NCBI GenBank assembly: GCA_025642075.2
Contig: JAODUO010000554.1
Span: forward strand, 102,001 to 166,000
Direction of reading: 5' to 3'
Length of the DNA stretch: 64,000 bases
Source of the DNA: Ridgeia piscesae
Taxonomy: Eukaryota; Annelida; Polychaeta; Sabellida; Siboglinidae
The translations under genes and the position numbers were made by a program. Shown here piece by piece: positions 1 to 64,000 of this stretch (the stretch's first letter is position 1; each line of letters opens with the position of its first letter). The notes below the pieces were generated by a model. It saw only the letters and a program-made list of their open reading frames with translations. It had not been told where the DNA came from and did not search any database.

Positions 1-23
1 TAGTACCACTTTTTGACAGACGT

Positions 24-1578
24 CGTGACACTGAGTTGACAAACATAGTGACACTGAGTTGACACACATAGTGACACTGAGTTGACACACATAGTGACAC
101 TGAGTTGACAAACATAGTGACACTGAGTTGACAAACATAGTGACACTGAGTTGACAAACATAGTGACTCTGAGTTGACAAACATAGTGACACTGAGTTGA
201 CAAACATAGTGACACTGAGTTGACACACATAGTGACACTGAGTTGACACACATAGTGACACTGAGTTGACACATAGTGACACTGAGTTGACACATAGTGA
301 CACTGAGTTGACACATAGTGACACTGAGTTGCACAGCTGACATGAGTTGACCCACCTAGGAACTGTTGACAGACATAGTGACACTGAGTTGAGACATAGT
401 GACACTGAGTTGAGACATAGTGACACTGAGTTGACACACATAGTGACACTGAGTTGACACACATAGTGACACTGAGTTGACAAACATAGTGACACTGAGT
501 TGACACACATAGTGACACTGAGTTGACAAACATAGTGACACTGAGTTGACACACATAGTGACACTGAGTTGACACACATAGTGACACTGAGTTGACACAG
601 TGACACGGAGTTGACACATAGTGACACGGAGTTGACACATAGTGACACTGAGTTGACACACATAGTGACACTGAGTTGACAAACATAGTGACACTGAGTT
701 GACAAACATAGTGACACTGAGTTGACAAACATAGTGACACTGAGTTGACAAACATAGTGACACTGAGTTGACAAACATAGTGACACTGAGTTGACAAACA
801 TAGTGACACTGAGTTGACACACATAGTGACACTGAGTTGACACACATAGTGACACTGAGTTGACACACATAGTGACACTGAGTTGACACATAGTGACACT
901 GAGTTGACACACATAGTGACACTGAGTTGACACACATAGTGACACTGAGTTGACAAACATAGTGACACTGAGTTGACAAACATAGTGACACTGAGTTGAC
1001 AAACATAGTGACACTGAGTTGACAAACATAGTGACACTGAGTTGACAAACATAGTGACACTGAGTTGACACACATAGTGACACTGAGTTGACACATGGTG
1101 ACACTGAGTTGACACATGGTGACACTGAGTTGACACATAGTGACAGAGTTGACACATAGTGACACTGAGTTGACACACATAGTGACACTGAGTTGACACA
1201 CATAGTGACACTGAGTTGAGACATAGTGACACTGAGTTGAGACATAGTGACACTGAGTTGACACACATAGTGACACTGAGTTGACACACATAGTGACACT
1301 GAGTTGACAAACATAGTGACACTGAGTTGACAAACATAGTGACACTGAGTTGACAAACATAGTGACACTGAGTTGACAAACATAGTGACACTGAGTTGAC
1401 AAACATAGTGACACTGAGTTGACAAACATAGTGACACTGAGTTGACAAACATAGTGACACTGAGTTGACAAACATAGTGACACTGAGTTGACAAACATAG
1501 TGACACTGAGTTGACAAACATAGTGACACTGAGTTGACAAACATAGTGACACTGAGTTGACACACAGAGTGACACTGT
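24..1578. repeat. 23-bp minisatellite in the ALIX intron before exon 1589
   Basis: About 65 copies of a 23-bp unit with core GTGACACTGAGTTGACA followed by CACATA or AAACATA; some copies are 2 bp shorter or lack part of the tail. An interruption lies near 331-372. The last copy runs into GTGACACTGTGTTGTTTCAG, the acceptor of exon 1589, so the array reaches the splice site. The array continues to the left edge of the window apart from the first two dozen bases. Long open frames here are repeat translations. Confidence 0.95.
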
Positions 1579-1588
1579 GTTGTTTCAG

Positions 1589-1698
1589 ACAAGATGAAGG
1601 CAGCCAACATAGCCAAGCTGTGCATGCAGTGCTCAGACTACTACGCGGACGCCATGAAGCTCCTGCAGCTGGAGACGCTGCGACCTCTGTGGCCCAAG
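1589..1698 (+). CDS. PDCD6IP: ALIX exon (Bro1) with a GC-AG intron donor
   Basis: First exon visible in the window. The acceptor TGTTGTTTCAG is followed by AC AAG ATG AAG, so the exon starts in phase 1 and encodes [20 protein letters not shown] onward, matching the Bro1 helix that begins KMKDAIIAKL in human ALIX. It ends CCC AAG followed by GCAAGT. Only this cut joins in frame to the next exon (WPK then EWISSV, like LPKEVFPV in the family). The donor is therefore GC rather than GT, in the strong AAG-GCAAGT context typical of U2-type GC-AG introns. Confidence 0.85.
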
Positions 1699-4600
1699 GC
1701 AAGTCCCTGTGTAGATGTCACCCAACTACACTCTTGTGTATGTTCTAGGGACTTGTAGGAATTGTGTGTATGTGTGTACCACAGTTACGTCATCCGCTGT
1801 TCGAACGGTTGATAAAACATGAAAATGAGAACACTTAATCCATTGGTTTTTATATAAGTTTATTTCAGACTCAGTCCTGATACAAGATAGGTTCCATAGT
1901 CATACGTGTAATAACACCAACATGAGATAGAAAGAAAAGCCCGGGTTTTCTCTGAGGATGTTGGCGCCAAAGGAGTCATTCCATTGTTATTAATATTTTA
2001 TTGTTGTCATTAAAGTTATCAGAGACGTGTTCAGTGCTGTGACATCACCAGTAGGGTTGGATCTCAAGTTTGGGGTGACGGTAGCCAGCCTTCCATGCAT
2101 TGTAAGTGTTCACTGTGTTCCCTCCCACCAGGAGTGGATCTCGAGCGTAGCGGGGAAGCAGGCAGCCTACCACGCTCTGTCGGAGTACTACGAGGCTCTC
2201 AAGTGCAAGGACGAGAAGGAATTTGGTGAGGAGATCGCTCGACTGCAGGTGAGTTTCACTTACAGTCTTACACTCGGTTAGAACATTGGTAAGTCTAATG
2301 TGATACACCCACTGAGCCTCACTGTGTGGTACACCTACTGAGCCTCACTGTGTGGTACACCTACTGAGTCTCACTATGTGGTACACCCAATGAGTCTCAC
2401 TGTGTGGTACACCCACTGAGTCTCACTGTGTGGTACACCCACTGAGTCTCACTGTGTGGTACACCCACTGAGTCTCACTGTGTGGTACACCCACTGAGTC
2501 TCACTGTGTGGTACACCCACTGAGTCTCACTGTGTGGTACAGCCACTGAGTCTCACTGTGTGGTTCACCCACTGAGTCTCACTGTGTGGTACACCCACTG
2601 AGTCTCACTGTGTGGTACACCCCCTGAGTCTCACTGTGTGGTACACCCACTGAGTCTCACTGTGTGGTACACCCCCTGAGTCTCACTGTGTGGTACACCC
2701 ACTGAGCCTCACTGTGTGGTACAGCCACTGAGTCTCACTGTGTGGTACACCCACTGAGCCTCACTGTGTGGTACAGCCACTGAGCCTCACTGTGTGGTAC
2801 ACCCACTGAGCCTCACTGTGTGGTACAGCCACTGAGCCTCACTGTGTGGTACACCCACTGAGCCTCACTGTGTGGTACAGCCACTGAGCCTCACTGTGTG
2901 GTACACCCACTGAGCCTCACTGTGTGGTACAGCCACTGAGCCTCACTGTGTGGTACACCCACTGAGTCTCACTGTGTGGTACACCCACTGAGCCTCACTG
3001 TGTGGTACAGCCACTGAGTCTCACTGTGTGGTACACCCACTGAGCCTCACTGTGTGGTTCAGCCACTGAGCCTCGCTGTGTGGTACACCCACTGAGCGTC
3101 ACTGTGTGGTTCAGCCACTGAGCCTCGCTGTGTGGTACAGCCACTGAGTCTCGCTGTGTGGTACAGCCACTGAGCCTCGCTGTGTGGTACAGCCACTGAG
3201 TCTCGCTGTGTGGTACAGCCACTGAGCCTCGCTGTGTGGTACAGCCACTGAGTCTCGCTGTGTGGTACAGCCACTGAGCCTCGCTGTGTGGTACAGCCAC
3301 TGAGTCTCGCTGTGTGGTACAGCCACTGAGCCTCGCTGTGTGGTACAGCCACTGAGTCTCGCTGTGTGGTACAGCCACTGAGCCTCGCTGTGTGGTACAG
3401 CCACTGAGTCTCGCTGTGTGGTTCAGCCACTGAGCCTCGCTGTGTGGTACAGCCACTGAGCCTCGCTGTGTGGTACAGCCACTGAGCCTCGCTGTGTGGT
3501 ACACCCACTGAGCCTCGCTGTGTGGTACACCCACTGAGCCTCGCTGTGTGGTACACCCACTGAGCCTCGCTGTGTGGTACACCCACTGAGTCCCACTGTG
3601 TGGTACACCCACTGAGTCCCACTGTGTGGTACACCCACTGAGCCTCGCTGTGTGGTACACCCACTGAGTCCCACTGTGTGGTACACCCACTGAGCCTCGC
3701 TGTGTGGTACACCCACTGAGTCCCACTGTGTGGTACACCCACTGAGCCTCGCTGTGTGGTACACCCACTGAGTCCCACTGTGTGGTACACCCACTGAGTC
3801 CCACTGTGTGGTACACCCACTGAGTCCCACTGTGTGGTACACCCACTGAGTCCCACTGTGTGGTACACCCACTGAGTCTCACTGTGTGGTACACCCACTG
3901 AGTCCCACTGTGTGGTACACCCACTGAGTCTCACTGTGTGGTACACCCACTGAGTCCCACTGTGTGGTACACCCACTGAGTCTCACTGTGTGGTACACCC
4001 ACTGAGTCCCACTGTGTGGTACACCCACTGAGTCTCACTGTGTGGTACACCCACTGAGTCCCACTGTGTGGTACACCCACTGAGTCCCACTGTGTGGTAC
4101 ACCCACTGAGTCCCACTGTGTGGTACACCCACTGAGTCCCACTGTGTGGTACACCCACTGAGTCCCACTGTGTGGTACACCCACTGAGTCCCACTGTGTG
4201 GTACACCCACTGAGTCCCACTGTGTGGTACACCCACTGAGTCCCACTGTGTGGTACACCCACTGAGTCCCACTGTGTGGTACACCCACTGAGTCCCACTG
4301 TGTGGTACACCCACTGAGTCCCACTGTGTGGTACACCCACTGAGTCCCACTGTGTGGTACACCCACTGAGTCTCACTGTGTGGTACACCCACTGAGTCCC
4401 ACTGTGTGGTACACCCACTGAGTCTCACTGTGTGGTACACCCACTGAGTCCCACTGTGTGGTACACCCACTGAGTCTCACTGTGTGGTACACCCACTGAG
4501 TCTCACTGTGTGGTACACCCACTGAGTCTCACTGTGTGGTACAGCCACTGAGTCTCGCTGTGTGGTACACCCACTGAGTCTCACTGCAGAACGCTGTAGT

Positions 4601-7600
4601 TTCAAGTTAAAATTTGATTTGTGTTGTCATCTTATCTCAAATTCATATTGTAAAAATGGTCATCATAGAATCATATTCACGATGTTATGGTGAATCACCT
4701 GAGGAACTCACTGTAAAGACGACTGCGTCAAATATCCACAAAGGTTCTTTCTCCTGGCAGTAAAAACGCGCTATTGTTGGAGTAATGTGTATTGTTGATA
4801 CTGTGGGGAACCTACATGATCACTACACAACTCAGGCCTGTGACATAATCGTGCTCTGTTTATTTCTCTTTTCAGTTCATCTTTGAATTCATTTAGACTC
4901 CAGCTGTATTAACCTGCTGATGTAGAGATCATAGAATATAGGTCATAGTTCACTGATGTGCCCTCCATGTTGCAGTATGCGAGAGAGTTGATGCAGGCCT
5001 CGGAGACCCGCAGTGGTCTTTACTTCATCTTCGCAGCAGACGCAAGTCGAATAAAGCGCAGTCTGGCGGAGGCTGTCAAAGACAACGACTTCATCTATCA
5101 CGCCATGGTGCCTGAACGCAGCGCCCTCTCACCCATCGGAAAGTTTCCGGTAGCAAAGTTACTGCCATACTCGCCACCACTCAGTAGTGGGTTCAAAGGT
5201 CAGTGGTTGTCATGTTCCCTCAGCCCAGGGGTTCCAGGAGCTGAAGCCTCAGGGTTCAAGTCCACCTGCTGCTGTTCAAAAATTGGGCTTTGCACATGTC
5301 TTTTCAGAGAGATGCTAAACGTTGCTGCTGCTTCTAGATTAGTGTCAATGCCAGGGTGACTGATGCACTGCTATGTGCAGATGAGTTGGTGTAATGGATT
5401 AACTCGTAAGTTTGTGAAGACTGTTTAGTATTGTTCAATATCTTCTACCAAGAATGTTACAATCAGGTTTGGTGTCACCTGTATCGATCTACTCATCCTA
5501 CTACTAAATTAACCAGTGATTCGTCTCCCATGCCATCTATTTTGTAACCTATTCTGGGACTTAGAAATAAAATCTGAGTGTTTTAGTATCTACTATTTAT
5601 CAACTGTTTTATAATTATTTATTTATTTTTTCTTTAGCATTTTTAGTATTGTATTACTATTATGACTACTCTTATATATTTATATTGATCAATTTACCTT
5701 ACAAATGCCCTCTATTTTAACTTTTTAAAGGAAATCTTCCCAGTGCTGTACTGAGCCCTGGATGGTTACAATTGCTAGATTCATGGCGCAGAAAACTGTC
5801 CGGTTATTATTACTTTGTGACTGTCCCTGACAACCGACTGGTTCTGCCCGACAGACCTGTTTGAGAAGATCATGCCACTGTCCGTGCACCAGGCTCTCAG
5901 GGGCTTTGAGAACAACAAGGCAGCCGTCGTGAACACAGAGGTGGGGCGACTGAGGGAGGCCACAGAGTTGTTGAACAGGTGGGTCACACCCCTCTACCCC
6001 TCCCTCCGATTGTGAACAATCTATCACTGAATCTACACAAGTGAAAATGTACACGATCTAGACAAATCTGACAGCTAGACAAATGTTCGCGTGTCAGTTA
6101 CGTGTGATGGAAATTACAATTGTTACAACACAGGCAGGTGCATTTGGGCTGATTTTTGGCCCTGGTCACTGGGTTAAACTAAATATAAAAATCTTGAATA
6201 CCTGAACATTTTCAACACCGTGGCTCGGCCGCGGGACACTGTCACTGGTGTGTCACGGAAATAGTGTCCATGGTAACATGGCAATGGATATTTGCATTTT
6301 GAAAAACTCAATTGAACAAAGAATTTTGTTCAATGATGAATTTTTCGTACGAGATCTTAGTGAAATGGTCCCCATGATTGTACATCTGCTCCCCGTGTCA
6401 TGACGTCGGTGACTCTCCTGTTGTCAGTATTCTCATGTCACTAGAACTGCATATTTGCTCCCATGTCATGATGTCGGTGTCTGACAGTCTCTGTTGTTGT
6501 CAGTATCCTGACATCCCTGAACCTGCCTGCGGCCCTGGAGGACCTGGGTGGAGCTACCGTGCCTCAGTCTCTGCTGGAGAAGGCGGACCAGATCCGACAG
6601 CTCGGGGGGCTGCGGAGTCTGAGAGAAAAGATGGACAACCTCCCCGATCTACTCGTAAGGAACAAGGAGATCCTTGATGAGGTAGGAGAGCTCTCAACTG
6701 GATGTGTGTAACTGGGTGGCGTGTGGGGGACCAGTGGTTGATGGCAGGTGTGTGTTAGTTGCTGGAGTGAAGTCCTGTGCACCCCTGTACCTGTACCAAG
6801 TGTCATGTGACAAGCTTTAGTAGTGTTGTTATTGGCAAGATTTTTGTTGCATGCTGACCATGTGCTGGTTGTTACTGGCTAACTGTATGACGATTGTTGC
6901 AGGTTTGCCATATGTTGGTTGTTGGACTTGTTGCCGTGTGTGTTGTTGCGGGCTTACCGTAGGCTGGTTGTTGCAGGCTGACTGTGTGTGTTGTTGCAGG
7001 CTGACCATGTGTGTTGTTGCAGGCTGACCGTGTGTGTTGTTGCAGGCTAACCGTGTGTGTTGTTGCAGGCTGACCATGTGTGTTGTTGCAGGCTGACCAT
7101 ATATGTTGTTGCATGCTGACCGTGTGTGTTGTTGCAGACTGACTATGTATGTTGTTGCAGGCTGACCGTGTGTGTTGTTGCAGGCTGACCGTGTGTGTTG
7201 TTGCAGGCTGATCGTGTGTGTTGTTGCAGGCTGATCGTGTGTGTTGTTGCAGGCTGACCGTGTGTGTTGTTGCAGGCTGACTGTGTGTGTTGTTGCAGAC
7301 TGACCGTGTGTGCTGTTGCAGGCTGACCGTGTCTGTTGTTGCACGCTGACCGTGTGTGTTGTTGCAGGCTGATCGTGTGTGTTGTTGCAGACTGATCGTG
7401 TGTGTTGTTGCAGGATGACCGTGTGTGTTGTTGCAGGCTGATCGTGTGTGTTGTTGCAGGCTGATCGTGTGTGTTGTTGCTGGCTGACCGTGTGTGTTGT
7501 TGCAGGCTGTCCGTGTGTGTTGTTGCAGGCTGACCGTGTGTGTTGTTGCAGGCTGACCATGTGTGTTGTTGCAGGCTGACCGTGTGTGTTGTTGCAGGCT

Positions 7601-10600
7601 GACAGTGTGTGTTGTTGCAGGCTCACCGTGTGTGTTGTTGCAGGCTGACCGTGTGTGTTGTTGCAGGCTGACCATGTGTGTTGTTGCAGGCTGACCGTGT
7701 GTGTTGTTGCAGGCTGACCGTGTGTGTTGTTGCAGGCTCACCGTGTGTGTTGTTGCAGGCTGACCGTGTGTGTTGTTGCAGGCTGACCATGTGTGTTGCA
7801 GGCTGACAGTGTGTGTTGTTGCAGGCTGACCGTGTGTGTTGTTGCAGGCTGACCGTGTGTGTTGTTGCAGGCTGACCGTGTGTGTTGTTGCAGGCTGACC
7901 GTGTGTGTTGTTGCAGGCTGACCGTGTGTGTTGTTGCAGGCTGACCGTGTGTGTTGTTGCAGGCTGACCGTATGTTGAATGAAGAGGAGTCGTCAGATAG
8001 ACAGTTGCGGGAACAGTTCAAGGCTCAGTGGACGCGGACGCCCTCAACCAACCTCACTGCCCCAATCCGCAGCGAGGCCGAGAAGTACCGCACCATCCTC
8101 AACAACGCCATGGCCGCGGACAAGGTCATCAAACAGCGCTTCAACGAACACGTGGCCGGCTACGAACTCCTCAGTCAGTCTAATGTATGTCTGGCCGGCA
8201 CAGACACATGCACACATACATAACACAAGCACACATCAACACACACCAATTACACAGACACATGCAGACATACATAGCACAAGCACACATCAACCCGCAC
8301 TAATTACACAGACACATGCACACATACATAACACAAGCACACATCAACACACACCAATTACACAGACACATGCAGACATAGATAGCACAAGCACACATCA
8401 ACACACACTAATTACACAGACACATGCACACATACATAGCACAAGCACACATCAACACACACTAATTACACAGACACATGCAGACATACATAGCACAAGC
8501 ACACATCAACACACACTAATTACACAGACACATGCAGACATACATAGCACAAGCACACATCAACACACACTAATTACACAGACACATGCACACATACATA
8601 ACACAAGCACACATCAACACACACTAATTACACAGACACATGCACACATACATAACACAAGCACACATCATTACACATTAATTACACAGACACATGCACA
8701 CATACGTAGCACAAGCACACATCAACACACACTAATTACACAGACACATGCACACATACATAACACAAGCACACATCAACACACACTAATTACACAGACA
8801 CATGCACACATACATAACACAAGCACACATCAACACACACTAATTACACAGACACATGCACACATACATAACACAAGCACACATCAACACACACTAATTA
8901 CACAGACACATGCACACATACATAACACAAGCACACATCAACACACACTAATTACACAGACACATGCAGACATACATAGCACAAGCACACATCAACACAC
9001 ACTAATTACACAGACACATGCACACATACATAACACAAGCACACATCAACACACACTAATTACACAGACACATGCACACATACATAACACAAGCACACAT
9101 CAACACACACTAATTACACAGACACATCACACATACATAACACAAGCACACATTAACACACACTAATTACACAGACACATGCAGACATACATAACACAAG
9201 CACACATCAATACATACTAATTACACATACACATGCAGACATACATAACACACGCACACATCAACACACACTAATTACACAGACACATGCACACACACAT
9301 AACACAAGCACACATCAACACACACTAATTACACAGACACATGCACACACACATAACATATGCACACATCAAACACACTAATTACACAGACACATGCACA
9401 CATACATAACACAAGCACACATCAACACACACTAATTACACAGACACATACACACATACATAACACAAGCACACATCATTACACATTAATTACACATACA
9501 CATGCAGACATACATAACACACGCACACATCAACACACACTAATTACACAGACACATGCCACACACACATAACACAAGCACACATCATTACACACTAATT
9601 ACACATACACATGCAGACACACATAACATAAGGACACATCAATACACACTAATTACACAGACACATCACACATACATAACACAAGCACACATCAACACAC
9701 ACTAATTACACAGACACATACACACATACATAACACAAGCACACATCATACACTAATTACACATACACATGCAGACATACATAACACACGCACACATCAA
9801 CACACACTAATTACACAGACACATACACACTACATAACACAAGCACACATCAACACACACTAATTACACAGACACATACACACATACATAACACAAGCAC
9901 ACATCAACACACACTAATTACACAGACACATACACACATACATAACACAAGCACACATCAACACACACTAATTACACAGACACATACACACATACATAAC
10001 ACAAGCACACATCATTACACATTAATTACACATACACATGCAGACATACATAACACACGCACACGTCAACAGACACTAATTACACAGACACATAACACAA
10101 GCACACATCATTACACACTAATTACACATACACATTCAGACATACATAGCACAAGCACACATCAACACACAACACAGACACGCGCACCTTTTTCACACAC
10201 ATACACAGATAGACAGATATTTAAACTTATAAAACTGACACACACGTGTGCGCACACACACATACACACTCACTCCCAAAACGCATACATATACCGTCAC
10301 ACAAAGACAACAGTTACTTGCATCGTTCTCAACGTTTTGCTGCCAAGTTTTGACAATGACAGACAGTGACAAGTACTGTGATGTCAGTCAGTGACACGTA
10401 CTGTGATGTCAGTCGGTGACAAGTACTGTGATGTCAGTCAGTGACACGTACTGTGATGACAGTCAGTGACAAGTACTGTGATGTCAGTCAGTGACACGTA
10501 CTGTGATGTCAGTCAGTGACACGTACTGTGATGACAGTCAGTGACACGTACTGTGATGACAGTCAGTGACACATACTGTGATGTCAGTCAGTGACACGTA

Positions 10601-13600
10601 CTGTGATGGCAGTTAGTGACACGTACTGTGATGACAGTCAGTGACACGCACCGTGATGACAGTCAGTGACACGTAACGTGATGACAGTCAGTGACACTTA
10701 ACGTGATGACAGTCTGTGACACATACTGTGATGACAGTCAGTGACACGTACTGTGATGACAGTCAGTGACACGTACTGTGATGACAGTCAGTGACACGTA
10801 CTGTGGTGACAGTCAGTGACACATACTGGGATGACAGTCAGTGACACGTACTGGGATGACAGTCAGTGACACGTACCGTGATGACAGTCTGTGACACATA
10901 CTGTGATGACAGTCACTCAGTGACACTACTACTAAGAAGAGGGAAATAAAATGTGCACATAAACCACAGCACCAACTGCTGGTTTTGAAGTGTTGCTGCC
11001 AACCAACGTAAGATGTTCCGTAGTTTCTGCTTCGCTTTCCAACCTTCATGCCAAGCTGATTTCTGCCAGGCCGACATCGAGAGAGCACTGCCGTCGTCTA
11101 GTCCCATCGCCTCCCTCAAGGGGTCGCCAGTGGTGCAACAGTTGACCCAGTTGATGGAGGAGGTGGAGACCATCAAGGCGGAGCGCGAGGTCATTGAGAG
11201 CGAACTCAAGGAAGCAACGTCAGATCTGAGTATGTCAAATTGATGCACTTTATTTGCTGCAGAACAGTGACAAACATTTCCACAAACCATGTTTGCGCAA
11301 CACTGTTAAATTTGCAGTTGTTAACTAGTCATTTTAAAGGGCAAAGGCAACGGTTTGGTGTTATGCACCTGAAAGAGTTTACACAAGCTAACCATTTGCA
11401 TCTACAGTCAAATTTTTCGCAGTAGTAGTTTCCTCAGAAATTGGAGTTAAAGTGGGTAAATCTAGCTAAATCACTGACACCATGAACGGACCCATCTTGG
11501 TCCATGCAACCAATCAAAACACAGTTTCTATCTGCACTTTGGAAAAGTATTAGGTCATAAAGTCGTCTGCTTTTTCAGCTATCATAACAGAGTCAAGCGG
11601 TTCGCTAAAAGTGCCTTACGTCGGTTTACAACGAAACCGTGACAGCAATTTGCCACACTGTTCCTCATACGCTTGTAGCAACAGTTCAGTGAAAGACGGT
11701 GTCAGTAAGCTGTCTTTTTGTTACCCTTTGAATTGACCAGAACTGAAACAGTGGTCCAGTGGATTTGTTGGGACAGTCACAGACACAGTGCGGATGCCAG
11801 ATGACCGGGTTGGATTGACCCAACCATGAAAACGACATCCACCACCCGCCAAACTTCTCCTCACCTATCTTACATACATATACATACACTACGTTATAAA
11901 ATAAAATCACTTCCATTCCTCTAACGAATAAAATTTGCAAAACAAACGCACAGATCTCAACGGCAACTTTGTCGGCCGCTCTGCGGTACCGTAAAAATTA
12001 TAATGTAATAATATTTTATTTATATAGTGCCACATCCATGATTGGTTGTGGCGCTTCACAATATGCTGCTATTACAAAATACAATAAGACGAAAATTACC
12101 CACAGATAATATTTTAAAATAAATAATGAAAATACATGTCTATATAATTAACGAAAGTGACCTATCAGTATTAAAAAGAACCCATACAAATTCCATAGCA
12201 ACAATAATGATAAATTAATCTAAAGGTAATATATAATTAAAAATGGTAAAATAATTACAATGTAACAATATTTTCCATTCGGCACATACACAGTATTACA
12301 CACACACATTGTGCACAAGAAAATGTTATTGAAGCTATTTTTTTCTACTTATGAATGATATTTCCACCACTAGAAAAAGAAGGTTTTGGTGCATTTAAAA
12401 ATAATAATATTAATATGTTATTGTTTTAGTTATTATTGCTAAAACATTGTTTATGTAATATAAGCTTGCATGCTCGCAGTACATGCGGGATGTTTATAGA
12501 AATATTGATAAAATAAATAATGTGACATCATTGAACAACACGTAATTTCCATACCTCTTTTATGACTAATAGGCAATTTTAGATAATTATTCAGACACAT
12601 GTATTTTTGATATTTATTTTAAAATATTACCTGTGTGTAGCATTCTTCTTATTGGCTTATTGGTTCTTAATGTGCTGGCTTGTGTGTTCTTAACGTGCTG
12701 GCTTGTGTGTTCTTAATGTGCTGGCTTGTGTGTTCTTAATGTGCTGGCTTGTGTGTTCTTAATGTGCTGGCTTGTGTGTTCTTAATGTGCTGGCTTGTGT
12801 GTTCTTAATGTGCTGGCTTGTGTGTTCTTAAGTGCTGGCTTGTGTGTTCTTAAGTGCTGGCTTGTGTGTTCTTAACGTGCTGGCTTGTGTGTTCTTAACG
12901 TGCTGGCTTGTGTGTTCTTAACGTGCTGGCTTGTGTGTTCTTAACGTGCTGGCTTGTGTGTTCTTAACGTGCTGGCTTGTGTGTTCTTAACGTGCTGGCT
13001 TGTGTGTTCTTAACGTGCTGGCTTGTGTGTTCTTAACGTGCTGGCTTGTGTGTTCTTAATGTGCTGGCTTGTGTGTTCTTAATGTGCTGGCTTGTGTGTT
13101 CTTAATGTGCTGGCTTGTGTGTTCTTAATGTGCTGGCTTGTGTGTTCTTAATGTGCTGGCTTGTGTGTTCTTAATGTGCTGGCTTGTGTGTTCTTAATGT
13201 GCTGGCTTGTGTGTTCTTAACGTGCTGGCTTGTGTGTTCTTAACGTGCTGGCTTGTGTGTTCTTAACGTGCTGGCTTGTGTGTTCTTAACGTGCTGGCTT
13301 GTGTGTTCTTAATGTGCTGGCTTGTGTGTTCTTAACGTGCTGGCTTGTGTGTTCTTAAAGTGCTGGCTTGTGTGTTCTTAACGTGCTGGCTTGTGTGTTC
13401 TTAAAGTGCTGGCTTGTGTGTTCTTAACGTGCTGGCTTGTGTGTTCTTAACGTGCTGGCTTGTGTGTTCTTAATGTGCTGGCTTGTGTGTTCTTAATGTG
13501 CTGGCTTGTGTGTTCTTAATGTGCTGGCTTGTGTGTTCTTAATGTGCTGGCTTGTGTGTTCTTAATGTGCTGGCTTGTGTGTTCTTAACGTGCTGGCTTG

Positions 13601-14099
13601 TGTGTTCTTAACGTGCTGGCTTGTGTGTTCTTAACGTGCTGGCTTGTGTGTTCTTAACGTGCTGGCTTGTGTGTTCTTAACGTGCTGGCTTGTGTGTTCT
13701 TAACGTGCTGGCTTGTGTGTTCTTAACGTGCTGGCTTGTGTGTTCTTAACGTGCTGGCTTGTGTGTTCTTAACGTGCTGGCTTGTGTGTTCTTAACGTGC
13801 TGGCTTGTGTGTTCTTAATGTGCTGGCTTGTGTGTTCTTAATGTGCTGGCTTGTGTGTTCTTAATGTGCTGGCTTGTGTGTTCTTAATGTGCTGGCTTGT
13901 GTGTTCCAAGGCGCAAAGTTCCTGAGGGCGTTGGCAGAAGACGGTGCCATGGACGAAGACAAGCTTACAAGCCAAGAGCTGGACAGGATCTACGCCCCAC
14001 TGCGGGAACAAGTCTCAGGCAGTCTACTCAGACAGGAGCAGATTGTGTCACAAATACAGGTACAGGAGCATGTTGTAGCGCCAAATGTCAAAAGTATGT

Positions 14100-14174
<75 letters not shown>

Positions 14175-17100
14175 ATTATATCACCAATTTACAACTATTT
14201 ACATTATTAGTTTACACCCAGACCCGGAGCAGCAGGAGTTGCCACTTGTCATCACTACACAGTTCTGACCATGAACAAATGCTCATGTTCATTCAGTTTC
14301 TGCAGTCAACAGCAGCACGCAGCTGATGACAGCAGCTAGTGTGACTCGGCTGTGACACAATCTGGTGAATGACTGACAAATAAGTTTACAATAAGTAATT
14401 ACTTTGCCTGCATCACCAGTTGGTACAACTATCCTCTTCTTCCATATACTGGATTGGGCCCTTGCAGGGCTTTAAAAGTCCAATGAAACTTGTGAGCTTG
14501 GGAGGGGGACGGTGTATGCTCTCTTAAAACAGTTACTATAAAAAATAAAACGTTAATAAAGTTATTCTATGGGCCTTTGGTGATTTAAGAATGTATTATT
14601 AAGATGCTCATGAAGAAATTAAACCAGACGTTAAGGCACAAAGGCCTGCCCTGAAAGCCTCTATTTTTATAATTTGGAATACACATATTTTAGGTACTGT
14701 GCGCGAGACATTTACATTTGATTGGATCATTCTGTAGGCCCCAAAACTGGTAAACAAACGTTTTTCAAAACTTATGTAACTTTTCCTCTGATATCGGAAA
14801 GTTCATAGGTAATACTGAAGAAATGTTTATTTTATACAATGTTTCTATGGGCACCTGAGGGCCTCTGAAAAACCTAAATGTCAACATTTTGTGTTTAGTG
14901 TATTTTAACGGTTATTTAATTATCTTTAAAATGGTGTGACTGTTAGATTGTCACCTGTAGGTGACAACTATAAAATTTATATTCTATACAATTAAGTATC
15001 ATACATTTTATTGATATCAATTGCATCCTAATCACTTGGCGGCCATATGGATTGTAAGTAGATAACTCCCTCTTGACCAGAACCACAGATGACCCGTCCT
15101 GTTGCTGCATTCACACAATTTGAGTGTTTCTGGTCATCTCGTGAATAACCAGAAACAATGCCAGTAGGTGAATAGGTGTTGCAGTGTCATGGATATAACC
15201 ACAGGAGAGTGTCCAAATGGTGTTGACATGTCATGAGTATACAAATGTTGACATGTCACATGTCATTTTTGCTTTAGTCGATGGTTCACCAGGCAAGCAA
15301 CTGCGCTGTTTGTTTCAGAGTGCCAATAACGACTTCACTCAAGCGCGGTCACAGAACCAGTCAGGCGCGACACGTGAACAGAAACTCAAGGACTTGGCTG
15401 CTGCCTTTGACAGCTTTGTCACCCTCAAGAATAACTTGGATGAAGGCACGAAGGTGGGTCTAATACTGCGCTGTACTGATGTCTCTCACACAGCTGTCGT
15501 TTACGTTGTCTCCGTGTCCACAGTTCTACAATGACCTCATGGAGCTATCGTTTACATTTACAATGATCCCACGGAGCTGTCGTTTACATTGTCTCCCTGT
15601 CCACAGTTCAACAATGACCTCACGGAGCTGTCGTTTACGTTGTCTCCCTGTCCACAGTTCAACAATGACCTCACGGAGCTGTCGTTTACGTTGTCTCCCT
15701 TTCCACAGTTCAACAATGACCTCTCGGACCTGTGTTTACGTTGTCTCCCTGTACAGTTCAACATGATCCGGAGCTTCTTTACGTTGTCTCCCTGTCCACA
15801 GTTCAACAATGACCTCACGGAGCTGTCGTTTACGTTGTCTCCCTGTCCACAGTTCAACAATGACCTCACGGAGCTGTCGTTTACGTTGTCTCCCTGTCCA
15901 CAGTTCAACAATGACCTCACGGAGCTGTCGTTTACGTTGTCTCCCTGTCCACAGTTCAACAATGACCTCACGGAGCTGTCGTTTACGTTGTCTCCCTGTC
16001 CACAGTTCAACAATGACCTCACGGAGTTCTACGTTGTTTCCTGTACAGTTCAACAGTCTCCGGGCTGTCGTTTGGCCCTGTCCACAGTTCAACAATGACC
16101 TCACGGAGCTGTCGTTTACGTTGTCTCCCTGTCCACAGTTCAACAATGACCTCACGGAGCTGTCGTTTACGTTGTCTCCCTGTCCACAGTTCAACAAACT
16201 CCGGAGCTGTTGTTTCCCTTCACAGTTCCGTGACTCAGGGGCTGTCGTTTACGTTGTCTCCCTGTCCACAGTTCAACAATGACCTCACGGAGCTGTCGTT
16301 TACATTGTCTCCCTGTCCACAGTTCAACAATGACCTACGGACTCATGTTTATTGTCTCTGTCACAGTTCTGACCTCATGGAGCTGTCGTTTTTACGTTGT
16401 CTCCCTGTCCACAGTTCAACAATGATCTCACGGAGCTGTCGTTTACGTTGTCTCCCTGTCCACAGTTCAACAATGACCTCAGACTGTGTTTACATTGTTT
16501 GCTGTCCCAGTTCTACAATGACCTCAGTGTGTTTACGTTTCCCTACAGTTCAACAATGACCTCACGTAGCTGTCGTTTACGTTGTCTCCCTGTCCACAGT
16601 TCAACAATGACCTCACAGAGCTGTTGTTTACATTGTTTTGCTGTCCACAGTTCTACAATGACCTCACGGAGCTGCTGGTCAAGTTCCAGTCAAAGGTCAG
16701 CGACCTGTGTTTCGCCCGGCGCACAGAAAAAGAGGAACTGATGAAGGATCTGCAGAACACAATCGCCCAGCGCCCCGCCGCCGCCCCACCAACTGCCCCC
16801 TCCTATCAACAACCAACAGGTAAAATGGCTGCCCAGTGACTGCCCCTGTGAATGTTGACAGTCTCCTGTGTATGTTGTATGTGGTCTCTGATGTTGTCAC
16901 TGTTGTATCCATTCGCATGTACTGGTGTTGTCATATAATTTACACATTCACTAGTGAAGTGTTCATGGCCCTGTATGTAGCTTGACACTCTGTGAGTGAA
17001 CTGCTAGGGACTCGTGAGTGAACTGCTAGGGACTCGTAAGTGAACTGCTAGGGACTCGTGAGTGAACTGCTAGGGACTCATGAGTGAACTGCTAGGGACT

Positions 17101-20100
17101 CATGAGTGAACTGCTAGGTACTCGTGAGTGAAGTGCTAGGGACTTGTGCTCTTTCTTGCCAAAAAGTGCACTTCTAGTGCAGCCATGACGAGAATGCTAT
17201 TTTATAACTATAACATGATCTTGTTGCAGTAACTGACACAAATTAGTAGTAACTATTCTTTCAATTAGCCAGTGATAATATCAGTTGCCCATCTGTGGCA
17301 TTCAGTGACCTGTGTTGGGTGTTAGAACTGGTCCATTAGTGACAAAAACCTTTCTGGCTTTCATTATCCTGTGAGATGAGCAAACAAATGTTGTTTAGAC
17401 GCTAGCTGTGTCATTAGACACATGTCATTCTGTGTCAAGTGATACTCATCGCGTCAACATGGTCATTACGTGGTGTCACTGAAAACAACTGTCATGTGAC
17501 TCTCACAGTGTCAACCCAAACCAGTGTCAACCAATGTCGGTGTCAACTACTATTTAATGTATACGTACCAATCATAGATAATGTAAATGTTGTGTTAGGT
17601 TGTAAATGTAAATGTTTATTAATTTATATAGCACCTATATATAGTATATATATATATATATTATGATATTCTATGGTGCTGCACAATATACGAGTCAATA
17701 TAAACATTCAACGTAATACACATATATTGATATAATATAAAATAGTAAAATAAATTAGCTAAATAAATATATAATTACATTGTTTAATTAGTATAAAATT
17801 TAAAAAAAATTGTCACTACTGTAGTGATGTCACTATCGTCAGGTAAGAAGTCACCACAGTCGGGTAAGGTGTCACCACAGTCGAGTAAGGTGTCACCACA
17901 GTCGAGTAAGGTGTCACCGCCCCCGATGATGATGCCAATGGCCCAACAACCCGCATTTCACATTGGTTCCCCTCAACCAGTCGAATTTCTGGGTCAACAA
18001 CCAATGTTTAGATCTGTCTCACCATTATTTGAACCAACATATCTGAGAGGTAAAATTTGGTTTAGTCGCTGACTAAACAGTTCGTTTGTTGTTCAATACA
18101 TTGGCTCAAAGTTTGACTCGAAAGAAATCAGTTATGGAACTAGTATATTTGGGGGGAAGGATGGAAGTTGAACATGACACTTCCTTTGTAAGTCAAACTT
18201 TTAGTCCTTGATGAATGGTTTATGGTCGGGTTGAGTTTTGAAAGTAACATTTGTTTGTTACATTAGAAAAATAGTGGACGTTGCCTGGTCACTACCTCGT
18301 GGTAGTGGCCAAAGTTATCGCCAGTCAGCTGCGTTGACGTGATCAACTTGTCAGTTGGCCGACAACTGTCAAGGAGTATTGGTTGCCATGACAACCAGAT
18401 TTGAAGGAAATGTCAGAAAAGTCATGACTGTTAAGCTGTTGCTTCCATTTGTGTTAATAGGTGGACCACTAATGTAAAAGTGGACCACCAACATTCACCT
18501 TTGGAAGTGTGAAATTCCTGCTGATCGGCCACTTCTCAGATCAGGTGTAGAACCCTGGTGCTGTGACTGTCAGCCTGCACATAAAGATCCAAACAATCAT
18601 GTTGTTGCAGTATTTTGGCAGTCCTAGACACCTGTTATTAAAGTTTTTTATTCTGGTCATCTGGAGGTGTCTATGAGTCAGTTGTTGAACTGATGGTTCC
18701 AGAGTAGAGGAGGACTGTCTTGGTGCTGCTTAGAGCCGCCCAGCCAGAGACCTGTAGCCACCAACTGGAATGAATTAATGTTTTATTCAACATCAGCAAC
18801 AAACTTAGAGGTGGCAGACTGTCAGTGCTTGTGTATGCTTTGGGATCAGGTTGTATTTTGTTGTGTTCTGTTATTACTAAGTAATAGTTGTTGTGGTTGT
18901 TGTAATAGCTGCTGTTGTTGTTGTTGTTGTTGTTGCACTAACATACGTGTGATGTTAGGGCGAGTAGACTGCCCTGTTCGTGGCAGAAGATTGGCCACAG
19001 AGGCAGCATGTATCCACAGACAGACAGCCTTGCTATTCTGACACAGTGTGTTCTCCCAGTTACGTGTTGTATGCACAATCTGCCCACACCTTTCTCCCCC
19101 AGCGGCATCAACTCCAGCGACTAGTACTAGTGAGGCGCCGACCGCACCCCCAAGGACTAAAAAGGCCCCTCCTCGACGCCCCCCGCCCCCCTCCAAGGCT
19201 GCCCGTGCCCCCACAGGTACGCACTTGATGCACTGGATTTTATGCACCATCAGTGTAAAATTTAATTTACGTGAATCCAGATGGTGTTCTTTTGTTAGTC
19301 TCAGTTGTAATGACATCACTTGTGTTGTACTACTTTGTTTCTATTTTGCACCTTCGCGCCCCCTAGTAGGGTTAACCTACCTACCCCTCTGGTTGGGTTA
19401 ACCTACCTACCCCTCTGGTTGGGTTAACCTACCTACCCCTCTGGTTGGGTTAGCCTCCACTGCACTGCTCGATGTACAGCCTCAGAAATGCATTATTTGT
19501 TACTATGATTACACTTTCTAAAAGTTTCCATTATGAATTATATATTGAAACTTTTAGAAATTATGACTTCTCTGAGAATTGTAATAACAACTGAAATGAC
19601 TAAGCTTTGTGTTCTTCTATGGTTATTTACAGATAACTTCCGCCAGTATTACATATAGTAATTACAGTAATATTAAAATTGTTATTTTGATATAAATATA
19701 TTAAACTAATGATGTGTTAAAACTTCTGAATTAATGACATGATATCATAATAGAAAAACATCCACCTACACTGTAAATGTTGTATTCTTGATGTGTTAAT
19801 TGTCCTCATTCCTAGCGTGGTGTGTGCACTTACAGTCAGCTGACTAATACATACTCAGTAGTGACTTTAATAATGCAAAACAATGTTGTCCATGACACGG
19901 CCGTGTCTCACTAAGTTGTGTGTTGGAGCATTATGTTGTCACAAGTAGACCTGTGTAGTGTCTGCAGCGTCACCCTCTGTCTGCTTGTAGGGTCCACACC
20001 CTCCCCCACCCCAGCCGCATCGGCACCGTCAACATACGCACCACCACAGGCACCACCCCCTACAGCACCACAGTCCACCATGCCACAACCACAGTCAGTG

Positions 20101-22171
20101 TACGGTAAGTAGAGCAACACCACAGTCCATCATGCCACAACCACAGTCAGTGTACGGTAAGTACAGGAACAACACAGTCCACCATGCCACAACCACAGTC
20201 TGTGTACGGTAAGTACAGGAACACCACATGCCACAACCACAGCCAGTGTACGGTAAGTACGGCAACACCACAGTCCACCATGCCACAACCACAGTCAGTG
20301 TACGGTAAGTACAGGAACACCACAGTCCACCATGCCACAACCACAGCCAGTGTACGGTAAGTACAACAACACCACAGTCCACCATGCCACAACCGCAGCC
20401 AGTGTACGGTAAGTACAGCAACACCACAGTCCACCATGCCACAACCGCAGCCAGTGTACGGTAAGTACAGCAACACCACAGTCCACCATGCCACAACCGC
20501 AGCCAGTGTACGGTAAGTACAGCAACACCACAGTCCACCATGCCACAACCGCAGCCAGTGTACGGTAAGTACAGCAACACCACAGTCCACCATGCCACAA
20601 CCGCAGCCAGTGTACGGTAAGTACAGCAACACCACAGTCCACCATGCCACAACCACAGCCAGTGTACGGTAAGTACAACAACACCACAGTCCACCATGCC
20701 ACAACCGCAGCCAGTGTACGGTAAGTACAGCAACACCACAGTCCACCATGCCACAACCGCAGCCAGTGTATGGTAAGTACAGCAACACCACAGTCCACCA
20801 TGCCACAACCGCAGCCAGTGTACGGTAAGTAAAGCAACACCACAGTCCACCATGCCACAACCACAGCCAGTGTATGGTAAGTACAGCAACAACACAGTCC
20901 ACCATGCCACAACCATAGCCAGTGTACGGTAAGTACAGCAACACCACAGTCCACCATGCCACAACCACAGTCCACCATGCCACAGCCATACCTAGTGTAT
21001 GGTAAGTACAACAACACCACAGTCCACCATGCCACAACCACAGCCAGTGTACGGTAAGTACAGCAACAACACAGTCCACCATGCCACAACCACAGCCACT
21101 GTATGGTAAGTACAACAACACCACAGTCCACAGTGCCACAACCACAGCCAGTGTATGGTAAGTACAGCAACAACACAGTCCACCATGCCACAACCATAGC
21201 CAGTGTATGGTAAGTACAGCAACAACACAGTCCACCATGCCACAACCACAGCCAGTGTATGGTAAGTACAGCAACAACACAGTCCACCATGCCACAACCA
21301 CAGTCAGTGTATGGTAAGTACAGCAACAACACAGTCCACAGTGCCACAACCACAGCCAGTGTATGGTAAGTACAGCAACAACACAGTCCACCATGCCACA
21401 ACCACAGCGAGTGTATGGTAAGTACAACAACACCACAGTCCACAGTGCCACAACCACAGCCATGTATGGTAAGTAGCTCATAGTTCCTGTGGATACCAAC
21501 TCTCTTGCTTGGGAACGTGTTGCATTCATACTGACACAGAAAATGTTTTTTCCACAATATTCGTTAATGACATTTGATCTCATGTAAATTTGACAGTCTT
21601 TCATAGATGACTATACTCCTCGTGAAATGTCATACTTTAATTAACTATCTCATGTTAGAAATAAGTTGTCCTGTATTGAGTAATTCTGCATTTTATTATG
21701 AAATGAAGGTCAGGTAATTAATAATAATCAGCTTGCATAATGGTATAATTTGTGGATATTGTAATTTCGGTCATCTATTTTAACAAATGGCATATGAAGT
21801 TGTGCAACTATCTTATTTGGCTCAGTGAAGAATAAAACATTTGGTAAAAATTGTATTAGTTTTAATGATTTTTACACATAACATACTGAATTCATTCAAA
21901 CCTTAGTGTTTGTGATGACTCCGAGGGTCCTGACGTGTGTCATTGTCCTGTTTCAGGCTCCAGTCAACAGCCTCTGCCCTACCCCGCGTATGGGGCGGCG
22001 ATGCCCTACCCCGTCTACCCTCCAGGCAACTATGCGCCGCCACCAATGCCCCAAGGTTATAACCCCTACGCCCAATACTCATACCCCCAGGCAGGCCAGC
22101 CTCAGATGCCCCAGTACTCCACCCCTCAGCAACAGCCACCCTACCAGCAGTACCCCCAGCAGCACTGGTGA
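1589..22171 (+). CDS. PDCD6IP: ALIX (PDCD6IP), 3' portion, 14 exons, 5' partial
   Basis: ESCRT-associated adaptor that binds ESCRT-III through its Bro1 domain, YPXnL ligands through its V domain and many partners through a proline-rich tail; it acts in endosomal sorting, cytokinesis and membrane repair. Exons: 1589-1698, 2132-2248, 4976-5198, 5855-5978, 6504-6681, 7963-8184, 11070-11229, 13911-14059, 15319-15453, 16651-16819, 17843-18049, 19103-19216, 19991-20104, 21957-22171. All junctions join in phase, giving 744 codons plus TGA. Family blocks recognised in order are [19 protein letters not shown] and PIGK (end of Bro1); [41 protein letters not shown] and [19 protein letters not shown] (V domain); then a Pro/Gln/Tyr-rich tail ending QQYPQQHW. 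The start codon and N-terminal Bro1 lie before the window. Human ALIX is 868 residues, so about the first 190 to 200 are missing here. Introns 699 to 2885 bp long are largely tandem arrays; several include the splice sites. Confidence 0.95.
2303..4587. repeat. 26-bp minisatellite filling ALIX intron 2249-4975
   Basis: About 88 copies of a 26-bp unit whose core is CACTGAGTCTCACTGTGTGG followed by TACACC. Variants ordered along the array (GAGCC versus GAGTC, CTCAC versus CTCGC, TACAG versus TACAC) form blocks, which is the mark of local duplication and unequal exchange. It starts about 55 bp after the donor of exon 2132-2248. Confidence 0.95.
6842..7971. repeat. 23-bp minisatellite whose unit is an ALIX 3' splice site
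   Basis: About 45 copies of a 23-bp unit. Each carries GTTGTTGCAG followed by GCTGACCGTG, identical to the acceptor and first nine bases of exon 7963-8184 (GCTGACCGT ATG). The left 100 bp is degenerate, the rest highly uniform. CTGAC in each unit matches the metazoan branch-point consensus and lies about 18 nt before the next CAG, so every unit is a possible complete 3' splice site. Confidence 0.95.
8205..10165. repeat. 54-bp CA-rich minisatellite at the 5' end of ALIX intron 8185-11069
   Basis: About 36 copies of a 54-bp unit containing ACACACTAATTACACAGACA and TACATAACACAAGCACACAT. It begins about 20 bp after the donor GTATGT. Because 54 is a multiple of three it stays open for nearly 400 codons in one frame; codon content is pure repeat and not a gene. 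Confidence 0.95.
10354..10922. repeat. 25-bp minisatellite in ALIX intron 8185-11069
   Basis: About 22 copies of a 25-bp unit with core GTGACACGTACTGTGATGAC and AGTCA. It is a second, unrelated array in the same intron, ending about 150 bp before the acceptor of exon 11070. Confidence 0.9.
11230..12662. other. Non-repetitive part of ALIX intron 7 with a hairpin element
   Basis: No exon recognised between the donor at 11230 and the array at 12663. The stretch is AT-rich and contains near 12005-12070 a short element with an imperfect inverted repeat (TATAGTGCCACA ... TTGTGGCGCTTCACAATA) that resembles one at 17605-17710. Confidence 0.6.
12663..13908. repeat. 23-bp minisatellite abutting the acceptor of ALIX exon 13911
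   Basis: About 54 copies of a 23-bp unit with core GCTGGCTTGTGTGTTCTTAA; variants differ at one or two bases after TTAA. The final copy passes straight into the acceptor GCTTGTGTGTTCCAAG of exon 13911-14059, so the array supplies the polypyrimidine tract. TTAAC in many units fits a weak branch-point consensus. Confidence 0.95.
14101..14173. repeat. (GT)n microsatellite in ALIX intron 8
   Basis: About 36 uninterrupted GT dinucleotides, starting about 40 bp after the donor of exon 13911-14059. The rest of the intron to 15318 holds no recognisable exon. Confidence 0.98.
15515..16650. repeat. 51-bp minisatellite carrying an ALIX acceptor plus the start of the exon
   Basis: About 22 copies of a 51-bp unit. 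Each contains CCTGTCCACAG followed by TTCAACAATGACCTCACGGA, that is, the acceptor and first eight codons of exon 16651-16819 (TTCTACAATGACCTCACGGA in the functional copy), then intron sequence with TTTACGTTGTCTCCC. Several copies are internally deleted. The unit length is a multiple of three, so open frames run through on both strands. Confidence 0.95.
16992..17150. repeat. 22-bp minisatellite in ALIX intron 10
   Basis: About seven copies of a 22-bp unit, GTGAGTGAACTGCTAGGGAC followed by TC, beginning about 170 bp after the donor at 16819. Each unit includes GTGAGT, the consensus donor hexamer, though without a good exonic context. Confidence 0.9.
17600..17842. other. AT-rich element with inverted repeat in ALIX intron 10
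   Basis: Contains TTATATAGCACC, a TA run and CTATGGTGCTGCACAATA, forming an imperfect hairpin like that at 12005-12070. Probably a small dispersed element. The acceptor of exon 17843 lies at its right. Confidence 0.4.
17843..18049 (+). CDS. PDCD6IP: ALIX proline-rich-region exon with 21-bp coding repeats
   Basis: This phase 1-1 exon of 207 nt (69 codons) could be skipped without shifting the frame. It encodes [10 protein letters not shown] followed by further SPQSSKV copies, then a Met/Gln/Pro-rich stretch ([17 protein letters not shown]) and [10 protein letters not shown]. The acceptor is TATCGTCAG and the donor AGAG-GTAAAA. I know no counterpart in vertebrate ALIX. The repeat unit of 21 nt begins upstream of the acceptor, so the first copy straddles the intron-exon boundary. 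Inclusion in mature mRNA is inferred from phase and open frame only. Confidence 0.7.
18050..19102. other. ALIX intron 11, no exon seen
   Basis: Ordinary intron sequence with a (GTT)n run near 18911-18935. No repeat array and no open frame with family resemblance. Confidence 0.6.
19365..19452. repeat. 26-bp repeat, about three copies, in ALIX intron 12
   Basis: A short array of GGTTGGGTTAACCTACCTAC followed by CCCTCT. It is the smallest minisatellite in the gene and may show an early stage of array growth. Confidence 0.85.
20070..21472. repeat. 52-bp minisatellite carrying the ALIX donor of exon 19991-20104
   Basis: About 26 copies of a 52-bp unit that contains CAGTCCACCATGCCACAACC, CAGTGTACG and GTAAGTACAGCAACACCA. 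The first copy is the real 3' end of exon 19991-20104 (encoding [11 protein letters not shown]) with its donor TACG-GTAAGT; the rest repeat exon end, donor and about 15 bases of intron into the intron. Copies past the first are noncoding in the predicted transcript. Confidence 0.95.
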
Positions 22172-25100
22172 CGGGAGACAGCCAGAATGTACCTGATGAG
22201 AGACTACAAATGATGGAGACTTGAGTGGGAGATTGCATCAAGATGGGCTCATGGCATTTCTTACATCTTTAATCTCCTCAGCTGGGTGACTATTTATACT
22301 GCCACCTGTAAATGTGGTATATCTGTCATCTTTTCATTCAAACTATATCGCTGTATTATATATTAGTAGCCTCTGTTGTATAGTTAAGACGACTAACAGT
22401 GGCAATGGTGCGTGGCGCTACAGAAGCCTAACATTTGTGTGTCTATTATCAAAAATATGTTTATCAAAATATTGTTAAAACACTGAGTTTGTGATGGAAC
22501 ATATTACTGTTACTATTTAAAAAAAACAGTGTTCATGCTTTGGCGGAAGTTAGTTCACTTGCCTGTGATCGTTGTCAGTTGGGTACAGGTTGCTGAGCTT
22601 TAAAAGGTAATTGAGTCATCTAGTTAATATACGTCAGATAATTCCATTTAGTACGGCTTGGCTTGTATATTCCCCAAAACATTGCAAGTGTCCGGCCACA
22701 ACCAAGACATTGAGTTTAGACTTGTTGCATGGCAAAAACACTTTCAAAGCACGTTTCTGCAGATTACCAGTGAATTGCTTTATGCTAAAGCGGGAAAATA
22801 TTAACAAATGTGTCACCAGAAATGATTGAATTGGTCTGTGGCTGTGTTTGCAGCCTTGTATGTTTCAGTTATGGTAGGATAATAATATATATATGTTATC
22901 ATCAAACAGGTGGTGTAGCGTGTTGAACATATGTTGGTCATTTGTTATGCTACTGGTATTTATGTCTGGTACGTGTCATCATTATGTAATGTGCCCGTTT
23001 CAGTGTCATTTTGTGATATTGTGTTCACCTAAATTCTAGCCATTTATCAAAGGGCATGCTTAATTGTAGGGTGTCCCTATTCTAATTAACGTAAGCATCA
23101 TTTCTACTTTTCTACAGTTGATGTCTGTTTCTTATTTGTCACAACACACATTGTTTCCATTCAATTGTACCAGGTTCCATGAATCTGCAACATAACCGCT
23201 GGCTGCCAAATTACATCATTTTGAAATAGTTGCCGACTCGTGTATGTATTAATATAAATTGATGTCATTGCAACTATGTGGTTGCGTTTGTCTGGAGAGT
23301 GGCGTCCACACAGATCAAATATGTTGCTAAAATCAGTTGTGGCCTATAACAGACTGCATATTTTCTATATATGTACACATAGAAATATGTATGTATCTAT
23401 ACATGATACACGTCCGTATGTGTATATCAGATATGTAAAACTCATTTATGTAATAAATAATTTGTGTGGATACTTTTTTAAACCAGTTGTTGAAAAAACA
23501 CTTTATTGTTAGTGCAAACTATTGCATAAGAGCAGATGCAGTCAAGGAAATGTGTGTCTGTGTAATAACCCTGTTATTGCCACTTTGTATTTGTGGAAAG
23601 CTCTGAAATATGATATGCGTTTCGTCTATCTTCGTGGACACAAAATGAGTTACGTTTAATTTCTGTTTAGCCTCCATCTGGTTGACCACAGAGCAGTTGT
23701 TTCTAATGATAGGTTCACCAATAAAATGGCAACATATGTTCAAGTTGTTGAATATCTTGTCTGAACAGTTGTAAATTATGTGCAAATCAAACACTTGTTC
23801 TTTGTGGTAAGATTTCAGTGTTATCTGTTTGCACTGTTCTTGTCAAATTTATGAGGGGAATTATTCCAGATATAAAGCAATATATTTATTCAACTGTGCG
23901 CAGGTTCTGCGCACCGGCAGTTGTTTTATTAGTGTACAGTACAGCCAGGAGAGGGCGGCACTGTATCAGCTATTTACTTGTGTACATCTTGTCTGATGTT
24001 ATACTGAATTAAAACAACTTGTAATGTAACAGTTACAGGTGTGTATTCGTACATGGAGTTGTTCATCATTAAAATATGTTGATAATAATAATAGAAAATA
24101 TTGGCTAATTAATTTCTCAAATAGGGTAAGGCCACATACTAGACTTGTCCTCATGTATTACAGCGATGTATGCATGAATGCATACTTTGTATACATTGTT
24201 GATAATGGTTGCCTTTGCCATTTGCATCATCATATTTAAACAAAATGATGTTTTTTGTCCAGACTAAATAAATTAGTATTACCTATTTGTGCAACAAACA
24301 GTAAGATCTAGTTATAAATAAGTTTTGCATAATTAGTATTACAAGGTGGTAGTTATACATATATATCTGTAGCAATATATCGTGCCATTCATGGTACAAG
24401 TCAAGAAAGAAACATTGTGAACATAATGTTATTTCTTCATCATAATTATGCTAGTTTCAGGGTCTCAAATATCATTGCTCCAAGTATTACTATCAGTGCC
24501 ACAATTGGCTGAGTTCATACGTAGTGTTGACCAGTGTTTTATAACGAGTTAATTGGATCGATCTATAGTAAATACACATTATTATAATTGCCCCTTTGTT
24601 CCCATCATACAAAAAGACTGTTCAGTTTTTAAATTAATCTTATAATATTCTTAGTATAAGAATTTGTATATATCTGCCATTATATGGTTACAATGTGTTA
24701 TTTTGTGATAAAAAATATTTAAATTTTAAACACTTGCACTTTAATTGGCAGGCAGCAAACCATCGATTGACACAAACATATATTATGTTTAATAAACCGA
24801 AGATGATGTTCTTGATTATTTTTCGCAATATTCTTTAACTGTGCAAAATATTCAGATTCCTTGCACACCCCTTGTTCTTCCTCTGGGGCCTTGGCTAACC
24901 CCGTCAGAAAGAACTGGGTCGGGCAGTGCTAATGTACCTGCAACTGTTGATTGGCGAAAGTTAATGAAATTACACAAAATGCAGGTAGGGCTTAGCAGTG
25001 GCTTCTGAAACAACTAGTTGGTCCACAGAAGGAAAACATCATGTGCCTGCTCATTACAATTACAAGAAACTTCTGCTGAAGAGAACAACTGTCCCTGTCT

Positions 25101-25600
25101 TAATTGTACTGTTCTATGGACATGTGGAACAGTTCAAACAAGGCCTGACATAGTCACATTTGTGGTGGTATCAATGGAGCTAATTGTGAATGTATTGCAT
25201 TAGAATATCATTAATCTGCCATCAGCTTGTCTTCACCAAATTAACATGATTGCATTGCTTCAGCAGCTCTGCTCCACAGTAAGTAACGGCCGCTACATTT
25301 GCATAGTGTGGTTTATGCTGTAATGTAAATAAAAAAGTGATAGATTTACAACATGCTATAAAGGCAGTGAGAGCCAATGTTTCTGACAACAGCCACAGAG
25401 AACAAGAAGAAGACATACTGCCAGGTAGTCTGGTCTTAGCTATAAAATAAATGTTGTCATCATGAACATAATTATGTAGGAAAATAGCTCAGATAATGAG
25501 ATGAGGTATATTATCCAATTCCACATGTGAGCCAGCGTTGAATAAAGTTCGCTTCTTGTAAGTTGTACCGTCGTCATGTTTCTTTAATGTTTGCCATTAA
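22172..25600 (+). other. ALIX 3' UTR and downstream AT-rich sequence
   Basis: No coding sequence recognised after the ALIX stop. Canonical AATAAA signals on the gene strand occur at 23452, 24267, 24791, 25446 and 25541, so several 3' ends are possible and the sequence does not decide between them. The signal at 25541 is followed by GT-rich sequence. Short open frames in the stretch have no family resemblance. Confidence 0.5.
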
Positions 25601-27240
25601 GCCAGACAAATATAATTAAACTAATTAACATGTTTAATTTATTTAATTACTATAATGTTAGCCATTATTCTCATCATCATATACTAATATCAGTATACAG
25701 AGTGTATATGTCAAATGACCACAATGAATATATTTTCTTGTGTTTTCCTTACTTGTTTTACTGGTATATACATACCCTATGCTATTTCATGTCATATTTG
25801 TTATGTAATAATTGATGCCTGTATGTATGTCACAGGAGTACTATAGCTGTTATAACATTATACTATCAATTAAGAAATGTTGGGTTTTAATCTTCTTTTT
25901 TCTTTCTAGCTGCTTTTTCAAGACAACTGCATATATAGACATATATTATATATATAACGCAGCGGTAGTTATTTGTTTGTAAGTGAATAATATTCGTGTA
26001 GTAATTGTGTTGTTGCTTAATACTTCCCGAGAAGTTTCCATGCATTGTGAATATAATATGGTCAATATTATTATAATTGTAGGCCTTTATACTGGGTATC
26101 ATAATAATTAACGTCCACTTTAAATGTAGGCCCACAACCCAAATATATTGTACCAACTGTTATATTGGAAATTGTCAATTATACGTACGGTAGCATTTGC
26201 GACTAGAGACGTATCGTATAAAGAACTTCGGCAGTCTATGCCAACGCCAAACAACATAGTCAATTGACGAGCTTTGATTGACAGCTTAATATGAACCCGT
26301 GTCGACATGTGTATGATGTAATTCTTTCATGTTAGTTCAATTCAAAATCCCCATTGAAAAAGGAAGGTTTTTAGCTGTATTTTTCAGTTACTAAAAATAA
26401 AATCTGTAAAACAGAACACCGGCTGTCGGCATACACGTGACCTAGAAAGTGCCAGCGCTAGCCGACGAAATTAAAACCCAATTGATGCACTAACACATCG
26501 GAGCGACAATTGTGGTTTTGCAAATGTGACACAGACATGACAATGTAAGCTTAAATGTAATAAACTATTAAGATTAGTGTGGTTTTAATGCTATATTTAC
26601 CCACAATATAAATAATGACCCGGATGACATAATATTACTAGGCCAAAGGTCGTTTCAATACAGGCGCTAGCGGTTACCGTATCATCTCTTATGGCCGCCG
26701 CGGCAACAACACAACGCTTTGTGTATTGTTTACACAAGCAGAACGTCGCCTGGAAGTGCGATACATTCTAAGTTAATAAACACATGTCTTCAATGTGACT
26801 ACACATATGTTTATGACTATACAACTTTCACTGTAGTTTATTAAATTACTATCTGATAGGATTGTTTCGACTAATGCGTATCTATTTTTTTATTAATCAC
26901 AAAAAAATTAAACTTGACATGCATCAGACCAATATTTTATTTATGTTTACCGTAAATCATTAGCATGCATACATTGTATAAATACTCTGTTGCTAACCTT
27001 CCCTGTCTCTGACACGATGATGATAAAAGTTCAAGTTTATAATTCAGTTGTTTTTACTTCACCTAATTGTGTACATGAGTACATCAGACCTGAAATAGGT
27101 ACATTGCAGTGTAATATATCACTCAGGGTAGTTCCCTTCTCTTAATATTTCATGCCAATCTATGCATTTCTTTGCAATTACATTATTTGTCAGTAGAACT
27201 ATAGTATAACCTGCAGTATTTGTTTATAAGTATGTGCCAC
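25600..27240. other. AT-rich intergenic stretch
   Basis: No gene recognised. A small CpG-containing patch at 26640-26760 includes an ATG at 26691 in the context CTTATGGCCGCCGCGG that opens a 26-codon frame ending at 26771. The ATGGCCGCC motif resembles initiator-type YY1 sites; the frame is too short to call a gene. Confidence 0.4.
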
Positions 27241-27256
27241 AAGCTGAACTATATAT

Positions 27257-27460
<204 letters not shown>

Positions 27461-27999
27461 GTGTAAAGTGTGTGATATTATGTGAATGTATTGTGGTTTG
27501 ATGTTAATATTCACCATTTAATATAGGAATGAAAGACAAAAGCAATTTACAGCCACTTAACTTGGTGGATTGTAATGTGTGTAATTACACCATAATGCTC
27601 TACCACTGCTTGGTGCAAATGCCACTACTGGCACAAATACAAAATATCAGGATGTTTTTCCTGCCTCTGTTGTCTCAGTGTCTAGCAGCAATCAGGCAGC
27701 TACTAAATCCAGGGTATGTGTGAGAAGGGTAGTTGGCCACAAAATCAACTTCAAAGAACCATTGAAGCCACACAGCTGTCACATGGTCCTAGTGTCTCAC
27801 GCTATATAAACTCTCATAACATCCAGTGTGAAGCACACAGAAGGTCATAATTTACAGATGTGGAGACAATCATGACCTGAGAAAACTAGTAGAATATTCT
27901 TTTCTTGTAAATAATTAAATAAATAAAAATTAAGCACAATTCGAATTGAACTTTGAAATGTCAGATAATGTAATGTGATCTCTTCACCTACTGTAGACA

Positions 28000-29335
28000 A
28001 ACGATCTGATCCATTCACTCCTGTAGACATATGATCTATTCCATTCATCTCCTGTAGACATATGATCTATTCCATTCATCTCCTGTAGACATAAGATCTG
28101 ATCCATTCACCTCCTATAGACATAAGATCTGATCCATTCACCTCCTATAGACATAAGATCTGATCCATTCATCTCCTGTAGAGATAAGATCTGATCCATT
28201 CATCTCCTGTAGAGATAAGATCTGATCCATTCACCTCCTGTAGACATAAGATCTGATCCATTCACCTCCTGTAGACATAATATCTGATCTATTTATCTCA
28301 TGTAGACATAAGATCTGATCCATTCACCTCCTGTAGAGATAAGATCTGATCCATTCACCTCCTGTAGCCATAATATCTGATCCATTCACCTCCTATAGAC
28401 ATAATATCTGATCCATTCACCTCCTATAGACATAAGATCTGATCTATTCACCTCCTGTAGGCATAAGATCTAATCCATTCACCTCCTGTAGAAATAAGAT
28501 CTGATCTATTCACCTCGTGTAGAGATAAGATCTGATCCATTCACCTCCTGTAGACATAATATCTGATCTATTCACCTCCTGTAGAGATAAGATCTGATCT
28601 ATTCACGTCCTGTAGACATAAGATCTGACCTATTCACCTCCTGTAGACATAAGATCTGATCTATTCACCTCCTGTAGAGATAAGATAGATCTGACCCATT
28701 CACCTCCTGTAGACATAAGATCTGATCCATTCACCTCCTGTAGAGATAAGATCTGATCTATTCACGTCCTGTAGACATAAGATCTGACCTATTCACCTCC
28801 TGTAGACATAAGATCTGATCCATTCACCTCCTGTAGAGATAAGATCTGATCTATTCACGTCCTGTAGACATAAGATCTGAACCATTCACCTCCTGTAGAC
28901 ATATGATCTATTCCATTCATCTCCTGTAGACACATGATCTATTCCATTCATCTCCTGTAGACATAAGATCTGATCCATTCACCTCCTGTAGACATAAGAT
29001 CTGATCCATTCACCTCCTGTAGACATAATATCTGATCTATTCACCTCCTGTAGAGATAAGATAGATCTGACCCATTCACCTCCTGTAGACATAAGATCTG
29101 ATCCATTCACCTCCTGTAGACATAATATCTGATCTATTCACCTCCTGTAGAGATAAGATCTGATCCATTCACCTCCTGTAGAGATAAGATCTTATCTATT
29201 CACGTCCTGTAGAGATAAGATCTGAACTATTCACCTCCTGTAGAGATAAGATCTGAACCATTCACCTCCTGTACAGATAAGATCTGATCCATTCGCCTCC
29301 TGAAGAGGTAAGATCTGACCCATTCACCTTGTGCA
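28000..29335. repeat. 31-bp minisatellite, unit resembling the donor of a possible minus-strand exon
   Basis: About 43 copies of a 31-bp unit with TGATCCATTCACCTCCTGTA and GACATAAGATC on the plus strand. On the minus strand each unit reads TCTACAG, GAGGTGAATGGATCA, GATCTTA. The right-hand end merges into AAG-GTGAATGGGTCAGATCTTA, the donor of the candidate exon at 29328-29430. Confidence 0.93.
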
Positions 29336-29430
29336 TTAAGAGCAACATGACTGAAGTTGTGCATCCCAAAGAAATCAAGTTGTTGTTGTTGCTGTTGTTG
29401 CTGTTGTTGTTGTTGTTCGAATGATGACAT
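29328..29430 (-). CDS. Candidate exon encoding a polyQ tract
   Basis: On the minus strand a strong acceptor (CACTCCCTTGCAG) precedes 103 nt with an open frame MSSFE, twelve glutamines from mixed CAA and CAG codons, then LDFFGMHNFSHVALNAQ, and a donor-like AAG-GTGAAT. No neighbouring exons could be identified and no family is recognised, so it could be a noncoding exon or a chance open frame around a CAA/CAG microsatellite. The adjacent array seems to copy its donor, which is the main reason to list it. Confidence 0.3.
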
Positions 29431-29924
29431 CTGCAAGGGAGTGAAGTGTATTGTTTTGATCAACATCAACAAGTATCACCCTGTAGAATATAAGAACATA
29501 ACTTTGCCACCCTGTCCTTGCAGATGTAATTTACAGACCTAAAGTCAACACCATAACAAGAACACAGTGTCACAATGTTATGTTACATAAAAGTTTTTAA
29601 AAAATAAAAAGAATTCAGGGACGCCACACCACTTGCCCAGAATAGCAGTTAAATAATCACCTTGTCCCTTTCCCTTGACAAATGTGGTGACAGGTAAATG
29701 TCAACTATAGCCCAACTCATAGAAAACTCATCCATATGTTGCCATGCCGGCATGATTCTGGCCCAGGATCACATTACAGTGTGTCAGCCCTACTCATGCC
29801 CAGGACATTATGCATAAAATTGCCTCATAAATTACTATAATACATTCAAGTGCATCACACATGTTCACATATGCACACACAAGGAATAACGCACACACAT
29901 AATATTATACTCACACACACACAC

Positions 29925-29959
29925 TCACTCACTCACTCACTCACTCACTCACTCACTCA

Positions 29960-29991
<32 letters not shown>

Positions 29992-30018
29992 GCACGCACG
30001 CACGCACACACGCACGCA
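29925..30018. repeat. (ACTC)n and (ACGC)n microsatellite
   Basis: CACT repeats pass into CACG repeats with a few deletions. Confidence 0.95.
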
Positions 30019-32767
30019 CACCTTGCCGAGGACAATCCATATTAATCGCCTCTCTTTATTGACATGCCTACAGTCCCAAGACAAGGCACACATTTCGGGA
30101 CACCACAAAGGCACCAATGCAAACATCTTATATGAAATGACTTCACCATGCTCGCACTGAGACTTCGCTGTCTCGACAACATCTGTTATAACTAACATGT
30201 ATCTCCAGGTTATTCCAGGCCCACCGTCATTACACCAGCAAGACATGATGAATGAACTACTTTGAAGACTACAAAAACATTCAGCTCAAGGCAGTCGATG
30301 CCTTGTGCCAGCCATCAGGATCATGTTCATTCAATTAGGTAAAAACACTCCCTTCCTTTCAGCATATTTTTCAATTATTCCATTCTACATGGAGTAAAAA
30401 TAGCTCCAAAATGCTCTGATGTCATCCTTCCACATTTTTTGAGAGCTAACAGCCTGGCATGAAGATGTTACGGCTCATTGCTAGTGATCTGTTATCGCCA
30501 GTAATCTATTCCACCACTGTCAAGAAGAGACAATGCTAAGTGAGCCTATCTATTTTGGCTGACTGTTTGTTACATTTGTAATTGCATATTCTCGGCTGAC
30601 CATGTCACCGTGTGTCAAATACTTTATTTAATGTATTTTTGAGAGGTTTATATCCAGCTTGCCAGTACAGCAGTTTACAGTGTAAACAATCTCCAATTGT
30701 GATTTGTACTAAAGACCTTGTGAACATGAAATAGTTCTGATGTAGGAATGTTAAAAACATGTATGTTACCAAAAACGTGTAAACCATATCTGCTGATAGC
30801 ACCAATGCAAGACCCAATTACCAGTTTTTTATCAAATTAAAATTGGGCTACTGTTACATACCGTGTTCTTTCTACCAAACAGCCAACTTACTTAGCTAAT
30901 CTGCAACATTTCTCTGATATCCCTAGAACCCTTAGATCATCTGTTTCCAAACTGCTTGTTTCTCAAACTAAGCTTAAATTGGCAAACATCCTTTCTCTGT
31001 AGCTGGGCAAACAATCTGTAATAACTCCTTATTATAATGAAATCTTCTCAAACTATAGCTACCTTTACTTTTTAAAGATCTAATTGAAAATGCATTTCCA
31101 CCATAACTTTGCCATTGTTCCAGTAACAACTCATCCCTGGCCGCAATTATGATTATGTCTAATGATTTTGTTTCTTATGCATCTGAACTTGAATTTTCAA
31201 GGATATAAATTATATGCCATAGACGTAGCGTAGCCTGTATTACAATTGTATTACTATAGTTCTTTAATAGGTAATTTAGTTAAATCAATTACATCTTCAG
31301 TTTCCTAAAGCGCACTGAAATCAAATGACAACAAACACCAACTGCAGTGTCATTCTGTTTAATTAAAAAGTAACAAGACGCATCCCCATTGTAAATAAAG
31401 CAGTACCTTTCAACAATCATCATCATGGTTGTTGCAATAACCAGCCAAACAGTGTTACTGACACCTGCTCATTCCACTGGTGTCGTCATGATGACATTTC
31501 TCCTGACAGAACTTACGCGAGTTCTAAATCTCAGTCAGCCTATCTGTCGTTACACATCACGAGTGATCACGAGAAGTTGCAACAGAGCAACACACCAGGT
31601 GAGTGCTGAGCCACAATAAGATGGTATCACAAGATATCAGCATCACAAGATAAGTGTGAACAAATATACACAAGAACAATGTCAGCGTGAACACGCCTGT
31701 TATTGTTATCAAGTTTAACCGAAAGACATGTTTACAACAGGGATTGTATGTGAATATCACATGTACACATGCAAACAGTTCTCTTATTCATTCTAACCCA
31801 GTGCATCAGTGAGTTTGAGGGAATTGCACACATTCAGATATGTGGCTGCAGTAAATTTTCTCAAACCTCAACACAATGCTAAGACCACAGTATTCACTGA
31901 ACATTCAGAAAACGAGACCAGATTAAGTCAACAGGTGCTGATGTCTGCGCTACACAGCAAATCACTGTCAGCCTGAGTGACCTGTGGACTATTTCACACT
32001 TTTTAATTCACAAACATGATTCTGCTGTTTAAAATAAAGTTCACTCCGTAACAATGATCTTGCAAACTGTCAGTAGCAGCAAGGACCATTGGAACATCAT
32101 CAACGCTATGTCATGGAAACAGTGTCCTCTTTGATAAAGTGGCGGCCATTTGCATTTTGAAAAAGAGCATAAAATAATTAACAACAAAATCTAATGAATT
32201 AAGAACTTTCTTTAGGAGCTCATTATCTTAATGAAATGATCCCCAGATCCACTTGTCTATTGGGACAAAGCCTGAAGTGACCAAAAATGGGATGTCTTCA
32301 GAAAAAGTGCACTTAATTTCACGCTTCACTGATGCACCAACAACATACTGCAGAAGTCTGGTGTACGAAACCAGACCACACAAACATTCACATGTAAGAA
32401 CATCGTAAGGCATAGCTCTTGTCCACAGATGTTGGATATAACAAAAAAGCTTAGTCATAAGAACAACTCATTATAAGACCTCCCTACTCTGTCGTCAGAC
32501 CAAATAAATTATCTCACGAAACATGACACTTTGGCAATGGACTGTGCAAAGTAATTTTATAGCATTGTTGTCATTCGTGAATTCTACACATTGCAACAGC
32601 AAGCTAGGCTGCTGTCATTTTATTAAAATCAGCTTATATACTTATTGAAAAAGGAAAGAATCCATAAATGATAGGCAAATATATATAAACATATATAACA
32701 TATAGTTTGTATATTAGAAAAAAATATATAAAATTGTAAATTTTTCAAAAACACATTATCAACATGA

Positions 32768-32790
32768 GTGGCATTCTTTGAGAATGCCAC
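32768..32790. other. Perfect 10-bp inverted repeat with 3-nt loop
   Basis: GTGGCATTCT, TTG, AGAATGCCAC. Transcribed from either strand it would fold into a stable stem-loop. It lies about 1.9 kb downstream of HEXIM in AT-rich DNA. Confidence 0.8.
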
Positions 32791-33420
32791 AATATTCGCT
32801 GCACTTTATCATTCTTTCCCTTTCCAATTCAACAACCTTCCACCCTATGCTGGGCGGTAGACATAACAATATAATATTATACATGAATCCGGCAGACAAA
32901 AAGGTAAACTGGCATGTGTAAATGAAACAAATGATTTTATGAAGACCACAAATGAATCATAAACAAAGTTCTGTAGTAAAACACTGATTGCTCAAACATG
33001 TTTTAACGAACTAAAAAAATGTAATCGTTACGACCATCAACACAAACATGATACCCAAGGCAAAATATGCACTTCCAAGACATAACAATCTAAATATTAA
33101 TTGTGATTCATGAGCAGATTTGATTGATCAAGAAGTTGAAGAATATCATAAATCATATTTATACTGCATAAGATTTTCATGAAAAAATTACCAAATGTAT
33201 TACATTTAAGCTTTAACATTGTAACGTATGTTAAAATTTCAACATATGCTAATTCAGAAAGTTGATCATTCAGACATCTAAAAAAATAGTTTTGTAACAA
33301 TCCGGTAAAGAATTAGCTGCTTTAATTTAAACTCTGTAATAATTGTTCATGTTCGTGTGACATGTCTTACCTGCATATATGCATGAAGTACAATGTATCT
33401 GAACAAGGCCGTCTTACTGT

Positions 33421-33426
33421 TTTATT
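33421..33426 (-). terminator. Candidate polyadenylation signal downstream of HEXIM
   Basis: AATAAA on the minus strand about 1.26 kb after the HEXIM stop codon. It is one of several possible signals; HEXIM transcripts in other animals often have long 3' UTRs, so the site actually used cannot be told from sequence. Confidence 0.25.
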
Positions 33427-34682
33427 ACTAAATGTTGGAACAATTAACCCATATGACAATTCAACCAATGATGTTAAAAGGCATAAAAGACACACTGTGG
33501 AAACTGCTTTATCATTCCAGAAAAGTGTGTAGACTTGTTATGAATGTATTGATTTTTCCAATCCAGCATACATGCTACTAGTGTTTATGGATCCAGTGAA
33601 CACCATACACGTATGCAATCAAATCCATGAATCACATGCTTCATTTTTTTATGTTTAACACAATTTGTTCTCAGCAAGTTTTTCATCCTTTGTTTTAAAA
33701 ATAAATTAAATCAACCAGAGTATGTTCTAGTTGCTTCACCCACGGTTAACTAGCGTAAGTACTGTATGTTCAAGAATAATTCTGCGTTGGTGTGTCTTCG
33801 ATCAATACAGCTAGTCAATTACACCAAAATGAAATCCAATCTATAATGCTCAGTTTAAATCAGTGGAACATAAACAAAGAACACAGAACATACCATACTT
33901 GTAACCATCGAAAGACATAGCATGCACGTATAACAATCATGCGAGGACAGACTGTGTGTGAAAGGGTATAGCAGCTTGGCCTCCCACTACCCGCGCACTG
34001 TTGATGACGTTGCACGAGTAAATGGCTGCACACACCATTGACCTAGATCTGCCGTTGGCCTAGTCCAACTCGCCGGAGGTGGACAGGTTGCATACACATC
34101 GCTACTGCCACGATCACCAAATTATTAATAAAACGAATTTACACGACCGGATATAAAATCGACACATTCAGTACGATGTAAAGAAAGTCATGCAATGCAA
34201 CGCAAAAGTATATCCACTAAATTAACAATGGATCAAAAATAAAAATAGATTCAAAGTCGCATAACCAATACTGTTTCAACTAAACGTTTTAATACATACA
34301 TAATTTAAAAAACATGGAAATGGTACATTTATGTAGTCGCGAAGAGGAGAAATAACCAATAGTAGTGTTTTCATAATTAAAATAATAATGGCTTTTAATC
34401 GAGTAATTAAAGACGGCTTTTCAGCTCATGCCATACCAAAATGTCAAATATAGAATGTCCTATAACACCTAAAATTAATAACATTCAAAGATAAATGTCC
34501 GATCGACTCACCCCTGGAATTTACAGTGGACCATTCGGCCAATTCCAGCGACTGATTTAGTAAAAAGTGCGCATGCTTTGAGCTGAACATCAACGCTGAC
34601 GATCAACAAACTATTTCAATGACAATGTCAACAATACAAACACAAACAATGCGAATGACAACAATGAGAACACCGCATATGA

Positions 34683-35561
34683 CTAAGCGGACGCTGCACC
34701 AGGGTTGTCAACTGTCATTCCACTTTTTAGTCCGTCGTTTTCGGCAAGCAGGTGACTGTTCTCTTGTTTCAGTCGGAGAATCTCGGTCTCAAGCACCGAC
34801 ATTCGCGCGACGTTATTGTTGGCACCGACCGCCAACACATTCACTTTCCGCAAGCTCTTCTCCAACATCTCATTTTTTGTCTCTAGTTCGAGATACTCAC
34901 GCACGAGTTCCTCCTTTGTCATGCGCTGCAAACGTTCGGCGTGTTCGCTTTCGTACGCTTCCGTAAACTCGCGCTCGAGAAAAGTCTCCTCGTCGTCGAG
35001 AGAAGAATCGCCGTCTTCAGAGCCCGATTCGTAGCTCAAGGAACCGTCCCGGTCGCGACTACTGCGGTGTCGCGCATGAGTGTCGATCATCGGTCCCGTC
35101 GTGTCGTGCTGTTCCATCAGGAACTGTGTCGTGTTGTACGGAGCCATCGGCTGGCCCGATGCGAAGCGTTCTTCCCTCCTCATGCATGCCCGTCGCTCCT
35201 CGCGTTCGTCCAACACTTTGCGTTCCTCCCACGTCAGCTTATTGTACGGCTTCCACTTCTTGCGGTGGTGACGCCCGCCCTTCGCCTTGCGTCGGTGTCG
35301 CTTACGTTTGCCGTTTACCGACGAATCGTTCCCTGGCTGCGCTTGGTTGTCGTGTGTCACAAGAGAAGGCTGTGAAACCACAGGGTCTGGAGATTTGTTG
35401 TCAACGCGATCTTTTTCGAGCCCGTCTCCCGGGCCTAATTCATCCCGACCCCCGGGATCGGGCAATTTCGCACCGCCGCCTCCATCCGCGACAGTGACAC
35501 ACAATTCCTTCTCCGCGCTTACGGGGAGCTCGACTTTCACAACGTTGTCCGTGTCAGTCAT
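34683..35561 (-). CDS. HEXIM1: HEXIM, P-TEFb inhibitor, single exon
   Basis: Intact 292-codon intronless gene. HEXIM binds 7SK snRNA and inhibits CDK9-cyclin T (P-TEFb) in the nucleus, holding RNA polymerase II pause release in check. Residues 85-104 are a basic RNA-binding and nuclear-localisation block rich in KRKRHRRK, followed by WKPYNKLTWEERK; residues 140-149 are APYNTTQFLM, containing the PYNT motif that contacts P-TEFb; 179-193 is acidic; about 194-281 is the cyclin T-binding coiled coil, with EYLELE at 222-227 and a second heptad segment after an asparagine-rich linker. Human HEXIM1 is longer (359 residues), mainly in the poorly conserved N-terminal region. The ATG at 35561 is the first in the open frame and lies about 125 nt below the inferred transcription start. 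Invertebrates usually have one HEXIM, so the vertebrate number 1 is nominal. Confidence 0.95.
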   Translation of the reverse strand: MTDTDNVVKVELPVSAEKELCVTVADGGGGAKLPDPGGRDELGPGDGLEKDRVDNKSPDPVVSQPSLVTHDNQAQPGNDSSVNGKRKRHRRKAKGGRHHRKKWKPYNKLTWEERKVLDEREERRACMRREERFASGQPMAPYNTTQFLMEQHDTTGPMIDTHARHRSSRDRDGSLSYESGSEDGDSSLDDEETFLEREFTEAYESEHAERLQRMTKEELVREYLELETKNEMLEKSLRKVNVLAVGANNNVARMSVLETEILRLKQENSHLLAENDGLKSGMTVDNPGAASA

Positions 35562-35711
35562 CTAGCAGTGTTGTCACCTCTTCAATCTCGCCACGCTACG
35601 ATAAACACAACCTCGATTCGAGAGCGACGCCTGGAGTCGAGAAACGCGAACTACACAGACCAACATTTGAACACATTCGCCTGCACTGACGATACACGCC
35701 GGCGCCTAGTC

Positions 35712-35722
35712 TTATATATAGG
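35712..35722 (-). promoter_or_regulatory. TATA box of HEXIM
   Basis: On the minus strand the sequence reads GCCTATATATAAG, about 150 nt upstream of the HEXIM ATG, in otherwise CpG-containing DNA. A TATA box would put the transcription start near 35685 and give a 5' UTR of roughly 125 nt with no need for an intron. Inferred from motif and position only. Confidence 0.6.
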
Positions 35723-35819
35723 CTGTTATTTCTGTCTCCTTCCGCCAATGTAGTCCAAATCGCGCAGATTGCACCTGATAAACGAAACGTGCGATACACA
35801 CATGGATACATAAAAGCTA

Positions 35820-36595
35820 CATTTTGGTTCTGTATACCTAAGGCAATACTACGGCATTGTTTACGATGTTGAAAGTTACAGATATTTCGAAATGAATCCG
35901 TGTTTACGCTGCGCGCAGTACTACCAAATATAGTGCACGAGCATTATGTTAATAAGTTGACCTACTGATTCTGCCACTAGGGGCGCTGTGTGATGTGGAA
36001 AGCGCATGCATTGCCTTGTTGGTATGAGAGGCGTTAAATGTTTATTATAAACCATCAGATAGTTTAAACCTGTGTAAATACGTGTTAGTTAGCGTGAACG
36101 TGATAACCTAATTTTTCATTATTTGTTATGTCTAGGACAATGTCATATTCTTAGTCAAACATACACGTACGATCGAGATGAATAGAGTCTATTATGTTTT
36201 AGTTGATAGAGCCACATAGATGCATGGGTTTAAAAAATAATAAAAATAAATCTGAATAGAGGATATATACAGGGAATGATAGGTTAGAACACAGACTGGC
36301 GAACAACAAATAAATAAAGTAGAGAAATAGCGAGCAAAGAGGAGGTGCTGACGATAAGAAAAGAATACATTAAATAAACACATAAAAATCAAACGTAATA
36401 TCGAATTCAAATGTGTACACGTTAAAACCTAAACTAAGTTTATTTAATACTCTGCTCAAACCAGCGCTCTTGTATGCATGTGAAATGTGGAAAGTAAACA
36501 TGCAATTAAAAAAGAATTTACAGTAAAAAAAAATCACAGTCGAATTTTAAAAATACGGTTGCCAATATTAATCTTAAACAGAGACATTGAGAATA
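35820..36595. other. HEXIM upstream intergenic DNA
   Basis: AT-rich, no gene or array recognised. Confidence 0.5.
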
Positions 36596-36597
36596 TA

Positions 36598-37228
36598 CCA
36601 GTCACTCGCTCACCCAGTCACTCACTCACCCAGTCACTCGCTCACCCAGTCACTCGCTCACCCAGTCACTCATTCACCCAGTCACTCGCCCACCCAGTCA
36701 CTCGATCACTCACCCAGTCACTCACTCACCCAGTCACTCGCTCACCCAGTCACTCATTCACCCAGTCACTCGCTCACCCAGTCACTCATTCACCCAGTCA
36801 CTCACTCACCCAGTCACTCACTCACCCAGTCACTCACTCACCCAGTCACTCACTCACCCAGTCATTCACTCACCCAGTCACTCGCTCACCCAGTCACTCA
36901 TTCACCCAGTCACTCACTCACCCAGTCACTCACCCAGTCACTCACTCACCCAGTCACTCGCTCACCCAGTCACTCATTCACCCAGTCACTCGCTCACCCA
37001 GTCACTCATTCACCCAGTCACTCACTCACCCAGTCACTCGCTCACCCAGTCACTCATTCACCCAGTCACTCACTCACCCAGTCACTCACTCACCCAGTCA
37101 CTCGCTCACCCAGTCACTCACTCACCCAACCACTCGCTCACCCAGTCACTCACTCACCCAGCCACTCGCTCACCCAGTCACTCATTCACCCAGTCACTCA
37201 TTCACCCAGTCACTCACTCACCCAACCA
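36598..37228. repeat. 16-bp minisatellite
   Basis: About 39 copies of CTCACTCACCCAGTCA with CTCG and ATTC variants. Frames are open because copies rarely form stops; they do not encode a protein. An inverted relative lies at 38128-38285. Confidence 0.97.
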
Positions 37229-37417
37229 CAGCTGAGAAAGGACGGAAGCAACTGGGCTGGGCAAGTGGAGAGACGGAAGACATGTAGGCACTGACAGTGC
37301 GAGGTGGCGGAGTCATACAGCAGCCTAACGGGCCACAAGACCAGGGGAGGATAAGTAAGGTGAGGTGAAAACAAATGTATTTTAGTATAACATTCAACTG
37401 AATAAGTTAAAAGTTCT

Positions 37418-37770
<353 letters not shown>

Positions 37771-38127
37771 ACGGTATGTCATATAATACCTAATATATAA
37801 GTGTATGCAACTATAACTGTACGTAGGATGCCGATGTTCCAATTCCCAAATTTCACTGTCAGATTAACTACATGATTTTCTTTTCCAGTAAAACATCACA
37901 CATATGTATATGAAGTTTAGCAAATGTTCAACGAACTCTTCCTTATATATCTCAACCATGTTGACGTAACGTGCATTCATTTTAATGAACTTATTCTTAT
38001 TAATAGGGGCTATTCAATTAACCATTTATATTTCACCAATACACATAGTTAAACCATTTGTAATAGCAAGAGCAATATAGTATATAATATTGTAGCATGA
38101 TTTGGCACTATATACGCCCAGCGTGGG

Positions 38128-38285
38128 TGAGTGAGTGACTGTGTGAGTGAGTGACTGGGTGAGTAAGTGACTGTGTGAGTGAGTGACCGGGTGAGTGAGT
38201 GACTGGGTGAGTGAGTGACTGGGTGAGTGAGTGACTGGGTGAGTAAGTGAATGGGTGAGCGAATGACTGGATGAGTGACTGATTC
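38128..38285. repeat. 16-bp minisatellite, inverted copy
   Basis: About nine copies of GTGAGTGAGTGACTGG, the reverse complement of the unit at 36598-37228. Confidence 0.92.
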
Positions 38286-38289
38286 AGTC

Positions 38290-40300
38290 AGTTAGTCAGG
38301 CATTTAGAGATTATAAATGGCTAACATTATAAACGTGACATATAGTACTGCCTCTTCTAATAATGCTATCGAAAGTCAATAGTCTTTACTTCACCGTCTT
38401 CCACTGTTCCTAATCTTGTTCCAATGTACGCGAGCTTTGCGCATAATCAGTGTATGGGCCTCCTCGGGAAAACGTCGAACAAGGCCTGGTATATCGCGGG
38501 GTGGCACGCAGATGTATCATACCGAGCTGGTGTGTGGTGATGATTTGTTTTGTTCTTTTCGCTGAATGAGGCATTTTCGAGGAAAGTGGCTCCACAATAT
38601 TGCCGTCAAATCGAAAAAACACGTCTTTGAAAAAATTATCTTTTCATATTAAGTCGTCTTCTGATCCGATTACCGCATGCTTGTGGTTTGTGGTGTCCCA
38701 CACTCCGGAAGTTCCTCGTCCGTTGTGGCATCAGGTGTCTTGTTGCAGTTGAGAGCCAATATGAACTATAGCAGGGCCAGATCGTTGCAATGTTTGCAGC
38801 CTCATCCAGGACAATTGTCGCTGAATTCAGTAAGAATGGTGACGTGTTCTTATTCAAAGACCCCCGGAGCACTCACACCGTGTCTCACACCAAACGGTTT
38901 CGGAACGAAATTAATATATAATTAGGGGGCAATAAAGTCGGAGCTTTAAAGTATAAAGTTCTTTGAGCAATCGTGAGGATTGGATGCTGCGCTATATAAG
39001 AACTTACTTTTTTAGTTCCGCTCTACGCTGTCGGTTCAGCGGTGGCGGGTGGCGTGAATTATTTTTCTACGTTTTGGCAATGCCTCTCTTCTGAGATTGC
39101 TGGGGAGAGTTGTTAACAAAACGTCGCGACAACGTTCTCAGATGTCCCTGGACTCTCACTCAACCCTTTCGTCGCTCTCTTATCGCATGACCGGGTACGT
39201 GGCGTCGTTGACACATTTTCGCGATTACGTTATACATTTAGCGACGAGAAACAAAGAGGTTTAGATATTCTAATTAACGTAATCATATTTACAACAACAA
39301 AAACACAAATTATTGGGGGGCTAATTAAGCCAACTTATCTCAATGTTTAGAGTGAGTTCCCCCCTTTCCGACGCCTATGTGATTCTCGTTCATTCGTTTA
39401 TAACTAAATCGGCCATAATAAAAGTATTATTATTATGTTTACATGCGTCAGGGCGATGTGAACATTGGACGGGGCTTTGTCGAAAGTGACATTGGAAAAT
39501 GTGTATCTGATGATATGCCTCATCATGGCCGGGGCGCTCACTCGCCGCGCTTTTAGTCTGCCGAGCACAACATCGCAAGACTGGGAAGGGTTCCTACTGT
39601 TTAATCAGTTTCAGGGACAACCAACAATCGACATAATGCGGTTTCTTTCAGCGCCGGTTTCTCTACAGCCCAGCGACACGCAACGGAGTCAGTGAATATG
39701 ATTTAATTCCCCTTCCAATCATGGTCGCGTAAAACACAATACAGTGATTCCAAACTACCTTAACTCTATGTTGTTAGGCTAACAAATGTGCAATATTTAT
39801 GAATAATGTCACACCCCAAAACGCGCAGCGTCTTCAACTTGAAGTGGCTCACAGATCGTCCCTTTCTGTCCAGACACAGGACACAAGAAGCTTTATTTAA
39901 CGTCGGTTTACATGTTAATTTGATAACATTAGCTCATCTGAGCTATTTTCCGACAAACAAGTGTAAAGCAACGAGACATAAAACATAAAAAGCATACTGA
40001 GTATTTAAAATGACAGCAATAAAACATATAAAATACGGGTAATGAGTACAAAATAAATAATACATGCATGTATAATATTAACATTTTTTTCTTCACTCTG
40101 GGCAATCATAGCGAGTGAAAATGGTACATAAAACATGCAAAGTATATTTGTTAAAATAGAGTGAAATAATATATAATTTAAGACATTAGCATAAATATAA
40201 GTTAAAATGTAGAGAGTATAATATGATATGTATATATAAAACTAATTTAAATAATTTAAGACTTTAAAACATATTTATATGATTATTTGACTAAACTTAT
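38290..40300. other. Intergenic stretch, no gene recognised
   Basis: The portion 38400-39200 is somewhat richer in CpG and has TATATAAG at about 38993. Open frames of 60 to 80 codons occur on both strands without family resemblance. 39990-40300 is strongly AT-rich. Confidence 0.4.
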
Positions 40301-42240
40301 TTTTAAAAAAATAGATCTAAAGAACAAATTAAGGCTTTACAATATTGTACACATATCCATATTGCATGTATACAATGAAAGCTATATTAATAATATTGGC
40401 ATGGCGACAAACATGTTAGCTGTTAGCTGTTTACCTGCATATAGAATAATTGCATGATGGGCCATCCCAATTCCGGATCAGTCTGCAGAACTCGCCGTAG
40501 TTTACTGTTTTTCGCATTTTATTTGGCAGCCTGTTCCAGATCCGGGGCCCATCATGAACAAATGATTTAAGTCCATATTTTAGACGTGTTTGCCTTAGGG
40601 ACAACTGCAGTGTTATCCTTTCGCATGGAATACTGGGAACATTTTTAGCATGATGTGATTTTGAATAAAACTTGGAGCAATATTATTTACAATTTTGAAT
40701 ACTTCGCATGCCATTTCTTTTATACTTTTAACGTGGAGGTGTTCGGTGTTCGGTGTTCGGTGTTCGGTGTTCGGTGTTCGGTGTTCGGTGTTCGGTGTTC
40801 GGTGTTCGGTGTTCGGTGTTCGGTGTTCGGTGTTCGGTGTTCGGTGTTCGGTGTTCGGTGTTAGCGGTCTTTAAAAGGTCATGATGCGTGGATGAGTAAT
40901 CATTGTAAATAAAGCGAATTGTTCTCTCCTGATTGTTTTTCCAGTTTCTTGGTGCTAGATTGGCTACACAACTGTCAGATCAAAGGACAGTAGTTGAAAT
41001 TTGATGTTATGAATGATTTGAAAATTGCAAATTTCCCTTGTCGAGTAAGGAGATGACCGAGACGTTTTAAGACCGGTAACTGTCTAGCTGCCTTTTTGCA
41101 GATGTTAGCGATATGTGTGTTAAAAGTTAACGAATGATCAATCTCAATGCCGAGTAGGACAACAGAGTTTTCACCGTGAATGGTAGTGTTTTCAAAAGTA
41201 AAATTTGTTATGTCCCTTTTTCCCCTCTTGCCGAAGCTAATTGCTTGGAATTTGGATGAGTTAGCCTTCATCTGGTTGAAATTGAACCACTGTAATGTAG
41301 AAGTACAGTCTTGTTGCAAGGTGTGAATGAGAGTGTCAGAATTTGAGTGAGCATAAGACAGGGTGTTATCATCAGCATAATTGTAGAGAGAGAGAACTTA
41401 TCTAAAAAGTGAAAAATATAATTAATAAAAACATTGAAAAGAAGAGGGCCAAGAATAGAGCCTTGGGGTACACCTCTGACGATGTCAGCCCACTCACTGT
41501 AGTGAGGTCCTTATTTCACTCGCTGTTTCCTGTTGCTGAGATAATTACTAACTAAACTGCATGATTTATCAGAAAGGCCATTTATTAAGCATTGAGTTTA
41601 CCTAAGAGCAGGCTGTGAGGGAGGCAATCAAAGGCCTTTGTCAAGTCCATGAGAATGGCTGCGACATACTTATGGCTGTCAAGTGCCTTGTGCCAATCCT
41701 CTACTAGTCTCAATAGAGTGGACTGACACCCCATGCCCGGCCTGAAAGCACCGAGGAAAGGGTTGCACATATTCTAAAAATTAGTGCTTAATTGGGAGTT
41801 TATGGCCTTTTCAAATAGCTTAGAAATGAACGGGAGAATGCTAATCGGTCTGTTGTTTTGCTTGTCTAAAGGATCTTTTTTCTTATACACCGGGATGACT
41901 TGCGCTTCTTTAAGTCTGTTTGGGAAGGCTGAGGTCGCAAATGAGTGGTTTATTAATTTTGCAAGTTGTTCCGAAATTGTTTTACTGCAAGATTTTATGA
42001 TTTTTGCAGGGATGCCATCGACCCTAGTGGCTTTTCTTGAGTTAGATTTAGATATGAAAGTATCTATGCTCTCAGAGGTGACTGGACTAAAATCAAAAGC
42101 GGTAGGAGCAGGGATGTGGGCTGTTATTTGTTGGATGCTGGGGTGGTTTAATATGTCATCCGGGTCATTGTCGTGAGCAATATCCTTCAGGCCGGTCGTG
42201 AAATTGTCAATATCTTGAAGACGTTCATCGCGTCCCTTGA
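40300..42240 (-). mobile_element. Degenerate non-LTR (LINE) retrotransposon, reverse transcriptase fragment
   Basis: Read on the minus strand, the reverse transcriptase domain is clear: NNRPISILPFISKLFEKAI, then GAFRPGMGCQSTLLRLVEDW, KYVAAILMDLTKAFDCLPHS, VRGVPQGSILGPLLFN and NYADDNTLSYAHSNSD with the catalytic YADD intact. The C-terminal part includes FVHDGPRIWNRLP-like sequence, broken by shifts. In-frame stops after LSTNF, after GKLNA and after RKQRVK, plus frameshifts, show it is dead. It is 5' truncated near 42240 with no endonuclease domain, as is usual for LINEs. Its style resembles the CR1/Rex1-like group common in molluscs, but the clade is not certain. A 7-bp repeat interrupts the frame at 40738-40862. 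Confidence 0.9.
40738..40862. repeat. 7-bp tandem repeat inside the LINE
   Basis: About 17 perfect copies of GTGTTCG (GAACACC on the LINE strand). On the LINE strand it sits between a segment ending DLLKTANT and STLKV, within the reverse-transcriptase C-terminal region, so it probably grew from an AACACC already present in the coding frame. Confidence 0.95.
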
Positions 42241-42590
42241 ATTATGGCAGTGAGATCACCACGTCCGCTTACTTCGATGTTGTACGTCCAACTGGTTGCC
42301 AGTGAAACGACAAAGCGCTTGTGACGAGTGAGACGTGACGTAATTATCTTTTGAGCTCGAGGCTGCCGACGTCACTGCACAGCGTGAGTGGTGCAATGGT
42401 CAGCTAAGCACACGCCAATTTCAATTTGCTTAAATACTCACCTTTCTACAGTTGTAAGTGACCGCCGAACGTGATTTAATTTAAATGGCCAGTAATCTTA
42501 ATAGCCTAATAGTAGACGAGCTCCTATGTACCGATCATTATAGCAGATGAGTTGCATGTTCGTGCGTGTGAGTGCACAGCTGTGTGCATA
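42241..42590. other. Unassigned sequence beside the LINE
   Basis: No gene recognised; contains several CpG and ACGT motifs. Confidence 0.4.
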
Positions 42591-42593
42591 TGC

Positions 42594-42682
<89 letters not shown>

Positions 42683-42689
42683 TGTGTGT

Positions 42690-42739
<50 letters not shown>

Positions 42740-42800
42740 TGTGTGTTTGTGTGTGTGTGGGTGTGTTTGTGTGTGTGTGTGCGTGCGTGCGTGTGCGCGT
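42594..42800. repeat. (TA)n followed by (TG)n microsatellite
   Basis: Same arrangement as at 27258-27460: a TA run, then interrupted TG. Potential Z-DNA. Frames through it are artefacts. Confidence 0.97.
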
Positions 42801-43664
42801 GTGTGAGTGTGAACTGTCAACAACAGAGCGGTCTATACAGTTCTGCTGATGTAGTGTGTAGTGTGTGGTGTGTGGTGTGGTAATCATACTGACATTGACA
42901 CGTTATCTCGGTCCACGGTGAACTACCTTCATTCGGGCGTCTGAAAGGACCTTCTATTATACAGGACAGGCTCTTAGCGTGATTGCTGTTTTGTGACGCG
43001 TTTTCTTACTCACGACTCGGTCGAAGCCCCCCAAAAACTACTCCTGCCACTAACGCTGCTAGACAACCATGCTGCAAATGTCCGTATTCACTGCACCCCG
43101 TGACTTTGTGGCAAACAAATGTCCAGCCCACGGGCCTCCTATTTAACATTACGTAACTTGCCGGTACGTAGGTTTTCGACCAACAATGGACATCATGCCC
43201 TGGGCATCGGCCACCTGGAATTACGTCCGCCTTATCCAACGACCAACTCAACAGTAACACAACAAATATGTCTTTGTATCTGTCCCTTGTCTTTCGTGTT
43301 CACACGTGTTACTTGTCCGTGAACGTATATGACAACGAGTAATAATGAACATTTTTGGAACCAACGCTTCAGTCCACATGTGCAAACTTCACCAAGCCAG
43401 AATAGAGATTGATTTTATCCTACCTCAACCGAGGCTAAACTTAACCCTCCGTCCCGCCCCGTCGTGTTGACTGCCGAGATAAAAGCGACCTTAGGGACAC
43501 CTGTATTGTGTTGCAACTGACCCTGTGTGGCCAATGGACAACTAGCGGTAATGTTGCGTCGGCTCTGGTGAGCACTGACCCAAAGAGAGTTCAGTCTGAC
43601 GTCAGGGTTCGCAGCGCGATTTCACGCGCACGAGCATTCAAGAACAACGGTCGGCACAGAGAGG

Positions 43665-43672
43665 TATAAATA
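43665..43672 (+). promoter_or_regulatory. TATA box in a GC-richer stretch, gene unknown
   Basis: TATAAATA preceded by a GC-rich, CpG-containing sequence. A start would fall near 43695. No convincing coding exon follows, so this could be the first exon of a gene read to the right with coding exons I cannot identify, a noncoding RNA promoter, or chance. Confidence 0.25.
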
Positions 43673-44149
43673 GGTCTAGAAGTCGGTCGATTGGAACCGG
43701 GATATTATCTTACAGGCTATCAGCCGCAGCACGGCCCGCGGGCAGTGTTCCTGGGACCTGCAGGCGTCTGTGTTTACCTTTATCCCAATCACAGACCGTG
43801 ATTCAAAGACCTCCTGTTGTCGGTGTCAACTATGATGTGTTAAACTCAAAGATGTCATTGTTTGAATGAAACTCGCGATCACTTAAAAGATGTCGAAGGC
43901 AGTGTAGGGGTTATTTACTAAACGTGTGCATTGTCCGTGGGATTGGAAGTTGACATTGACGAATTCGGTGTTTTTGCCAGCCCCTTAATGAGCAGTGAGT
44001 GTGTTCTGATACACACAGGCTACAGCACATACCAGAGTCGTCACATTCCGTCACCGTCCAGTGATTACACGCGCCTATCAATGGGCTGGTTCAGGATGTA
44101 TAACGCCATATAAATGCTAGTCATAATAATACACTTCGTCGTGGTTCAA

Positions 44150-44640
44150 TTGTCACATGACAGACTCTGCACTCCGCCGTCATGATCACATCACAGACTC
44201 TGCACTCCGCCGTCACGATCACATCACAGACTCTGCACTCCGCCTTCATGATCACATGACAGACTCTGCACGGGATCACATCCTATCACGGTTCAACCAT
44301 CACGTCACAGACGCCGCGTACACTCCGTCAGATTATACCAATGGTAACATTAGAGACTTTATATACTCCGGCATGGTTCAATGATTTCATCACAGAGTCT
44401 GCACTCAGTCATGGTTAAATGGTCACATTACAGACAATACCCCGACATGGTTCAATGGTTAAATAAGGTCAGACTCTGCACTCCGCCATGATTAAATCAG
44501 TGAGACCATTATACTCTGCACTCCGTCATGGTTCAATGGTCACATTACAAACTTTATACCCCTACATGGTTCAATGGTTAAAACAGATCACAGACTCCAC
44601 TCCTTCATGGTTCAATGGACACTTCCCCGACTGTAGGCTC
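44150..44640. repeat. Imperfect repeats of about 35 bp
   Basis: Recurring pieces CACAGACTCTGCACTCCGCC and CATGGTTCAATGGTCACATT in irregular order. An old, diverged tandem array. Confidence 0.6.
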
Positions 44641-47600
44641 CCGTCACTCCACGTAAACGGTTGCGCCATCTAGCGTGATTGTCAAAAACTTCGGCGTTGG
44701 TCTACGCGTTCTACCTGCACCGTGCTGCCATCTAACGCACTGTCGTACATGTATATTACGACAGTCACGCCAGGGGCCAATGAGAATTGTTGTTACCAGA
44801 TATTTAGTAACCAAAAGAATCTGTCAGACTGTGATGTTATCAGTCAGACAGTTACACTGTGTCGGAGCAGCCATATTGAGTTGTTAACCGGGGTACTCTC
44901 CCTGCCTTGTTGAATCCCATTGTAAAAATGTTCTTTCACCAATGACAATGTTTCAAGACAAATCATTCTTTAACATTGTTTTACATTAAAACATGATTAC
45001 TGATATTATGTATACACATTTATAATATTGCCAAAACATCATGATACATTAATTAGTGATCATTTGTCATTAGTTATCACCAACTGGTAAATTGTACAAA
45101 CACTGTATCTGCACAGACCACCTACCCGAGGAGTAGCCACCTTTGGGCTCTAATACGGTACTGAAAAGGCATTAGCATAAATTAGGGTGGGTGTTGGTTT
45201 GTTGTCAGTCTATGATACATTCTTGAGCATGCTAAGTAATGTAATACCCACGTTCTAAAACTGAATGTTTCGTCATCTATGAGCTACACGTTTGTACTCA
45301 GTATGTATAACTTGGGGCTAAGACTATCAAGCTCACAGCCTATAAGGCATATGGAGTTAGTACAAGTACAGTTTTGGAAGAGCTATTTTAAGTAAACATA
45401 AAGATATGTTGTTTATAATTATGAATAATAAAAAATTGCTGAAATACACCTATACATCATGCAGATTCACCCCAGCAAATCAGCCACATGGGATGTAATA
45501 CTATGTATATAGTACTATACCCCATAAGTTATTCTTTTGACATGGGTGGTACATGTTTGCACTGAAAAAATTGTATCCAGAAAAATACATAATTAAAATT
45601 GGCTACACAAAGCTATATCTAAAATATTTCATACCAATTTAACCTTACAAATCCACACAAAAATCCTGCAACAAAATTAAGATTTGACAGAGCTAGGTGG
45701 TTTGATCTGTAGACTTACATGAACAGGTGAACTATGCCAGACACAGAATCATGCGTACATCGCCATGTAGTCGTACTATCAAATCCTCACTACCTGCTTC
45801 AACAGCCACATACACTGTCAAACAGATTATGTCTGGAGGGGATCTGTCCTGGATTCCCAGCGATGGCTACTTGCTGACCACTCAAGTGCAACACAAGATG
45901 GTGTTTCTGTCACTTTATTACACATTCTGATGCCTCCTCGAGATACATGATCATATATGTAAATACAATTTCTTTCTGACATTAGCAGTACTTCATCGAT
46001 TCCTTCGATACACCCACCAACCTCCAAACTGTGTTGGCTGATCAGTTTCTATGGCAACCACTGTGATCTAACAACAGGTGCAAACAATTAGCATGGAAAC
46101 GATGCAAATAGGTTGGTAACTTTTAAAAACATAACAATACAGCGTCCGAATATCTATTTGTCTCTCAAAACAAATAAATATCCCTCCAGATGGCCAAATG
46201 AACAGCAGCAAAATCAACAGCAGCAGTTTGAGGCGATATAACAACTACAAATGATCAAACTAATGCAACTCAATTACCAATATCTAGTATAATACAGCAT
46301 TTCATGATTCTATAAACTGTACATGTATATATTCCGACATAGGATAAAGAAAAATAAATTCTCCCAACATATATCATACAAAAGTCAATGCGTCTTCTCC
46401 TTATTGACAAAGAAGTCTCACCAATGGACATATCCCAGACACCAATCTTGTTTACAAGCGTAACTTACGCCTGTAAACTTTCATTGAGAAAAAAAACATA
46501 CAAGTTGTCATAAATTCATAACTCATATATTCCACCTGGTGTTTGGTGCCTGACAATGACATTTTGAGCTGGTCTTTGTAAAAAGGAGATAGACATGGGC
46601 TATGTAAACTGCGTTTTTACTTCAAATTGATGGAAAAGTACATTTAATTTGACAATCATAAATTAATCTAGCAAATGACATCTGAATACGCATGCAATAC
46701 ATGATTGGAAATTGCTATCAACAATGCAATTAACAACATACTTTAATTGTAAATTTTAACAATTGGCTGCACAAACTGCAGCCAGCTCTAAAAATGTCCG
46801 GTTCCACAGCTGGCAACATTGGTCTCGTCACAGCCATCAGTAAGCATTGCAAAACATTACTATTAAATTATTTTATATTACAGGCATCATAGGAGAAGTG
46901 ACAGTTTTATATCATGATGCGACCACCAAAAGCAACATAAATACGCCATGTGTCAACACGCACGTGTCTGTCACATTGCATTGTCACACAAACCATTCAT
47001 ACCTGGAGCGCAAATCCACACACCCTTTTTGTAACAAGGGTCATATCGCGTGGAGCCCATGACCTCGTAAACAGGTTGTTTAGGTGTCCCCAGGTGCAGG
47101 TGGCTGGTGGCCGGACAGAACAGGCACACCACAGACACCAGTAGCCTGAGCCAACAGTCACTGGGACACAGGACACAACAGCTAGCATGGATCAGGACAC
47201 TAGGACACGTCCTCACACGCTGCAACATGAACAGGTGGGGCCATTGCTGACAGACCATTGCTCAAATTAACAGCTGAGAACAACTGCTGACAAACTTACA
47301 CGATTAGCTTGGACCTTTGCTGACAGACATCATTCTGGACCGTTGCTGACGCACAAACAACGCCCACAGCTGATACCGTTTCGTAAACAACTGGTGACTC
47401 TGGCGTACAGAATCCTGATCACGTACATATTTGTGACACTATTCAGGCCCATTGCCGACACAGGACAATACAACTCAGAAATAGAAGTTTCCACGTGTCA
47501 GCAACCATGGACCTATTCACCTGAAGCAACTGCAGTCTACCGTGTCTGGTGACGCCAGCTGAGTGTCACACGACCTGCAACAGGTATGTCGTCCAGTCAA

Positions 47601-47867
47601 CACCACCTACTACAGACTGTCAACAGGGTATGTGACCTTCCACTGACCGGTCCAAGCTACACACCTTGTGTGTCACCCTCCCGTGTCCTGTGAACCATCC
47701 ATCGAGTCGTTCTCCCAGCGGTGTTGGGCTGTCATTACTGACACGGAGACTACAGGGAGTGAGTTGTCAAGCATGCCACTCTTTCATCAATGTCTTACAT
47801 TATCTGTCATCATAGCTGAGTAGACCTAGTCAAAGCCCGTGTATGTGAGCTGGCGGGAGGGAGAGTT

Positions 47868-48604
47868 CTACGCGTTGTCCGGGGCAGGAAGGTTCTCAAT
47901 GACGGCCTTCATGAAGGCGGCAGCCACCAGGGATGAGTACGGCTGCCACTCCTTGTTTTTCGTGCCGTCCAAATAGTCGACGACGCCTCGGATAAACGCA
48001 AAGCTCTCCTTCCTGTTCCCGACGATCGACTCGAGGACCTGATCGAACTCTGTGTCGTACATGATGCAGCCGTGCTGCGTTGCAAACTCGCCGCGGAGAT
48101 GATCGTCGCGTACGATGGGTTTACCGGACGCTATCGCCCCGCGCCGTACGACTGGCGTACCTTCGCGATACCAGCTGATCTCCTCCGGGGCGCGAGGATG
48201 CCCCACTTCAATCACGTCGTTGCCGCCAATATTCATGTACAGCTTGTCGGTGTCGGACGGCGGTCGCACAAAGTCGACCTCTTGACCCTGCAGCTGCTGC
48301 TGACCGTCGGCGATGTAGTCCTCCCACGGGGCGAACTGGACGTTGTCCTTGTGTTGTTCCCACAGCTTGTCGACAATCGTCTGGATGATCATGTCGTGTG
48401 GGGCCCACGACTTGAGCTTGTACTGCAGCGTGCCGCGCTCATGGTCATGCTCCACACTGTCACAGTACACGTACAGGTAGCCCTTGTCATTGGGGGACGA
48501 CACAATGACATCGCCCAGGTGCACATCCTTGTAGAAGTCAGTGTAGTGGGGCACGCCCCCACCCACCCCCACCAGGAATACGTGCTCCACGTCACTGAAG
48601 GTGC
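47868..48604 (-). CDS. Terminal exon: core of the nucleoside phosphorylase domain
   Basis: This 737-nt last exon has acceptor GTTGCTGCAG and begins GC ACC TTC AGT, completing a glycine codon split with exon 49442-49317. It holds the glycine loop LVGVGGGV, the LGDVIVSSP strand, a central insert (residues like KLWEQHKDNVQFAPWEDY and VRPPSDTDKLY) and the closing IRGVVDYLDG and WQPYSSLVAAA blocks, ending LPAPDNA and TAG. GC content and third-position bias are well above those of the flanking DNA, as expected for real coding sequence. Confidence 0.9.
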
Positions 48605-51600
48605 CTGCAGCAACATATGTTAGTCAGTGTCATCACTTGTCATGACTTAACTTGCTTGGAAACAAGTTCTAATGAATTAATTTATTTATTTGGTAACATG
48701 AAGTTATAATTTAATAAATAAATTGATTACATGAGGTTGCAATAATTATTATATTTGGTAAAAAAGTTCTAATGAATTATATAATTTATTTGGCAAAGTT
48801 ATAATATAATGAATGAATTTGGTAATATAAAGTTATAATGATTGCATTTATTCATTAATAATAATGTCAATATTACATAAAGTTATAATGAATTTATTTA
48901 TTTCATAACAAAGTTATACTGGCTGAATGAATTTATTTCATAAAGTTTTAATGAATACATTTATTTATTTGGTAACATAAAGTTATAATAATTTAATGAA
49001 TTTATTTATTACATAAAGTTGTAATGAATTAAATAATGTATTTGTTAACATAAAGTTATCACAGATAAATGGGAAGAATAAAATTACATTGCAGAGTAAT
49101 ATAGCAAATTCAGTGGAAATACTGTGTGGCTTATTAGAGTACCATGTATAATACTACAATAAGTCACAGAAATAACTGCCATATAATCATGTTAATACCT
49201 TCTGCCTGTAGAGAAGCGAAGACAATAGAAAAGAAGACATTAAGACTTAGTCGCGTAGATGCATGGCCTCATTAGTGAGACAGGTATGAGTGGCCTCATT
49301 AGGCAGGTGGCCTCACCTAGCAGGCGAGTGGTAGTGCTCCCGGCAGCAATCTGTTCCCTCATCTGTGTGCCTATGGCGGGCAGCTTGGTGGACACCACCT
49401 TGTGTTTGCCAATGTAACCAATGGTGTAGACGTTGGACTCCCCTGGAACAGCACAAACACTCAGTGTTGACACTTGACAGGCACTGGGAACACAGCCAGG
49501 GACAGTCCCTGGGAACACAGCCAGGGACAGTCCCTGGGAACACAGCCAAGGACAGTCACTGGGAACACAGCCAGGGACAGTCCCTGGGAACACAGCCAGG
49601 GACAGTCACTGGGAACACAGCCAGGGACAGTCCCTGGGAACACAGCCAGGGACAGTCACTGGGAACACAGCCAGGGACAGTCCCTGGGAACACAGCCAAG
49701 GACAGTCACTGGGAACACAGCCAGGGACAGTCCCGGGGAACACAGCCAGGGACAGTCACTGGGAACACAGCCAGGGACAGTCCCTGGGAACACAGCCAGG
49801 GACAGTCACTGGGAACACAGCCAGGGACAGTCCCTGGGAACACAGCCAGGGACAGTCACTGGGAACACAGCCAGGGACAGTCCCTGGGAACACAGCCAGG
49901 GACAGTCATTGGGAACACAGCCAGGGACAGTCACTGGGAACACAGCCAGGGACAGTCACTGGGAACACAGCCAGGGACAGTCACTGGGAACACAGCCAGG
50001 GACAGTCCCTGGGAACACAGCCAGGGACAGTCACTGGGAACACAGCCAGGGACAGTCCCTGGGAACACAGCCAGGGACAGTCACTGGGAACACAGCCAGG
50101 GACAGTCCCGGGGAACACAGCCAGGGACAGGCACTGGGAACACAGCCAGGGACAGTCCCTGGGAACACAGCCAGGGACAGTCACTGGGAACACAGCCAGG
50201 GACAGTCCCGGGGAACACAGCCAGGGACAGTGGTCGAACTAAAGGACTCCACATATAACCAATGCATGCTTTTTTTTGGAAGCAGCAGAACGAGTCAACT
50301 GGCAGCCACTTGTAGTTGGGTGTCAGGGAAACTGTTTGTATTATGTGCTGCTGTATCAATGGACACCCTGTTATATAGAGGGATGCCCTGCTACATAAAT
50401 GGACACCCTGTTATATAAAGGGATGCCCAGCTACATAAATGGACACTCTGCTATACAAATGGACACCCTGCTACATAAATGGACACCCTGCCACAAATGG
50501 ACACCCTGTTACATAAATGGACACTCAGCTATACAAATGGACACCCTGCTATACAAATGGACACCCTGCTACATAAATGGACACCCTGCTACATAAATGG
50601 ACACTCAGCTATACAAATGGACAACCTGCTACATAAATGGACACTCAGCTATACAATTGGACACCCTGTTACATAAATGGACACCCTGCTACATAAATGC
50701 ACATCCTGTTACATAAATGGACACCTTGCTATACAAATGGATACCCTGCTACATAAATGGACACCCTGCTACATAAATGCACATCCTGTTACATAAATGG
50801 ACACCCTGCTACATAAATGCACATCCTGTTACATAAATGGACACCCTGCTATACAAATGGACACCCTGCTACATAAATGGACACCCTTCTACATAAATGG
50901 ACACTCTGCTATACAAATGGACACCCTGCTACATAAATGGACACTCTGCTATACAAATGGACACCCTGCTACATAAATGGATACCCTGCTACATAAATGG
51001 ACACCCTGCTACATAAATGGACACTCTGTTATACAAATGGACACCCTGCTACATAAATGGACACCCTGCTACATAAATGGACACCCTGCTATACAAATGG
51101 ACACCCTGCTACATAAAAGGACACCCTGCTACATAAATGGACACCCTGCTATACAAATGGACACCCTGCTACATAAATGGACACCCTTCTATACAAATGG
51201 ACACCCTGCTACATAAATGGACACCCTGCTACATAAATGGACACCCTGTAACATAAATGGACACCCTGCTACATAAATGGACACCCTGTTATATATGACA
51301 GTATCAAACCCTCACCCTCTGTCTTGTACTTGACAAAGGTTGTCTTCTCAGTCATCATGGCGTCCACTGCCAACTTCTCGTAGTACTTGGATGTGATGAT
51401 GGCCACAGTCGGTCGCGAGCCAGACGTCTGAATGGGCATCTGCTTGACCACCTTCACCTCTGTGGAACATAGATCATTAACTTCACCTCTGTGGAACATA
51501 GATCATTACCTTCACCTCTGTATGACACATAGATCATTACCTTCACCTCTGTGGAACACATAGATCATTACCTTCACCTCTGTGGAACACATAGATCATT

Positions 51601-54600
51601 ACCTTCACCTCTGTGGAACACATAGATCATTACCTTCACCTCTGTGGAACACATAGATCATTACCTTCACCTCTGTGGAACACATAGATCATTACCTTCA
51701 CCTCTTTAGAACACATAGATCATTACCTTCACCTCTGTATGACACATAGATCATTACCTTCACCTCTGTAGAACATATAGATCATTACCTTCACCTCTGT
51801 GGAACACATAGATCATTACCTTCACCTCTGTCAAACACATAGATCATTACCTTCACCTCTGTGGAACACATAGATCATTACCTTCACCTCTGTAGAACAT
51901 ATAGATCATTACCTTCACCTCTGTAAAACCTTCACCGCTGTAGCACACATGCACATTCACCTTATCACCTTATGTGAGTAGCTACAACGAAGGCACCTGG
52001 CGCCATCTATCAGGGATGTTTTTCTATACTGACAAACTGCTGTGTATTTTTATATGAATCAAACATTTCATGAGAAGGCAATATGTTCACAGCCGAAGGT
52101 TGTCAGGCCAGCAGTTACGTCTGAGCCAAATGTACGATCCTTTCAATCACACAAGTGTCAGACAAAGGAAGCACCATCAACTTCTTTGTCCAACACAATG
52201 GTTTCATATGTCACACATCTGCACTCGGAATAACACTGGTGCCTGAGGGACAATTCCCAGGTGCTGGTGGCGTGATGTCGACATTCCTACTGTCACTACA
52301 TGACTACTGCAGCTACAGAACAAATCACAAATAAATCCTTGCCAAATCACCCTACAAACTGTTGCTTGGAATCTGACTGCTATGAGACTGGACCACAGTG
52401 ACCTGAACTGCAAGATGGTCACTGAGGTGGTCAAATTAGTAGAACTCAATTCCTATAATTTACTGCTATCCAAATAATTTGGGACTGTCCTGGGGTGAGT
52501 GTATGTGCAAGGTAACTATAAAATACAGTTTGACTGTAGACAACTTTCACACAACTGTTCAACATTATGAACACATTCAAATGTCCACTGATCTGTGACT
52601 GATATGACCAATGGGGCTGGGGCAACTTATGTGACTGATACAGCTCATGTGACTGATGTGACTGATGTGACTGATGTGACTGATGTGACTGATGTGACTG
52701 ATGTGACTGAAGTGACTGAGCCACCCACCTGTCTTGTCGTCCTTGACGTTGCGCACCCACTTGCCCGGCTCCATCTCGCGGATGAGGTCGCGACCCTTCA
52801 GCACCTGCAGTTGCTCCTGCACCATTGTCTGCTCCGCCGCCGTCAGACTACAACCACACGACACTGGTCAACACACTGGTCAACACACTGGTCAGCACAC
52901 TGGATAACACACTGGTCAACACACTGGACAACATACTGGTCCACTCACTGGTCAACATACTGGACAACAAACACACTGGTCAACTCACTGGTCAGCACAC
53001 TGGATAACACACTGGACAACATACTGGTCAACTCACTGGTCAACATACTGGACAACAAACACACTGGACAACAAACACACTGGTCAACTCACTGGATAAC
53101 ACACTGGACAACATACTGGTCAACTCACTGGTCAACATACTGGACAACAAACACACTGGTCAACTCACTGGTCAATACACTGGTCAACTCACTGGACAAC
53201 AATCACGCTGGTCAACAAACACACTGGACAACAAACACACTGGTTAACTCACTGGTCAACACACTGGTCAATTCACTGGTCAACACACTGGATAACAAAT
53301 ACGCTGGTCAACAAACACACTGGACAACAAACACACTGGTCAACAAACACACTGGTCAATTCACTGGTCAACACACTGGTCAACACACTGGTCAACACAC
53401 TGGACAACAAACACACTGGTCAACTCACTGGTCAAGACACTGGACAACACACTGGTCAACTCACTGGTCAACTCACTGGTCAACACACTGGTCAATACAC
53501 TGGTCAAGACACTGGACAACACACTGGTCAACACACTGGTCAACACACTGGACAACAAACACACTGGTCAACTCACTGGACAACTCACTGGATAACACAT
53601 GGGTCAACACACTGGACAACACACTGGTCCATCTCTCCCAAGTTGTTGCATTATAGCAATGCAAGTTTATTACACACTTATGATCACTGTTACAATGGGT
53701 GGACAGTCATGACATAATTACATGCCTCAGGAAGTATTATGTATGCTACGCTGAAGACTACATGGCTGAAGTTAATGAGACAACTACATAGAGCACTTAC
53801 TCAGTGAGGTAGTCGACGGGCATCACGTTGGGGTAGGCCGACTCCAAGGTGAGCAGAAGTCTCTCTTGCACAATGACATTCTTGGGCCGCGTGTCCTCCT
53901 TCTTCAGACCTGTCACCAACAACACGTCACACGTCAGCACAGTCAACTCACTCACAGGTCACTTGTGATACAATGCTCCTGCGTCACACATCTATGGCAC
54001 ACTGGTGACATGTCATCAGTCTATGACGCACGCACATATGTCACCTAGCTATGACACCGTGCATGTGTGTCACCTGACTATCATATTGGCTTACACGACT
54101 TTCTTATAGATTATTACAACCATGTCTGAAGCAATGACATGTCACTCTGTTAAAGCACCAGTTATCCAAGTGTCTATTTGGCTGGTTTTCATTTTTTTTA
54201 TTGTGTTAATTAATAAGTTATCACACAGAAGCCAGTGACACAATGACATTGTACTTGTCAGTGACATGCTGACAGTGTACTTGTCAGTGACATGCTGACA
54301 GTGTACTTGCCAGTGACATGCTGACAGTGTACTTGCCACTGACATGCTGACAGTGTACTTGTCAGTGACATGCTGACAGTGTACTTGGTCAGTGACAAGT
54401 TGACAGTGTACTTGTCAATGACATGTTGACAGTGTACTTGTCAGTGACATGCTGACAGTGTACTTAGTCAGTGACAAGTTGACAGTGTACTTGCCAGTGA
54501 CATGTTGACAGTGTACTTGCCAGTGACATGCTGACAGTGTATTTGCCAGTGACATGTTGACAGTGTACTTGCCAGTGACATGTTGACAGTGTACTTGCCA

Positions 54601-57600
54601 GTGACATGTTGACAGTGTACTTGCCAGTGACATGCTGACAGTGTACTTGCCAGTGACATGCTGACAGTGTACTTGCCAGTGACATGCTGAGAGTGTACTT
54701 GCCAGTGACATGCTGACAGTGTACTTGCCAGTGACATGCTGACAGTGTACTTGCCAGTGACATGTTGACAGTGTACTTGCCAGTGACATGCTGAGAGTGT
54801 ACTTGCCAGTGACATGCTGACAGTGTACTTGCCAGTGACATGCTGACAGTGTACTTGCCAGTGATATTGAGTGTATTTGCTAGTGACGTGCTGACATTAT
54901 GTGTACATGTCAGAGACACTGTACACTATTACTAGACAGATGTCAACTGTTAACAAAGACACTCTGGCAATGTCCACACAGTCTTTCCCAACCACCTAAC
55001 ACAACAACAGTGCAAAATCCAACCACACATGCAACAGTGTACTCAGTCAAAAGGTTAGTACCAATCAGAAGACAAGATGACAATAGGCTTAGTCACTACC
55101 AGATGTGTTTATCACACAACAAACTGAGTGTTCAAAATCTGCACACTATAAACACGTTCTCATGAAGACAACACTGAGAATTCATTAAACTACTTGACTA
55201 CATAAAAGTTCGGAAGCAAACATGTTTTTGGACACATAATGTTCAATGTAAAATAACAATGAATGCTGGAAATAAAATTACGTCATAAAAAGCAACTTAT
55301 AGGGATCCTTCTAGGGCAAACTGAAAGTTAATCTTATATTTCACATGCAGGGTGTGTCCACTTGTCCCAGTGGCTGTGTCATAATGTGAAACATTCTCAT
55401 TAAAAAGTCTGTGCACAGACGAATGATAAAATTAGATTAAGAAATGTGTTCTCGTATTTTAGAATGTGTGATTGTCGTATTGCCCAGCATGGTTACGAAA
55501 TGTGCGCTGGCAACAGTACCGTATAATTCTGGGCTTCAGAAGGTCCATACAGTTATAAAAGGGCAGATAAAAATTATATACAACATGTTGTAAACATACT
55601 CAACACGTTGGGCATATACTCAACACATTGGGCAGATACTCAACACGTTGGGCAGATACTCAACATGTTGGCCAGATACATAACATGTTGGGCAGATACT
55701 CAACATGTTGGCCAGATACACATGTTGGGCAGATACTCAACATGCTGGGCAGATACACATGTTGGGCAGATACTCAACATGTTGGCCAGATACACATGTT
55801 GGGCAGATACTCAACATGTTGGCCAGATACACATGTTGGGCAGATACTCAACATGTTGGCCAGATACACATGTTGGGCAGATACTCAACATGTTGGCCAG
55901 ATACACATGTTGGGCAGATACTCAACATGCTGGGCAGATACTCAACATGTTGGGCAGATACATAACATGTTGGGCAGATACACATGTCGGGCAGATACTC
56001 AACATGCTGGGCAAATACTCAACATGTTGGGCAGATACACAACTTGTTGGGCAGATACAACATGTTGGGCAGATGTGAAGCATGTTGGGCTGGTATAGAG
56101 TGAGTGTATTGTCTTGATTTAACAACATGCATGCCTAAGAAGGATACATCGTAATCTATCACTAAATATAAACATGTTTGTTTCATTCAAAATCAATGCC
56201 AGACAATCAAATAAACAAATGGATAATGTCATGGAGGAATTAAAACAAGTGATTTATAAAAAAAATTAACAAAGTCTGTCACTAATGTTTTTAATAATTT
56301 ATAAAACAATTAAGAATGATTATCACAACATCAGGTGCATGCAAGTAGGGGCTGTGTGAGTTGCTTATATGTCATGAGTACTTGGTGGATTTTGTTTCTG
56401 TGAAGTGTTGGTGTCATGAGGTGTTTGTTGATATCACAACGCGTTTGTTAGTGTCACAAGGTGTTTGTTTATGTGTCATAAGGTGTTTGTTGGTGTCATG
56501 AGCTGTTTGGTGGTGTCACGATTAGGAAGTGTTTGTTGGTATTACGAGGTATTTGTTGGTATAACGTATGTTCTGTTGGTGTCATGAGGTGTTTGTTGAT
56601 ATTACAAGGTATTTGTGAGTGTCACCTGTGTTCTGTTGGTGTCATGAGGTGTTTGTTGATATTACAAGGTATTTGTGAGTGTCACCTGTGTTCTGTTGGT
56701 GTCATGAGGTGTTTGTTGATATTACAAGGTATTTGTGAGTGTCACGTGTGTTCTGTCGGTGTCATGAGGTGTTTGTTGATATTACGAGGTATTTGCGATT
56801 GTCACGTGTGTTCTGTTAGTGTCATGAGATATTTGTTGATATTACGAGGTATTTGCGAGTGTCACGTGTGTTCTGTTGGTGTCATGAGATATTTGTTGAT
56901 ATTACGAGGTATTTGCAAGTGTCACGTATGTTCTGTTGGTGTCATGAGGTATCTGTGAGTGTCACGTGTGTTCTGTTGGTGTCATGATGTGTTTGTTGAT
57001 ATTACGAGGTATGTGTGAGTGTCACATGTGTTCTGTTGGTGTCATGAGGCGTCTGTTGATATTACAAGGTATTTGTGAATGTCACGTGTGTTCTGTTGGT
57101 GTCATGAGGTGTTTGTTGATATTACAAGGTATTTGTGAGTGTCACGAGTGTTCTGTTGGTGTCATGAGGCGTTTGTTGATATTACAAGGTATTTGTGAGT
57201 GTCACGTGTGTTCTGTTGGTGTCATGAGGCGTTTGTTGATATTACATGGTATTTGTGAGTGTCACGTGTGTTCTGTTCGTGTAATGAGGTATTTGTTGAT
57301 ATTACAAGGTATTTGTGAGTGTCACTTGTGTTCTGTTGGTGTCATGAGGTGTTTGTTGATATTACAAGGTATTTGTGAGTGTCACGTGTGTACTGTTGGT
57401 GTCATGAGGTATTTGTTGATATTACAAGGTATTTGTGAGTGTCACTTGTGTTCTGTTGGTGTCATGAGGTGTTTGTTGATATCACAAGGTATTTGTGAGT
57501 GTCATTTGTGTTCTGTTGGTGTCATGAGGTGTTTGTTGATATAACATGGTATTTGTGAGTGTCACGTGTGTTCTGTTGGCGTCATGAGGTGTTTGTTGAT

Positions 57601-60600
57601 ATTACAAGGTATTTGTGATTGTCACGTGTGATCTGTTGGCATCATGAGGTGTTTGTTGATATTACATGGTATTTGTGATTGTCACGTGTGTTCTGTTGGC
57701 GTCATGAGGTGTTTGTTGATATTACAAGGTATTTGTGAGTGTCACGTGTGTTCTGTTGGTGTCATGAGGTGTTTGTTGATATTACAAGGTATTTGTGAGT
57801 GTCACGTGTGTTCTGTTGGTGTAATGAGGTATTTGTTGATATTACAAGGTATTTGTGAGTGTTACGTGTGTTCTATTGGTGTCATGAGGTGTTTGTTGAT
57901 ATTACAAGGTATTTGTGAGTGTCACGTGTGTTTTGTTGGTGTCATGAGGTGTTTGTTGATATTACAAGGTATTTGTGAGTGTCACGTGTGTTTTTTTGTT
58001 GGTGTCATGAGGTGTTTGTTGATATTACAAGGTATTTGTGAGTGTCACGTGTGTTCTGTTGGTGTCTTGAGGTGTTTGTTGATATTACAAGGTATTTGTG
58101 AGTGTCACGTGTGTTCTGTTGGTGTCATGAGGTGTTTGTTGATATAACATGGTATTTGTGAGTGTTACGTGTGTTCTATTGGTGTCATGAGGTGTTTGTT
58201 GATATTACAAGGTATTTGTGAGTGTCACGTGTGTTCTGTTGGTGTCATGAGGTGTTTGTTGATATTACAAGGTATTTGTGAGTGTCACGTGTGTTCTGTT
58301 GGTGTCATGAGGTGTTTGTTGATATTACAAAGTATTTGTGAGTGTCACGTGTGTTCTGTTGGTGTCATGAGGTGTTTGTTGATATAACATGGTATTTGTG
58401 AGTGTCACGTGTGTTCTGTTGGTGTCATGAGGTGTTTGTTGATATTACAAGGTATTTGTGAGTGTCATGTGTGTTCTGTTGGTGTCATGAGGTGTTTGTT
58501 GATATAACATGGTATTTGTGAGTGTCACGTGTGTTCTGTTGGTGTCATGAGGTGTTTGTTGATATTACAAGGTATTTGTGAGTGTCATGTGTGTTCTGTT
58601 GGTGTCATGAGGTGTTTGTTGATATTACAAGGTATTTGTGAGTGTCACGTGTGTTCTGTTGGTGTCATGAGGTGTTTGTTGATATAACATGGTATTTGTG
58701 AGTGTCACGTGTGTTCTGTTGGTGTCATGAGGTGTTTGTTGATATCACAAGGTATTTGTGAGTGTCATGTGTGTTCTGTTGGTGTCATGAGGTGTTTGTT
58801 GATATAACATGGTATTTGTGAGTGTCACGTGTGTTCTGTTGGTGTCATGAGGTGTTTGTTGATATTACAAAGTATTTGTGAGTGTCACGTGTGTTCTGTT
58901 GGTGTCATGAGGTGTTTGTTGATATAACATGGTATTTGTGAGTGTCACGTGTGTTCTGTTGGTGTCATGAGGTGTTTGTTGATATTACAAGGTATTTGTG
59001 AGTGTCATGTGTGTTCTGTTGGTGTCATGAGGTGTTTGTTGATATAACATGGTATTTGTGAGTGTCACGTGTGTTCTGTTGGTGTCATGAGGTGTTTGTT
59101 GATATTACAAGGTATTTGTGAGTGTCACGTGTGTTCTGTTGGTGTCATGAGGTGTTTGTTGGTGTCACACGTTCTTTGTTCTACAAGGTGACGAATGTGT
59201 CTGTTTGTGTCAGGAGATATGTCACTGTCATAAGACGCTTCTGTCGACCTGTGACCACAACACACTCAGTGTAAGGAAACAAACAGCAGAACAGAAACGC
59301 ACATGTAATGAAATCATTCCACATGCGTGTTCCAAATTCCCATTTTACTACTCACCATCGGAATCTGCGCCAACTGCGGGAAGCAACAAAGCAAGAGAGA
59401 GGTTATAGCAGCAGTAGCAGTCGTCTCTGTCCTTCTCGCCAACAGGCCGGACAGTGATTCAATTTGTGTTAACAACTCCAAGATAACCAGTCTACGAATG
59501 TTAATAGAACTAACAGCAGCAATATTAGGATGGCAGAGTATCGTTGAATACTTTTTTTTTGGCTGTCATGTTAAGGCTACCCAAGCCTGGTTGCGTTTAA
59601 CAGAAAATCATGTTGTATAATGTATTCTTATAATAAAAAATAACTTGATGTTATATACAGCTGGTTAATCGTTGACAAGACATTTATGGTCATGTGATGG
59701 TGCTTTAAGTATTTCACCTGGTGCCAAACTCTGACTGCCTAAAAGTGTGTTAATGAGCCACAATTTCTTTTTGTTTGAACAAGTCGAGTATTGAACATTC
59801 ACAGCTTAAAAGTAGTGCTCCTTTCTGTGTCTACCACAATAAGACAGACTTGTTTTATTAACTGTTTATATTACTACAGATGGACATCCTTAAGAAGGTG
59901 GCAAGTTCACGTAGACACAGAAGATGGCATTTGTAAATGGCAATTGTGAAAATAAATTCGGGAAAATTTAACATTCGACATTCCTGGCTTCTTGCGACAG
60001 CCGCAGAACATTCGCATTTTGTGCGTCTTACATAGATGACTTCACCTTAATCTACAGCAAAATAAATAGAGGATTAAGTTAATCAATTAGTGTTTGAAGC
60101 CCAAGATGAAAAAACTAGGAGGATAACAACATTGATGTTACCTCCACACATACATACAGACTGCGGCTAAAGCAGTATTCTGAATTCTACCTATATACCC
60201 TGTCCGGCCACACACCCTGGTGCAGATGTGGGGCAGCCGTCACTGAAAGCCTGGGTCGGAAACATCTAATGGTCAAATTATATTTAAAAACCTGTGGTTC
60301 ACTAAAACACTTATGGGCAGTCGACAAGATATAGGCCAGTTTATATAACATGAGTTATGATAAAAACAACCAAATCTGTAGTTTTATTTAACAAAGGGTT
60401 TGTTCACTATTGGCAACATTTATCTATTTGTACACAGTGTATGGAAGAGGGCACAAGTGCTGGACATGCGTTACTGAATGTAAATAAGAGTTTGTAGATA
60501 AGTACGATGGCAACGATTGCTACATCATATGCCTCTTTTACGTACTGTGTCATAACGCTGTCATACACTTGCAGTCTTTCACTGTGGACAAATAGCAACA

Positions 60601-61482
60601 TTTAAAGAACTGATTAAGGAACTGAGGTGGATCATAGAAGTGGCACGTAGTACAAACAGGTAAATGTTGAGAACTGTGAACAACCCAGACACCATCCACA
60701 GTTTGGGTGTAGTGGGCCACTTGTGCATCACAACAAAGAAAACACCTGTCCCAACATAAACGTCACTGTCAAGTTGTGTTGAAATTAACCAAGATGGGTC
60801 ACGTGTGACTTCTGTGAACATTTAACACACATATAAGCTGTACAGTTAGGCAAACTAAGACCAATAAATGAGAAGAAAATCCCAAACGAGAAATTTTGAA
60901 GATAAAAACATTGTCAGCAAACCACGGTAAATAATTACACAGAAGTGAGTCAAAGTTGCTGCATCTTTGGTACGCAGGTGACACCTTGGTGAGTGAGGTA
61001 CATCGCCATAGCAACCAGCAGAAGCCACTAGAAGGCTGCTGGGGGTAAGCGCGACCACGAGAGAGAGAGAGAGAGCACACGTTTGTCTGTATGTACAGTG
61101 TCATTACTCACCAGAGGCTGTCCTGAAATTTCCCCCTAAATTGAGAGTAGCACTCACATTCAGAATCATCAAACGATGCGGGACGACCGCTAGACGCTCG
61201 TTACACAGAACTGAGACATGAATTTAATCAACCAAACTACCCGTTACGTTAGCACGTTGTCAATTACGACTTTATACGACAGTATTAAATATTACGATAT
61301 CCACCGCCACAGATGTTAACAGGTGATGTATTGTTAGCTCGAGAAGGGGGACATACCAGGACTCATAGGGGGTCCGGCCTCAGTCGGCTCCAGGGGGCTC
61401 AGGTCTACGTCTATCTTCTTCATCATGCTGTACTTGGGCTGTTGCATCTGCTTCATCACCTTCTTGATGAAGCCCACATAGT
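47868..61482 (-). CDS. Winged-helix-like plus nucleoside phosphorylase domain protein, 3' six exons, 5' partial
   Basis: Exons in transcript order on the minus strand: 61482-61357, 53909-53801, 52847-52729, 51459-51316, 49442-49317, 48604-47868. Every junction is GT-AG and joins in phase. The peptide opens DYVGFIKKVMKQMQQPKYS, then has a segment that looks like a winged helix (QERLLLTLESAYPNVMPVDY, EQLQVLKGRDLIREMEPGKW), a linker (KVVKQMPIQ) and a nucleoside phosphorylase/nucleosidase fold: RPTVAIITSKYYE, NVYTIGYIGKHKVV, VEHVFLVGVGGGVPHYTDF, HLGDVIVSS, DTEFDQVLESI, SFAFIRGVVDYLDGTKN and WQPYSSLVAAAFMKAV. In the MTAN/PNP superfamily the Asp in the IRGVVDY block is catalytic and the Glu of DTEF lies near the ribose-binding Glu; both are present, so activity is plausible. 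I recognise the superfamily but no named gene. Upstream exons lie beyond 64000 or were not found. Confidence 0.85.
48660..49060. repeat. Degenerate AT-rich repeats in phosphorylase-gene intron
   Basis: Recurring AAAGTTATAATGAATTTATT-like segments of variable spacing between exons 48604-47868 and 49442-49317. Confidence 0.6.
49480..50232. repeat. 25-bp minisatellite near the acceptor of exon 49442-49317
   Basis: About 30 copies of GGGAACACAGCCAGGGACAG with TCCCT or TCACT. On the gene strand the unit reads TGTGTTCCCAG then TGACTGTCC or GGACTGTCC, close to the real acceptor TGCTGTTCCAG-GGGAGTCC some 40 bp away. It may be a diverged copy of that junction, but similarity is short. Confidence 0.93.
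50355..51297. repeat. 20-bp minisatellite
   Basis: About 46 copies of ACATAAATGGACACCCTGCT, alternating irregularly with a variant that has ATAC in place of ACAT. It fills the rest of the intron next to the donor at 51315. Confidence 0.95.
51463..51935. repeat. 31-bp minisatellite carrying the acceptor of exon 51459-51316
   Basis: About 15 copies. On the gene strand each unit reads CTATGTGTTCCACAG then AGGTGAAGGTAATGAT; the functional exon begins TTCCACAG-AGGTGAAGGTGGTC. The acceptor and first ten exon bases are therefore repeated upstream. Confidence 0.95.
51936..52636. other. Unique part of phosphorylase-gene intron 51460-52728
   Basis: No exon or array recognised between the 31-bp array and the 9-bp repeats. 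Confidence 0.6.
52637..52716. repeat. 9-bp repeat next to the donor of exon 52847-52729
   Basis: About nine copies of TGACTGATG, ending some 12 bp from the donor. Confidence 0.93.
52858..53632. repeat. 12-bp minisatellite next to the acceptor of exon 52847-52729
   Basis: Roughly 60 copies of CACACTGGTCAA with irregular variants. On the gene strand it gives repeated GTTGACCAGTGT; TTGAC fits a weak branch-point consensus. The array ends about 10 bp from the exon, so it forms the branch and polypyrimidine region. Confidence 0.93.
54236..54875. repeat. 26-bp minisatellite in phosphorylase-gene intron 53910-61356
   Basis: About 25 copies with core CATGCTGACAGTGTACTTGC and CAGTGA. Confidence 0.95.
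55598..56092. repeat. 17/20-bp mixed minisatellite
   Basis: Units ACATGTTGGGCAGATACTCA (20 bp) and a 17-bp form lacking three bases alternate, with GGCC for GGGC in some. Confidence 0.95.
56395..59180. repeat. 60-bp minisatellite, about 44 copies
   Basis: The unit contains GGTGTCATGAGGTGTTTGTT, GATATTACAAGGTATTTGTG and AGTGTCACGTGTGTTCTGTT. Divergent at the left, almost perfect to the right, where an alternation of TTACAAGG and TAACATGG copies suggests a 120-bp higher-order unit. Length is a multiple of three, so long frames are open on the plus strand, antisense to the gene; they are artefacts. Confidence 0.97.
59190..61356. other. Non-array part of the large phosphorylase-gene intron
   Basis: No exon recognised on either strand. 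A short GA run lies at about 61060-61074. Open frames here are short and lack family blocks. Confidence 0.5.
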
Positions 61483-61485
61483 CTG

Positions 61486-62655
61486 AAACATGTAGCAATA
61501 TCTCAACATCTAGTTCATCACCTTCTTGATGAAGCCCACATAGTCTGAAACATGTAGCAATATCTCAACATCTAGTTCATCACCTTCTTGATGAAGCCCA
61601 CATAGTCTGAAACATGTAGCAATATCTCAACATCTAGTTCATCACCTTCTTGATGAAGCCCACATAGTCTGAAACATGTAGCAATATCTCAACATCTAGT
61701 TCATCACCTTCTTGATGAAGCCCACATAGTCTGAAACATGTAGCAATATCTCAACATCTAGTTCATCACCTTCTTGATGAAGCCCACATAGTCTGAAACA
61801 TGTAGCAATATCTCAACATCTAGTTCATCACCTTCTTGATGAAGCCCACATAGTCTGAAACATGTAGCAATATCTCAACATCTAGTTCATCACCTTCTCG
61901 ATGAAGCCCACATAGTCTGAAACAAGTAGCAATATGTCAACATCTAGTTCATCACCTTCTTGATGAAGCCCACATAGTCTGAAACATGTAGCAATATCTC
62001 AACATCTAGTTCATCACCTTCTCGATGAAGCCCACATAGTCTGAAACAAGTAGCAATATGTCAACATCTAGTTCATCACCTTCTTGATGAAGCCCACATA
62101 GTCTGAAACATGTAGCAATATCTCAACATCTAGTTCATCACCTTCTCGATGAAGCCCACATAGTCTGAAACATGTAGCAATATTTCAACATCTAGTTCAT
62201 CACCTTCTTGATGAAGCCCACATAGTCTGAAACATGTAGCAATATGTCAACATCTAGTTCATCACCTTCTTGATGAAGCCCACATAGTCTGAAACATGTA
62301 GCAATATCTCAACATCTAGTTCATCACCTTCTTGATGAAGACCACATAGTCTGAAACATGTAGCAATATTTCAACATCTAGTTCATCACCTTCTCGATGA
62401 AGCCCACATAGTCTGAAACAAGTAGCAATATGTCAACATCTAGTTCATCACCTTCTTGATGAAGACCACATAGTCTGAAACAAGTAGCAATATCTCAACA
62501 TCTAGTTCATCACCTCCTCGATGAAGCCCACATAGTCTGAAACAAGTAGCAATACACTTGCAATATCTCAACATCTAGTTCATCACCTCCTCGATGAAGC
62601 CCATATAGTCTGAAACATGTAGCAATAAACTGCAATATCTCAACATCTAGTTCAT
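61486..62655. repeat. 62-bp minisatellite carrying an acceptor plus 31 bases of exon 61482-61357
   Basis: About 19 copies. On the gene strand each unit reads TACATGTTTCAG, ACTATGTGGGCTTCATCAAG, AAGGTGATGAA and then CTAGATGTTGAGATATTGC. The acceptor and first 31 bases match the functional exon exactly; in the copies the frame then meets TAG. Most copies are identical over 62 bases. Confidence 0.97.
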
Positions 62656-63061
62656 CACCTCCATGATGCTACTGCTGTCCATTGCTAGTGTGGTTAACAT
62701 AGCATGGTCAGTGTTCGACAACTGGATTTGCCCCCGGACAAGGGAAACTGTTACTACTTATTGTCCGTGGGACAACTTTGCTTAGTTCCAGGGCAGCACT
62801 GTTCTTTTCGGCTAAACCTACAAAGTCCAACGTGCATTGCCCTTGAAGGGTTATCAGCACACACTATTCAACTGTAGATATTGTTAATTATTTACGGATA
62901 AGTAGGTTTTTGGATGTAGTTATGGGACAGATGAACTGTTGTATGGACAAGTGAATTTTTTTCGAAATAAGTAAGTGAAATGCTTTTTTTACTTGTCCTT
63001 GAGATAATTAAATGATTTGACGAATTTTGAACCCCGATCGATGGTGGGATGTAAACATCCC
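62656..63061. other. Unassigned sequence upstream in the phosphorylase gene
   Basis: No exon recognised on the minus strand, so upstream exons probably lie beyond the window. Confidence 0.4.
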
Positions 63062-63425
63062 CATGAACACTTCTGTGTGACTTCTACATTGTCACGTGAA
63101 CACTTCTGTGTGACTTCTACATTGTCACGTGAACACTTCTGTGTGACTTCTACATTGTCACGTGAACACTTCTGTGTGACTTCTACATTGCCACGTGAAC
63201 ACTTCTGTGTGACTTCTACATTGTCACGTGAACACTTCTGTGTGACTTCTACATTGTCACGTGAACACTTCTGTGTGACTTCTACATTGTCATGTGAACA
63301 CTTCTGTGTGACTTCTACATTGTCACGTGAACCCTTCTGTGTGACTTCTACATTGTCACGTGAACACTTCTGTGTGACTTCTACATTGTCACGTGAACAC
63401 TTCTGTGTGACTTCTACATTGTCAC
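63062..63425. repeat. 33-bp minisatellite, about 11 copies
   Basis: Unit contains GTGAACACTTCTGTGTGACT and TCTACATTGTCAC. A multiple of three, hence open frames on both strands that are not genes. Confidence 0.96.
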
Positions 63426-64000
63426 ACGTTAGACAGCTGATGCCTGACACCACATATACATCTCAGTTGTATGGTCAGTCAGGCGCCATGACACATCATC
63501 AGCAGCATGGTGCCCACATTGTTGTGGTTTCTCTTTGAGATGTCAACATCACGTTAACCCTGCCGGTGATCAAGAAAAATTCTTTGCAACATACTGTTTC
63601 AGTAAAAATCATAACTTTGCTAATATTGGTCATGAAAATATGAATGATGCATCATTTTAATCCTAAAGGAATGCTTTATTATAAGAAAATTATAATATTT
63701 ATATAACATACTAAAATCATGGGGAAATTTCTATCTGAATATGAACCAAAACAATTTAAATAAACAAAAAGTTCATCCTGCTGCCAGATAATGATGGCAT
63801 GGATGAATATACTTTGCTTTTTAGACAAATGGAGGATCATATATTAGCTACTATTTATATTAACTAGTATTTATATAAAATTTCCGTTATAAAAAATAGG
63901 ATGATTGAAGCCAGCTGATTGTACTCGACCAGAGAAAATGTTGTGCTGGTATTTTGTTTAATTTTCACACCAAAACCACCCCCAAAGTCAACCTAACTAC
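63426..64000. other. AT-rich sequence at the right edge
   Basis: Nothing recognised; probably intron or upstream flank of the phosphorylase gene. Confidence 0.4.

Follow-up and report, generated by a model that had tools for sequence, protein, structure and literature searches.

Tandem repeats lying across exon-intron boundaries have been described in amphioxus as "mirages." They occur in Adh3 and in the globin genes BflGb6 and BflGb9 (PMC3087553), and also at PGBD5 and troponin C (PMC3902484). In these accounts splicing is reportedly undisturbed (PMC3087553, PMC3902484), and the Adh3 mirage is described as somatically unstable (PMC3087553). In abalone, the TSSK1 gene carries a 27-bp intron array of variable copy number (PMC6905558). 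A literature search, with most subscription journals outside its reach, found no report of mirages outside amphioxus. The word "minisatellite" is absent from the tubeworm genome papers PMC9921365 and PMC10192322, whose passages dealing with introns or with tandem repeats describe no such arrays.

We analyzed a 64-kb stretch of DNA (C554:102001-166000, here called the window) from an assembly of 628,048,202 bases in 4,875 contigs. On the plus strand, ALIX/PDCD6IP occupies positions 1589 to 22171; 14 exons were modeled by spliced alignment plus manual modeling of their edges, and the N-terminal part lies outside the window. The protein is 84% identical to PDCD6IP of Lamellibrachia satsuma; of the 120 matches listed, none of the others exceeds 60% identity. 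The source is thus most probably a siboglinid annelid or a close relative. A single-exon, intronless HEXIM gene follows on the minus strand (34686 to 35561), with 43% identity to Branchiostoma floridae over 67% of the query and 96% identity to an ENA protein. Amphioxus was rejected as the source on these ALIX and HEXIM identities. Also on the minus strand, we modeled six exons of a winged-helix, nucleoside-phosphorylase-like gene (61482 to 47868), referred to below as the phosphorylase gene. It contains a winged-helix domain (PF22979), certain homologues are named nucleoside phosphorylase or bear PF01048, and the model is 68% identical to a Paralvinella protein across its whole length. Its identification as a glycogen phosphorylase was rejected, as the best match reached only E 1.8.

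TRF returned 64 rows for the window. Comparison of TRF edges with exon edges revealed five arrays that cross an exon-intron junction and reach 10 to 39 nt into a coding exon. Three of them belong to ALIX. A 23-bp minisatellite of 45 copies (6934 to 7975, plus strand), preceded by degenerate copies from about 6842, has a unit composed of the acceptor and the first 13 nt of the exon at 7963 to 8184; AG was intact in 39 of its 43 intronic copies of the junction, which we call decoys. The unit of a 51-bp array (15527 to 16674, plus strand) holds the acceptor and 24 nt of the exon at 16651 to 16819, which encodes FYNDLTELL..., and all 16 decoys kept AG. On the donor side, a 52-bp minisatellite of 27 copies (20066 to 21475, plus strand) repeats the final 39 nt of the exon at 19991 to 20104 together with the donor GTAAGT, which was kept in 25 of 25 decoys. 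The remaining two arrays lie in the phosphorylase gene on the minus strand. One has 15.5 copies of a 31-bp unit (51450 to 51924) made of the acceptor and 10 nt of the fourth modeled exon (51459 to 51316), with AG kept in 15 of 15 decoys. The other has about 18 copies of a 62-bp unit (61445 to 62662) that combines the acceptor with 38 nt of the first modeled exon (61482 to 61357), and 17 of 17 decoys kept AG. This exon is internal, as the Paralvinella protein extends further upstream.

A first-pass annotation of the window had named six arrays as carrying the splice site of a neighboring exon. Five of these indeed hold the junction of their own exon (ALIX 7963, 16651 and 20104; phosphorylase gene 51459 and 61482). 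The sixth, given as probably a donor array at 28000 to 29335, is a 31-bp minisatellite at 27976 to 29329 (plus strand) between the end of ALIX (22171) and HEXIM; it adjoins no exon that we could find, and a Pfam scan of six open frames flanking it returned no domain. The annotation had also stated that arrays always grow into the intron. This is not quite the case, as a 21-bp in-frame coding array (17843 to 17918, plus strand) starts at an ALIX acceptor and lies inside the exon at 17843 to 18049; it is absent from the L. satsuma protein. Other repeats in the window approach a junction without containing it. A 23-bp minisatellite (12663 to 13906, plus strand) ends 4 nt before the ALIX acceptor at 13911, and its unit has neither AG nor exon bases. 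An array edge at 8199 lies 14 nt beyond the ALIX donor at 8184, again without crossing the junction.

The spliced ALIX protein aligned with L. satsuma PDCD6IP without gaps over the three array-bearing joins, and at the array-bearing joins of both ALIX and the phosphorylase gene the same residues are joined in homologous proteins. Judged from these protein comparisons, the exon-proximal splice site is probably used correctly at the array-bearing junctions.

The first-pass annotation had proposed that the overlap of arrays with splice sites be compared with chance. We counted arrays with a period of at least 9 and at least 3 copies, and defined as junction spanning those that extend at least 5 nt into the exon. 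In the main null model, each array was collapsed to one unit, which was then given a random position in the intron after removal of array sequence, with positions at the intron edges allowed. No upstream exon could be identified for the phosphorylase acceptor at 61482, and this acceptor therefore does not enter the statistics. Of the 18 intron arrays in the two window genes, 3 lay over an acceptor compared to 0.94 expected (P = 0.046), and 1 lay over a donor; a second null gave 1.07 expected acceptor arrays (P = 0.068). The acceptor excess from these genes alone was thus marginal at best, and we therefore sampled further genes from the genome that had been chosen blind to repeats.

This sample comprised 11 genes of the same assembly, CCT1 to CCT8, HSPD1, CLTC and VCP, to which the two window genes were added. 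CCT1 to CCT8 and HSPD1 were located by a Pfam PF00118 search, and CLTC and VCP by protein search; the PF00171 family was located in the genome as well and stayed outside the sample. Exon models came from spliced alignment to human proteins (68 to 80% identity for CCT/HSPD1). Introns were dropped if an adjoining modeled exon was shorter than 45 nt or less than 50% identical to the bait. This retained 94 of 130 introns for CCT/HSPD1, 34 of 41 for CLTC/VCP and 5 of 19 for the second CLTC pieces, where some of the remainder had already been counted. CLTC is partial, with C303:283001-288000 left out. The final set consisted of 151 introns from 13 genes, in which 58 arrays in 47 introns made up 32.4% of the intron bases.

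Arrays crossed a junction in 19 of the 151 introns (14 at the acceptor and 5 at the donor), on 10 contigs, and each reached 7 to 39 nt into the exon. TRF periods were 22 to 54 bp in 15 of the 19 arrays and 133, 144, 223 and 225 in the other four; the period of 133 was also returned as 51 in the window listing. The 14 acceptor-crossing arrays compare to 3.96 expected under the collapsed-unit null (P = 3e-6), and the 5 donor-crossing arrays to the same 3.96 (P = 0.36). Acceptor capture is therefore about 3.5-fold above chance, an excess that this wider sample makes firm, and donor capture is at the chance level. The genes outside the window, with 40 arrays, gave 11 acceptor and 4 donor crossings compared to 3.02 expected (P = 3.4e-5 and 0.355, respectively). 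When whole arrays were slid along the intron instead, 4.36 were expected per side (P = 2.6e-5 for acceptors and 0.447 for donors). Capping periods at 60 bp in a 52-array set lowered the expectation from 3.63 to 3.07.

A test that does not use TRF gave similar counts. Exon bases 1 to 10 had at least three near copies in the preceding intron at 14 of 151 acceptors, compared to 3 for the next 10 bases and 0 to 2 for 10-mers lying 20 to 50 bases deep (n = 148 to 151). On the donor side, the corresponding counts were 6 of 151, then 3, then 0 to 1. The direct contrast between acceptors and donors, 14 versus 5, gave a P of 0.064 (0.049 in the earlier 52-array set), so donors may prove enriched too.

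These counts bear on whether any process tied to splice sites is needed. If duplications arose at random and those straddling a junction simply survived as intronic ones do, the observed donor count (5 versus 3.96 expected) would be predicted. So would the behavior of duplications with fewer than three copies, which showed no acceptor excess (1 of 28 versus 0.72 expected in a 146-intron set); this result also suggests that the acceptor bias may sit in growth or persistence rather than in birth. The acceptor count, however, is not what such a filter predicts under either the collapsed-unit or the sliding null, and the excess recurs in the genes picked blind to repeats (11 versus 3.02). We therefore regard survival alone as an unlikely explanation. 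The first-pass annotation had offered two readings, a recurrent duplication process at exon boundaries or survival of only those duplications that carry a usable splice site. The former is supported for acceptors and not for donors, which occur at chance. The latter fails in its strict form, since 39 of the 58 intron arrays cross no junction; relaxed to a mere filter, it accounts for donors and not for acceptors.

We examined the decoys in the 19 arrays. There were 519 intronic decoy junctions, from 2 to 67 per intron, and AG or GT/GC was kept in 504 of them. Protection of the genuine site through decoy decay was accordingly rejected. In the acceptor decoys of the 11-gene set, agreement with the array majority was 0.976 for AG, 0.948 for other intron positions and 0.958 for exon-derived positions, which indicates that the decoys are not decaying. 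The two AG positions agreed unequally (0.993 and 0.959), so a stronger constraint on AG than on the positions around it is not clear. Nearly all intact acceptor decoys would be harmful if used. The 14 introns with an acceptor array hold 374 of them; splicing to 241 of these would cause a frame shift, and splicing to another 129 would bring in a stop codon in frame. A stop-free in-frame insertion would result from only 4 (1 in ALIX, 2 in VCP and 1 in CLTC).

Arrays at 3' splice sites could also have been selected for, as spare acceptors, branch points and polypyrimidine tracts that aid the splicing of long introns or buffer the loss of a site. The retention of nearly all decoy sites would fit this idea, as would the tendency of acceptor-crossing arrays to be longer than those crossing no junction (median, 1,078.5 bp versus 488 bp; P = 0.052). 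Nevertheless, 370 of the 374 intact acceptor decoys would lead to a frame shift or a stop if used, and AG agreement barely exceeds that of neighboring positions, which concerted evolution alone could yield. Such selection seems to us distinctly improbable. An exon-derived branch point as a general feature was likewise unsupported, as only 8 of 14 genuine acceptors had a branch-like YTNAY motif 15 to 50 nt upstream.

Repeated occurrence at the splice sites of unrelated genes might point to a mobile or RNA-templated element, similar to introners, inserting at these sites. Introners have sequence in common between loci. Here, each unit consists of the end of the locus's own intron and the start of its own exon, and none of the 171 pairs of units had a common 12-mer, which refutes the form of this explanation that rests on shared sequence. 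As the first-pass annotation had maintained, the units are unrelated, the genes are unlinked (19 arrays on 10 contigs, with locus-specific units) and no one mobile repeat is involved. We consider insertion of an element very improbable. A dispersed repeat family was also tried and rejected for the 23-bp ALIX array, as its genome matches, at 7 loci inspected, were mostly other arrays with 22- to 25-bp units, similar in composition but different in sequence.

Minisatellites are difficult to assemble, and one amphioxus mirage was mis-assembled in a draft genome (PMC3087553); single junctions could thus have been multiplied by read errors or mis-assembly. Against such an artifact, the copies in the five window arrays differ from one another (TRF matches of 84 to 95%). 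Furthermore, the 19 arrays are spread over 10 contigs and joined to coding exons, with a different unit at each locus. An assembly artifact is in our judgment extremely improbable.

The reading that we favor, with moderate confidence, is that many genes of this genome carry mirage-type minisatellites across their splice junctions, produced by local duplication, enlarged on the intron side and tolerated through exon definition. An array would be born when a short local tandem duplication has a unit straddling an exon-intron junction. Unequal exchange or slippage would then add copies on the intron side, where many diverged copies are indeed seen. Only the exon-proximal copy would adjoin a complete exon that has a partner splice site of its own, and exon definition, the pairing of acceptor and donor across the exon, would pick this copy and leave the others as intron. 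As exon definition would favor the exon-adjoining copy, the other copies would remain intronic, and both the tolerance of the arrays and their direction of growth could be accounted for. Duplications lying entirely within exons would be purged by selection unless in frame.

The acceptor excess may call for an added cause, and the simplest candidate is the GT-rich polypyrimidine tract, which may slip and amplify easily. The fraction of TG/GT dinucleotides before AG was 0.433 at array-reached acceptors (n = 18) and 0.332 at the others (n = 133; P = 0.007), a weak hint in this direction; upstream of the acceptor, G content showed no difference by array status (P = 0.24). A bolder and more tentative proposal, which we regard as possible, is that 3' splice sites are preferred points of minisatellite amplification in this lineage. 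Introns would then grow from the 3' end through a DNA process linked to transcription, to splicing or to the polypyrimidine tract, and the spliceosome would routinely choose, among many near-identical acceptors, the final one. Copies of the acceptor, as many as about fifty, are present in 14 of 151 introns of the sampled genes, or roughly 1 in 11. This proposal is weakened because the direct contrast between acceptors and donors gave only P = 0.064.

If mirage-like growth in many genes is the correct reading, the mirage is not a lancelet-only oddity: in one or more other animal lineages introns would frequently grow in this way, and the arrays would be numerous enough to be treated statistically. 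Every such intron is a natural experiment on how splice sites are chosen, with near-identical sites in a row of which only the exon-adjoining one gives a correct mRNA, and the affected genes include CCT, HSP60, clathrin and VCP. The arrays offer a test of exon definition versus 3' scanning, and they are a possible origin of new introns or exons. They also call for caution in the annotation of such genomes, in which an intron may hold up to dozens of intact-looking decoy splice sites.

Several known systems resemble the one described here in part. Introners, as here, multiply splice signals within one genome, but the units here are without common sequence. Ordinary intronic minisatellites are like the 39 of our 58 arrays that cross no junction. 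The abalone TSSK1 repeat is an intronic tandem array as well, and junction capture is not part of its description in the relevant passages of that report (PMC6905558). Intron gain by tandem genomic duplication in the potato RdRp gene (PMC4974935) likewise involves duplication of DNA with splice signals, whereas here existing junctions multiply within existing introns. The closest match is the amphioxus mirage. In the published descriptions, mirages are minisatellite-like duplications across 5' or 3' exon-intron boundaries of several genes, and many, though not all, of their copies carry AG or GT signals. The present arrays show the same structure, with units of minisatellite size that contain exon bases, occur at both boundary types and are specific to their locus. 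Copy number is greater here, up to about 64 by TRF compared to 6 and 3 given for amphioxus BflGb6. Unlike the amphioxus cases, which were reported as single loci, ours come from a survey of 151 introns, with an acceptor excess over a chance model, and from what protein matches indicate to be a different phylum. The kind of array is therefore already known from amphioxus; what is new is its occurrence in a second phylum, as judged by protein similarity, its frequency of 19 in 151 introns, the comparison with a chance model and the excess at acceptors.

Minisatellite arrays made up 32.4% of the intron bases in the 151 introns of 13 genes (CCT1-8, HSPD1, CLTC, VCP, ALIX and the phosphorylase-like gene). 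Within the earlier, smaller set of 146 introns, the median length was 1288 nt for introns with arrays, compared to 502.5 nt for those without. At the 5' end of the ALIX model, a 23-bp minisatellite of 70 copies (window 13-1582) ended 6 nt upstream of the acceptor at 1589. The exon upstream of this array is absent from the model, and the array was left out of the array counts. The donor of ALIX exon 1589-1698, at window 1699, was of the GC type (GCAAGT) in place of GT.

The profile search that located CCT1-8 and HSPD1 also revealed long intron-free open frames with Cpn60/TCP1 matches on two contigs of the assembly (G000 C107:419691-420908 and C271:350940-351863; L009 and L010). They may be retrogenes or divergent relatives of the chaperonins, or the sequence may be bacterial.

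Elsewhere in the window, we detected a perfect AG dinucleotide run of 175 units (37420-37769) and, on the minus strand, a reverse transcriptase gene remnant broken across several frames (40978-42241), in which two of three pieces matched RVT_1 weakly, under the curated cut-off. Also on the minus strand, an intronless HEXIM gene (34686-35561; PF15313) encodes a protein with 96% identity to an ENA protein.
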